This document shows, one piece after another, positions 1 through 64,000 of a stretch of 64,000 bases of DNA. Made by a program: the position numbers and the translations under genes. Source of the stretch: Terebella lapidaria. Taxonomy: Eukaryota > Annelida > Polychaeta > Terebellida > Terebellidae. Below the pieces are notes generated by a model, which was given only the letters and a program-made list of their open reading frames with translations, did no database searches and was not told where the DNA came from. The first letter of the stretch is position 1, and each line of letters opens with the position of its first letter. The stretch spans positions 372,001 through 436,000 of the forward strand of contig OX424560.1 of assembly GCA_949152475.1 (NCBI GenBank), read 5' to 3'.

Positions 1-503
1 TAAGCAATATTTGCCATATTATATACCCTAATAAACGGTCACCAAACTGACTCATTAACAAGATTAGAACTTACTGTGTCTACAACAACAAAGTCACATA
101 CAAAATACCCAGCAAACATTCTCAGCAGAAGCAGTTCGCACGAACATAACATTTATAGCATAAGTGATTGTTAGTAACAGACATAGAGCACAACTCTACA
201 CATTTTGTCTTTTTTCTAAGAACTTTCCATCACCAGCAGCATACACAGCAATGTATCACACCACCAGAGGTAAAAAAAGTATATCACAAGTCAGAGAAAG
301 TAAGAATGGATTCTAAAATCAAGCTTTCCGCGAAATTTTTCCCGTGAATATCTTTTCATTGTACATCTTATCAAATAGTTACTGAAAGAGGCCCCAAACG
401 ATATCCGAACACCCGGAAAAATAATTTCTCTCAAGCGTAAAAGTAAATAGTTGATCAATGAATAATTTGCACAAGCCCCTAGATGCGTCTATTGACAAGA
501 AGT
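1..503 (-). other. MYO1D 3' UTR / downstream flank
   Basis: AT-rich sequence after the MYO1D stop. I see no gene and no AATAAA on the minus strand here, so the polyadenylation site is either non-canonical or left of the window. Confidence 0.6.
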
Positions 504-660
504 CTACTGATTGGGGAACTCCAGGAGGAGCCCCTGTCCTCCGTTCTTGCGGAAAAACGGCCCGTTGGTGCCCAGGTTGATTGTGACTGTTTTTGGCTTG
601 TTTCCTAGATTACATTGTAACGATCGTCCGACATTCACCTTCAAATCTCGCTTGTGGGTT
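504..660 (-). CDS. MYO1D: MYO1D exon 21 (C-terminus and stop)
   Basis: Encodes [20 protein letters not shown], then [17 protein letters not shown] and TAG at 506-504. The layout matches the MYO1D C-terminus. Acceptor TTTTTTGCAG. Confidence 0.93.
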
Positions 661-3600
661 CTGCAAAAAATCATTTTCAGCTCAGTTTTTCCACTGTCTT
701 AGTATCAGAATTAGGAACACAATAACTTTTCACATGACATCAAGAAGCCATCATTGGATGTAATCAGTTGAGAAGTTGAGTACTTACACCATGTACAGCT
801 GACAGAGGTTCCCGACCAGCTCCCCGACTCTCTCCTCCCGTGTGGCCGAGTGCAGACACAGCACCAGGTCGTTCCCGCCGTCCAGGTGAATAATTACCAA
901 CTGATCCGGTCCATGGCCGATACTCAGCCCCGTCATCTGCAAGTTATATCTATCGTGTCAACAGTTTATATATACACGACACGCGGTTATATTTACAATG
1001 TCAACAGTTTGTACACTCTCAAATATTTATTGCGTAAGTGTATTCCGCTTACATCAAGCTCGTTCTGATCAGAAACCGAGACTCACGCTGCTGACGGGAA
1101 TTCCCGACTTCATCGGCTTGAACTTCTTTCCGGGATCCATTTTGTAGATGAACTTATCAGTGATGCACAATCCTCGCTCAGCCGTCTTGTTGAACCTATT
1201 TGTCTGGAAAACAATATCAAAACGTAGAACACAAAATTATTTTTCACCTAAAGAAACTGGAAGAAGTATACAAACATGACAAAAGGGTCGTTTTTTATCA
1301 TACGAGTGAGTTTCTGATAGACGTTGACTCTGAGACGAACCTTTTTGACGAGCGACGAGAAGATGATCCTGTTGAAACGGTCTGCAGCCTTCAATGACGA
1401 GATGTTAGCAACCATCTCTGATGAGCCAGCATGCTCACTTGACTGAAAGTTTTACAAATATGATCATCCCTTCATGTATATGGCAATCTTTATAACTTAG
1501 CAGGTGTTGATTTTTCACCCAAACAATTTTGAGTATGGTTGACATGATTACCTTAGCTAGGTAGTTGCCCTCCCACTTGCGCTGGAAGCCCCAGTCCTGT
1601 CTCTGGCCACGAAGCGCGTCCGCCGCGTAGATCTTGAGGCGTAGTGCGGGGCGGTCCTCCAACGGTACCGGCTTCAGGATCATGTACGCACGCCACCTGG
1701 CGGGCAACAACGAACGGGGGTCAACAACAGATAGGAAATCAACAACAGTCAGTAAGTCAACAACAGACAGGTAAGTCAACAGCAGACGGGGCGTCAGCAA
1801 CAGACAGGTAAGTCAACAACAGATGGGGCGTCAACAACAGACAGGGGTCAACCACAGACGGGGCGTCAACAACTGAAGGGGGTCAACCACAGACGGGGAG
1901 CCAACAGCAGACGAGGAGTTCGAGACAAGGAGGCGTGCAGGATGAAGATTGTCAGGTGATCCACTAACCGTTTGTGAAGTTTCCGCAAAGTTTCTATGTA
2001 GTTGGTCAGTGTGCGCGGAGGCTTGGGGAATCCGATGCTCTTCCCGAAATCTGGCATCCTCTTGGCAGGTCTGAAAATACAATCACACACTCACAATTTC
2101 TTGATGGCACAGGGATACACAACATGCCAAATAGAGTTGCTGAATGGGAAATCTTGCAACATTATCTTGACTCACTTGTACAAAATGGCCAGGTTTTTGA
2201 TGTATGATCGCAATTTGTATCGTCGGTAAAATCTGATGATTCTGTGCACTGCTTTTTTCCGTTTGAACAGTTTTCTTGCCAAAGTTCCTCTCCACATCTG
2301 TGAAAAGCCAAATGCCGCATATTTTACAACTGTGCCTTCCATGCAACTCACTCTTCAGGCCTATGATACTTTTGATTAGAACCGAAATTTTCAGAAAAAA
2401 TCATCATACAAATTCTGAGATATCTTGTTACTGGACAACAGACGAATGTTAGTCCAGAGAAGGAAGAAAATCAAGACAGTGGAGAGCAAACCTTCTGCAG
2501 GAAGAGGACGATCCCAGGAATCATCCTCGCTCTCTCCTCCTCCAACAGGAACAGCGTCTGCGGCGACCGAATGAAAATCTTGGTCTTCCCCCACTTGACA
2601 TCATCACTGACGCCTTTCTCCTGGACAATCTTCTGACAGCCGCTTTTCTCCGAGCCTCCGCGGTAGTTAGGCCACGTGTACTGGGACACCATCTTGTACC
2701 TACGAGGTGTGATTGGACTGCATTTTACTCCAAAGGTAAATGATATTCTCTGATATATATCATAGGGCGGTTTATGATTGATAACTTTTGATCAGTATAA
2801 GCCACGAGCACACAGTCACGTGTCTATATATGAGCAGATACCTGGCAAGGAAGCGAGTGTAGTGCATCCTGTAAGCAAAGCCAGCACGTCGCACGCGCAC
2901 GTTCTCCAGCAGACCGAGGTACAGAGCCTGGTGTCGAACCCGCTCGTCGTTGAACAAAACTGGTGACTTCTCCTCATTCGGCTTGATACATCGCACGTAG
3001 TACGGCTCCTGAGGAGATAGATTGATAACAATACAAAAGTTACTGAAGATAAGTCTTGAAAGAGCTCATTCACAGTTTGTAGTGTATTAGTTGTAAATGA
3101 TTTATGTACTCAACCCTGCAACAGATTTTCTTGGTCAGCCTTGAAGGTGTGACTTCGGTAGTGAAATTTTTCACATCTAATTGATCTTGAAGGCCAAATT
3201 ATCAACACTTGTAAATGCCATTAAAAGCAACATTTCTGACCCCCTGACTGACCTTGAAGGCAATATTTCTTACTTCTGACTGACCTTAGAGGCAATATTT
3301 CTTACTCCTGACTGACCTTGGAGTCAACATTTCTGACCTCTGACCTTGCAGGCAACATTTCTGACCTCTGACTGACCTTGCAGGCAACATTTCTGACCTC
3401 TGACTGACCTTGGAGGTAAGATTTTTTACTTCTGACTGAGCTTGTCAACATTTCTGACCTCTGACCTTGCAGGCAACATTTTTGACGTCTGACTGACCTT
3501 GCAGGCAACATTTCTGACCTCTGACTGACCTTGAAGGGAACATTTCTGACCTCTGACTGACCTTGGAGGCAACATTTCTGACCTCTGACCTTGCAGGCAA

Positions 3601-6600
3601 CATTTCTGACCTCTGACTGACCTTGCAGGCAACATTTCTGACCTCTGACTGACCTTGGAGGCAAGATTTTTGACCAGCTCGATGATGGAAGTCTTGAAGT
3701 TGGTACCCGCTGTGACTGGTCGTTTGGTAACAGCCTGCACACTCTGGGCTCCCTCGGGCCACATCGACCTAGTCAACTCATTCTTGCTGAAATACAAGAG
3801 CAGGATTGAAGACTCAGTAACAAGTTATTATTACATGCCTCAAAGTTCATAATTGCAGTTTTCCCAATCTGATCGCTGACCTCTGACCTCAGGATGTCAA
3901 GACCACTCCCCCCTCTCCCCCCCCCCCCCCCCACACACACACACCTACACAGACAGACCTGTTGTAAAGAAGGCGCTTGAAATCCTGGAACAGCGTGTCT
4001 TTGTTCTTGTCAATGAATCCATCCACCAAATACGCCACGTCGCCAGCGTAGTGTTTGATGCGGAACATCTTGCCGAATTCCAGACTCTTGTCGCTAGGGT
4101 TTGTCTTGCGACTGGCGTAGTGTTTGTGGTTGGAGAGCTTACCGCTCATGGAGTCCAGGAACATCTGGTCATTGACCTTACCGACCACCAGACAGGCCTC
4201 ATCAAGGATGGCCAGGACTCCGGTGTGCTGGGCCTCCACCAGGTCACAAATCACCTTGTTGTTGAAATAGTCCACCTGGGGAAGTGATACAACATGATTG
4301 ACAGGGTTATATAGCCTTACACAACTGTCTGTCCATACTCTGTGCTGTACTCACATGCTGCCACAACACTGTCTGTACATACTCTGTGCTGTACTCACAT
4401 GCTGCCACAACACTGTCTGTACATACTCTGTGCTGTACTCACATGCTGCCACAACACTGTCTGTACATACTCTGTGCTGTACTCACATGCTGCCACAACA
4501 CTGTCTGTACATACTTTGTGCTGTACTCACATGCTGCCACAACACTGTCTGTACATACTCTGTGCTGTACTCACATGCTGCCACAACACTGTCTGTACAT
4601 ACTTTGTGCTGTACTCACATGCTGCCACAACACTGTCTGTACATACTCTGTGCTGTACTCACATGCTGCCACAACACTGTCTGTACATACTCTGTGCTGT
4701 ACTCACATGCTGCCACAACACTGTCTGTACATACTCTGTGCTGTACTCACATGCTGCCACAACACTGTCTGTACATACTCTGTGCTGTACTCACATGCTG
4801 CCACAACACTGTCTGTATACTCTGTGCTGTACTCACATGCTGCCACAACACTGACTGTACATACTCTGTACAGTACTCACATGCTGCCACAACACTGTCT
4901 GTACATACTCTGTGCTGTACTCACATGCTGCCACAACACTGTCTGTACATACTCTGTGCTGTACTCACATGCTGCCACAACACTGTCTGTACATACTCTG
5001 TGCTGTACTCACATGCTGCCACAACACTGTCTGTATACTCTGTGCTGTACTCACATGCTGCCACAACACTGTCTGTCCATACTCTGTGCTGTACTCACAT
5101 GCTGCCACAACACTGTCTGTCCATACTCTGTGCTGTACTCACATGCTGCCACAACACTGTCTGTACATACTCTGTGCTGTACTCACATGCTGCCACAACA
5201 CTGTCTGTACATACTCTGTGCTGTACTCACATGCTGCCACAACACTGTCTGTACATACTCTGTGCTGTACTCACATGCTGCCACAACACTGTCTGTACAT
5301 ACTCTGTGCTGTACTCACATGCTGCCACAACACTGTCTGTACATACTCTGTGCTGTACTCACATGCTGTCACAACACTGTCTGTACATACTCTGTGCTGT
5401 ACTCACATGCTGCCACAACACTGTCTGTACATACTCTGTGCTGTACTCACATGCTGCCACAACACTGTCTGTACATACTCTGTGCTGTACTCACATGCTG
5501 CCACAACACTGTCTGTACATACTCTGTGCTGTACTCACATGCTGCCACAACACTGTCTGTACATACTCTGTGCTGTACTCACATGCTGCCACAACACTGT
5601 CTGTATACTCTGTGCTGTACTCACATGCTGCCACAACACTGTCTGTATACTCTGTGCTGTACTCACATGCTGTCACAACACTGTCTGTACATACTCTGTG
5701 CTGTACTCACATGCTGCCACAACACTGTCTGTATACTCTGTGCTGTACTCACATGCTGCCACAACACTGTCTGTACATACTCTGTGCTGTACTCACATGC
5801 TGCCACAACACTGTCTGTACATACTATGTGCTGTACTCACATGCTGCCACAACACTGTCTGTACATACTCTGTGCTGTACTCACATGCTGCCACAACACT
5901 GTCTGTACATACTCTGTGCTGTACTCACATGCTGCCACAACACTGTCTGTACATACTCTGTGCTGTACTCACATGCTGTCACAACACTGTCTGTACATAC
6001 TCTGTGCTGTACTCACATGCTGTCACAACACTGTCTGTACATACTCTGTGCTGTACTCACATGCTGCCACAACACTGTCTGTACATACTCTGTGCTGTAC
6101 TCACATGCTGCCACAACACTGTCTGTACATACTCTGTGCTGTACTCACATGCTGCCACAACACTGTCTGTACATACTCTGTGCTGTACTCACATGCTGCC
6201 ACAACACTGTCTGTACATACTCTGTGCTGTACTCACATGCTGCCACAACACTGTCTGTACATACTCTGTGCTGTACTCACATGCTGCCACAACACTGTCT
6301 GTACATACTCTGTGCTGTACTCACATGCTGCCACAACACTGTCTGTACATACTCTGTGCTGTACTCACATGCTGCCACAACACTGTCTGTCCATACTCTG
6401 TGCTGTACTCACATGCTGCCACAACACTGTCTGTACATACTCTGTACTGTACTCACATGCTGTCACAACACTGTCTGTACATACTCTGTGCTGTACTCAC
6501 ATGCTGCCACAACACTGTCTGTACATACTCTGTGCTGTACTCACATGCTGCCACAACACTGTCTGTACATACTCTGTGCTGTACTCACATGCTGCCACAA

Positions 6601-9600
6601 CACTGTCTGTACATACTCTGTGCTGTACTCACATGCTGCCACAACACTGTCTGTACATACTCTGTGCTGTACTCACATGCTGCCACAACACTGTCTGTAC
6701 ATACTCTGTGCTGTACTCACATGCTGCCACAACACTGTCTGTACATACTCTGTGCTGTACTCACATGCTGCCACAACACTGTCTGTACATACTCTGTGCT
6801 GTACTCACATGCTGCCACAACACTGTCTGTACATACTCTGTGCTGTACTCACATGCTGCCACAACACTGTCTGTACATACTCTGTGCTGTACTCACATGC
6901 TGCCACAACACTGTCTGTACATACTCTGTGCTGTACTCACATGCTGCCACAACACTGTCTGTACATACTCCGTGCTGTACTCACATGCTGCCACAACACC
7001 GACTGTACATACTCTGTGCTGTACTCACATGCTGCCACAACACTGTCTGTACATACTCTGTGCTGTACTCACATGCTGCCACAACACTGTCTGTAAATAC
7101 TCTGTGCTGTACTCACATGCTGCCACAACACTGTCTGTACATACTCCGTGCTGTACTCACATGCTGCCACAACACTGTCTGTACATACTCCGTGCTGTAC
7201 TCACATGCTGCCACAACACTGTCTGTACATACTCTGTGCTGTACTCACATGCTGCCACAACACTGTCTGTACATACTCTGTGCTGTACTCACATGCTGCC
7301 ACAACACTGTCTGTACATACTCTGTGCAGTACTCACATGCTGCCACAACACTGTCTGTACATACTCTGTGCTGTACTCACATGCTGCCACAACACTGTCT
7401 GTACATACTCTGTGCTGTACTCACATGCTGCCACAACACTGTCTGTACATACTCTGTGCTGTACTCACATGCTGCCACAACACTGTCTGTACATACTCTG
7501 TGCTGTACTCACATGCTGCCACAACACTGTCTGTACATACTCTGTGCTGTACTCACATGCTGCCACAACACTGTCTGTACATACTCTGTGCTGTACTCAC
7601 ATGCTGCCACAACACTGTCTGTACATACTCTGTGCTGTACTCACATGCTGCCACAACACTGTCTGTACATACTCTGTGCTGTACTCACATGCTGCCACAA
7701 CACTGTCTGTACATACTCTGTGCTGTACTCACATGCTGCCACAACACTGTCTGTACATACTCTGTGCAGTACTCACATGCTGCCACAACACTGTCTGTAC
7801 ATACTCTGTGCTGTACTCACATGCTGCCACAACACTGTCTGTACATACTCTGTGCTGTACTCACATGCTGCCACAACACTGTCTGTACATACTCTGTGCT
7901 GTACTCACATGCTGTCACAACACTGTCTGTACATACTCTGTGCTGTACTCACATGCTGTCACAACACTGTCTGTACATACTCTGTGCTGTACTCACATGC
8001 TGCCACAACACTGTCTGTACATACTCTGTGCTGTACTCACATGCTGCCACAACACTGTCTGTACATACTCTGTGCTGTACTCACATGCTGCCACAACACT
8101 GTCTGTACATACTCTGTGCTGTACTCACATGCTGCCACAACACTGTCTGTACATACTCTGTGCTGTACTCACATACTGCCACAACACTGTCTGTACATAC
8201 TCTGTGCAGTACTCACATGCTGCCACAACACTGTCTGTACATACTCTGTGCAGTACTCACATGCTGCCACAACACTGTCTGTACATACTCTGTGCTGTAC
8301 TCACATGCTGCCACAACACTGTCTGTACATACTCTGTACAGTACTCACATGCTGCCACAACACTGACTGTATACTCTGTGCTGTACTCACATGCTGCCAC
8401 AACACTGTCTGTACATACTCTGTGCTGTACTCACATGCTGCCACAACACTGTCTGTACATACTCTGTGCTGTACTCACATGCTGCCACAACACTGTCTGT
8501 ACATACTCTGTACAGTACTCACATGCTGCCACAACACTGTCTGTACATACTCTGTGCAGTACTCACATGCTGCCACAACACTGTCTGTACATACTCTGTG
8601 CTGTACTCACATGCTGCCACAACACTGTCTGTACATACTCTGTACAGTACTCACATGCTGCCACAACACTGACTGTATACTCTGTGCTGTACTCACATGC
8701 TGCCACAACACTGTCTGTACATACTCTGTGCTGTACTCACATGCTGTCACAACACTGTCTGTACATACTCTGTGCTGTACTCACATGCTGCCACAACACT
8801 GTCTGTACATACTCTGTGCTGTACTCACATGCTGCCACAACACTGTCTGTCCATACTCTGTGCTGTACTCACATGCTGCCACAACACTGTCTGTACATAC
8901 TCTGTGCTGTACTCACATGCTGCCACAACACTGTCTGTACATACTCTGTGCAGTACTCACATGCTGCCACAACACTGTCTGTACATACTCTGTGCAGTAC
9001 TCACATGCTGCCACAACACTGTCTGTACATACTCTGTGCTGTACTCACATGCTGCCACAACACTGTCTGTACATACTCTGTGCTGTACTCACATGCTGCC
9101 ACAACACTGTCTGTACATACTCTGTGCTGTACTCACATGCTGCCACAACACTGTCTGTACATACTTTGTGCTGTACTCACATGCTGTCACAACACTGTCT
9201 GTACATACTCTGTGCAGTACTCACATGCTGCCACAACACTGTCTGTACATACTCTGTGCTGTACTCACATGCTGCCACAACACTGACTGTACATACTCTG
9301 TGCTGTACTCACATGCTGCCACAACACTGTCTGTACATACTCTGTGCAGTACTCACATGCTGCCACAACACTGTCTGTACATACTCTGTGCTGTACTCAC
9401 ATGCTGCCACAACACTGTCTGTACATACTCTGTGCAGTACTCACATGCTGCCACAACACTGACTGTACATACTCTGTGCTGTACTCACATGCTGCCACAA
9501 CACTGACTGTACATACTCTGTGCTGTACTCACATGCTGCCACAACACTGTCTGTACATACTCTGTGCTGTACTCACATGCTGTCACAACACTGTCTGTAC

Positions 9601-12600
9601 ATACTCTGTGCAGTACTCACATGCTGCCACAACACTGTCTGTACATACTCTGTGCTGTACTCACATGCTGCCACAACACTGTCTGTACATACTCTGTGCT
9701 GTACTCACATGCTGCCACAACACTGTCTGTACATACTCTGTGCTGTACTCACATGCTGCCACAACACTGTCTGTACATACTCTGTGCTGTACTCACATGC
9801 TGCCACAACACTGTCTGTACATACTCTGTGCTGTACTCACATGCTGCCACAACACTGTCTGTACATACTCTGTGCTGTACTCACATGCTGCCACAACACT
9901 GTCTGTATACTCTGTGCTGTACTCACATGCTGCCACAACACTGTCTGTACATACTCTGTGCTGTACTCACATGCTGTCACAACACTGTCTGTACATACTC
10001 TGTGCTGTACTCACATGCTGCCACAACACTGTCTGTACATACTCTGTGCTGTACTCACATGCTGCCACAACACTGTCTGTACATACTCTGTGCTGTACTC
10101 ACATGCTGCCACAACACTGTCTGTACATACTCTGTGCTGTACTCACATGCTGCCACAACACTGTCTGTACATACTCTGTGCTGTACTCACATGCTGCCAC
10201 AACACTGTCTGTACATACTCTGTGCTGTACTCACATGCTGCCACAACACTGTCTGTATACTCTGTGCTGTACTCACATGCTGCCACAACACTGTCTGTAC
10301 ATACTCTGTGCTGTACTCACATGCTGTCACAACACTGTCTGTACATACTCTGTGCAGTACTCACATGCTGCCACAACACTGTCTGTACATACTCTGTGCA
10401 GTACTCACATGCTGCCACAACACTGTCTGTACATACTCTGTGCTGTACTCACATGCTGCCACAACACTGACTGTACATACTCTGTGCTGTACTCACATGC
10501 TGCCACAACACTGTCTGTACATACTCTGTGCAGTACTCACATGCTGCCACAACACTGTCTGTACATACTCTGTGCTGTACTCACATGCTGCCACAACACT
10601 GTCTGTACATACTCTGTGCAGTACTCACATGCTGCCACAACACTGACTGTACATACTCTGTGCTGTACTCACATGCTGCCACAACACTGTCTGTACATAC
10701 TCTGTGCAGTACTCACATGCTGCCACAACACTGACTGTACATACTCTGTGCTGTACTCACATGCTGTCACAACACTGTCTGTACATACTCTGTGCTGTAC
10801 TCACATGCTGTCACAACACTGACTGTACATACTCTGTGCTGTACTCACATGCTGCCACAACACTGTCTGTACATACTCTGTGCTGTACTCACATGCTGCC
10901 ACAACACTGTCTGTACATACTCTGTGCTGTACTCACATGCTGCCACAACACTGTCTGTACATACTCTGTGCTGTACTCACATGCTGTCACAACACTGTCT
11001 GTACATACTCTGTGCTGTACTCACATGCTGCCACAACACTGTCTGTACATACTCTGTGCTGTACTCACATGCTGCCACAACACTGTCTGTACATACTCTG
11101 TGCTGTACTCACATGCTGCCACAACACTGACTGTACATACTCTGTGCAGTACTCACATGCTGCCACAACACTGTCTGTACATACTCTGTGCTGTACTCAC
11201 ATGCTGCCACTCGATGCCTTCTCTCATGTACTCCTCTTGTTCTTGTTTTAGCACCAGTTCTATGAACAGTTGTTGTAGTTTTTCATTGCAGTAGTTGATA
11301 CAAAACTGCTCAAAACTGCGAAAGTAAGATGTAACCTTAGAACATCCGAGAAGGCATTATTAGAAAACATTGTTGCATAGTATGCATACTGACTGAAGTC
11401 TTGTACCGACCTGTTGTTGTCGAAGATCTCAAAGCCGTAAATATCCAACACTCCAATCACCGTGTTTCCGCCGCGTAGACTCTGACGCCTCTCAACTTCA
11501 ATGGATTTGTTGATCCGACTCACAATCCATGAGAACATTCGGTCGTAGATCGCCTGAAAAAAAAATCCTCTCCAAATTCACCAAGAGCACACTGACTTTG
11601 TAATCAACAATTCTCACACAGACTTTGAATGTAAAGCCACAAGGAGAAGGTCACAATGTATAACTCTGTCATGATGAAAGCTTGCTGAGTGACCTCTGAC
11701 CTTGGCGAAGGCATCCCGTCCATAGTCAGCCTGTTCCACGGTGTGACCTTTCTCCATGACCTCCCCGCGCGTGGCGACAACCCGTGAGCACAGAGCTTTC
11801 TCCGCCTCCCCAAGGTCCACCTCCATCAGCCTAGCAACCGTCTCCAGGGCCGCTCGGTCCCGCACTCGTGCCTCATCGCTCTCACACTCCTCAAACTGCA
11901 GGTTACCCTGGCAACAAACAAACAATAGGTTACCGCTTGACTTCATACTGTGACTCAACCTTCAGTCAGGAGACCTTGAGTTCCCGAGTGCTGGCACTCA
12001 CCAGGTGTAGTATAGCAGCGACAGTCGTCCAGAGCGTCTCAATCTGAGCAGCGGCAAAGCCGATTGCCTTCATAGCATTGTTGACGGCCTTGTAATCGTC
12101 TCGGTCACTAATAGACGTCACCTGCCAGCGACAGAGCAAAAGGTTACCATGATTACCATCTATCACCCTTCGTCATGATAAACAATACAGTTCACTATGC
12201 ATAGACTGTGGGGACCTTTTTAATGCACACATATGATACGGGTAGGTGTGTCATCATGAATTAATTTGATAAATCCCAAAATACGATAATGGCACCTTAA
12301 AAACAGCTGTTGTGAATTAATCCTACAAAAGGAAGACAAAATGTGTAATGTTGTTAGTGTGCAGGACACTGTCAGTCTCACTGCTAGCATGACTGAACAT
12401 AACAATTATTACTGAAACATGAAAACAAAATATTAATATATTATAGGCAATATCAGTGTTGCAATATCAACTGACAGTTAATATCCTGTGATGATTACAT
12501 ATTAGTGAATAGTTACCTGAACAATTATAAGTGAGGAATTCATTTGTAGGGATCAATTAAGTTTTGAAAGTGATGTTAACTCTGAACCATTAGAAATTAG

Positions 12601-15600
12601 ATAAATCACCTGTTTTTGTGAAGCATGCAATAGAAGATATTCAGATCTAGTAATAGATTCTGAGTGACTTGATCATTTGTTCTGGCATCTTAGTGGTCAA
12701 GCTGACCGAGTTACAACCCCTGTACATGATTAGTTTGGGGACCATGGTAACTACAGATAGCCTGGGTTGGCTGTTAGTGCCAGGTGGGTCTACAGTTTGT
12801 ACCGTGAACTCCATGCCGTCTCTATCCATGCGGAACGTCGAGCGACGAGTGACAATCTGAAAATTGTCACGCCACAGCACAGCTTTATCAATCAACGTCC
12901 GTAAACACTGACCATTGCAAGGCACTAAGACCACAGGGAGTCTATACAATGCAGGTTTTACAACCACACAACAATTTACTACCTATCACAAACAAAGAGT
13001 TCATGCCAATACTTCACCAATCAACAATGTTTTGAAAACCTTTAAAACGTTGTTTTCGAAGACACCGATGTCAATCATACAGCAACTGCTTCTTGCCAGA
13101 TATGATACAAACAATTCCAGATTGGTACAAGTATACAAAGAACATCCTAGACACCACCCCATGGCCTGCACCCCCTCCTCTACCCATCTGTACCTTGGAC
13201 TGTCCGCCCTGGTTCAGGAAGTGGTACATTGACCCCCCCCCCCCCCATCTGTACCTTGGACTGTCTGCCCTGGTTCAGGTAGTGGTACATTGACCCCCCC
13301 CCCCCCCCATCTGTACCTTGGTCTGTCCGCCCTGGTTCAGGTAGTGGTACATTGACCCTCCCCCTCCCCCCATCTGTACCTTAGACTGTCCGCCCTGGTT
13401 CAGGAAGTGGTACATTGACCCTCCCCCCCCCCCCATCTGTACCTTGGACTGTCTGCCCTGGTTCAGGTAGTGGTACATTGACCCTCCCCCTCCCCCCATC
13501 TGTACCTTAGACTGTCCGCCCTGGTTCAGGAAGTGGTACATTGACGGGTCCTTGGCCAGTTTGAACTGGGATAGCTTCTGGTCGCCCGACCCAAACAGCA
13601 ACTGTAACCATGTCAACAGAACAGTTAGATATCATCAAATAAAACATAGCACCACGGGCTAAGATAGGTTACCAGACAATATTGGTTTAACGTTTAAACA
13701 CCACAGGTGAGATATGACCTTGAGATTTACCAATCGAGGTCATCTTTGTGAACCTCAATCCCACCATTAGGTGTGCAGCATACAATGTATCACTTCATGT
13801 TCATAATACAAACATAAGCTCTATCAACAAGTATTTTGTCTAGAGGCCAATTTACACATTTCAGGTCAGGCATGACCTTATGATTTAGCATTCGAGGTCA
13901 ACCTCTTGGTCAGCTATACATGCACCATATATGACTTCCTATAATGCAATCCTAAGCTGTTTGTGCAAGTGCTTAGCCCCAGAGGCCAATTTATACATTT
14001 CTTGTGTAAAATCACCTGACGTCAAGTTCAAGGTCACCAAATACAAACATATAAGCTCTATCTTAGTATTTTGTCTGCAGAATCCAATTCACACACAGGT
14101 CAGGCGATACGTTGAGATTTAGTCTTGAAGGTCATTTAAGGTTATGTTCCACCAAGAGAATAACATTCAGAAAGATTCGACCATATACTTTGAAGTTAAA
14201 ATTGTGGATGACGGATGCAATGCCACGCCATCTTCAAGTTATTGGACCATATGTCTGGTAACCAAAAATTGCATTGCACCTTCACTTGACATTTGGGGGA
14301 ACTTTGTGGACATCGATATTTGATGATCTCTAAAACATTGTAACATTTGTGGACTTGGGAAACTGACCTGGTAGAACGAGTGGAAGTTGCGCTCGCCTTT
14401 TTGCTGGTGAACCACCCGAGACTGCAAAAACAAACAGGTACAAGTCTTACTATCAAATCACTCTCTATACAATCCACAACCTTTCTACAACCAGGTGACA
14501 AGTGTAAAGTTACATTATGATTAAGACACCCCCACCCATGTCAGGTTACATTATGATACCAGCGTGTAGTAACATTATGACAGTGCTTTACTACAAAGTA
14601 AATTTACTGAAAGACAATGTCAAAGATACCCAGGATAGATCACTGTTTTCAGGGATGCTGGTACATTGGGTACATTATGACAGGACACACAAACCTTCTC
14701 CAGAAGGTAGTTGTTGATGTGGCCCCCGATCGGGTCGCCCTTGAAGTCAAAGTTGATGTCCATGTACTTGCCAAATCTGCTGGAGTTGTCATTGCGATTG
14801 GTTTTGGCATTTCCAAATGCTTCCAGAATACAGTTTGACTGCAGCAGGATGTTTTTCACCCTAAAACAATAAAATAATATCTCACCCTAAAACAATAACA
14901 TAATATCTCACCCTAAAACAATAACATAATATCTCAACTTCAAATACAACAGCTGTATAATATGGTTAGAAATATATGTTTAGTTGTTTAGCTGGTATTA
15001 TACAACAACAAACTCCCACCTCTCCACCTCCTTCTGACCCCCCACGTTGGTTACCGCGGCGATGTATTTCATGATGATCTTGGAGGCCTCTGTTTTCCCA
15101 GCACCACTCTCTCCTGTACAGCCAAGATAGAAAAAGTTTGAAAAATTTGATAAAAGGGCACAAACCGGAATCAACAATGTCAATTCTGCTCCATATTTGC
15201 ACAAGAAATATAAATACTTTTCAGGATACATCAAATATTTCATAACAAGAATATTCAATATACCGTATTGGTCCTAATAGTGGCACATGCCCCAATAGTG
15301 ATCATGATAGTAGAGCACCCCCATTCTTTTGCCCAAAAATGTTCGATTTTTGTAACCAAATAATTCACTTCATATTTTTCTAATAAGGTAATGGAATGTT
15401 CAAATCCAAACATTCATGTTATTTGAATCATAATAAAGGAGATTAAAGGCTATAGGTATAATATTCAACATTTTTCTTAAATTTGACCTCAAGTTTGGCC
15501 TCAATTTTGCTCGCGCTGCTGCAGGGAGTCTTGCTTTGGCTCACCGTGCTACTATTAGGACCAATACGGTAATACATGTAATATGGGGAACATATTTTCA

Positions 15601-18600
15601 AGAAAATTACATTTCTGGATTTTGAATTATGTAACTCAAACATGTTGGATTTGTGAATTTGATATGGAAATCAGGAAATTTTTTTTACAAAACACATCAA
15701 TATGCCAGATTGTTGGTACACACCTAAATGTCAATTGTTCTAGTAAACAGAAATGTCACAATTTATTGACTGACTGACATTAAAAATAGAGCCATTACTT
15801 CACGGCATCATTTTAAATACAAACACTGTTACAGTAGGTTATTGTGTTCTTTTATACATCAGGATTCAGGAGTACAGATAATCGTGTCTACAGTCTCAAT
15901 GGGCTGATTGCTATAAACTGTGTCATTTACAACAGTCATTGACAAAGTACACGAGTCAGTTGTAAAGTTACAGAAATTTATGTATGCAGATTACAGATCT
16001 TGTTATGTTGTTGTGGACCTGCTAATGCTGAACCATAAGACAAGTGTAACAAGAGTAGAGAGTCAAGATTTGGTCATTACCCGGTGGAGTGAGACCCCCC
16101 TGTCTCTGGGGGGTGAGAGGGGTCGTGTGGCTGTCATGGATACAAGGTAGTCATGTGACAACTTGACCACGCAGGCTCCTTGAACCAACCAGGTAAAATG
16201 TTGTGATTTCACATGTCCATTACTCTGGGTTACACAGTTTACTCCTGCAGAAATGTCCTACATTCTCATGATTCTGGCTGAGTTCTTGTGTCTGTTGATA
16301 TGTCCTACGTTCTGGCTGAGTTCCTGTGTCTAGTCACTACTTTCAGAAAACTGTTTCCAATCGGACACAATTTATTTCACAAAAAACACGATGTACATTT
16401 CATCATGTGCATGGTGCAAAAATGAAACCACATTCACTCTAAGCATAAACAACATATGTAGTAGAAACATATAATGCATGAGGAATTTATTCACGTCACA
16501 ACAAAACTCACATACCGGCAGACATACATGAACTTTATATGATATTTTACTCGAATCAGAGACAATATTTGTCTTCTGTAAGCCTGAACAATACTGGCTG
16601 CTTGATACCGGTACAAAGTAAACATGATTCACAGGTGGAGCACTTGTATCCACGGCGATGTGGAGTGCCGGGGTAACCATGGTGATAGTGGGAGGGGGAG
16701 CTGTAACACATGAGCATGAAATGTTACCTTACAATGCTAGTACCGCACAATCAATTGTGTCGCTCGGGAAGGAAAATTATGATTTTCTCTGCAAATTTTT
16801 CACGGTCTGCTTATGATGAGTCACGCAGAAAACATGCAATGATTTTGACATTTCTCTCGACCGGCTAGGATTGCGGGGTGGGGGGTGGGGGGGACATTTG
16901 GGACCTGTACTGATTTCTATACAACAAGTGTCTAGGTGCAGCACAGCTGTATCAGACAAGGCTGGCATAGCAACACTACGACACACGGGTCAGGCCCCGA
17001 CACACGACATAGGGTCAGGCCCCGACACACGACACACGCTTACATACCTCACAAACTGAACACACAGCGACATTACATGTAGTAAACATCGTAAACCTCT
17101 ATCACATAGAGAGAGCATAGTAAAGTGTATACACCCCTTGAAAAGACATAGTTATTGAGCATGTTGAGGGCCTGGGTATCAGTAATAAAACGTTTATCTT
17201 GTTTATCCATTATTATGTTTTACTGCCTTGCTTGTCACAACTCTACCATGCTCTACATGCTCTAATTACGCCTGATCAAATCACATGCTCGGCAATTATA
17301 CCACTGCAGTCAAAATATAATATATATTTCCATAATCACATAATCATGATAACGAGCACATGGAAGAGTAATTTGACTTGTTTTCGGACCGTTATTTATG
17401 TTGTATGGTGTACAATACATAAACATCATAAGTACTGTACATTGACTCTCCACCACAAATTGTAATCAGAACAACACACCAGATGGTGACAATCCTCACA
17501 GAGCATAAGTCGATTGTCCTAATCAAAATGTATCAATAGATCTTGTTCCTCAAGCAACCTGGTGAACTCAGTATATAGAAAGATTCTTGGTTTACAAGAA
17601 CTTATAAACATTAAAGTGAAGAGGTACAAAGACACAATCTGCCCCAGTGAGGAGTGTATCAGCCATGTCAGTGGGTCAGTGATAGAATCCACAGGATATC
17701 ACAAGAAATGAATAACGCAGTAGAGAGATGTATATTTATGATACTATCTATGTATGTATCTGCTAGTTATTTGACTCATTTGTGTCTGCCATGGATTGAT
17801 TGAGATAATTGACGTTGGTCAACAGACAAGTACTCGTGGTCCCAGAACCAGTCTATCGTATATATATCACAATGTACATGTATGTGTGTATGATGGTGTA
17901 TGATGGTATGATGTATCCTCATCCTGTATAGATGATGTGGCTGACACGGATATTGTATATCTCTGAGCCCAAGTACAAATCATTATTAATTAATCTGTGT
18001 GACACTAATTAATATGTACAGTTATACTTCAACCAGTGTATTTAAATATTTAGGACTGCATGTCTTTGCCACTAGCAGGCAATGACTACTATTAAAGCTC
18101 CAAAAACTGAAAGCCTGCACAAACAAGATAGGAATGACTATGCACCCAACTAATTTGAAATTCTTCATGATTAATGGGAAGGAGACAGACCCAATCACCC
18201 TTGAAGAGATCACCATCGCTCACAATCGCAGTCAGTATAATCCTGCACCAGCACTCAATGTCAGAACTGACCTTGACATTCAAGGTCCTTGACATTGACC
18301 TTAGCTTGACGTCACACTACTCTGACCTGACATGATTCTGACCTCAGCTTGACGCAACACTACTGACTACTTTGACCAGACATGACCTTGACCTTAGCTT
18401 GACATCACACTACTCTGACCTGACATGACCTTGACCTCAGCTTGATGTAACACTACTCTGACCTGACATGATTCTGACCTCAGCCTGACGTCACACTAAC
18501 TAACCTGACATGATTCTGACCTCAGCTTGACACAACACAACTGACTACTTTGACCTGACATGACCTTGACCTTAGCCTGTCATCACACTACTCTGACCTG

Positions 18601-21600
18601 ACATGACCTCAGCTTGACGTAACACTACTCTGACCTGACATGATTCTGACCTCAGCTTGACGTCACACTACTCTAACCTGACATGATTCTGACCTCAGCC
18701 TGACGCAACACTACTGACTACTCTGACCTGACATGACCTTGACCTTAGCTTGACGTCACACTACTCTGACCTGACATGATTCTGACCTCAGCTTGACGCA
18801 ACACTACTGACTACTCTGACCTGACATGACCTTGACCTTAGCTTGACGTCACAATACTCTGACCTGACATGACCTTGACCTTAGCCTGACGTCACACTAC
18901 TCTGACCTGACATGACCTTGACCTCAGCTTGACGTGACACTACTCTGACCTGACATGACCTTAGCTTGACGTGACACTACTCTGACCTGACATGATGACC
19001 TTGACCTCAGCTTCACACGACACTACTCTGACCTGACATGACCTTGACCTTAGCCTGACGTCACACTACTCTGACCGGACATAACCTTGACCTCAGCTTG
19101 ACGTGACATTACTCTGACCTGACATAACCTTGACCTCAGCTTGATGTGACACTACTCTGACCTGAGATAACCTTGACCTCAGCTTGATGTGACACTACTC
19201 TGACCTGACATAGCCTTGACCTCAGCTTGATGTGACACTACTCTGACCTGACATGACCTTGACATCAGCTTGATGTGACACTACTCTGACCTGACATGAC
19301 CTTGAAGTCAGCTTGATGTGACACTACTCTGACCTGACATGACCTTGACCTCAGCTTGATGTGACAATACTCTGATCTGACATGACCTTGACCTCAGCTT
19401 GATGTGACACTACTCTTGACCTGATATGACTCTGACCTGAGATGACGATACACGTGTCCTTGGAGCGTCGTTTCATGGCCTTGTAAGCGGCGTCCGCGAT
19501 AGCAAAGACGTGCGGGGGTCGCTCGTAGATCTCGCGGCCACGGTACATGTCTACATACTCCTTGTTGTAGATATCCATGGTGCGGTACGGGTTCACCGAC
19601 ACCACCACCTCCCCAATGTATGTGTAGATCCGACCTTTCTCAAACCTGCAGCCGGGGGAAGTGTTGGGAGTTTGTGAATCATCAACACAGAATAGTTCAA
19701 TGGGAACAGAAGAAACAGTACAATGTACAGTCCAGACAATATAGCATAAGCGTATTTCTGCAGAAATAGCTTTTTCCGCATCCCTGCAGAAATACAAAAT
19801 ATTGTATTCAAAATATAGAAATACATGAAACTGTATTCCTGTTGTCAGTACAAAACACACAATATCGTATTTGTAAACACTGAAACCTGTGAATTCTTTC
19901 AACCTGTGAATCTCTCCAGCCGAAATCGGGAAAATTCAAAATACAGTGGATCCTGTGTTAAAGACCACCTGGTTTGAGACCACCCTGTGTTTTAAGACCG
20001 CTTCACTTGGTCCCAAGTGGCCTTTTATCATGTAAATGAACCTGTCATGAGAGACCACCTGTCATTTAAGACCACCTTTTTGGGGTCCCTTGGGTGGTCT
20101 TAAAACACAGGATCCACTGTAGCTGCCAAAAGTGGTTACGCTACCTTGAGTGTATAAATGATGTATAACATATAGTATGTCCCAAGTCCGAAATCAAGCT
20201 CCGTTTCGCTCTACGACTCATTGTTTCCAAGAAACTGACACTTTTATTGTAACATGGGAAACTCTATCTAAAAATTAGCCCAAAGGCTAAGACAGGTTAC
20301 CGGACAATTTTGGTTTGGCCATGGCAGCATTGGCAGGTAACAGACCTTGAGATTTACCAATCAAGGTTCGCAGTGTGAACAAATGACCTTGAGATTTACC
20401 AATCAAGGTCATCCGTGTGAACTTCGATGTCACCATTACATGTTCATAATACTGTAACAAAACCATGCAACTGCCGCGCTGAAACGTTCGTTAGGAACGG
20501 TCACGTGATCTACAAAGTCCACTTGCGAAGACACCGTTCCCGGAAGAACCGTTCGCGGAAGCACAATTGCGGAAGCATCATCAGCGGAAGCATCAGTCGC
20601 GGAAGTACCGTTCGCGGAAGTACCGTTCGCGGAAGAGGAGCCTTCGCGGAAGAACCGTTCGCGGACGCAGTCTTCACCACGTGGAGAAGAGTGCGGAAGA
20701 TACGTTCGCGGACGAAGATGCGCGCGCAGCCACCCTGGCTATATAAGGGAGAGCGGACGGCCGCTCTGAGAGCACTGCAACAGCGACATCGACCGTGGGG
20801 AGATCGTCACCGCCACAGCCAAGGGACTCGACGAACTCCGTGCGGACGACTCCTTCTTCAGGGCCTTAGAGTCAACCGGGATTAGACCGACTACCTGGAG
20901 AAACCATTCGACTAAACGGGACAAGAAACTTCAACGGGAAGGGACAGAGAGACGCCACCGGCTAAGAACTCTTTTTAGTTGTGCCCTCGTGCACTATTTA
21001 TTTTTGAAATGTGATCATACAGTGCTCCATGTCTGAACTTCATATTTGTACGTCACGTGGGTGACCAGCCATACAATTGTAAGTTGATTTGATGTATATA
21101 AATCTTCAATTTATTTACATCTGAGTTGCTTCTTGCCTAAGTGAAGCCGGTAAGCTACGGAGTGATGATACACCAGCGTTGGGGGACACCAATTTAGTGA
21201 CGGCTCTCGAATCACAACGAGCGGGAGTTACATAAAGTCTATACGATCAGAGAAACCAGGTTTTTTGGGCCACACCGAAAACAAGTCATTACCAAACATC
21301 ACAATACAAAGATATATCTGGGTGGAATCGTTTAGGCCGCTCAGGTCAATTTACACATTACGAGTCAGACATTTGGCACTCAAGGTCATCTGACGTTAAG
21401 ATCAAGGTCATCATTAGTTGTGCCATATATTATGTCTTGCTATATGTTCATAATGCAAACATGAGTTCTATCTGCAAGCATTTCATCTATAGAAACAAAT
21501 CTGGGCATTTTTTGACCCCAAAATGGCTGTTCTGACCTTTCAAGGTCATCGAAGGTCAAATTCAAGGTCACCACACAAATCGCCATATATGACTTCCCAT

Positions 21601-24600
21601 TTGAAAGTGCTAATATCTAAGCTCCATCTTCAAGCGTACTATGAGTACAGTCCGGGCAGCTCCCATTATGAAGGGAAAAAGTGCCGAAAATTTTCTAAGT
21701 CCAAAATTTTTTTCAAAGGGTGAAAAAATTTTTTTTTCCAAGGTCAAATTCAAGGTCACCACACAAGTCGCCATATATGACTTCCCATTTGAAAGTGCCA
21801 ATTTCTAAGCTATATCTTCAAGCGTTCTATGAGTACAGTCCTGACAGCTCCCATTATGAAGGAAAAAAGTGCCGAAAATTTTCTAAGTCCAACATTTTCT
21901 TCAAAGGGTGAAAAATTTTTTTTGCCTAGAAATGGCCCAAAATGGATAGTAATGCGATTTGGGGCGAAAAAATTTTTTTTGCCGACTCGTCGAAAATTCA
22001 AATCGGCCGCCACATGGAGATCGGCGATTCAAGGGCAACAAAACTTATACACATCATAAAGGTACATAAGGGGAATCTTTTGAAACAAAAATCTCAAAAC
22101 TGATCGGACAGTTTTCGAGATTAGACGGACAAGGTGCAAATTTGGGCATTTTTCAACCAAAAAATGGCTGTTTTGACCTTTCAAGGTCATCCAAGGTCAA
22201 ATTCAAGGTCACCACACAAGTCGCCATATATGACTTTCCATTTAAAAGTGCCAATTTCTAAGCTCCATCTTCAAGCATTCTATGAGTACAGTCTTCACAG
22301 CTCCCATTATGAAGGAAAAAAGGTCCAAAATTTTTTTCAAAGGGTGAAAAAAAATTTTTTGTCTAGAAATGGCCCAAAATGGATAGTAATGCGATTTGGG
22401 CCGAAATTTTTTTTTTTCGTCGACCCGTCGAAAATTCAAAATGGCCGCCATACGCAGACCGGCGATTCAAGGGCAACCAAACTTATACGCATCACAGAGG
22501 TACATAAGGAGAATCTTTTGAAACAAAAATCTCAAATCCGATCAGACAGTTTTTGAGAAAACGACCGTCAAAGTCCAAAATTAGCTGTTTTTCGTCAAAA
22601 ATGGCCGCCATTTTGAAAATAATTCGAAAATCAAAAAACTAAAAAATACCTCCCTCTCGAAATATTTTTAAGCATTTTTGTGCAAAATTTCAGGAAGATT
22701 CAATCGTAAACTTTAAAGATATGAATGTTGACGGACGACGGACGACGGAGGACGACGGACGCCGACGACGACGGACGCAACGCCACGGCAATAGGTTATC
22801 GGACCAAAGGTCCGGTAACCTAAAAATGGCCGGGTATAAGAGTCAACTACCGGTGAAACGACATTTGTGCTGTACTATGTGCTAGTTCTCTGAGCTGAAT
22901 TAGAGAAAAAATTATCAAACAAATTTTGTGCAAATGACAACTACATTTAACATTGGAAATCCCTATCTCGAGCCTGGCCCGAAATTTCAAAGACCCATGG
23001 TTCGGCCCGAAACGATTCAATCGACGAAAAAATTAAAATGGTCCGGAGATACATGTATGGGCCCTCCATGCAGAGTTCTGCAACCATTGCCTGAATGTTT
23101 TTCGAGTTATTGTCAGGAAACCAAGTCTCAAAATCAGCCTTGATTTCATCCTCACAGACCTCGGAGCCAGCTCAAAAACAAGGGTGCTGTAGCTTACCGG
23201 CAATCATGAGAAACGCAGAGTATTGATTTTCCAACATATAAATTGTTACACGGATCTTGAACTCTAATTGTCAAAACATGTTCGTAAGTGTTGCTGGAAA
23301 CACATTTTCTGCATGGACCATAATACGAAATCAAATTACACATCACAAAGGTAAAGAGAAACTTATACATAATATTGAGAAAAACTGTCTGAATAGATTT
23401 TGACAAAATGGCCACCAAAGACAAAATTCATCGTTTTTGACCTTTCAAGCTCATTAAAGGTCAAATTCAAGGTCATCACTCAAACCGCAATATATGATTT
23501 CCCATTTGAATGTGCCAATACTTAGGCTCTATTTTGAAGTCTTCTATGAGTTTTCTCCGCACAGCTCCCATTATGAAGGAAAGTTGGGTGAAATTCCAAA
23601 AAAATTTTCAATGGCCAAAAAAACCCGCCAACCCGTCAAAAAATCAAAATGGCCGCCACAGGCAGACCGGCGATTCAAGGGCAACAAAACTCATACACAT
23701 CATAGAGGTACATGAGGGGAATGTTTTTAAACAAAAATCTCAAAACTGATCCAAAACATTTTGGCGATTCAAGGGCAACAAAACTCATACACATCATAGA
23801 GGTACATGAGGGGAATGTTTTAAAACAAAAATTTTCAATGGCCAAAAAAAAATTTTTCTTTTTTGCTGAAAATGGCTCAAAACGAATAGTGACTTGATTT
23901 GGGACAAAAAAAATTTTTTTCGCAGACACGTCAAAAAATCAAAATGGCCACCACACGCAGACCGGCGATTCAAGGGCAACGAAACTTATACACATCATAA
24001 AGGTACATGAGAGGAATGTTTTGAAACAAAAATCTCAAAACTGATCAGACAGTTTTTGAGAAAATGGCCTCCAAAGTCTAAAATTGGCAATTTTTCGTCA
24101 AAAATGGCCGCCAAATAGGCAAAAACGACTCAATCAGAAAAATTTAAAAACTGTCTTTAGATACTGGCCCAAGGTATGTTCTGACAAATTTATGGAGAAA
24201 TTCATTATGTCAAAAAATTAGCCCAAGGGCTAAGAAAGGTTACCGGACAATATACATTTTAGATATTAGCCTTTTGTCCAGTGACCTTGAAAATAATTTT
24301 TCAACAAATATATCACTTCTAGTATGTCCACAATAAATTCCTAAGCTGTAAAGTCGATAATAAGTGAGATATTAGCCATTCTGTGATCGGTGATGTGATC
24401 TAGAAAATGAGGTCAAAGTTCAAGTTCATGAGAAGATTCAGTATATATCATTCCTCTATATTCGCAATTGATTCCTAAGCTGTAAAGATGATAATAAGCG
24501 ACATACTAGCCATTTTGTTCTCTGACCTTGAAAATTGGATCAAAGGTCAAATTCTAGATCACCAAAATATTCAGCATACACCATTTCCTATATGTTCACT

Positions 24601-27600
24601 ATGGACCCCTAAGCTGTGAATTTGATAATAAGAGAGATATAAACCATTTTGTATTCTGACCTTGAAAATGAAATGACTGGCCTTGAAATTTAGGTCAAAG
24701 GTCAAATTCAAGGTCATGAGAATATTCAGAATATATCATTTCCTATATGTTTACAATTGATTCCTAAGCTGTAAAGTTGATAATAAGCAAGATATTAGCC
24801 ATTTTGTCCTGTTGACCTTGAAAATGAGGTCAAAAGTCAAATTCAAGGTCACTAGAATATTCAGCATATATCATTTCCTATATGTTCACAATTGATTCAT
24901 AAGGCGTAAAGTCACTAATAAGCAAGATATTGGCCATTTTGTCCTGTGACCTTGAAAATGAGGTCAAAGGTCAAATTCAAGGTCACAAAAATATTCAGCA
25001 TATATCATTTCCTATATGTTCACAATTGATTCCTAAGCTGTAAAGTCGATAATAAGCGAGATATTAGCAATTTTGTCCTGTGACCTTGGAAATGAGGTCA
25101 AGGTCAAATTCGAGGTCACGAGAAAATTCAGCATATATCATTACCTATATGTTCACAATGTATTCCTAAGCTGTAAAGTCGATAATAAGCGAGATATTAG
25201 CCATTTTGTCATGTGACCTTGAAAATGAGGTCAAAGGTCAAATTCAAGGTCATGAGAATATTCAGCATATATCATTTCCTATATGTTCACAATTGAATCC
25301 TAAGCTGTAAAGTCGATAATAAGCGAGATATTAGCCATTTTGTCCTGTGACCTTGAAAATGAGGTCAAAGGTCAAATTCAAGGTCACGACAATATTCAGC
25401 ATATATCATTTCCTATATGTCCACAATTGATTCCTAGTCTCTAATCTCAATATTAAATGAGATATTAGGCTTAATGTGTCCCATTATAAAGCATAGGAGA
25501 ATTTAACATGGGAAAGTCCCATTTGGGCCGAGTTTAGGCCCAAAATGGCCCACTTCGAGCGATTCAAGGGCAACGAAATTTATACATGTCACAGAGGTAC
25601 ATATGAGGAGTGTTATGCATGAATAAGAAAAAAAGTTACTGAACAGATTTTGAGAAAACGACAGCCAAAGTCCAAAATTGGCCATTTTTCGACGAATACG
25701 GCCGCCATTTTGAAATAATTGCGAAAATCAAAAAACTAAAAAATACCTCCCTCTCGAAATATTTTTAGGCATTTTTGTGCAAAATTTCAGAAAGATTCGA
25801 TCGTAAACTTTAAAGATAAAAATGTAGACGGACGACGACGGACGACGACGGACGACGACGACGGACGCAACGCCACGGCAATAGGTTATCGGACCAAAGG
25901 TCCGGTAACCTAAAAAAAGTTACAGACCCGGACGGACGACGGACGGACGCCGGACGCAATACCACGACAATAGCTTATCGGCCCAAAGGGCCGGTAAGCT
26001 AACAATAGGTTTCTTCCAATTTCTTTAACAATCAGGTTACCAGTAATCATGATACCAAACACAAAAGTAGACACAAGTTATGATGTCATTTAGTTTCAAT
26101 GCCCCTTTTATTGCCAAGACATTTAACATTATTTCAATTATTCTCCATCAAGTAAGTGGTGTCTGGAGGGTGTTGGCACAGAACACTAAGTCTTATTGTT
26201 TCCAGTCAGTCTAAAACTTTCTAGATACTCATTGCATCACTCAAAGCATGTTCTCTTTACAAGCTGAAATCACAGAAAGGAACCAGTACATGTAAATATC
26301 TCTGGGCTCTGATCGAGGTGCTGTGTCTGGTGTACATTTAGTTTTGTTACAATGGTTACCATGGTTACAGGACTCAGACAGATAGAATACTCAGCAAAGC
26401 TCACACAATATCAATAAAATCTTCCTTAAAAAACTAAAGACAATGAAATTGACTGAAAATTTACACAGGGAAAAGTTTTCATCCCACAAGACTTTCAGTC
26501 ATTACTAGCAGTAATGATTACATTAATTAGTTATTATTACACTTTTATAGTGTTTTTTTTCCTTTATATCAAATACACGTATTTTCAATCCCAGAAAATC
26601 ATGTTACTTGAGCATGTTGAGTTAAACAAATTTACAATGTGAACTGCTCACATCCAGTCATTAATGTTACTTGTACGAAAACATAGGAGTTAGCGGTCGA
26701 ATAATCAGCTCCAAATTTTTTTGAGGTTCTGTGTATTTCTTCTTCCAGTCATAGTCGGAGAACATGTAGGGTATATTGTAGTGCCATTATGGGCAAATAT
26801 TGGCACCAAAATCCACACCACGCTTAGCATCAGGAGATAACAAAGAAATATCAATGGACCAAAAAAATCAAAATCAGACAAGTAACTTTCGTCATTCGTT
26901 TTCATTATAAAACTTTGAACCTACGTCATCAAAAGCTGTGCAAAAGACCATACATGCAGCGCGACCTGCCGAATCAAACAAATTCAGTATGCTATGTTCG
27001 CTAGGTGTCGCCTCAATCGGGATACTTTTTCAGGCAAACTTGGGATGCGTCATGAATGACAGTATTGTCGGTGTGTTTTGTACAGACAACAGCCGTTTCC
27101 GAAATCTGTTTACTTGTTCATTAAAACATTTTCTTCTGTGAATAAAATTGTCAAACACCTTTATAGGATCATAGGATGACTGTAATACCTCATTGACCCA
27201 TAGCTGTTCTGCGAGAGGGACATGATGAAATGACGCCACACATTATGTTTTAATTAACTAATTCCCCAAGGAAATAGGGCTATGGTTTGATCATTAATGC
27301 TCTATAATCCACCATTTGAGACATGTATATTCCCTGTTATTGTATTACATAAATTTTAGATTTACCCCCTCTTTATTCAAGGTGAAGGGGTGTAGCAAAA
27401 ATTTACCCATAAATTTTGTAATTTATCCCTTTCTTGAGACCAGGGTATGGGACCCCTGAAAAATCCTACCAAGTGCTCTGTGGGTAAATGCAGGCTGATT
27501 TCTTGAAGAACTGTATGAAAATTGTCTATTTAAACCAGATTTCGAACATAAAATAGCAGGTACGGAACAATAGTTGCTGTAGAAGTATTTTGTAGAACTG

Positions 27601-28563
27601 TCAAAACATGTCTGGCAGGTGTGTGTTATATGAATCTGATCGCACCCCTGAAAAATCCTGATATGAACAAAAGAATACATATAAAGGTATTGAATAAATA
27701 GTGGTTGACAATGTTGATTGATCAAGGATGGCCCATGAAAGTTTATATGTACTAGGACCAGTGCTCGTCTGCTCGAACATTCGATGAAATGTGTCATATG
27801 AGCTGCTGACTCAGTAAGAATTTGGAATTATTTGTTTCCATGTACATTCACTCTGGGCTCACTCTAGCTGATTGCGCTGTAGCATTTTGCTGATCAAAGG
27901 CTAAAAATGCTAAACAAAAATAGCTTGCTTTCGCACAATTTGCGAAAGTGTAATTGGCATTGTCATAAAGAATTATACTTTTTCATAACAATCAATAGTC
28001 TGACTCTTGCAGTTCTTTCAATCATCATAATCATTGAAGTACTTTTGTCAGTTATTGAATAGTCCTTTGTACAATGTGGTATACATGCAAGAATTATTGC
28101 TAAAAGAAATTATAAAATGCTAAAAGAAATTTGAAGTCTTTAGCAATTTTTGATAAGCGAAATTTGTCACTAGAGTGAGCCCAGTCACTCCCTTTCATCC
28201 TTATGTCTGGAGAATAATAATAAATGTGTCTGCCATAAATTGTACGAGCACTGACTCAGTGACTGGTACGACTACTGGTCACTTTACGCTAGTGAATAAA
28301 ACTTATTTCCAATAGGGTCCTAGTGAGTTAGTCTTGATAAATATGTTCTAATTTTATCAATTACACTTAACAAGCTAAAAAAGCTGAATGGGTGGGCGGT
28401 TTTCGTGATGGGAGTTGCCAATGACTCATGGATTGAGAGTCTAGTCTGTCAGATATTTTACAAACCTGTGCTTGAGATTTTCCATGAACGAATCCATGTC
28501 GACCTTCGTCAACAACACAAAATCCCCGATCCCGAATTCGGGACCTTCGTGAATTGCAGCCAT
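504..28563 (-). CDS. MYO1D: Unconventional myosin class I, MYO1D/MYO1G type, complete gene (21 coding exons)
   Basis: Actin-based, membrane-binding single-headed motor. CDS = join of 28466-28563, 19437-19645, 15020-15113, 14695-14860, 14368-14421, 13506-13601, 12002-12121, 11701-11907, 11411-11553, 11201-11315, 3959-4275, 3654-3786, 2842-3008, 2492-2699, 2176-2297, 1969-2070, 1552-1696, 1341-1442, 1087-1203, 788-936, 504-660, read on the complement. The total is 3021 nt, 1006 residues plus TAG, and every junction is GT-AG with matching phase. Seen: P-loop GESGAGKT at residues 103-110, switch [12 protein letters not shown] at about 156-166, switch II DIYGFE at about 385-390, an IQ neck at about 700-745 and a basic TH1 tail from about 785. 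Length and motif order match MYO1D (about 1000 residues). Family knowledge: Myo1D orthologues bind acidic membranes through TH1 and set left-right asymmetry in flies and vertebrates. The start ATG has A at -3 and G at +4. Intron 1 is 8.8 kb and crowded with transposons. Invertebrates usually have one gene co-orthologous to vertebrate MYO1D and MYO1G, so the symbol stands for that group. Confidence 0.95.
788..936 (-). CDS. MYO1D: MYO1D exon 20 (TH1)
   Basis: Encodes [20 protein letters not shown] and [17 protein letters not shown]. Acceptor TTGCAG. I used the donor GT/GTAAGT over the overlapping GTGTAA because it matches consensus and restores frame with exon 21. Confidence 0.92.
1087..1203 (-). 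CDS. MYO1D: MYO1D exon 19 (TH1)
   Basis: Encodes [20 protein letters not shown] and [12 protein letters not shown], matching the TH1 (PH-like) phosphoinositide-binding region of class I myosins. Acceptor TTCCAG, donor AGC/GTGAGT, phase 0. Confidence 0.94.
1341..1442 (-). CDS. MYO1D: MYO1D exon 18 (TH1)
   Basis: 34 codons: [10 protein letters not shown], then [18 protein letters not shown] chose the acceptor ACTTTCAG at 1445-1443 because it has a pyrimidine tract and keeps the frame. In-frame AGs further into the exon are weaker alternatives, so the first 3-9 residues are less certain. Donor AAG/GTTCGT. Confidence 0.85.
1552..1696 (-). CDS. MYO1D: MYO1D exon 17 (TH1 start)
   Basis: Encodes [20 protein letters not shown] and [20 protein letters not shown], matching the MYO1D tail motif of the form RAWEGNYLA. 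Acceptor GCCAG, donor AAG/GTAATC, phase 0. Confidence 0.94.
1722..1925. repeat. Minisatellite in MYO1D intron 16
   Basis: Imperfect 18-40 bp repeats built on GTCAACAACAGAC with GGGG interruptions fill most of the short intron 16. They lie nearer the acceptor and do not copy the exon 16 donor, unlike the arrays in introns 2, 6, 10 and 12. Confidence 0.8.
1969..2070 (-). CDS. MYO1D: MYO1D exon 16 (neck to TH1)
   Basis: Encodes [20 protein letters not shown] and TLRKLHKR, matching the neck-to-tail linker of MYO1D. Acceptor TTTTCAG, donor CG/GTTAGT, phase 2. Confidence 0.9.
2176..2297 (-). CDS. MYO1D: MYO1D exon 15 (IQ neck)
   Basis: Encodes [20 protein letters not shown] and [13 protein letters not shown], a basic IQ-type calmodulin-binding helix. 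Acceptor TTCACAG, donor TACAA/GTGAGT, phase 2. Confidence 0.92.
2492..2699 (-). CDS. MYO1D: MYO1D exon 14 (converter to first IQ)
   Basis: Encodes [32 protein letters not shown] and IVLFLQK, the end of the motor leading into the IQ neck. Acceptor CGTAG, donor AAG/GTTTGC, phase 0. Confidence 0.95.
2842..3008 (-). CDS. MYO1D: MYO1D exon 13 (SH1/converter region)
   Basis: Encodes [19 protein letters not shown] and [17 protein letters not shown], the near-invariant myosin strut, SH1 helix and converter sequence. Acceptor CCTCAG, donor GCCAG/GTATCT, phase 2. Confidence 0.96.
3238..3653. repeat. 32-bp minisatellite copying the exon 12 splice donor (intron 12)
   Basis: About 13 units of 32 bp (some of 28 bp). 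On the minus strand each holds TTGCCTSCAAG/GTCAGTCAGAGG. The first part equals the last 11 bases of MYO1D exon 12 and the second the start of intron 12. The array begins exactly at the real donor (3653) and fills about two thirds of the intron. Reading through it gives only an artefactual Cys/Gln-rich frame. Confidence 0.93.
3654..3786 (-). CDS. MYO1D: MYO1D exon 12
   Basis: Encodes [25 protein letters not shown] and ELVKNLASK. Acceptor ATTTCAG. The donor TTGCCTCCAAG/GTCAGTCAG is the template of the tandem array in intron 12. Phase 0 at the end. Confidence 0.95.
3912..3956. repeat. Poly-C and CA microsatellite in intron 11
   Basis: A run of about 15 C followed by (CA)n lies directly inside the intron 11 donor. 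On the transcribed strand this is GT repeats followed by a G run, which could form a G-quadruplex next to the splice site. Confidence 0.85.
3959..4275 (-). CDS. MYO1D: MYO1D exon 11 (lower 50K, actin-binding)
   Basis: The longest exon (317 nt). It starts [19 protein letters not shown] and includes [20 protein letters not shown] and [13 protein letters not shown], typical lower 50K motor sequence. Acceptor CCCCAG, donor AACAG/GTCTGT, phase 2. Confidence 0.95.
4322..11200. repeat. 44-bp minisatellite of about 156 splice-donor copies filling MYO1D intron 10
   Basis: Near-perfect head-to-tail units of 44 bp, with some 42-bp variants lacking CA and scattered point variants such as CAGTACTC. On the minus strand each unit holds GTGGCAGCAT/GTGAGTACAG, identical to the end of exon 10 plus its intron donor. 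Only about 45 bp at the intron's 3' end (4276-4321, with the acceptor) is not repeat. Because 44 is not a multiple of 3 and the unit lacks stops on the plus strand, frames up to 1516 codons appear there. They are by-products of the repeat and not genes. Confidence 0.98.
11201..11315 (-). CDS. MYO1D: MYO1D exon 10
   Basis: Encodes [17 protein letters not shown] and on to [12 protein letters not shown], the relay-helix region. It ends GTGGCAGCAT/GTGAGTACAG. These last 10 exon bases and the first 34 intron bases form the unit of the 44-bp array filling intron 10. Confidence 0.95.
11411..11553 (-). CDS. MYO1D: MYO1D exon 9 (switch II)
   Basis: Encodes [14 protein letters not shown] and [18 protein letters not shown] with the switch II DIYGFE motif. 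Acceptor TTTTTTCAG, donor AACAG/GTCGGT, phase 2. Confidence 0.95.
11701..11907 (-). CDS. MYO1D: MYO1D exon 8
   Basis: 69 codons from [12 protein letters not shown] to [13 protein letters not shown], part of the upper 50K subdomain. Acceptor TTGCCAG, donor AAG/GTCAGA, phase 0. Confidence 0.95.
12002..12121 (-). CDS. MYO1D: MYO1D exon 7
   Basis: 40 codons containing [18 protein letters not shown] and ending in AAILHL, the position of MYO1D DAMKVIGF and AAILHLGN. Acceptor CTGGCAG, donor CTG/GTGAGT, phase 0. Confidence 0.94.
12122..13184. other. MYO1D intron 6, non-repeat part
   Basis: Intronic sequence with no recognised element. It holds one possible symmetric cassette exon on the minus strand (12755-12856), described in the findings. 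Confidence 0.6.
13185..13505. repeat. Tandem copies of the 3' end of MYO1D exon 6 with its donor (intron 6)
   Basis: Five copies at about 62-63 bp spacing. Each holds on the minus strand about 39 exon bases ([12 protein letters not shown]), the donor GTACAGATGG and a G-rich tract of variable length. Three copies stay in frame (63 bp, 21 codons) and read through from exon 6, giving repeats linked by GGGGG. Copies differ by single bases (for example F/Y and G/R). Confidence 0.92.
13506..13601 (-). CDS. MYO1D: MYO1D exon 6
   Basis: 32 codons from [13 protein letters not shown] to [12 protein letters not shown]. Acceptor GGTTACAG, donor AAG/GTACAG, phase 0. The 3' part of this exon together with its donor is tandemly repeated downstream in intron 6. 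Confidence 0.92.
13651..14267. mobile_element. GGTTACCGGAC-family element in MYO1D intron 5 (short copy)
   Basis: Begins GGGCTAAGATAGGTTACC and ends with GACGGATGCAATGCCACGCC and then TTATTGGACC...GTCTGGTAACC, the same termini as the larger copies at 20271-22823 and 24214-25913. The interior carries repeated AGGTCA-type tracts. No coding capacity was seen; non-autonomous. Confidence 0.7.
14368..14421 (-). CDS. MYO1D: MYO1D exon 5
   Basis: An 18-codon exon encoding [18 protein letters not shown], the conserved myosin loop. Acceptor TTTTTGCAG, donor CAG/GTCAGT, phase 0 on both sides. Confidence 0.95.
14695..14860 (-). CDS. MYO1D: MYO1D exon 4 (switch I)
   Basis: Encodes [20 protein letters not shown] followed by the switch I motif [11 protein letters not shown] and [14 protein letters not shown]. 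The acceptor TTTTAG/GGTGA is present three times in tandem upstream. Donor GAGAAG/GTTTGT, phase 0. Confidence 0.95.
14856..14935. repeat. Triplicated 3' splice site at intron 3 / exon 4
   Basis: A 26-27 bp unit occurs three times. On the minus strand each ends TTATTGTTTTAGGGTGA, which is the intron 3 acceptor plus the first bases of exon 4. The copy nearest the exon is taken as the real acceptor. Confidence 0.85.
15020..15113 (-). CDS. MYO1D: MYO1D exon 3 (P-loop)
   Basis: Encodes [11 protein letters not shown], completing the ATP-binding P-loop with the glycine codon split across the intron, then [11 protein letters not shown]. Acceptor TGTACAG, donor GAGAG/GTGGGA, leaving phase 2. Confidence 0.95.
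15261..15571. mobile_element. MITE of 311 bp with perfect 21-bp terminal inverted repeats (intron 2)
   Basis: The left end TACCGTATTGGTCCTAATAG is matched as an exact inverted copy at the right end (15551-15571). Either TA is the target duplication (Tc1/mariner style) or the outer ATA is. No coding capacity. Confidence 0.85.
15572..18284. other. MYO1D intron 2, unique part
   Basis: About 2.7 kb of AT-rich intron. It holds a short tandem CAGGCCCCGACACACGACA at 16990-17040 and GATGTATG-type repeats near 17880-17930. I see no gene or recognisable transposon. Confidence 0.6.
18285..19436. repeat. 43-bp minisatellite copying the exon 2 splice donor (intron 2)
   Basis: About 26 units (roughly 43 bp, irregular). 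The minus-strand unit holds GTCATGTCAG/GTCAGAGTAGTG. The last 10 bases of exon 2 are GTCATCTCAG and the donor is GTCAGAG, so one exon base in ten differs. The array begins exactly at the donor (19436). Each unit also carries AGGTCAAGGTCA tracts. Confidence 0.92.
19437..19645 (-). CDS. MYO1D: MYO1D exon 2 (start of motor domain)
   Basis: Encodes [20 protein letters not shown] and on to [12 protein letters not shown], the class I motor segment just before the P-loop. The acceptor is CTGCAG. The donor TCAG/GTCAGAG leads straight into the 43-bp minisatellite of intron 2. It enters with one base and leaves in phase 1. Confidence 0.95.
19646..19941. other. MYO1D intron 1, segment next to exon 2
   Basis: Unique AT-rich intron sequence holding the exon 2 acceptor region. 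Nothing else was recognised. Confidence 0.6.
19944..20119. mobile_element. Tc1/mariner-type MITE, 176 bp (intron 1)
   Basis: Terminal inverted repeats begin CAGTGGATCCTGTGTT at the left and mirror AACACAGGATCCACTG at the right. The element is flanked by TA on both sides (19942-19943 and 20120-20121). The interior is made of AAGACCACC-type repeats. No coding capacity. Confidence 0.88.
20271..22823. mobile_element. Large non-autonomous element of the GGTTACCGGAC family (intron 1), interrupted by an LTR
   Basis: Starts AAAATTAGCCCAAAGGCTAA then GGTTACCGGACAAT. It ends with a GACGAC-rich stretch (22730-22780), CACGGCAATAGG, a hairpin GGACC-AAA-GGTCC and GGTAACCTAA. The interior has repeated blocks (CAAGGTCA, GCCATATATGACTT, ATGGCCGCCA). 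A 3' hairpin followed within about 10 bases by CTAA resembles Helitron ends, but the ends also pair as short inverted repeats, so the class is unsure. A TATA-bearing LTR-like insert occupies 20453-21232. Confidence 0.65.
20453..21232 (+). mobile_element. Candidate solo LTR with TATA box
   Basis: An insert of about 780 bp beginning TGTAAC and ending GTTACA inside another element. It has a GC-rich upstream block with repeated GTTCGCGGAAG (20540-20720), a TATATAAG box at 20740 and a downstream AT-rich half. This fits a U3-R-U5 layout. I could not find a clear target-site duplication. Confidence 0.5.
22824..23186. other. MYO1D intron 1, between elements
   Basis: Unique sequence; no feature recognised. 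Confidence 0.5.
24214..25913. mobile_element. GGTTACCGGAC-family element with internal 140-bp tandem array (intron 1)
   Basis: Starts ATTAGCCCAAGGGCTAAG then GGTTACCGGACAAT. It ends GACGACGACGG repeats, CACGGCAATAGG, a GGACC-AAA-GGTCC hairpin and GGTAACCTAA. Most of the interior is a tandem array. No protein-coding frame was seen. Confidence 0.68.
24290..25445. repeat. Tandem array of about 140-bp units rich in AGGTCA half-sites
   Basis: About eight units of roughly 130-150 bp. Each carries CATTTTGTCCTGTGACCTTG, GAGGTCAAAGGTCAAATTCA, AAGGTCA, ATATCATTTCCTATATG and GATTCCTAAGCTGTAAAGTC. Several units contain AGGTCAAAGGTCA, the perfect DR1 layout bound by nuclear receptors such as RXR or HNF4. 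A further unit lies at 59925-60060. Confidence 0.85.
26003..28465. other. MYO1D intron 1, 5' part
   Basis: About 2.4 kb of AT-rich intron next to exon 1. The short frames in it (for example 26705-26905 and 27423-27797 minus) have no recognisable motif. Nothing else was supported. Confidence 0.6.
28466..28563 (-). CDS. MYO1D: MYO1D exon 1 (start codon; N-terminal extension of the motor)
   Basis: Starts with ATG at 28563-28561 and encodes about 32 residues, including the [10 protein letters not shown] and FMENLKH segments that precede the motor core in class I myosins. It ends in phase 2 (AG) with donor GTTTGT. Joined to exon 2 it gives [10 protein letters not shown], as expected for the family. 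The exon is separated from the rest of the gene by 8.8 kb. Confidence 0.9.
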
Positions 28564-29000
28564 TTTCACGGCTCAATTGTCGTTATCCCCTTCAAATATC
28601 AGAGATAAACAGATTTACATGACACTGCGGGTAAATTTGGGTGTCGACTGTTTTCAAAACAAACGTGCAGACCACTTCCGGGTGATAACAGCGCCGCCTG
28701 GCGAGTGGACTCGGTCCGACACCTGGCGAGGGGACTAGGTCAGACACCTGCTGGCGAGGGGACTCGGTACTGACACATGGGAATGGACTCGGTACTGACA
28801 CCTGACGAGTATTATCTATCATAATGCGACCAATTTTCCCGCGAATTTGTCCAAAAATTAGCACAATAACTTGAAAAATATTACTCAGTGCGCCTGATGT
28901 AAGAAAAGACGAAAAGTTTTTCAGGATCGGAATTAGTATCAATTCATCCAAAACAAAATGTAGTCACCGAATTGTCTTATTAACCTGTCAGCACGTTCAC
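28564..29000 (-). promoter_or_regulatory. MYO1D upstream region with ~25-bp GC-rich repeats
   Basis: Sequence upstream of the MYO1D start codon, expected to hold the 5' UTR and promoter. Three to five imperfect copies of a CTGGCGAGGGGACTCGGT unit lie at 28698-28808. No TATA box is evident. The function is inferred from position only. Confidence 0.4.
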
Positions 29001-29023
29001 GCTATTACCGTGGTGTCACTACT

Positions 29024-29604
29024 AGTCTATGTATACTCTGATTTTTCTAACTTGTTTACACCGGTTTTTGACGATATCTTTGCGATGCTAAATGGTATCG
29101 TTCTATAACTTGGCATGCTTCACATCGGAGACAAACGGCAATTTTCTACCAAAATTCTAGAGCAATAATTGCAGAAGTTAGAAATCTACCCCACTGTTAA
29201 ATTTCAGCCAAAAGCGGGATCTCGAGAATCTGAGCTTATTCGAGGATTTGATCCTGTTTATATTCACAGGATTCGAAGTATTGTTGTAATTTTAGACCAG
29301 ATGAAACATTGGGGGCTGTTTTCTACACAAACATGTTGATTTTGAAAGATTGCATCACTACAAACCGAGCAAATGTACGAAATTGTGTGCGGACCCAGAA
29401 ATTAAATGACAGGGCTAAATTTAACATTGGGGTAGATTGCCAACTTTTTCAATTTTCGTGATAGAAGTCTGAAATTCCGTAAATATTTACCGTTTGACTC
29501 CCAGGTGAAGTATGCCAAGTTATAGAACGATAGCATTTAGCATCGCAAAAATATGAGCGAAAAACTGTGTAAACGAGTTAGAAAAATCAGAGTATACGTC
29601 ATGA
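29024..29604. mobile_element. Fold-back MITE with about 180-bp inverted arms
   Basis: The left arm (about 29024-29200) holds TATACTCTGATTTTTCTAAC, TTTGCGATGCTAAATG, ATCGTTCTATAACTTGGCAT and ATCTACCCC. The right arm (about 29430-29604) is its imperfect inverted copy. A centre of about 220 bp separates them. No coding frame; the transcript would fold into a long hairpin. Confidence 0.82.
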
Positions 29605-29767
29605 CGCTATATAGGGGGCCTAATCTTTTCTTTTTCAATAACATCAGTGCAACATATGTAGGTAGATCTATACATAGAGAGGTCTACATATCAAATTAAG
29701 TCAACTGATTTTTTTATCGCAATAAAGAATAAGGCCATGTTGTGCTTGTGAGAATCAGCCAGCCAGT

Positions 29768-29789
29768 GGGGGGGGGGGGGGGGGGGGGA
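29768..29789. repeat. Poly-G tract
   Basis: An uninterrupted run of about 21 G between the fold-back element and the older LTR. It could be a G-quadruplex or a sequencing weak point. Confidence 0.9.
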
Positions 29790-29884
29790 GAAACACAGGA
29801 AGAAACACATTTATTATCACAATAACACTTTAATCAGGAAGTCACATGAAAATGAATAAAAGTCACAAAAATGTATAAAAGTTA

Positions 29885-30787
29885 TGTGGCGATTTTGCCC
29901 AGAGATCGCGGGAGGAGATTATTTCTAAACACTTTCTTGTTTCTGGCCGCTTCGTGTTTGAAACACGAGCATTGCGAAGCAAGGACGTTACGCTCTCTAA
30001 TCCTCTTATTTACTGTATTGAATACTGATTGTTTATGTCATCTCTCGTGCTCTCGCTTCTAGTATAAATACTGTGGCCACATGTTTTGTGGCCGGAGTTG
30101 CCCAGAGTAAGAGCACGACAGGTACGTGAGCTCAGTCATGAGCTCCTTGTCCCAGTTCGGCTAGAGGCCCGTCAGGCCTCAGGGACGTCTTCCAATCGGG
30201 GGCCCAGGAGTGCTGATTCAGGGCTCGTCCCTGTGATAATCGGTTTCTCGCCCTGGGATGGTGTGACACAGGCTCTGGCTAGACCGTCGGGCTGTCCAGG
30301 GTTCTATCCCTGTGTCCGGAATGGCTTTTATGTCATCTCTGGTCTCTCGCGCTTCAGGGGTTATAAGTACTCCCAAGCTGTTTTGCGTGTTCGGAGTTGT
30401 CTCGGACTAGCAAGGCAAGAGGACGACGAGTGAGCTCAGCCATTAACCCCATTGTCCCTTCTCGGCTAGGGGGCCCGTAAGGCCCCAGGGACCATTTCCA
30501 ATCAGGGGCCCAGGAGGGGGACCATGCTGATTCGGGGCTAGTCCCTGTGAAAACCGGTCTCTCGCTCTGGGATGGTGCGACACAGGCTCTGGCAGACCGT
30601 CGGGCTGTCCAGGGGTCGGCCAGCAACATGCTCACGTGTACGTGCTCTGGGGTACCGCTGCCATGGCATCTCAGGCTCTGCATACGGCTACATTACCATA
30701 ACTGATGTATAATGTATTTTGTATGTTTATGATGTGTTATGATGTGATGTATGACGGCCGGATTCGTCGGGAGGAGTTGTTACCTGG
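29885..30787 (+). mobile_element. Older LTR of a second retroelement family (left part), split by the Ty3/gypsy insertion
   Basis: Begins TGTGGCGATTTTGCCCAGAG, the same start as the minus copy at 45333. It has TATAAATA at 30063-30070, then GGAGTTG, GGGGCCC and ATGGTGTGACACAGGCTCTG blocks. The TATA-downstream segment is duplicated internally (about 30030-30330 and 30330-30690). The Ty3 element cuts it at TACCTGG. The remainder appears to continue at 44043-44112 (CTGGTTGTAG, ending TGTCACA). Confidence 0.65.
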
Positions 30788-31530
30788 TGTAGTAATTTTA
30801 GCGACTGTAACCCCTGTCCCTCCCGCGCATACATATTTCCACAACAAACATTCATTCTACATGACTTACATACAGGACAAGTACACACTATACGATCACA
30901 AGCATAAACTCCATGTAGTCATGGTTACACACACAGGTCAATCCACATGCATTTGCGGCCCCATTCATTCGGTACATTGACCCAGTTAGTTTCGGCCTTG
31001 ACCTTTACCAGCACCTACTTCTAAACATAGAACATGGCATGCATAACACTCACATCACGTGCACAGATACAGACCATAGTAGTCAAGACACGCACCGGGG
31101 AATTCCACTTTCCCGGTGAGATCAGCATACATTCAGCCAATGACACAACACCGCAGACATTTGGCGGGAAAACCTACACCACATGTTGCCGGCCCCGGCT
31201 TTTCTCAGGGAGTTGAGAAGTGGATGTCCTCATGAGCAGACGTGTTACAAAATGTGGCCGTGATTGTAAAGTGAAGGCCTAACACGAGGACTATTAGATA
31301 ACTGAACTGTGATATTCATATGTTGGATTGTTCAAAGGACTAAATATCTAGGATATAGTGTTGTCGACAGGGATTCATCGGACTTAGGTGTGTTCGGCCT
31401 TGTAGTGTGTTTGCGGCATTGTCGGCTATCATCCCAAATAAACTATTGAACTGAACTGCCGGCCTTGTGATTTGCACAGCGATCACAGACATTTCGGCCT
31501 GATATCGGCCGCAGAACGGTATTTATCACA
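30788..31530 (+). repeat. 5' LTR of the Ty3/gypsy element
   Basis: 743 bp, starting TGTAGTAATTTTAGCG and ending TATTTATCACA, the same length as the 3' LTR. It contains an AATAAA signal at 31437-31442. Compared with the 3' LTR it differs by single substitutions only (about 1.2%). Confidence 0.94.
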
Positions 31531-31531
31531 T

Positions 31532-31546
31532 TGGCGCCGTGAGACC
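31532..31546 (+). promoter_or_regulatory. Primer-binding site of the Ty3/gypsy element
   Basis: TGGCGCCGTGAGACC begins one base after the 5' LTR. TGG is the complement of a tRNA CCA end, and TGGCGCC is a common gypsy primer-site start. I cannot name the tRNA. Confidence 0.7.
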
Positions 31547-31590
31547 AGGATCTGAGCTAGTCTCGGATTACCGACCCTAACTTACCGGCA

Positions 31591-34167
31591 GTGATGGCAT
31601 TGGCCCCGGGAGCGTTCCGAGGTGAGTCGGCCGACCAGACAGATGAAGAAGTTACGTTCAACCCGACCTTCCGACCTTCCGGCCCCCGCTCAGTTGTCAT
31701 GAGCGACACAGTTCCGTTGTCACAGGAACAACAACCGACCGGCCTGTTCGACTCCATGGACGAACATTCGACCCTGAGATCGTCTTCACCGCCCGTCGAC
31801 CTGGTACAGGAGTTCCTCGACGAAGACCCGCTCGCACCTCAACACACAGTAAGTGACATTTTGAGTGCACACGCTAGGGCGTATTCGGCAACGTCGGCCA
31901 GAACAATCCAGAGACTATTGAACTCTGCCGACAGAGACTATACGCGCTCACGTCAAAGAGCGAGCGTATATCGTGCTACCGACCCAGAACAGTTATCAGT
32001 GAACGTTCGGCCGGTAACCATAGACACGTCAATGGTTACACACCCACCGAGTAACTCCCGGATACGACAGTGGGTTTGTCAGTTTGACAATGTTCCGGAA
32101 TCGGTCCCGCCGAGCGCTTATTCGGTAGATCGACCACTGGCGCCGTCAATGACGCCGAGACGACACGACCCCGCGCCCGAGACGTACTCGCGCATACGGA
32201 CCGAGCCAACGGTGGTAGAGTACACACAACCCGGCCAGGCGAGAGTAACGACAGAGAGCATCCCGGCGACGACCGATGCCCAGATCGTGACACCTCTACG
32301 ACCGCAACGACCCAGCGACACGACGACGGAATTTCGCGCCACCACACGGCAAGCGTGACTTCGCCAAGTACCGTCGACGTCAAGTCGCCGACCCTGCGAC
32401 CGCGACACGTCGACTTCCGACACACGCGCTCCCGCGCCGACCATGTACCGACCGTCGTCGACTACCGGAGAACAACCGCGCTTCGATCCTTCGCAAGATC
32501 AAGTTGTGTCTGCTCCGGCAGAAAGTGTTGTGCCGATGATCGGACCTCCGATCTCCCAATCAGTCGGAAACACCAATGGATATGGTGTACCGCCAGTCGG
32601 ATACCCGGGCGCGACAAGCGGTGTTCCAAATGGAGTAGCTGTCGGATACTACCAACCACATGTCGGATATATGAACCCACCACCCGGATACGGTGGCGTT
32701 CCAAGTGTGATAGCTGACACCGGCTATCATGGTGCACAAACCGGATTAGTGTACCATGGTGTAGGCCCAGACGGATCGACATACCGATATCCACCGCCGG
32801 CTGTAATCCCACCCTCAGTCGGGATACCATGGGTGACGCCACAATACAGTCAAACGGCCCCTGTCGCACCAATAGTGTACGACTCCAACAGCATTCCGGC
32901 ACCACCCGCTACTTCGCCTGCCGTCTCTGCGACAACAGCACCGACCGCACCCGCTAACACGACCTCGGCAGCTCCGATTGTTACGACCCCAACTGCTCCG
33001 GCTGTCACGCCAACGACTGCTCCCGTCACAACAACGCCGACTGTGGTGAGCGTCGACACGCCCACGCCCCAGAGACTCACGTCTGAGCCCCAACCGCTAG
33101 CAATGGCTAAAACGGCTCAATGGCGTGCGACCTTCAAAGAGGGCAATCTCACACAGTACATACGGAGCTTCGAGCTATTCACTGCGGCCTTCACATATTC
33201 CGACCTCAACAAAACAACGACCTTCCGGAGTACGCTGCGCGGCCGCGCCGAAGCGTTAGCTCTGAACATTCCGGTCGAGACTCCCTGGGAGGAGTTCCGT
33301 TGTCAGCTCTTGGAGGGCTGGGAACCCGCACCTCGTCGGCAGTCCAAACGGGACGATTTTCCGTTTCTAAAAAGAGAACGGAAGGAGAATGCGGAACATT
33401 TTTTGGAACGGCTTCAAGCTCTGGCTGAGCAAGTGTTTGACGATGTCACGCCAGAGTCCCGGCAACGAACAGTAATCTCTCAGTTCGTCAACGGCCAACC
33501 CGACCACATTGCCGACAAACTGTGCGTGTTCACTTTCCATAGTTACAGTGAAGCGCTGACGGCCGTCCTCAAAGCTGAAAGTCGTCAGCAACGGACAAAC
33601 AGAGATCGTCAGAGGGGCACACGACGTGCCGACATCTCCGTGAACGGATACACGGATGATGAGTGTGTCGACCAAGAACTGTCCTGTGCCATGGGGCAGA
33701 TCAATCAGGGGGAAGCACCAACCCTTGAACAAGTTGCGGCTTACTACGACCCCGCCGACAGTGACACAACCGGCCTTCAAGGATGTGAAGAACATTCTGT
33801 GCCAGCGTGCTCACGCGAGTGGGTAGCGGAAGCTTTTCAGTGCGTCCTCAGTGACGAGAATGGACTATGTGAGGAGACAGCCATCTATTCCGTCCTGCGA
33901 ACTACGGCCCCGACTAAAGGCGATCGACCCCCACAGCCCGGACGACCAGCCATGTGCTTTTTCTGTAAGAAGCCCGGCCATCGTTGGATGCGGTGTTTCT
34001 GGCTTAAAGACGTGTTAGTGCGCAATGGCATGAAGCCACTAACTTTTCGACCTAAAGGCGCTGGTACTGACCGAAGGACAGATCAAGCATTGTCAGTGCC
34101 TAATCAAATTGGCAACCAAACTAAGTCGGCCCCGACGGTGCCAACGGCCCAGTCGTTAAACCAGTAG
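31591..34167 (+). pseudogene. gag: Ty3/gypsy gag, one in-frame stop
   Basis: A single reading frame of about 858 codons from ATG 31591 to TAG 34165-34167, broken only by TGA at 32356-32358. The N-terminal third is Ser/Thr/Pro-rich. The middle (32443 onward) has a Tyr/Pro/Gly-rich and a Thr/Pro/Ala-rich linker. A helical capsid-like stretch follows (around 33110-33600, with FTAAFTYSDLNKTTTFRSTL). A CX2CX4HX4C zinc knuckle (CFFCKKPGHRWMRC) lies at about 33954-33995. The knuckle and the position before pol identify it as Gag. A start at 32443 would give an intact 574-residue product. Confidence 0.85.
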
Positions 34168-35864
34168 TGGAAGGTGCTGCGGAGCAAGGACCTTCCGGGC
34201 AACAGAACAATGTTACATGCTCCACACCTGCGGTTGTCGTAACTACTAAACCAACAGTACCAACAGTTACGACTCCACAGCCGGCCCAGCCCACACCTCA
34301 GCTCCTTGAAGGGGTGTGCACTAAGTGTCAGGCTTCGACCTCAAAGCCGGCTCTCCTTCATGAAGGGGTGTCCGCGTCACGCCCACAACGGCCTCCACGG
34401 GGAAACCGTCGTCTTGAAGGGGTGTCGCCCCCGACCGCCAACGGCACTGGAACAGATAGTATGTCCGAGGTGGAATGGATCTCCGACGACGGAGGGTTCT
34501 ACGCGTTCCCATACGGACCGGAACCCAAGTTGCCGCCATTGCACACGCTCTTCAAGCCACCACCAGACGATCCCGCCGTTCCGGCCGTCATAGACAATTC
34601 GAGAGCGGCACACGAGTGCTGGAAGTTATCGGTACGCGTCGGGGATATGACAATGCAAGCTGTGCTCGACTCCGGAGCGCAAATCTCTTTGCTCCGCTCC
34701 GCTTGATCGCTCCGACACGTCCCCGCCGATCAACGACAGTTACGGCATACTTCGGCCACGATTCGTGACGTCAACGGACAGTCAAGCCCAATCGATGGAC
34801 TGATCGACCTTCCAATTCAGGTCGGAACCAACCATATGATTGTGACATTTTGTGTGGCTGACATCCACGACGGCATGATACTCGGCATGAACTTTTTCCG
34901 GCAAGCTCACGCTGTGGTGAATTACGGTGAAGGAACAATACAGGTGCACAAAGAGATCCTGTTCGCGCACAAAGACATTGAGGCCAACGTTGTCAGAATG
35001 GCCGTGCGCCGAGCCGTCACCGTCCCCGCACGCAGCGAGGAAATCGTTGAACTGGTCCCGACCTCCAGAGTTCGGGTTTGACAACATCCACGGATGATTC
35101 AACCACTGACGGCCTTTCCCGAGGACACCGACCTCATCATGGGAAGAACATTAACGACCCTGGACCGTCAATGTGTAAAGGTGTCTGTCGTCAATACAGC
35201 AGATACCGGTATTACACTCACTCGATCTAACCCCGTCGCCATAGCCAGTCCGATCGAAACTGTCGTCGGAGCTCTACCAAGACCCGGAGAGGAGCCCGAC
35301 CTGTCCACGGCAGACGCCAGTCACTACCGCGACCTGCCGCCGCATCTACAAGAGATGGTGGATCGCGCTGGACTAGCGCCAGAACAACACCGGCGTTGCG
35401 CTAACCTGATTCATCAATATCAGGACACCTTTATGCACCCGGATGGACAGTTAGGACGGACCCAAGTCGTCCAACACAAGATTGACACCGGCAACTCGGC
35501 CCTGATTCGGCAACGTCAACGACGCGTCCCTCAGGCGCAGCAGAGCATCATAGATGAGGAGGTCGACAAGATGCTTCGCTTGGGGTGCATTGAGCCGTCA
35601 GATTCGCCCTGGAGCGCACAGGTGGTGCTCGTGCGTAAAAAGAACGGCCAAGTAAGATTCTGCGTCGATTATCGGCTCCTGAATGACGTCACTCGCAAGG
35701 ATTCATATCCGTTGCCCAACATTCAGGACACTCATGACGCCCTGGCGGGCACTACATACTTAAAGGCAGTTGGACTTGGCTTCCGGCTACTGGCAAGTCG
35801 AAGTCGACCCTACAGACAGACCGAAAACTGCCTTTGCGACAAGGAAAGGACTATACCAGTTTAA
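34167..35864 (+). pseudogene. pol: Ty3/gypsy pol, N-terminal part (protease and RT fingers), broken
   Basis: Lies in the -1 frame relative to gag and begins where gag stops. The protease active site LDSGAQISLL is at about 34665-34695. The frame is cut by TGA at 34704-34706 and TGA at 35079-35081. GMILGMNFF (about 34875) is the second protease motif. RT fingers follow: VDKMLRLGCIEPSDSPWSAQ, VLVRKKNGQVRFCVDYRLLN and DSYPLPNIQDT. The frame is then lost by a one-base shift near 35765, just before LASGYWQV. Both TGA codons could derive from CGA by CpG deamination (inference). Confidence 0.85.
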
Positions 35865-38700
35865 GGTTATGCCATTCGGCCTCAGCAATGCACCGGCAAC
35901 ATTTGAACGGCTAATGGAAACCATACTCCGTGGATACTTGTGGACACGGTGTATGTGTTACCTGGATGACGTCATCGCTTACGGCAGAACATTCGATCAG
36001 GCACTCGCAAACCTGGAGGCGGTCCTGGATCGGATTAGATCGGCAGGCCTGAAGCTTCAACCCAAGAAGTGCGAACTGTTCCAGAGGGAAATTCTGTACT
36101 TGGGGTTTATAGTGAGCGGCCAAGGAATTCGTGTCAACCGTAACAAGGTTAAAGCCATCAGAGAATGGCCGACCCAGTGCGAGATCTCCGATGTCAGATC
36201 TTTCCTTGGTTTCGCCAATCACCACAGGCGATTCATCAGGGACTACGCTGAGATCGCCGAACCTCTCGTAGCGCTCACCCGAGGTGAATGTCGCTTCACT
36301 TGGGGACCGGCCCAGCGACGAGCTTTTCAGCGACTCCGTGACGCCCTCATCCAGGCGCCTAAGCTCGCGCATCCGACCCAGAGTCCGGATGATTATTTCA
36401 TCCTCGACACTGACACAAGCGGCTACGCTGTGGGAGGCGCACTCTCACAAAGGGTCAACGGGAAAGAAATCCCCATCGGGTTCGCCAGCAAAACCCTATC
36501 CCGAACCCAACGGAACTATTGTACCACGTACAGAGAACTGCTGGCAGTGGTAGAAATGGTACAACATTATCGGCATTATCTTTGGGGTAGGAAGTTCCTC
36601 CTCCGGACCGACCACAGCTCCTTGAGGTGGCTCAAGAACTACAGCGACGCGGACGGCATGCTCGCCAGGTGGCTCGCTAAGTTGCAGCAATACGACTTCA
36701 AGATAGAGCATCGGCCCGGCAAACTTCACGGCAACGCAGACAGCCTGTCACGGTGTCACAGTTGTAAACACCAGGACTGTCCCGGACGACTCGTCACACC
36801 TCCGACCGACCCAGAAACAAGTTCCGGAGAACTCCCAGTTCGTCGGATCACTGTTGTTCCGGCCAAGACAAGGGCAGACCTCCTGGACAGTGATTCAATA
36901 ACATCACCGGTCTTGCCCCAACTGATTTCGGCACGCCAAGTTGTTCGAGTCCGTGCTTTGGACGCCACACTTGATGGACAAAAGTGGCTTTCGGACTATT
37001 CGACCCAGGACATTGTCGCGGCACAGCAAGCCGACCCGAGCGTCGGAAAAGTGCGACAATGGGTACAAGCCGGCACGAAACCCGACACGCGGGAAGTAGC
37101 GCGCCATGGGGAGGAGGTAAAGACACTTGTTTCCAGATGGAGCCTCCTGGCACTACAAGACGGAGTACTAGTTCGACACGTCAAACCCGACCCCGCTGGA
37201 CGGCCTGTGGTGCAAACCGTGCTCCCCGTAGCACTCAGAACGCAGGTTCTGCACCAACTTCACGACCTGAAGATTGTCGGACATCTCGGCATTCAGCGAA
37301 CCATCGAGAGAGTCAGGCGCCGATTCTACTGGCCCGGCCTGGCACTGTATGTCGCCCGCTGGTGTGCCCGCTGCCCGCAATGTGTGACCCGCAAGGGTAA
37401 ACCGGCCCCAAAACGATCGCCCCTGACGCAGTTACCGACGGGAGCGCCTCTCGACCGAATAGCGATGGACATCCTCGACACCCACAAGGTCACGGGAAGA
37501 GGCTATCGGTACGTCCTCGTGGTGTCGGACTATTTCACAAAATATACGGACGCCTTTCCGCTGCGGCGACATACCGCCAAAAATGTTGCCGACGTCCTGG
37601 TGAACAGATGGATAGTTTACCATGGTGTCCCCAAGGCGATCCATAGCGACCAGGGCACTGAATTTGAGTCCTCTTTGTTTCGGCATGTTGTGCGTCTTCT
37701 GGGCGCTAAGAAGATCCGCACGACCCCATATCGACCCCAGAGCGACGGCCAAGTGGAGCGATTCAACAGGACATTGCTCAACATGCTGAGTGCATTCGTC
37801 AGCGATCGTGCGAACGACTGGGACGTGCACCTGCCATATGTGTTAATGGCCTATCGAACCTCAGTACACTCGTCCACGGGATGCACCCCGCATCTGATGG
37901 TGTACGGACACGAGTGTAACTTGCCAGTCGACCTCATGTTCCCGACTTACGACCCCGAACCTCTACCTCCGTGTGGTCCGGAGTATGTGGAGTATTTACG
38001 GCAAGCCCTCAGGACGGCCCACGTTTTCGCCCAAGAACACCTCGAGAAAGCGGCAATTCGGCAAAAGATGGGTTACGACACCCATGCGAAACCACGACCA
38101 CAGTTTCAACCAGGAGAACTGGTCCGGTATTATTATCTGCCCCTCACGCAGAATAATAAGTTCGCTCGGCCTTGGACTGGTCCCTGGAGGATCGTCGACC
38201 GTGTGACCGAGGTAGATTATCGAATCGCCTTGGTTTCCAACCCTCGGAACACTCGTGTTGTTCATCTGGATGTGCTCAAACCATACGAAGGTGACAACCA
38301 AGCGGCTCACATCTATTCCGACCCTGTACGACCTTCGACGTCGTCAAGTAAATCCGGCTCAGAGCAATCGGCCGACCCCCTGGGGCTCCTCAAGGAGTTC
38401 TACTACCCCTGGGAGGTCACAGTACAAGATCGGCATACAGATACAGACCAAACAGCTGAGTCTGACTCGTCAGCGACCCAGGATCGTCAATCGCGATCTC
38501 CGACCTCATCCGGCTCAAGTCGACATCGGCAAAGGAAAAGATCGCCCAGATCAAGTTCCGACATTCCAAAACCGGCACGCAAGACACGCAGGCAAAAGCC
38601 TGTGATATCATCCGACCCCGAGACAAGCGAGGCTACGCCCCTGCCTGCACGACCAAATCGACCCAGACGCAACGCACGCAGACCGGCCCGATACAGATAA
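35770..38700 (+). CDS. pol: Ty3/gypsy pol, RT palm - RNase H - integrase (open frame of 976 codons)
   Basis: Begins at LASGYWQV of the RT palm. The RT catalytic motif YLDD is at residues 64-67. RNase H (ILDTDTSGYAVGGALSQ, then YRELLAVVEMVQHYRHYLWG) spans about 205-325. The integrase H2C2 finger has H498, H505, C535 and C538. The DDE triad is D567, D627 and E663 (spacing DX59DX35E). A GPY/F-like module (PWTGPWRIVDRV) lies near 790, and a basic Ser/Arg-rich tail ends at the TAA. All catalytic residues are present, so this part looks recently functional. In the living element it would be the C-terminal part of a Gag-Pol fusion. Confidence 0.93.
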   Translation: MDLASGYWQVEVDPTDRPKTAFATRKGLYQFKVMPFGLSNAPATFERLMETILRGYLWTRCMCYLDDVIAYGRTFDQALANLEAVLDRIRSAGLKLQPKKCELFQREILYLGFIVSGQGIRVNRNKVKAIREWPTQCEISDVRSFLGFANHHRRFIRDYAEIAEPLVALTRGECRFTWGPAQRRAFQRLRDALIQAPKLAHPTQSPDDYFILDTDTSGYAVGGALSQRVNGKEIPIGFASKTLSRTQRNYCTTYRELLAVVEMVQHYRHYLWGRKFLLRTDHSSLRWLKNYSDADGMLARWLAKLQQYDFKIEHRPGKLHGNADSLSRCHSCKHQDCPGRLVTPPTDPETSSGELPVRRITVVPAKTRADLLDSDSITSPVLPQLISARQVVRVRALDATLDGQKWLSDYSTQDIVAAQQADPSVGKVRQWVQAGTKPDTREVARHGEEVKTLVSRWSLLALQDGVLVRHVKPDPAGRPVVQTVLPVALRTQVLHQLHDLKIVGHLGIQRTIERVRRRFYWPGLALYVARWCARCPQCVTRKGKPAPKRSPLTQLPTGAPLDRIAMDILDTHKVTGRGYRYVLVVSDYFTKYTDAFPLRRHTAKNVADVLVNRWIVYHGVPKAIHSDQGTEFESSLFRHVVRLLGAKKIRTTPYRPQSDGQVERFNRTLLNMLSAFVSDRANDWDVHLPYVLMAYRTSVHSSTGCTPHLMVYGHECNLPVDLMFPTYDPEPLPPCGPEYVEYLRQALRTAHVFAQEHLEKAAIRQKMGYDTHAKPRPQFQPGELVRYYYLPLTQNNKFARPWTGPWRIVDRVTEVDYRIALVSNPRNTRVVHLDVLKPYEGDNQAAHIYSDPVRPSTSSSKSGSEQSADPLGLLKEFYYPWEVTVQDRHTDTDQTAESDSSATQDRQSRSPTSSGSSRHRQRKRSPRSSSDIPKPARKTRRQKPVISSDPETSEATPLPARPNRPRRNARRPARYR

Positions 38701-40110
38701 CCCCGGCCTTGTTATCTGATTGATATCATTGATGATGAATTATGCATGTCTAATGGACTATGATATCATGTCATTCCTTATAATAATATATTATATTACA
38801 ATAACAATATATGCATTTAATATGTACAAGATGTCAGTGAGGCGAATTCGATATATATACATGTGATATGATTTCATAATTACGATGCTGGTGAAAAATT
38901 GATTGCAATATGATATGTGTTTCGACCCCGTATAACGTATGCTATTGTTCCGCGTGTGTTACGCACAAACTAAAATTATCATGTCAAATTTCAATCCATG
39001 TGTCAGCCGAAGAGGATAATATTCATGTCACGCCGTGAGTAAGGCCACTTAGTTGTCGAAGAGGTGGTAGTGTGATTCGTTCCGGGGTATGCGTCGACAG
39101 AGCCTCTACCCACTCCATGTAGCATTCGGAGGAACGGCCCAGTGGTACGGGAACCAGTCACGGAAAAGCTATCATACCAAGATGCGGCCTGTCATCAAAT
39201 CCATCACATAAATATTCAAAGCGCCACGGTGTGACCGACCCTGATCATTGCCATCTCGACCCCCTACAATATAGCGGCCCCGTTGTCTTGTGAACTGGCT
39301 GAAAACGATGTCCGCCCCTGTGAGTGATTGATATTAATATCTCAGCCTTTAATAACTGTGTGTCGTCTGTGAAACAGCAATTCGGCCGTTCGTTTATTGT
39401 GCGCTAACTCTGAAAGAAAAGGAACGATCAAAGAATCAGTTCACAAGGTTCGCACGAGCGCAGATAAACATTTAAGCTGTTTACAGCACCCACATGAAAT
39501 CTCCTCTGATAAAGACAATAGTGAGTCGTCGGGCAAAAAGAGCCCAGTAATTCGAACAGTCGATTAGCACAAATAGACAATGTATAGGAACGTGTAATCC
39601 AGGGGACGGCAGATGAATATTTGGAAAAATGGACAGTGTGAGGACCCCCCTACTGTCGTAATGGACTGACCCGGATAGGTCAGAGAGAGATCGTACCAGC
39701 GTTTCCCTGACGACGGCCCGCCTTGCTGCAGATACGCTTGGAACAATGGGATACAGCGTAAAGACGTTTTTGTATATCGGCAGAGAGCGCCCCCCGGCCC
39801 GATTCGTGGAATTGGGATACTGATAAGCATCTCAGTGTACGGCAGTGGAAATTTAGCGGCAAGTAGGTCATTTGCGCCTGAACTTTTGAAGTGGCAGGAG
39901 CTCTTTTGTGTCGAAAGGAAGATTTGTGGCAATTATCACGGACTATTCTTTCGATAATTACGGACATTGTAAGAAGGAAATTAATAGCTCGGGATAAGTG
40001 ACGAACACTGTGTCGGATCGGATTACTAGGTCGGCTCTGAAGAGATTGGGACTTATAAGTTACAGTCGGCCTAATCCGTATAGTGAGACATTCGCACTTC
40101 GGCTTTCATC
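38701..40110 (+). other. Non-coding spacer between pol and the 3' ORF of the Ty3/gypsy element
   Basis: About 1.4 kb without a convincing frame, AT-rich at first (38720-38900). It may hold a splice acceptor or internal promoter for the downstream ORF, but I see no decisive signal. Confidence 0.6.
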
Positions 40111-42754
40111 ATGGCTGACAAGCCTGGCGATGATAAAGATGATGACGGCTCTAATGATAATCGGCCTCGTTCCATCAAGTTTGACGGAACCAAATTGACA
40201 GTTGAGGTTGTCGAGCGTGGTGATGAAGAGGACAACCCAATTGTACTGACGGACGAGGAGTTGTCCGCGATCGGCCCCGAACCCAGTTCGGAACAAACAG
40301 CTACGGCATCCGGCCCAAATAAACAGCCACGATACAAAATCATGGCGAGACTGGCGCAACGCGGCTCCCGGCACACTCCGAGTCTGACCTCAGAGGACGA
40401 CCCGGATCGTTTTCGGCAACTAGAGGAAGGTGGGGAAATTGTTCGTCGAGCCTTGGAGGCTCAACGCGTGGCGGAAGCCGCCAGCTCGGCAAAGTCGGCT
40501 CCCGCTCAGCAGGCGATGACACCAATCGAGCCTGCCCCAGCATCTTCGGCCTCATCAACGCCGGTAGTTCGGCCCCGTGCCGTCACGTCACCGGCACAGT
40601 CTTCGGCTTCGTCAGCGAGTTCGTCGTCCGGCAGAAGTCCTCACTCGTCGGCGCGAAGTTCGCGACGCGCTAGTTCCGGCCCTGTGACACGTGCTTCGGC
40701 TTATCGTCGTCAGATATCGGAGCTCATGGCTCTAGTTCCGGCCCCAATCACTCCGTACGGAGCTCGGCCGATTAACTGGAACGACGTTCCGTTCCATCTT
40801 CGGAACCGACATGATGGTTACGGTCATGAACACAATTTCGGCGCACCCTCACGACTTACGGAGGGAAATTTGGCGACCTTGGAGCCACTAAGGAGGGAAG
40901 ACGGCCGGTATTTATGTCCCTTCTGTATTGGAGAGGAGGATGGAGAGGAAGGGAGGATATGGCCAACGGTACCTCGACGTGGACCTTTCCGTTCGGCCTC
41001 GGATTTGGACGCCCACGTCCTGGCGTACCATTTTCTGCTTCAACGATTTTTCGTCTGTCCGGCCAAAGACAATTACGTCACGCTCACGTCGGAAGACATG
41101 ATTCGGCACCTGAGTGAGGCAACACAGACCCACGTCGGCATTCTCCCGCTGTTTGAGCAGGGACAGCTCAACGCTTCCGGCCCTATGCTGCAACGGTTCG
41201 CGCTACGCTGCCGCGTAGATATGCAGCCCAGTCCAAACTACCGGCCTCCTCGTGTTCCGGCCGACATCCCAATCTTCCGACGGGATGTCAACAGAGTGCT
41301 CACTTTCGGGATTTGGCACATGGCGCCTCCACTGTTCGAGCAATACCCCCCGAATTCGGCCCCTGAAATTCATCAAGTGCTCCGACGCCTTGAGTACCTT
41401 CGGCCTTCAACCCGAGCGGAGGAGGATCGCCTAGCTCGGATGATCAATGACATCATGGCGATGAATCGCTGGGTAACCATACGTCGGCCTAGCACAATAT
41501 TTTTCACTCGGCCAGTCGCCTACCAGACGGACGCACTCAAGCCTCCCAGCTCCGTGGTTTCGTAGCCATCGGCTCAATCCACCCCTGTGACGACCCAGGT
41601 GCAAACTCGGCCATCGGACATCATCCCACGGAAACTTGTGGTAGAGCGGCCTACGGCGACAAACGTCACAGATTATCGCGTGAGGGAAGGATTGGTTCCC
41701 CCACCGGAGGAATTTTCTCCTTTGTCGGCACCGCCTCCGACAGGACAAGAGACCGACCGGAAGGAGGTAACGGCCCAGTCACGGGACTCTCCTCCACCTC
41801 TACAGCGGGCTGCGGAGGAAGCCCGCCAGGAATCGATTTCGGCCTCGGTCAGCGACCGTGAGGATTCGCCCCTTCCGTCCAGGCGAACGGTCCTTCAGAC
41901 GGACGAACCTCCATATCTGGACAGCAGCATGGAAGTAATACAGACGGTCGTTACTAAGGATTCGACCGCTGATCGGCCGCGGCTACAATATGACGAGCCT
42001 GAGTCGCTGGAACCTCTCCACAGGGACTTGGATGAACGGCTGCCGTTTCACGGCTCAGGAGAGTTTTCGGCTGATATCCAATTTGTGCAGCAGCACGGGA
42101 CACGGTTGTCGACTCGGATGCTTCCCGGCCTACAGGCCCTGCCAGGGCAGAACCCGGATCTGGCCAACCCCCTCAGGAGTCGGGAAGCGAACCAGCTTCC
42201 AAATCTTCCCCGTGTCCACGAGGAACATTGGGTGTCTCATATCGCCCAGGCGGCCCACAACGCCGACCCATTGATCTTGCCGGCCCGGAAGAGTGAACAC
42301 CTTCCGACCTTGTACCTGGCACGCGCCGATGACAAGGCGAACCAACACTTTCGGGAGATCCGGCGTTTCTACCTAGAAGCTATGGACCAACATATTCGGC
42401 AGGCTGAGTATAACGGCCTCTCTGTGGGATTCGGGATGGGAGCCATCCACGAACGGCATCTCCCGACCTTCCCTGATCGTCGGGAGATGCCGGACGAAAA
42501 ACGAGGATTTACGGCAGGAGAACGAACAGTTACGTGCCCGGGTGACACACCTGGAGCAGTCGGCCCCAGTTTCGACCTCGACAGATACGGCCGCGACACA
42601 GAGCGACTCGGGTACAACTATCCCGGGCGACCTGCTCGCCACTATTGTGTCGATTTTGCCCCGTCTACCACCAGAGGAGCAACAACAACTAATGCGGCAG
42701 GCGTCGCCGGCACCACCACCCCCTCCGGCTGGCAAGCAAGGCAGGAAAGAGTAA
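40111..42754 (+). pseudogene. Extra 3' ORF of the Ty3/gypsy element (zinc finger and coiled coil), broken
   Basis: Begins MADKPGDDKDDDGSNDN and runs about 480 codons to TAG at 41563-41565. It continues in the same frame to about 42470, then the coding signal moves to another frame and ends at TAA 42752-42754. Seen: an acidic N-terminus, a Ser/Ala-rich linker (40500-40680), a possible C2H2-type finger near 40910-41020 (CPFC then HVLAYH), a predicted helical region ending FREIRRFYLEAMDQHI, a coiled coil ENEQLRARVTHLEQ (42518-42560) and a proline tail PAPPPPPAG. It sits where some elements carry env, but no signal peptide or membrane span is seen. I do not recognise the family. Confidence 0.7.
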
Positions 42755-42774
42755 GCGTTTCGGCCTGGTGGTGA

Positions 42775-43284
42775 TGAATGAGAAGCTGTCGGCCTTAAAT
42801 GAATTATGTCGGCCCGATGAGAGAAAGTGACTTGGAAAATCCTGGTCACTGTGATCATCCTGGTCATGTCGGCTCATTGTAATGTCGGCCAAAATCTGTA
42901 AATATTTGTAAATAGTTATCCTAGTCACGGCATTTTATCCATGTAATTTAGTTAAGGTTAATCCAGACATTTCTTTTTCAGTTTATAGACTCTAAATAGT
43001 TTCCGTTTCATTATGAAACGTCGAGGAGTTTTGTTCATACATTCCATTCGTTATCATTCGTTGTTGTGCATGTATGTGTAAATGTATCATCGTAGCGACT
43101 ATTGACGGACTGACTGATGACGTTTATTTTGACGGTTAGAAATTTTTATTGTATTTATTTACCATTGTCGCGCGGCGTGTGTGTGTGAGTGTTGGGGTTT
43201 GACCTTGTAGGACTTTTTAGCTTTTTATTGTTAGTTTTTGGCGACGGTAGGGTCCGGGTAGGGTAATTCCGAGGGCGTAGAATT
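42775..43284 (+). other. Non-coding tail of the Ty3/gypsy element before the 3' LTR
   Basis: About 500 bp between the extra ORF and the purine tract, with a short (GT)n at about 43178. No frame of interest. Confidence 0.6.
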
Positions 43285-43299
43285 AATGAAGGGGTGTAA
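43285..43299 (+). promoter_or_regulatory. Polypurine tract of the Ty3/gypsy element
   Basis: AATGAAGGGGTGTAA directly precedes the 3' LTR, the expected plus-strand priming site. Confidence 0.8.
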
Positions 43300-44042
43300 T
43301 GTAGTAATTTTAGCGACTGTAACCCCCGTCCCTCCCACGCATACATATTTCCACAACAAACATTCATTCTACATGACTTACATACAGGACAAGTACACAC
43401 TATACGATCACAAGCATAAACTCCATGTAGTCATGGTTACACACACAGGTCAATCCACATGCACTTGCGGCCCCATTCATTCGGTACATCGACCCAGTTA
43501 GTTTCGGCCTTGACCTTTACCAGCACCTACTTCTAAACATAGAACATGGCATGCATAACACTCACATCACGTGCACAGATACAGACCATAGTAGTCAAGA
43601 CACGCACCGGGGAATTCCACTTTCCCGGTGAGATCAGCATACATTCAGCCAATGACACAACACCGCAGACATTTGGCGGGAAAACCTACACCACATGTTG
43701 CCGGCCCCGGCTTTTCTCAGGGAGTTGAGAAGTGGATGTCCTCATGAGCAGACGTGTTACAAAATGTGGCCGTGATTGTAAAGTGAAGGCCTAACGCGAG
43801 GACTATTAGATAACTGAACTGTGATATTCATATGTTGGATTGTTCAAAGGACTAAATATCTAGGATATAGTGTTGTCGACAGGGATTCATCGGACTTAGG
43901 TGTGTTCGGCCTTGTAGTGTGTTTGCGGCATTGTCGGCTATCATCCCAAATAAATTATTGAACTGAACTGCCGGCCTTGTGATTTGCACAGCGATCACAG
44001 ACATTTCGGCCTGATGTCGGCTGCAGAACGATATTTATCACA
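43300..44042 (+). repeat. 3' LTR of the Ty3/gypsy element
   Basis: 743 bp, TGTAGTAATTTTAGCG to TATTTATCACA, with AATAAA at 43949-43954. Near-identical to 30788-31530. Confidence 0.94.
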
Positions 44043-44112
44043 CTGGTTGTAGTTCTAGTAATTACGACGCCCGTCGCGGGCGCCCTGTGAGCCGCGGGCG
44101 TCAAATGTCACA
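44043..44112 (+). mobile_element. Probable right end of the older LTR split by the Ty3/gypsy element
   Basis: Starts with the duplicated CTGG and continues TTGTAGTTCTAGTAATTACG, a GC-rich self-complementary stretch (CGCCCGTCGCGGGCGCC) and TGTCACA. This parallels CTGGTTACCGTTCTGATGAT and the GC-rich repeats at the right end of the copy ending at 63420. The assignment is tentative. Confidence 0.45.
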
Positions 44113-44691
44113 TAATTATTACTATTTCTTCCGAGTTTGAGAAATGTGGAAATGGGCTTTTGCAGACAAAAAACTAAATTCAATTTTGTCTAACAAAGTC
44201 GAAGTTGATGTACCATTTCTCAATTTTGTGATACAAAATCGATTGTGTGATGACAAAATTCGATTATGGCTGTACGCAGGGCTGTATAATGAGCATACAG
44301 AAAGTTGAATCTTTTGGTGACTTTGAATTTGACCTAATCTTGAGACGTTCATATCAGTCAAGTTTGACCTGGGATGTGTAAAATGGTCCTTGCAGAAATA
44401 TTTTTTGCACATAGAGTTGTACAATGAGCTTAAGAACCTCGTGTGTGTTGGACCTGTATTGGATGATCTTGCACTCAATATCAAATGGTATTGACAGGGA
44501 AGTCTCAAGGTCAAATCTGAAATGAATTGTGCAAAAATAGCCTCTGCAGACAAAACACTTGTAGTATTGTATTATGACCATATAAGGAGTCATGTATGAC
44601 AGATCTATTATTGACCTTGATAACTAAAACTTAGGTATCAAGAGTTGTGTCATTGAGAGAACTGTGAAGAACAGAGGAGAGGTTAGGTTTG
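44113..44691. other. Intergenic, no feature recognised
   Basis: AT-rich sequence with loosely repeated CTGCAGACAAAA and TTTGACCT words. The 143-codon minus frame here has no recognisable motif. Confidence 0.5.
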
Positions 44692-45333
44692 TGTAAATTT
44701 TGATGCCTGCTATCCCATACCCTCGCGGATAGTTCGCTCACCACGGGTCATTGCGGGCGTAGGTTATTACTTTAGAACGTTAACCAGGTAGCAATCTGCC
44801 GAGCAAGCCCAGACAGAAGGACACCACTCAGATATAGCATCATCACCATGGTGCTAGTTGTAGCTGGCCGGCTCGCCGATGGTCCGCTGCGGGGATAGAA
44901 CCCTGACGGTCTGCCAGAGCCTGTGTCGCACCACCCCTAGGCGAGAGACCACTAATCCATGGGGGCGTGCACCCCCGGGTCAAAGTGGCCTCCTTCCTTG
45001 GCCCCCAGTTTTAGATTGCCTTAGAGGCCCTCGTTAGTCTGCTTTAGCCATTAAAAGGGGATGTGGAGCTCATAGCCGAGCTGTCGTCCTTTCACCATGC
45101 TAGCACTGAGACAACTCCGAACAGACAAGATGGGCTGGCAGTATTTATACTGCAGTATTTAAATTGCCAGCGCACGAGGGACAAAGGATGACGTAAGACC
45201 ATTGATTCAGTATAGTGGAGCTAGGATTTACAGTGCGTTGCTTAATAGCGCACATGCTTCGAATACGAAGCGGCCAAATCAAGAATAGTATTAACAACCA
45301 AACTCCTATCTCAATCTGGGCAAAATCGCCACA
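44692..45333 (-). mobile_element. LTR of the second retroelement family, minus strand (3' LTR of a decayed copy)
   Basis: On the minus strand it starts TGTGGCGATTTTGCCCAGAT directly after a purine tract (AAGAAGGGGTAA, 45334-45345) and ends AAAATTTACA. It has TATAAATA at 45142-45149 and the shared blocks GTGCGACACAGGCTCTGGCA, GGTTCTATCCC and TACCTGGTTAAC. The purine tract shows that it is the 3' LTR of an element whose body lies at higher coordinates. Confidence 0.75.
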
Positions 45334-45796
45334 TTACCCCTTCTTACAATGTTGGTCCCCAACATGCTCCGCCTTGGCCCAAAACCTAAGAAACATGACA
45401 AAGCAAGGTGACCAGTACTCGAAAGTTGCGACGCAAAAGACTCGGACCTTACTGGTCCGTTTTGGAAGAATGGGGGCTTACGGACTGTACTGAAACGCTC
45501 CAAAATTTTGAATAAACCCAAATAGACAAGCTTAAATTTTGAACGAGGTGTTCCAGAAGGGATGATGCCCTTGGAAGGTCATCCGCCGAGTCTTTGGAAT
45601 ACAGTTACGGCCAAACTTTAAATTTAGAAATTTTGTAAAACGACACACCGAGTGATCGAAAATGGTAGTACCTCTAAAAAGGGTTGCCCGCTGCCCTTGC
45701 CAGCCGGCGCCTCAAGCCCACAAGGGCTCAAGGCAGGGTGGAGCCACGGGAAGTGACTCCAGCACGCCACTGCGTCGCTGCAGTGATGAGGCTACA

Positions 45797-47430
45797 CTAG
45801 CCTTGGTCCATCTTGGACTCATCCCCACCGTCCTTCTTGTCCTTGGATGGTGACGGACCTCTCTCTCGAAGTGGGGCGGGCAGTATGCACTCGACCCGCC
45901 CAGAGGGTGAATGAGGCATCCCGGGAGGTGGCTGCAGGGGGTTGGAAGCTGAACCCTGCGTGCCAGCTTCTGGCGGGGCTGCCAAGATGAACTCGGGGAG
46001 ACCTGCTGCACCTAGCGGAGCTACCGCGGCGAACATCTCAACCTGATCACGGATGTGCTAAGGACCAAAAGTGTGCTCTTCCCATTTCCTAGCTAGAATG
46101 GGGTAGATTGCCTGCTCCAAAGCGGCATGCCTCGACTTGCGTGAGAGCGGATGACATTGGGTCATCGACGCCCTGTTGCATGCGAGTCTGAGAAACATCG
46201 GCATCACGTAAGCGACGCTTCAGCTCCTCGTTCTTAGCAAGAAGTCGCTGCACCTCGGCGGTGATCTCGTCGAAGGTGTTACTCTTCTCGGCGTCGGCAG
46301 CTCGAGCAGCGGCTTTCCCTTTTTGGAATGCATGATGCTCGTAGATAGCCTCCGGTAGCTCTCAAAGCTCTGCCAGGTTCCTTCCATGAGGTCCGGGTCG
46401 TGTACAAGGTGGCATGCAACACGGGAGGCCTCAGGCCGGTACCGGCTAAGTCGTTCCAGAGAGCGGTCCATCTCCGCTACCAGATATTATGCGGCGCGAG
46501 TGAGTATCCTCCACTGGGGGTGATCCCAGGGGAACTCGTGCATGCGTCAGTGCCCCAATCCCGGCGGACCCCAGGTCGCTGATGGCCCGGGGCACCGGCA
46601 GGTTGAGCAGCGCTGGGTCCGATGGTATTCGATCCTGTCTGTCATGGAAATGGCCTACCACCAGGCCTACAGACTCGCAGAAAGTCTCATAGGCCTTGGC
46701 AGTCCCGGGCAGTCTCGGAACCATACTGTCGGAGTATTCCTCCATGGATCAGGGTCTAAGCCCAGGGCAGCCGTGCTCTCACAGCCCACAGGCGTTCCGT
46801 CAACCGCCAAAGAGGAAGTGGACGCCGACCTCGAGAGAGTAGGTGCACGTTCAGAGCTACTTGCTTGAGAAGGAGCCACGCTAGGAGCTATAGGTCGGGC
46901 CACCTGCATCGAGCTCGAGGGAGTGGTGGTGTCCGCTACCACACGTCCCTCTGACGGACCCACAAGCGCGGATACGAGCACACCCGGTGACAGACCAGGG
47001 GCCTCAGTCCCCGGAGCTTTTCTGGAAGATTGGTTCTTCCCCGTAGTCCCTGGCTGGGTGCGCCACATTGGCGAAGCCACGTGGGTCCGTGCCGCAATCT
47101 GCGGCATCTCAGACACCACCGTGATGTTCCGTGACCCGTCTTCCTGTTGGCGTTCCGGAGGTTGGCGGACGGCCTCAATTGTCGACACGTACTCCTCCAG
47201 GGTCTGGTGCATCGTGGCTGACAGGTGAGCTCCGAAGCTCGAACCCACCGAGATGATGCCAGACTCTTTCCAACTGTCATCCATGACACACTGTGCGAAG
47301 CGCCATGGACGGTAGTGGGAGATCCGGTTCTTCTTCGACCTACGTAGTCATGGACCCGAGGTGGAATGCATCCATAGTTGAATACAGGCCACAGCTCATC
47401 ACTCTCGGTGTTGAGGGACTCACTCACTCA
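45797..47430 (-). pseudogene. Decayed 3' ORF of the second retroelement family
   Basis: Minus-strand coding remnants in several frames, lying just upstream of the 3' LTR. In order: SESLNTESDELWPVFNYGC (about 47427), a block MHQTLEEYVSTIEAVRQPPE (about 47200), a Ser/Ala/Pro-rich linker, ETFCESVGLVVGHFHDRQ (about 46680), LERLSRYRPEASRVACHLV (46460), a coiled coil EVQRLLAKNEELKRRLRDAD (about 46205-46265) and a Pro-rich tail ending near 45797. The layout (linker, helices, coiled coil, Pro-rich tail, LTR) parallels the extra ORF of the intact Ty3 element, suggesting homology. Stops and frameshifts abound. Confidence 0.6.
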
Positions 47431-47886
47431 GGGCCTCCAAACTAGGTAAGTATCATTCGCGGGGGCCACGAGTGTAGCACAGGCGGTAAACAAGCAACTT
47501 CACCCAATGGTAAAGATAATCCCCCACGTGACGATTCAGATGATTGGCGGTAGGATACCACCCATCATTACTGAGCGGCCGGTGGAGTCCTCATGCCCAC
47601 CCAGGGAGAACGGACAGAAAGGACAGTGGATCCCCTGCTCTGTCGGTTCCGGCAGCATCTCGCGCTCCACCTCCATCAACGGACGGGGCCTGGTGAATGG
47701 CGTGTCAGCCGTCGCGCCCGCTTCTGACGTGAGTAGGCGTCTCTGGCGTATCGCGCCCGAAACATTTAGCCCTGTCGCACACCCGGCGATTCGGGGCCCA
47801 TGTCGGCCCGCATTCTTTAAGATGGTGGCTACTCCGGGGTAGGCCGCTGTTTCCTCCTCGGAACGGACTGTGACCGGACGTGATCA
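47431..47886. other. Sequence between decayed retroelement ORF and minisatellite
   Basis: GC-rich, probably further retroelement remnant. The 111-codon plus frame at 47507 has no recognisable motif. Confidence 0.4.
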
Positions 47887-47888
47887 GG

Positions 47889-48050
47889 TGCCTCTGTATG
47901 AGCATGTCATTTCATGTTTCACTTTACCTCTATATGAGCATGTCATGTTACACTCAACCTCTGTATGAGCATGTCATGTCATGGTTCCCTTTACCTCCGT
48001 ATTAGCATTTCATGTCATGGTTCACTTTACCTTTGTATTAGCATGTCAGG
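47889..48050. repeat. Minisatellite of about 40 bp, four to five units
   Basis: Units hold CCTCTGTATGAGCATGTCAT followed by GGTTCACTTTA-type sequence. Imperfect. Confidence 0.8.
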
Positions 48051-48054
48051 CCAA

Positions 48055-48730
48055 TCCGCCAAACGACCTTTGACCTAGGGCTCAAAATAATTTTAGCTGA
48101 GTCATCCTTGAGCCACTCATGCATATTTCGGAAACGGTGCATCATAGAGCGAAACGGACGTTATTTTCGGACTTATTAACATGTCTAAGGGGTATTACTG
48201 ATGACCTTTGACCTTGACCTTAATTTTATTCGCTGAGTCGGCATTTTTTGCTTTCGTCAATATCTCGGAAACGGTGCATCATAGAGCGAAACGGACATTA
48301 TTTTCGGACTCGTGGCCCTAGACAATCATGTCTTATGGGTATTAGGGATGACCTTTGACCTTGACCTGAAATTTTTATGCCATTTTCGTCGATATCTCGG
48401 AAACTGTGCATCGTAGAGCGAAACGGCGTTATTTTCGGACTCGTCATCCTAGACAAACATATCTGAGGGGTATTAGGGATGAACTTTGACCTTGACCTTG
48501 AATTTTTTCACTGAGTCGCCATTTTTTGTTTTCATCGATATCTCAGAAACGGTGCGTCGTAGAGCGTTAGAAACAGGCGTTAATTTCGGACTTGTGGCCC
48601 TAGACAAACATATCTGAGGGGTACTAGAGATAAACTTCGACCTTGACCTAAAATTTTTTCGCTGAGTCGGCATTTTTCATTTTCATCGATACCTCGGAAA
48701 CTGTGCGACCTAGAGCAAAACAGATATTAG
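48055..48730. repeat. Tandem array of about 145-bp units with AGGTCA half-sites
   Basis: Four to five imperfect units holding ATGACCTTTGACCTTGACCT, GCTGAGTCGGCATTTTT, ATATCTCGGAAACGGTGC, AGAGCGAAACGG and TTATTTTCGGACT. TGACCTTTGACCT is the reverse of the DR1 layout. The coding potential is nil. Confidence 0.85.
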
Positions 48731-51493
48731 ACAGATAGTCTTAGGAGTATCAAGTTTGTCCTCCACATACATGTAATTGCACAAATGTCTTATAGGTCTC
48801 ATTGGGAGCTTCATCATGTTATTGCTGAGTCAGCATTTTGTTTTTTTTCATGCTTCACCCTGAAATGCCTCCAAGGCCTAAGGCCTTGACGTCTAGTTGT
48901 GTATATGGTCTTGTAGATTAGTGGACTAGGGCAAGATTGAACAGACACAGCACAGCATGGTTAGGATGATTTAATAAATGTCACATACGTTTGCACTGAA
49001 CAAGATGGAGATGATATACAATATACACTGAAATCTGATAAATCTGCACACTCGACGCTCAACATGGGCAGTGTGTGTCACAGTGGAACAACAACATACA
49101 TTCAACCGCGATCACTGCATCAGTCCATACATAGGGGTGGGGGGGTGGGGGGGTGGGGGGGGGGATTGGTCAGGATATAATACCAGGCAACACCTTCATA
49201 AACTGAGATAGTTAATCAAATACAGCCTGTAGCAACACTGGAAATATCTCAATCTTTCACATTTCCATAAAACTGCTGAGTATTGAATAAAAAAGCAAAT
49301 AAAAGATATCAAATTTCTGAGCAAAGGCTCAGAGAAAAATATGGTGTGTCAAATAAATTTAACACAGCCATTTTGTAGTAACATTTACCTAAAAACTGTG
49401 TGTAATCTAAGAACAATTAAAATACAATTTTGTCAGACTGAAGCATTTCTTGTTATAAAAGGCCTTTAGTAACATTAGATCACGTGCAGTACTTGAAGAT
49501 TACGGCACATTGAGTAAATAACAACAAACAAGATATCATATCCTACATCACTTGCGTGTCAACCCATGCAGTTAGTAACTGTACGCATCCATTCTTTATC
49601 ACAAAGTCTGAAAAAGTTTGTACACTCAATTTGAATGATGACTTACATACAAGCAAGCAAGCAATCTCCCTTCCAATATACAAATAGCACACTTCAAACC
49701 CATCAGACACAGTGAACGGGGTCTTACTCCACGAGATGGACAGAATCACAGGGTCTAGGACAAAACTTCACAAAACAGAGGTGTGTGCGCGATCTTGGCC
49801 CCTCTTATACATCTACGCAGAGGTCCTCGGAACATGAATGTTCTAACTGAAAATATTCCATGTCAGACTAAAATATAATCTTAGAATGAAAGAGAGAACT
49901 GAGCAATAAAACATGAGACTGTATTCTAGTATTGTACAACACACTGTTGATGCCAGAACAGAAACGCTCTGCAGAAATGTTTTACTGTGACATGAAAGAT
50001 GATTGTACCACCAAATACAGACGTACTTTTTACATAAAAATTGATATGTGCACACAATGTCTGGCTTTACTTTTAAATCATGGACAGATTATACAGGATG
50101 AAACGGACAACTGTGAACAAAACAGACACACACTCAATAAATAGCCAATGTAAAGACAACAATGCCCAAACTAGCGGTAATAAATATCTTGACTATCCAG
50201 ATATAGCACTATTTTAATACTAACTTCCCAGGGGAGTGATTCACACCTACGGCAGAACCAAGTTTTATACAAACAGAGACGAGTATGTCAAAGTGTGATT
50301 GTCCAACACAGTCTTGGTGGGAAATGTGACCTGAAAGAACTTGATGACAAAAGTTATCAGATTTACTCTCTATATAATAACAACATAATATTTCAGATCT
50401 AGGAAATCCACTGTATTTCTCCAAAACCTACTTTTTATGGGTGGGTCCTAACTTTGTGTCATGGCTAAGTTTTTGACACTGGTGTAACTAAGTTGGCAAC
50501 AGGAACTTGCCTAGATTTTTCACTCCAACGTTTGCATGATAGAGTGGAAAACCCGAGTGGGAAACCCGAGTGGAAAACCTGAAGCAGATGATGGAAATAG
50601 TTTAGAATAGGCTCCACAAACATGTACACATGTGATCTTATAGACCTGGATTTATCCACATTGAGGTTGACTTGTGGCATGGAAGTCAGTATATTTCACA
50701 TTGTTACTTTACAGGAAATATAATAATTACACAAGACCACAGTAAGCTTACAAGCATTTCTCTCAAACAAACCAAGGGTAAGCTTTTCCTCGCCCTTTAT
50801 ATGTGAGACGCTTTACAACTATCACGGATGAGGCGTGCACACAAAAACATTTACCTATTGAAAGAGTTTCACTCCAATTATGGGTGACAATGTCAGTGTG
50901 TGTGGGCTGGTCACGGAGACCTAATTACTAGTAACCCCACTTCCCCAGAACTAGGTCACTCGGGCGAAGTTATTTTGATTGACAAGATCGGCACCTTTTA
51001 GTGTCAGACAGGGTCGGTGGTATACCCCCAGTCAACAGATAATGTTGTCCAGTAATATCACTGCTAGTACTACACAAGCTGTACGTATTTGTACAAGGGT
51101 TTTCATGCTTTGTCCACAGTATTTGTGCAAACACAAAGAAAATAAAATCAACATAAAATGCAACTAACACATTCAACAATAAGTCTTCCAGTACAACTGA
51201 CATACACTTGTAAAATACACACATTAAGTAGAATCCACAGACACACAAAACAACAAATATGTTCCTTGTATGACAACAAACAATGATATATCACTCTGTT
51301 TTGACATTGTGCAGCTTGTTTTCTGGATGGGCGCTGCCTTATAAGGAACGTACACACGCCATGATTGAATCCTTGCAGAATACAAAAATATCCATTTTCT
51401 GGGTGTACTGGCTTGGGCAGACTGATGTGTGACTATCACCAGGTGTGAGGACTCAGACTTCTCCAACACGCACACGACTAGAGACTCTTGCTA
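48731..51493 (-). other. ARL5 3' flank / probable 3' UTR
   Basis: About 2.8 kb downstream of the ARL5 stop. No further gene was recognised, and the short frames on both strands have no motif. A G-rich tract GGGGTGGGGGGGTGGGGG lies at 49136-49165. The minus strand carries ATTAAA at about 48971 as a possible polyadenylation signal. Confidence 0.5.
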
Positions 51494-51539
51494 TCACCTC
51501 CGCAAGTGGTTGGTGATCCATTCTAATCCCTGGTACAAT
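51494..51539 (-). CDS. ARL5: ARL5 exon 6 (C-terminus and stop)
   Basis: Encodes [14 protein letters not shown] and TGA at 51496-51494, matching the LCQGLEWM end of ARL5. Acceptor TTTACAG. Confidence 0.94.
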
Positions 51540-54500
51540 CTGTAAACAAATCCAATCATCAAGTTAGACCAACACAGTCTACTAGAACAAAGTCATGTGA
51601 GTAACTAATACTCAAGTAAATACTGTCCTATGAACATGGTACCCTTACCTTAGATACTAACCCCTCCCTGAGATACTAACCCCTAACTGAGATACTAACC
51701 CCTTCCTGAGATACTAACCCCTCCCTGAGATGTTAACCCCCCTCCCTGAGATACTAACCCCTCCCTGAGATACTAACCCCCCCCCCTGAGATACTACCCC
51801 CCCCCCCCCCCGAGATGCTAACCCCTCCCTGAGATGCTAACCCCTCCCTGAGATACTAACCCCTCCCTGAGATACTAACCGGTCCCGGAGATACTAACCC
51901 CTCCCTGAGATGCTAAGTTACTAACCCCTCCCTGAGATGCTAACCCCTCCCCGAGATACTAGCCCCTCCCTGAGAAGTTAACCCCTCCCTGAGATGCTAA
52001 CCCTCCTGAGATACTAACCCCTCTCTCAGATACTAACCCCTCCCTGAGATACTAACCCCTCTCTCAGATACTAACCCCTCCCTGAGATACTAACCCTTCC
52101 CCGAGATACTAACCCCTCCCCGAGATACTAACCCCTCTCGGAGATACTAACCCCTCCCTCAGATACTAACCCCTCTCCGAGATACTAACCCCTCCCTGAG
52201 ATACTAACCCCTCTCTGAGATACTAACCCCTCTCTGAGATACTAACCTCTCCCTGAGATACTAACCCCTCTCTGAGATACTAACCCCTCCCTGAGATGCT
52301 ACCCTCTCCCTGAGATACTAACCCCTCCGTGAGATACTAACCCCTCCCTGAGATGCTAACCACTCTCTGAGATACTAACCCCTCGTTGAGATACTAACCC
52401 CTCCCTGAGATACTAACCCCTAGTTGAGATACTAACCCCTCCCTGAGATACTAACCCCTCCCTGAGATACTAACCCCTTCCTGAGATACTAACCCCTCCC
52501 TGAGATACTAACCCCTCCCTGAGATACTAACCCCTTCCTGAGATACTAACCCCTCTCCAGTCAAGGCACAGCAGGCCTGTATGTGCCAGCCATGATCCTT
52601 GATAGCTGTCAAATTTAGCTGCTGCGAGATTTCTGCTGATGACATTGCTCCTTTTAAATCTTGCTTGTTGGCGAAAACCAAAACGGCTGCCTTCTTCAGA
52701 TCCTGTAAATCAGAAACAACATATGTCAGAGATTTGCCCTCTCAATTCTCCACTTCCGGGCTATTTGGTATTTAAAAAGTATCTTCAGCTGAAACAGAAG
52801 TAATGCATGGACAACTGAATGGCGATTTAATTCTTTGTCGCACAGCATTGAATCTGATACATAAGACATTGCTATGTTTATAAAAAAAGTCCAGGACTAT
52901 AGGTAACACATAGGACATTGCTCTGTTTATCCAAAGTCCAGGACTATAGGTAACACATAGGACATTGCCCTGTTTGTCCAATGTTCAGGACTTTAGACAA
53001 TGCATAGGACATTGCTCTTGTCAATGTCTAGGACTATAGGCAATACATAGGACATTGCTCTGGTTGTCCAATGTACAGGACTATAGGCAATACATAGGAC
53101 ATTGCTCTGTTTGTCCAATGTCCAGGACTATCTAGGCAAATGTATTGAATAAGGCAACACATAGGACATTGCTCTGCTTGTCTAGTGTCTAGGATTATAG
53201 GCAATACATAGGACATTGCTCTGTTTGTCCAATGTCCAGGACTATAGGCAATACATAGGACATTGCTCTGTTTGTCCAATGTCCAGGACTATAGGCAATA
53301 CATAGGACATTGCTCTGTTTGTCCAATGTCCAGGACTATAGGCAATACATACGACATTGCTCTGCTTGTTTAGTGTCTAGGATTATAGGCAATACATAGG
53401 ACATTGCTCTGTTTGTCCAATGTCCAGGACTATAGGCAATACATAGGACATTGCTCTGTTTGTCCAAAGTCCAGGACTATAGGCAATACATAGGACATTG
53501 CTCTGTTTGTCCAATATTCAGCATGTTCAGGACTACAGACAATACATAGGACATTGCTCTGTTTTTCCAATGTCCAGGACTATAGGCAATACATAGGACA
53601 TTGCTCTGCTTGTCTAGTGTCTAGGATTATTGGCAATACATAGGACATTGCTCGGTTTGTCCAATGTTCAGGACTATAGGCAATACATAGGACATTGCTC
53701 TGTTTCTCCAAAGTTCAGGACTATAGGCAATACATAGGACATTGCTCTGTTTGTCCAATGTCCAGGACTATAGGCAATACATAGGACATTGCTCTGTTTG
53801 TCCAATGTCCAGGACTATAGGCAATACATAGGACATTGCTCTGTTTGTCCAATGTCCAGGACTATAGGCAATACATAGGACATTGCTCTGTTTGTCCAAT
53901 GTTCAGGACTATAGGCAATACATAGGACATTGCTCTGCTTGTCCAATGTCCTGGCCTATAGGCAATACATAGGACATTGCTGTGTTTGTCCAATGTCCTG
54001 GACTGGACTATAGGCAATACATAGGACATTGCTCTGTTTGTCCAATGTCCAGGACTATAGGCAATACATAGGACACTGCTCTGTTTGTCCAATGTCCAGG
54101 ACTATAGGCAATACATAGGACATTGCTCTGTTTGTCCAATGTCCAGGACTATAGGCAATACATAGGACATTGCTCTGTTTGTTCAATGTTCAGGACTATA
54201 GGCAATACACAGGATATTGCTGTTTGTCCAATGTCCAGGACTACAGGCAATACATAGGGCATTGCTCGTTTGTCCACTGTTCAGGACTATAGGCAATACA
54301 TAGGACATTGCTCTGTTTGTTCAATGTTCAGGACTATTGCCAATACATAGGACATTGCTCTGTTTGTCCAATGTCCAGGACTATAGGCAATACATAGGAC
54401 ATTGCTCTGTTTGTTCAATGTTCAGGACTATAGGCAATACATAGGACATTGCTCTGTTTGTCCAATGTCCAGGACTATAGGCAATACATAGGACATTGCT

Positions 54501-56838
54501 CTGTTTGTCCAATGTCCAGGACTATAGGCAATACATAGGGCATTGCTCTGTTTGTTCAATGTTCAGGACTATAGGTAATAAATAGGACATTGTTCTGTTT
54601 GTCCAATGTTCAGGACTATAGGCAATACATAGGAAATTGCTCTGTTTGTCCAATTTCCTGGACTATAGGCAATACATAGGACATTGCTCGTTTGTCCAAT
54701 GTCCAGGACTATAGACAATAATAGGCCATTGCTCTGTTCGTCCAATGTACAGGACTATAGGCAATACATAGGACATTGCTCTGTTTGTCCAATGTTCAGC
54801 ATGTCCAGGACTATAGGTAACACATAGGACATTGCTCTGTTTGTCCAATGTCCAGGACTACAGGTAATAAATAGGACATTGCTCTGTTTGTCCAATGTCC
54901 AGGACTGTAGGCAATACATAGGACATTGCTCTGTTCGTCCAATGTCCAGGCCTGATTTGACATCTATAACTACTGTCTGACTGAATCTTCCGACGACTTA
55001 TACAGTTACAGGTAACCATAATTACATATCATCAAAATCACAGGAATACATTGCATACTATTATTATTGAAAGATTGTTGGAATTTTTTATTTCTCAGAA
55101 CAACGCATTAACCTAAACGATACAGATGAACACAAACCTCGCAGGCAAGCATTCGACACAATTCCTCCTTGGTGATGCTGAGTCGTTCTCGGTCTGTGCT
55201 GTCTATCACCAAGATAATGAACTACAACAACAAAATAATAGACTCCTCATTACTGTGAAACGATTAATTTTGCAGCTATTTAATTTGGCTAACGTGAGGC
55301 CAACGTTATTTGGTGGAGATTTAATTTGGCAGTTTCAAAATCATGTAATATCCATATTCATATAAATCTAGTTAATTCGACGGATGATTTAATTTGGCGG
55401 TTTTTGCCCTACCGCCAAATAAATGGTTCGCCAAAATTAGTCGTTTTACAGTGATTGCACACAAGTTTTGGACCAGGAAATTGAAACTCAAGTTTTGCTT
55501 TAAAAAAGAAGAGCTCTTCAACTTTATGATAAATAGAGAACACTGACCTCGGTGTTGGCGTAGTAAGTGTTCCAAGCCGTGCGTAGCGAGTCTTGTCCGC
55601 CGATGTCCCACATGATAAAATGAATGTTTTTCCAGATCACCTCTTCCACATTACTCCCGATGGTGGGCGACGTGTGCACAACTTCATTCATTAAACTGTG
55701 AATGATATCAAAGCATGTTTTAATACTTTTGTTCTTAAAAATATACTGAAGAGTCAAATTATTATGTGCTGACAAAGGCTCATCAAAATAATCACCAAAC
55801 AAATTGAAAGTATGCATTTAAAAGGCACATGCACAACTCACAACTGATAGAGGATTGTAGTTTTGCCAGCATTGTCCAATCCAACAATTATGACCTTGTG
55901 CTCTGTTTGGGAGAAAGTAGAAATGTATTGATCAATATAAAGGGGTACATCCAATATTGTAATGACTTTCTTATTATTTCATGTCATGGACCGATTATCA
56001 TGGACCTGGTGTCCTATAATTAGTAGCATTACTGCAAGTTGTACTAGATTCTATTTCTTGTGTTTACTGACGAAAATTTATGAGCTGAAATTGAAAAACT
56101 TTTGCTCAGCACGGCTGTATATTCAAATCATTTAATGGCCAAAGTCTGCGTTGGAAAATGTATCTCCAATATACAGGAAATATTTCCAAAACGGGCTATT
56201 GTCCGAAGCGGAATGAATCCAGCAAGACTGTCCGAAGGACCAAAGCGGTTTGAGTCGGACCAAGTGAGTAACGGACTTAGTCATAAGGTGATACACAAAT
56301 AAAAAGCAAATATATACATGATATAATTGGTATCATCTATTATGACTCAAAAGTCGAAATATCAACAAAACACTACAATGCACTCCGTTTCTAATGATCC
56401 GCCATTGTCGTCACTGATCGTCACAGTTTGTTACACAATCGTCAGATCTATTGTATTGTAATGGATATGCCTGCGTTTTCACCCCAATTGTGATCCTGAA
56501 AATTACTTTTCCCACCATCAAACATGAGTAGATGACCATAAATTTTATATAACACCAAAAACTACTCCACAAAGCATGACAAAGGTCTGTTTCATGACAT
56601 TTCCCCCCCTTGAAGTGGTCCGACTTTGGACAATCTGACCCGATTCAGTCCGCTTCGGACAATACAGGGGCCGTCCAAAACTGTCTGACTCTGTCATATA
56701 CACAAATCAAATCATGAAATGTTTGGCATGGAAGTCTAGTGACAGTGGTGAACAGTGAGTGTATAATTCAGTCAGAATGGTATGATACAGACCTTCATTG
56801 CTGAATAAGCTCCACAACTTTGACAACAGCATACCCAT
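51494..56838 (-). CDS. ARL5: ARL5-type Arf-like small GTPase, complete gene (six exons)
   Basis: Small GTPase of the Arf/Arl family. CDS = complement of join(51494-51539, 52551-52702, 55138-55221, 55548-55695, 55842-55902, 56793-56838), 537 nt, 178 residues, with all phases consistent and GT-AG borders. Seen: Gly2 for N-myristoylation in [10 protein letters not shown]-loop GLDNAGKT (23-30), switch [12 protein letters not shown], switch II WDIGGQ with Gln70, NKQD (125-128) for guanine specificity, and CCAL before a short C-terminus. [14 protein letters not shown] and [16 protein letters not shown] are ARL5 signatures, and the length equals ARL5A/B (about 179). Family knowledge: Arl5 acts at the trans-Golgi and recruits the GARP tether. 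The start has G at -3 and +4. Introns 4 and 5 carry minisatellites. Confidence 0.96.
51645..52550. repeat. 19-bp minisatellite copying the ARL5 exon 5 splice donor (intron 5)
   Basis: About 45 units of GAGATACTAACCCCTCCCT on the plus strand. The minus-strand unit holds GGGAGGG/GTTAGTATCTC, matching the exon 5 end GGAGAGGG and donor GTTAGTATCTC. The array begins exactly at the donor and fills about 90% of the intron. Units vary mostly in the C-run and the TCCCT part. Confidence 0.94.
52551..52702 (-). CDS. ARL5: ARL5 exon 5 (NKQD and CCAL)
   Basis: Encodes [15 protein letters not shown] and on to [12 protein letters not shown]. Acceptor ATTTACAG. The donor GGAGAGGG/GTTAGT is the template of the intron 5 minisatellite, so neighbouring AG/GT registers could also be argued. 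This one keeps frame with exon 6. Confidence 0.95.
52850..54950. repeat. 47-bp minisatellite in ARL5 intron 4
   Basis: About 44 imperfect units holding CAATGTCCAGGACTATAGGC, AATACATAGGACATTGCTCT and GTTTGTC. The array starts about 190 bp inside the exon 4 donor and does not copy it, so it is an ordinary intronic minisatellite. Minus-strand frames in it are artefacts. Confidence 0.95.
55138..55221 (-). CDS. ARL5: ARL5 exon 4
   Basis: 28 codons: [20 protein letters not shown] and LCRMLACE, the conserved DSTDRER region. Acceptor GTTGTAG, donor GAG/GTTTGT, phase 0. Confidence 0.96.
55548..55695 (-). CDS. ARL5: ARL5 exon 3 (switch I and switch II)
   Basis: Encodes [19 protein letters not shown] and [20 protein letters not shown]. 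Acceptor TTCACAG, donor GAG/GTCAGT, phase 0. Confidence 0.97.
55842..55902 (-). CDS. ARL5: ARL5 exon 2 (P-loop)
   Basis: Encodes [19 protein letters not shown] with the G1 motif. Acceptor AAACAG, donor CAGTT/GTGAGT, phase 2. Confidence 0.96.
56793..56838 (-). CDS. ARL5: ARL5 exon 1 (start, myristoylation signal)
   Basis: Encodes [15 protein letters not shown] and leaves in phase 1 with donor GAAG/GTCTGT. The N-terminal amphipathic helix and Gly2 are typical of Arf/Arl proteins. Confidence 0.92.
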
Positions 56839-56853
56839 GGCGAAAATTTCGCC
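56839..56853. promoter_or_regulatory. Palindrome abutting the ARL5 start codon
   Basis: GGCGAAAATTTCGCC has perfect 7-bp arms and a one-base centre. It lies immediately 5' of the ATG on the minus strand. It could be a transcription-factor site (TTTCGCC is E2F-like) or a small 5' UTR hairpin. Function inferred. Confidence 0.4.
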
Positions 56854-57372
56854 GTTGCCTTCTCTTGTTTGATTTTAGACGCCTTTGTAAACTCGCAACT
56901 GGGTAGGTCACAAATTCGTTGTGGGAAGGACACATAAATACACAATAGGGCTAGAAGGTAACAAAGTCCTGAATGTGATAAAATAACTGGATTCCATGTG
57001 TTAATTTGTCACATTGTTGAAGCACAAATTCGTCATATTTCCTGCGATTTCTTTTGTCTCAAGATTCCTTTGAAAAAAATATTGACAGCCGTCGGAAGTG
57101 AAATGCGTTGACACGCGTCACGCATGCGCGATTTCTTTAGGTACCACATGGAAACAGGAACAAAAATAACAATAACCCGGACTCGCCCTCGTCTCTTGCC
57201 AAGCCAGTTTCTCCATCTCCGTTCCAACTATCTGTTACTGTTGGTGTTGCCCGGGCCGTTATACAGTCACTTTATCACGGTTCATTCCTCACGGGACACC
57301 GTGAGCCCCCAGAGAAAATATCATTTGCTAAAACACACAAAGCACTAAAATCTTGAGTTATATATGTGATAT
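56854..57372 (-). other. ARL5 upstream region
   Basis: Expected to hold the 5' UTR and promoter. I see no TATA box and no other gene. Confidence 0.5.
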
Positions 57373-59217
57373 CAGGGGCGGATTTAGGCCTAAGGGTTTG
57401 GAAGGGGGGGGGGGGGTGCACATACTGGCCCAGAGTGTCCAAGCCAGTTAGGCGTTGGGTCTGGGGCCCGCCTAGGGCCCAAGAAACCAACGACCTCCAG
57501 ATGCTCTGTGGTGAATTCTGAGGCTCTGGGGGCCTTGAAAATGCTGCTAATCAAACAGGCACTTTTTATATCAAACTATATACATGTACTTTCCACCCAA
57601 CAATAGTGAATATTTTAATCATGAAGTGAAAAATACCTAACATAATTTTTCTGTATTATACCAAAGAGTGTAATACGATTATACCTGACATTTGAACAGT
57701 GTGATTTTTGGGGGGCATATGATAAACTATACATGTAACAGGGGTGGATCCAGGATTTAGGGGAGGGAGCAGGAGCCGTGAGCCATACTATTGCCATAGC
57801 CATTTTTATGTTCAGAGATAGCTTCATGGCCACTCCTCGGAAATTTCAACAATATTGAATATTCATTATAAAGTGAGAAAATAACTAACATAATTTTACT
57901 GCATTATACCCGAGACAATTGAACAGTGTGGTTTTTTTGGGTCATATATATAGAGTAACATTTATGATAGTAATGCTACTGCCATAGCCCTTTTTATGGC
58001 TATGGCAGAATTTAGAGCCATAGCAGAATATTGCGAGGTGATGGTAGACAGCTGAGCTTCACGGGCTATCGTGGTGTCTCAACTTACCCAAACAAATTGG
58101 TAATTAGAGAACTGAGCAACTGAAATGCTTTGTGGGCTTTCCGTTAGATTTAATCTCTCCATAATTCCATGAAGATAATTAAGACCAAAGAGAAACAGTG
58201 TAACTTATTTAGAAATGTGAATCAATAGCTACTTTATGTGTTGGGTCTGGGGTCCGCCTAAGATGCTAGGAGCCAAATGCTGTTTTGAGTGTTGTATTAC
58301 ATTATGTACTCAATCTTATCATGTCCATAATATCATGAAGCGATTTGAGGACGAAAAGAAATGATGTACGTTATTGTCCAATTTGAAGTAGAATATACTT
58401 TTGGGAGTGATGTCTGGGGCCCTTGGTCCAAGAATCCAAATGGTTTTTGAATTTTGTGTTACGTTTTGTACTAAGAACTGACTCTGACCGCCTATGGCCT
58501 CAGAACCGAAATGTTCTTTTTTTCAGTGTTATTTTCATGTGAGCTGTAATTGTCAAATGTGAAGCAGAAGATACTTTCGGGTATTGGGATGTGGGGGCTT
58601 CGAGCCCAGAAGCCATATGATATTTCGAGCACTGTAGTACATTTCTGTACGAAGTACTGACTCTGACCATTATAGAACCTGTGCAATGTCTATTATTCCA
58701 TGATGAGATTTCAGTCCAAAGAGAAACGATTAAGTTTATTGTGATACGTATGGCAGAAAATATTTTATGGCTTGGGGCCTGAGGCCCGCCTAAGGTCCCA
58801 GAAGCCAAGTGCTTTCCTGAGTTGTGTGGTACATTTTGTACTCATTCTGACCATAGAGAACCATACCATACCGAGGTACTCCAAATTTCATGATGAGATC
58901 ATGCAGGCGTGTGTATTCATAAATTATACAATTAATTTCATAAAAAAATTTGAGATCGAAGATAAATATCAAATCATGTTAAAACCTGAAAAAGGAACAT
59001 GCCCAGCAAGATATCCGCAGGGGTCCACTGAAGTACGAACCATGTCATAGGCCTATATTAAATACATATTTAATACTATATAGTCTGCCTCTTCCTTTCC
59101 TCCTTTCTCTCTCTTCTGCTCTCCCTCTCTTCCTCTCTCTCTCTTTCTCCTCTCCTTTTTTCGCCCACAAAAAAGAGGGGGTCCGGACCCCATGGAACCC
59201 CCTTAAATCCGCCCCTG
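57373..59217. mobile_element. Non-autonomous TIR element with CAGGGGCGGATTTA ends
   Basis: The left end CAGGGGCGGATTTAGG is mirrored at the right as CTTAAATCCGCCCCTG. GATAT flanks both sides (57368-57372 and 59218-59222), a possible 5-bp target duplication. The interior has four to five imperfect copies of a block of about 170 bp (GGGTCTGGGGCCCGCCTA, ACATTTTGTACT, CTGACCAT) and a pyrimidine-rich tract at 59083-59160. The TIR resembles hAT-type ends. No transposase frame. Confidence 0.65.
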
Positions 59218-59222
59218 GATAT

Positions 59223-59924
59223 TTTCTGTTTCCATGATTACCAATTATGATGATCATGCTCCACATGTCTAAAATGGTCTCAATTCTAAAATGGCTCCCG
59301 ACTAGAATTTTTCTAGGCAACTCCACTTCATGACACCATTAGAGGCCTACTCATAGATTTTCAGCCACTTTGGTTTTGAATTTCACGTTCAATCCTTCTC
59401 ATGCACGTGTTTTAGTTTACGTTATCTTGAAGGTGCTACTGGTTGTCACAAGTAAGGATCTTCACAAATACCCTATGTCTTAGTTTTCAGTGTGAAAACT
59501 CAACATCAACTCACTGACGCGATTCTCTCCCGTTGCTTGCTTTCGTTCATGATTCTACATGAGAAGACACTTCATGGATATCTCTAGTTCAACTTAGTGT
59601 GACGAAATAGAAGTTCATCAGGCACCTATCAGGCATATAGTGTTCTCGAGCTTTGTGTGTTTAAAACACAACTCCAAATATTCAAGGCACGATATCCTTT
59701 GTTTGCACGACTGTCGGACTGTCTATCGAGGCATGACTGGAATGACTTCTTGTGCTCGTCTCTCTCACATCACTAATATTCCTTCTAAATTATCCCAAGT
59801 CTTGTCAGTTTAGTTCACAATGTGTAATCCGCCACATCTGAGAATTTCCCAAACACATCTTCCCTCGTGGACTTCCAACTCTCTACTCACAAAGGGTAAG
59901 TCGGGTGTCTGTCCGCAATCCATT
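59223..59924. other. Intergenic, no feature recognised
   Basis: Unique sequence on both strands without convincing frames or repeats. Confidence 0.5.
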
Positions 59925-60360
59925 CCTAAGCTGTAAAGTCGATAATAAGCGAGATATTAGCCATTTTGTGCTCTGACCTTGAAAATGAGGTCAAAGGTCA
60001 AATTCAAGGTCATGACAATAATCAACATATATCATTTCCTATGTGTCTACAATTGATTCCTAGTCTCTAAGCTCAATATTAACACATTAAGTGAGATATA
60101 AGGCATAATGTGTCCCATTATAAAGCATAAGAGAATTTAACATGGAAAAATCCCATTTGGGCCCCGTCGAGGAAATGAAAATGGCCACCACACGCAGGCC
60201 GACATATCACAGAGGTATGTGAGGGCAATCTTTTGAAATAAAAATCTCAAAACTATCTGAACAGTTTTTGTGGCCGCCAAAGTCAGAAATTGGCCGTTTT
60301 TCGGTGAAAATGGCTGCCATTTCGAAAAAAATATGCGACAATGAAAAAACAAAAAAATAC
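59925..60360. repeat. Fragment of the AGGTCA-array element family
   Basis: Contains one unit of the array described at 24290-25445 (CCTAAGCTGTAAAGTCGATA, GAGGTCAAAGGTCAAATTCA) followed by the ATGGCCACCA and GAACAGTTTTTG blocks of that element's right half. It lacks the GACGAC and hairpin end, so it is truncated. Confidence 0.75.
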
Positions 60361-60584
60361 TATAGTTGAGACTATTGGCCCCTACACTAAATCTCTGGAA
60401 GCCATTAAGGTACAAATACATCTGCTGTGTCAAACCATGACACGAATGCATGATGAGTTCTGTTTGGTTCTCACTGTTTGGTTGATTAAGACCTTTCTAC
60501 ATCGTAGCCCCAAATGTGAAAGTTCGGGAGTCATCTTTGGGCCTACTGCATGTGAACTGACGTAGTATTGTGAAAAGGACATTA

Positions 60585-61457
60585 GGCCACACCAATTTAT
60601 AAAGTTGGTCTATGGATTTTTGTCCGAAAAAAATCGTCGTGGGAGCGAATTTTTTTTACATTTGATATTAAATTTCTGTCTTTGGAATATTTCACTTCAA
60701 AAATGGTATGAGCGATATATATTTTTTTACTAATAATTTCTGTCTTTGGAATTTAGATTGCCAAAATTCGTGCGAGGGATTTTATTTTGAATGATAACTT
60801 ATGTATTTGCCGCTTATTTCAGTATTGTATTCGATCGTCATGACCTTATAAAATCAAATGGCCAGTTTAGCGGGAAAATGGGATCATTTAAATCAATTAT
60901 AACCTGTTCTTTCCTCTGTTAACCCGTCTACATGTATATATCTAGGCCGTATGGGTAATTTCTGGTAGATGAACAATTCTATATGTATTCTGTGCCTTTT
61001 TTCACAGTAAATAGTTTAGAAATTTGTGAACGATTTTCAATGTGTCATGTTGAATTACATGTCTTGTCATGTTTATGAATTTTGTCTAAAACAACGCAAA
61101 TTATTGCAGTATTATTGAGTAAAAGTCCAAACTGTCCTGATGTATTCTGATGACTATAGCTGGAAATATAGACCTATGAGTTACAGAAGAATTAGCTGTG
61201 CTAAAGGCCCAAAATGCTGATATTTTCCGCTCACAGGTGATCCTGTGTAGTGTTGGCACACAGTGATCCAAACGTACAGTTCCTCGGAAAATATCTATTT
61301 GACAACCATTTGGGTGGATGCAGACTGATTTTTAAACTAAGTTGTCGATGAATTTTATTAGGTCCAAATAGGTGCGGCGATTTTTTTTACCGAGATTTTG
61401 AGAATGAATTTTTAGGGGCGGCGATTCCATAGATCAACTTTATAAATTGGTGTGGCC
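60585..61457. mobile_element. MITE of 873 bp with TTA target duplication (Harbinger-like)
   Basis: Left GGCCACACCAATTTATAAAG and right CTTTATAAATTGGTGTGGCC are exact inverted copies, extending imperfectly to about 34 bp. TTA flanks both ends (60582-60584 and 61458-61460). A 3-bp TWA duplication is typical of PIF/Harbinger. The interior is AT-rich with no frame. Confidence 0.88.
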
Positions 61458-61460
61458 TTA

Positions 61461-61931
61461 CCAACAGCTAGGCCCCTACATTCTGTGGATGAAGTAATTC
61501 ATGCTGTTGACTGTGATGACCTTCCTATACGGACTGCTATAAACAGAAGTGTTCTCACTGCAAAAACAAGCTGGTCGACACATCACCAAATGACACAGAC
61601 CATATTAGCTGGGCTCAGTGGTCATAAAGAGCTGTGCTATCCACGATATATACTAGTAGTTTGCATAGCTAAAACCTTGACAGAAGCATTGCAAACTATG
61701 TATCCAAAACTGTGTTGTCATATACTAATTGCTGACTTCTCTGAAAATTTCACCTGGAAACTTGAAAAATCTGTACAAAGTGCACACTTCAGGGCATCAA
61801 GTCAAACAGATTTGCCTCCATACTGGTGTGGCATACACCGGCTAGAATACTGTATCATTCTGTACTGTAACGGAGAGCACATGATCCAGCCACAATTTGG
61901 GCCCATTTGGATCCGGTATTGGGAATGGTGA
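61461..61931 (+). pseudogene. Fragment of an unrecognised repeat-borne protein (DFSEN motif)
   Basis: An open frame of about 155 codons (start unclear, truncated on the left by the MITE), with LIADFSENFTWKLEKSVQSA then HF. A DFSEN...VQSAHF core recurs, as I recall, in uncharacterised transposon-linked proteins of marine invertebrates. I cannot name the family. It ends at TGA 61929-61931 without a complete domain. Confidence 0.4.
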
Positions 61932-62055
61932 AAGCAGAACATCCAGAGGTGACAAAAATCCACTTTGGGAGTGACGGACCCAGCACCATAGTAGGTGAAT
62001 TTATTCTACAGCCGAATCTACAGCCGCACCTAGGTACTCAGACCTCTAATCTCCC

Positions 62056-62720
62056 TACCAACTTGAGAGTCGTCTGTCCCTAGCTAGGACAGCATATGCC
62101 CTGATGAAGCTGGATTCCCTGGAATCAATGGCATACCACCATCCGATACCCATCTATCAGACAAACGTCTTACCCTGTCTCACGTTCAGACTGGAGGCCA
62201 CCGTCCTCCAAGACAAGCACCTCACAATCCTAGATGACTTCCACAGAACCACCCTAAGAGATCTTCAGTCACTACTCGCATGAACTTCTCAGTGCTCTTT
62301 TAAGCCGGCGGTATGACTCTCATCGACGGTATCCTGGATACTCAGACCTGCTCTCCCACATACTCAGTAAGCACCCAAGCAGCCCCCTACCACATTCAGG
62401 AATCTACCAGCTCGCCATCCAGAGAAAACAATTCTAAATCATGGTTTGTCTATGCAGGAAGATTTTCTTGCTACAAAATCAACCAACTCGTCACCGGCCA
62501 TGGCACTATATAACACTGGACCAACAGAATAAGCGGCATCTAAGAACTCTCTCCTGTACCTGGATGTTGATGAGCAAGATCCATAACCTCTGGGCAGACA
62601 ACTGGACCAAATCCCTCGAAGACCTGCAAAGTCATACTGAAAGCCTAGTAGAATGGAACGTACATCTGAGCCCACAACAACAACAAACAACAACAAACAT
62701 AAACAATAACAATCATGGGA
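62056..62720 (+). pseudogene. LINE reverse-transcriptase C-terminal remnant
   Basis: Frames resembling the post-RT region of invertebrate non-LTR elements: RLSLARTAYALMKLD, QTNVLPCLTFRLEATVLQ and FHRTTLRDLQSLL (62056-62283). After a frame change, RQLAIQRENNSKSWFVYAG-like sequence follows (about 62400-62460), then decayed sequence. Several stops. There is no catalytic RT core in the window, so it is a 5'-truncated copy. Confidence 0.65.
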
Positions 62721-62732
62721 AAACTAGATAAA

Positions 62733-63420
62733 CTGGCAAGTGGTTCTTTGTTAAACACTCTTGTTCTACGGCCTTTGTTTTGGACGCTTCTGTTCGAAGC
62801 ACGCGCTGCCTAGAAACGCCCTCCAACTCTCTCGCCCAGTATGCTGTAACAATGGTCTTATGTCATCTCCTTCGTTACTCATGCTCTGGGGTATAAATAC
62901 TCTGGAGGTGTGTTGTTCATGGAAGTTGTCTCTGAGCAAGGCGAGAGAAACGACGGAGGGCTCGGCCATGATCTCTGTGTCCTAGCTCCGTGGCTAAGGC
63001 CCTCGCGGGCCCCTGGGGACAATTTCAATAGGGGGCCCGGGTGGGAAAGACCTTGATGACTCGGGGGTGTATGCCCTCTGGATCACCGGTCTCCCACCCA
63101 GGATGGTGTGACACAGGCTCTGGCGGACTGTCGGGCTGTCCGGGGTTCAATCCCCCGTGGCGGACCACGGCGAGCCGGCCTTACAGTTAACACCACGGTG
63201 ATGATCCTGTATCTGAGTGGTGTCCGCGTGTCTGGGCTCGCTGGGCGGGCTGCTACCTGGTTACCGTTCTGATGATAGAGTAGGCACTGCGCCCGCAGTG
63301 ACCCTCGGTGAGCGGACTATCCGCGAGTATCCGAGGATAGTGGGCATGCATCCGCCGTGACCCCTGGTGAGAGGACTATCCTCGAGGATCCCGGATAGCG
63401 GATGACGTTAAAACTTTACA
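62733..63420 (+). mobile_element. LTR of the second retroelement family, plus strand
   Basis: Shares blocks with 29885-30787 and 44692-45333: TATAAATA at 62892-62899, GGATGGTGTGACACAGGCTC, GGGGTTCAATCCCCCG and GCTACCTGGTTACCGTTCTG, ending AAACTTTACA. Near its right end a block of about 55 bp (CGCAGTGACCCTCGGTGAG, GGACTATCC) is tandemly duplicated. The left edge is approximate. No internal region is present, so it is a probable solo LTR. Confidence 0.6.
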
Positions 63421-64000
63421 CTTGTGTTGATCCACATCAACCCCCCTTCCCCTCTCCCTTCCGCTCCAACCCCCCCCCCCCCCCACCTCCCTCCCTCAAA
63501 GGCATAGTACAGTAACTCGCTCAGCCAATCAGCGAGCATTCACCTCACTTAGGCAATTTAAGGGGAAACTGTTAAACATCGCCTCATATATCTTTTTAGG
63601 CCAGACTTCTGGACAAGTGTATATTCACCTGAAAGAACGCACTGCTGGGAAATAATGACCCGGTTTTCAAGGCAGTATCTTGTTGGCGTTCTTCTCAGGA
63701 GCTGGGGAATCAAAGGGGTTTTGCATGGGCATCAGTACCCATAATTTTGGGTATTTTCACCCCGGGTCCATTCAAGGCAGAATAGTGAAAAATCCCATGT
63801 GTCGTCAAATATATTTATGCTTACCATGCGATGCCCAATACGTCGAGTGATAAAACTAGCATAGTGTTTAGGCCGGGATTTTTTAGGAAGGTGTTATGGA
63901 CCGTCAAAGTAAGATCATTTAACATTGAGTTGAATGGCCGATATAGTTAATAGTTGAATGGCCGATATAGTTGGATTACCCTCAAGCAAGGGTAATCCAA
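63421..64000. other. Right edge, no gene recognised
   Basis: Contains a C-run at about 63471-63484, and a 29-bp direct duplication of GTTGAATGGCCGATATAGTT-type sequence at 63930-63972. Otherwise no feature. Confidence 0.5.

Follow-up and report, generated by a model that had tools for sequence, protein, structure and literature searches.

Tandem repeat arrays across exon–intron borders of MYO1D and ARL5 in an annelid and their likeness to amphioxus 'mirage' minisatellites

Minisatellites that repeat an exon–intron border are known from amphioxus as 'mirages'. They were reported at 5′ and 3′ borders of Adh3 and of the globin genes BflGb6 and BflGb9 (PMC3087553) as well as in troponin C and PGBD5 (PMC3902484); RT-PCR suggests normal splicing, and the phenomenon is possibly general in cephalochordates (PMC3087553, in the portions of text available). 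According to the available parts of the respective sources, human internal tandem repeats in segmental duplications include minisatellites on exon–intron borders that can alter splicing (PMC2812944), the metallothionein genes of an earthworm, also an annelid, carry minisatellite-class repeats in their introns and duplicates of the fourth exon that are missing from the final transcript (PMC12783039), and the Rogers model explains intron gain by AGGT tandem duplications that copy a splice signal (PMC4974935). A preliminary description of the locus analysed here had named the amphioxus mirages as a precedent for arrays at 5′ splice sites, and the published reports (PMC3087553, PMC3902484, as far as available) bear this out. 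In the following, "the window" refers to the whole stretch of 64,000 nucleotides that was analysed.

Gene models and arrays at splice borders

The window contains two complete coding regions, both on the minus strand, whose exons were placed by splice signals, open reading frame, and homology: MYO1D (504–28563; 22 coding exons, 1024 aa; exon 1 at 28563–28466, stop at 504) and ARL5 (51494–56838; 6 coding exons, 178 aa; best solved chains 1yzg and 1z6y). The rebuilt genes have 26 introns in all (median length 233 bp) instead of the 25 counted previously, and the introns formerly numbered 10 and 12 of MYO1D become 11 and 13 once exon 1 is counted. An acceptor of MYO1D exon 19 at position 1388 was rejected, as all 12 aligned relatives had 16–18 extra residues there, and position 1442 was adopted. 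The latter was used in the junction scan of donors and acceptors and in the seed-placement null; the merging of arrays, tree, alignment with relatives, unit alignments, donor conservation, and GC skew were based on the acceptor at 1388, and the arrays are unaffected by this choice. A tree of 33 MYO1D proteins (midpoint root) paired the window protein with that of Paralvinella, an alvinellid annelid, at a support of 100/100. The pair fell into a group of 12 rows including Capitella, Ridgeia, and two Helobdella rows; Owenia (an annelid) was placed outside of this group. Based on this pairing, the window was assigned to an annelid, and an origin from amphioxus was rejected.

The remainder of the window includes an LTR element of ~13.3 kb (30788–44046) with 747-bp terminal repeats that are 98.7% alike and with reverse transcriptase, RNase H, and integrase domains, the order of which suggests a Ty3/gypsy-like element; two further long frames of the element (40111–41565 and 41587–42774) had no Pfam match. 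Repeats with AGGTCA-like stretches, dispersed and in part tandem, were found at 21496–25916 and 59907–60163, with up to 91% likeness between the copies in MYO1D intron 1 and those of the 60-kb region.

Tandem Repeats Finder returned 43 rows in the window, and merging of overlapping rows yielded 19 arrays within the two genes, five of which overlap a splice donor (all on the minus strand). In MYO1D, these are intron 2 (18290–19453; 43-bp unit, ~26 copies; donor 19437/19436), intron 6 (13170–13545; 63-bp unit, i.e., 21 codons, ~6 copies; donor 13506/13505), intron 11 (4324–11210; 44-bp unit, ~157 copies; donor 11201/11200), and intron 13 (3166–3675; 32-bp unit, ~14–16 copies; donor 3654/3653). 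The array in intron 11 occupies nearly all of the 6925 bp of its intron, and 94 of its 157 units are identical, which in the single haplotype analysed would be at most an indirect hint of length instability; that in intron 13 ends at 3227 according to Tandem Repeats Finder, with degenerate distal units. The fifth array lies in ARL5 intron 5 (51641–52555; 19-bp unit, ~47 copies; donor 52551/52550). All five overlap donors that yield an open, homologous protein, and the arrays at donors noted previously are thus real. The claim that donors alone are hit is not supported, since ~3.1–3.5 copies of a 26-bp unit (14856–14949, minus strand) span an acceptor as well, that of MYO1D exon 4, whose first base is 14860, and the 5:1 ratio gave a two-sided binomial P of 0.22. 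Two further arrays are located away from the borders: a 47-bp array in ARL5 intron 4 (52857–54950, ~44 copies) lies apart from any splice site, and a 36/37-bp array in MYO1D intron 17 (1705–1919) stops 8 nt short of the acceptor and does not enter the exon.

A scan of all 52 junctions for tandem matches at lags of up to 250 nt (MYO1D introns 2 and 6 exceed this reach for the donor–acceptor copy test) recovered the same borders: five of the 26 donors and one of the 26 acceptors carried a spanning match and, within this range of lags, the other 46 junctions had none. The weakest spanning score was 15 (MYO1D exon 2); off the arrays, none of 347 exonic positions and 34 of 1983 others reached this value. 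Across the five arrays, the GT of the donor was kept in 243 of 253 unit columns (the authentic donor being counted in four arrays), with 25 of 26 units in MYO1D intron 2, 6 of 6 in intron 6, 157 of 157 in intron 11, 10 of 16 in intron 13, and 45 of 48 in ARL5 intron 5.

Exon share, duplication edges, and chance expectation

The exon part of each unit was measured by gapped wrap-around alignment to the unit consensus. It comprised 40 nt at MYO1D exon 6 (39 matching), 22 nt at exon 13 (19 matching), and 10 nt at exon 11 (10 matching). At ARL5 exon 5, it was 5 nt (5 matching) and too short to count alone, and at MYO1D exon 2 it was 17 nt with 13 matches and an uncertain duplication edge, the register there being doubtful because the 43-bp unit has AGGTCA twice; this is the weakest case of the five. 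When the exon side was scored alone against the unit, MYO1D exons 6, 13, and 11 reached 75, 29, and 20, and MYO1D exon 2 and ARL5 reached 15 and 10, compared to 16 and 14 for the acceptor regions of those two introns, which are unrelated. Judged by these alignments, an exon share of the unit is clear at three donors (MYO1D introns 6, 13, and 11); in intron 5 of ARL5 and intron 2 of MYO1D, the array begins at the donor, and an exon contribution is uncertain. The preliminary description, which had all five units repeating their own exon–intron border and had proposed the comparison with the adjoining exon, therefore holds for exons 6, 13, and 11, where the exon part exceeded background, and is uncertain for ARL5 with its 5 nt and for the doubtful exon 2.

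Duplication edges were located at differing distances of 5–40 nt inside the exon (doubtful in intron 2) and not at AGGT. At four of the six joins, microhomologies of 2, 3, 4, and 3 bp (GT, GTG, AGGG, and TGA) were read by eye; those of MYO1D introns 13 and 2 were not resolvable in this way. A microhomology total of at least 12 bp has a chance of 4.8e-4 under random breakpoints, a value uncorrected for the freedom in reading, and such joins agree with slippage or end joining. Nicking at AGGT as the source of the edges, as had been proposed previously, was rejected, since the edges lie upstream in the exon and these four joins carry other microhomologies. Intron gain with both intron ends derived from one exon segment was considered as well, and no clear copy of the unit was found at the acceptor side of the five introns: of 200 shuffles each, 14, 148, 96, 200, and 23 matched the score of unit against acceptor (MYO1D introns 2, 6, 11, and 13, and ARL5 intron 5). 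Intron gain by AGGT tandem duplication is hence not supported; decayed old copies may be present.

For the chance expectation, the seed of each array was free to fall at any position within its own intron, with arrays collapsed, or over either edge (own-intron null). Approximately 1.0 donor hit was expected, with a single-array donor chance of up to 0.26, because the introns are short and the units long; in most of these introns, a duplication of 20–60 bp will often touch an edge. P(≥5) was 1.3e-3 for all 19 arrays, 8.1e-4 for the 13 arrays with at least 2.5 copies, and 7.6e-4 for the 11 arrays with at least 3 copies; P(≥4) was 0.009 to 0.012, and P(≥3), applying to the three strict cases, was 0.060 to 0.072. 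Placement across the whole genes yielded P(≥5) of 2.4e-3, 7.8e-5, and 4.6e-5 (19, 13, and 11 arrays), P(≥4) of 9.0e-4 to 0.017, and P(≥3) of 0.011 to 0.083. Counting donors and acceptors together under the own-intron null gave P(≥6) of 2.2e-3 to 4.5e-3. As the window was chosen for showing the pattern and the P values are uncorrected for this choice, they suggest rather than prove an excess of arrays at donors. The weight that had been placed on five hits among 25 introns is reduced accordingly, with about one donor hit expected already and only three clear exon parts.

Donor use and origin of the arrays

In an alignment with 12 relatives, no insertion of at least 4 residues was observed at MYO1D introns 2, 11, and 13 among the relatives covering them, and ARL5 aligned to solved ARL5-type chains in a single stretch over intron 5. 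Support is thinner at MYO1D intron 6, where 1 of 12 relatives (Paralvinella) has 8 extra residues and the next exon is absent in 9 of 12. Reading on past the first donor met a stop within 150 nt in MYO1D introns 2 and 11 and ARL5 intron 5. The units of these three introns are not multiples of three, so that use of a later donor would shift the frame or include a stop, and the donor on the exon side should therefore be the working one. Intron 13 is open throughout the 150 nt read past its first donor, and in intron 6 the 63-nt unit is open through four donors, all of which would keep the frame. The reading frames of MYO1D introns 6 and 13 would thus allow splicing from a later donor that keeps the frame; in intron 6, later donors could add multiples of 21 residues. 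The donors of MYO1D exons 6 and 7 were the two lowest-scoring of the 26, using a matrix built from the same 26. Exon 7 (12856–12803, 18 aa) lies shortly after the intron-6 array and showed no likeness to it by eye; a corresponding block of at least 9 residues was present in 5 of 120 listed matches (P0001, P0009, P0010, P0031, and P0053), with that of P0053 probably misaligned.

We favour, with modest confidence, the explanation that these arrays are mirage minisatellites in an annelid, which arose as border-straddling duplications that were tolerated and then expanded. A short tandem duplication (unit of 19–63 bp) would land across an exon–intron border and be joined via microhomology of 2–4 bp, much as happens in replication slippage or end joining. 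It would be tolerated because the exon-side copy preserves coding sequence and splice site and the extra copies are intronic; duplications within exons would mostly be purged by selection, and those spanning an acceptor are likely less tolerated, since the mRNA gains sequence when a further acceptor lies upstream. The array would subsequently grow and homogenise by slippage or unequal exchange, resulting in a train of decoy splice sites. That both kinds of border are hit, which is also the case in the amphioxus globins, and that breakpoint distances differ supports this model, and the three strict cases (P of 0.06–0.07 under the own-intron null) can be reached by simple seed placement. In the 157-copy array, adjacent units were more alike than in permuted order (1 of 2000 permutations reached the value), as local turnover predicts. 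If all five donor cases are counted, a P of ~1e-3 strains the simplest form of the model, and there may be something extra at donors.

One candidate for this extra is a mutability linked to the donor, in which a G-rich sense strand past the 5′ splice site promotes R-loops or single-stranded DNA and duplications start at donors. With all five cases included, the donor matches exceed the expectation from seed placement, and the sense-strand GC skew at intron positions +7 to +40 was 0.30 at the five array donors vs. −0.12 at the 21 remaining donors (one-sided P = 0.0034); however, this was one of three windows tried post hoc, the other two yielding P = 0.32 (exon side) and 0.067 (whole), and with the three strict cases the donor excess fades to P = 0.06 (own-intron null). 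When the donor 9-mer is left out, the sense strand of the five units is still rich in G (skew of 0.17–0.29). Distal units were more diverged, and those near the donor accordingly more uniform, in MYO1D introns 2 (rho = −0.42, P = 0.03) and 13 (rho = −0.58, P = 0.015), with a marginal trend in ARL5 intron 5 (rho = −0.29, P = 0.05), but no such trend was found in intron 6 (P = 0.14, 6 units) or in the largest array, i.e., intron 11 (rho = 0.10, P = 0.20); growth from the donor end would fit some arrays only. An acceptor is affected as well, and donor-linked mutability is regarded as possible but rather unlikely. The broader proposal that 5′ splice sites are hotspots of minisatellite birth in distant animal phyla via transcription or splicing (R-loops, a non-template strand rich in G), where arrays would expand from their exon side and present up to ~157 competing donors, appears unlikely, its odds being lowered by the fact that only three exon parts are clear and by the P(≥3) of 0.06.

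The same two values raise the odds of plain chance, i.e., that intronic arrays are common, introns short, and the window was picked among many for its overlaps. The 19 merged arrays in two genes, the median intron of 233 bp, the single-array donor chance of up to 0.26, and the presence of only three exon parts above background speak for it; the P(≥5) of ~1e-3, if all five count, and the exon shares at exons 6 and 13 (40 and 22 nt), which are not attributable to chance, speak against it, and it is considered improbable. Selection might instead retain the repeated donors, either as U1 snRNP sites that prevent premature polyadenylation within long introns or for use in alternative splicing. The retention of GT in 243 of 253 columns and the in-frame intron-6 unit with its first four frame-keeping donors point in this direction, as do the donor 9-mers, whose conservation slightly exceeded that of the remaining unit columns (pooled rotation P = 0.024) and counts against pure neutrality. 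In intron 13, however, GT is kept in 10 of 16 units only and the donor 9-mer ranked 19th of 32 rotations, and conservation says little in the largest array, the units of which are young and homogenised. Selection for the donors is regarded as very unlikely.

Comparison with described systems

Read as tolerated border duplications, the worm arrays can be set beside the described systems. With the amphioxus mirages they share minisatellite-like copies of the border, a unit size within the 10–160 bp reported, and splice signals in many units (PMC3087553, PMC3902484, available portions); as judged from sequence, the worm arrays have the structural features of a mirage. They differ in their occurrence in an annelid, at five donors and one acceptor of two neighbouring genes, and in an array of ~157 copies. 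The human border repeats have been tied to new introns in primate paralogues (PMC2812944, available portion), and the Rogers model likewise concerns the gain of introns (PMC4974935, available portion), whereas the acceptor side of the worm introns carries no clear copy of the unit. In the available portion of the earthworm metallothionein report, a span of splice sites is not stated (PMC12783039); the worm arrays span donors.

Reports of border-spanning minisatellites were found for amphioxus and human and none for annelids among the matches listed, which does not prove their absence. New here are the distant phylum, the density of six borders within two adjacent genes, and the array of ~157 donors. 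The presence of six mirages in a pair of neighbouring annelid genes suggests a process common to distant animals, and the worm provides a second lineage for asking whether splice donors are prone to mutation. The largest array poses the question of how one exon selects the first of ~157 near-identical donors, and in intron 6, with its unit of 21 codons, splicing from later donors could extend the myosin motor by in-frame repeats.
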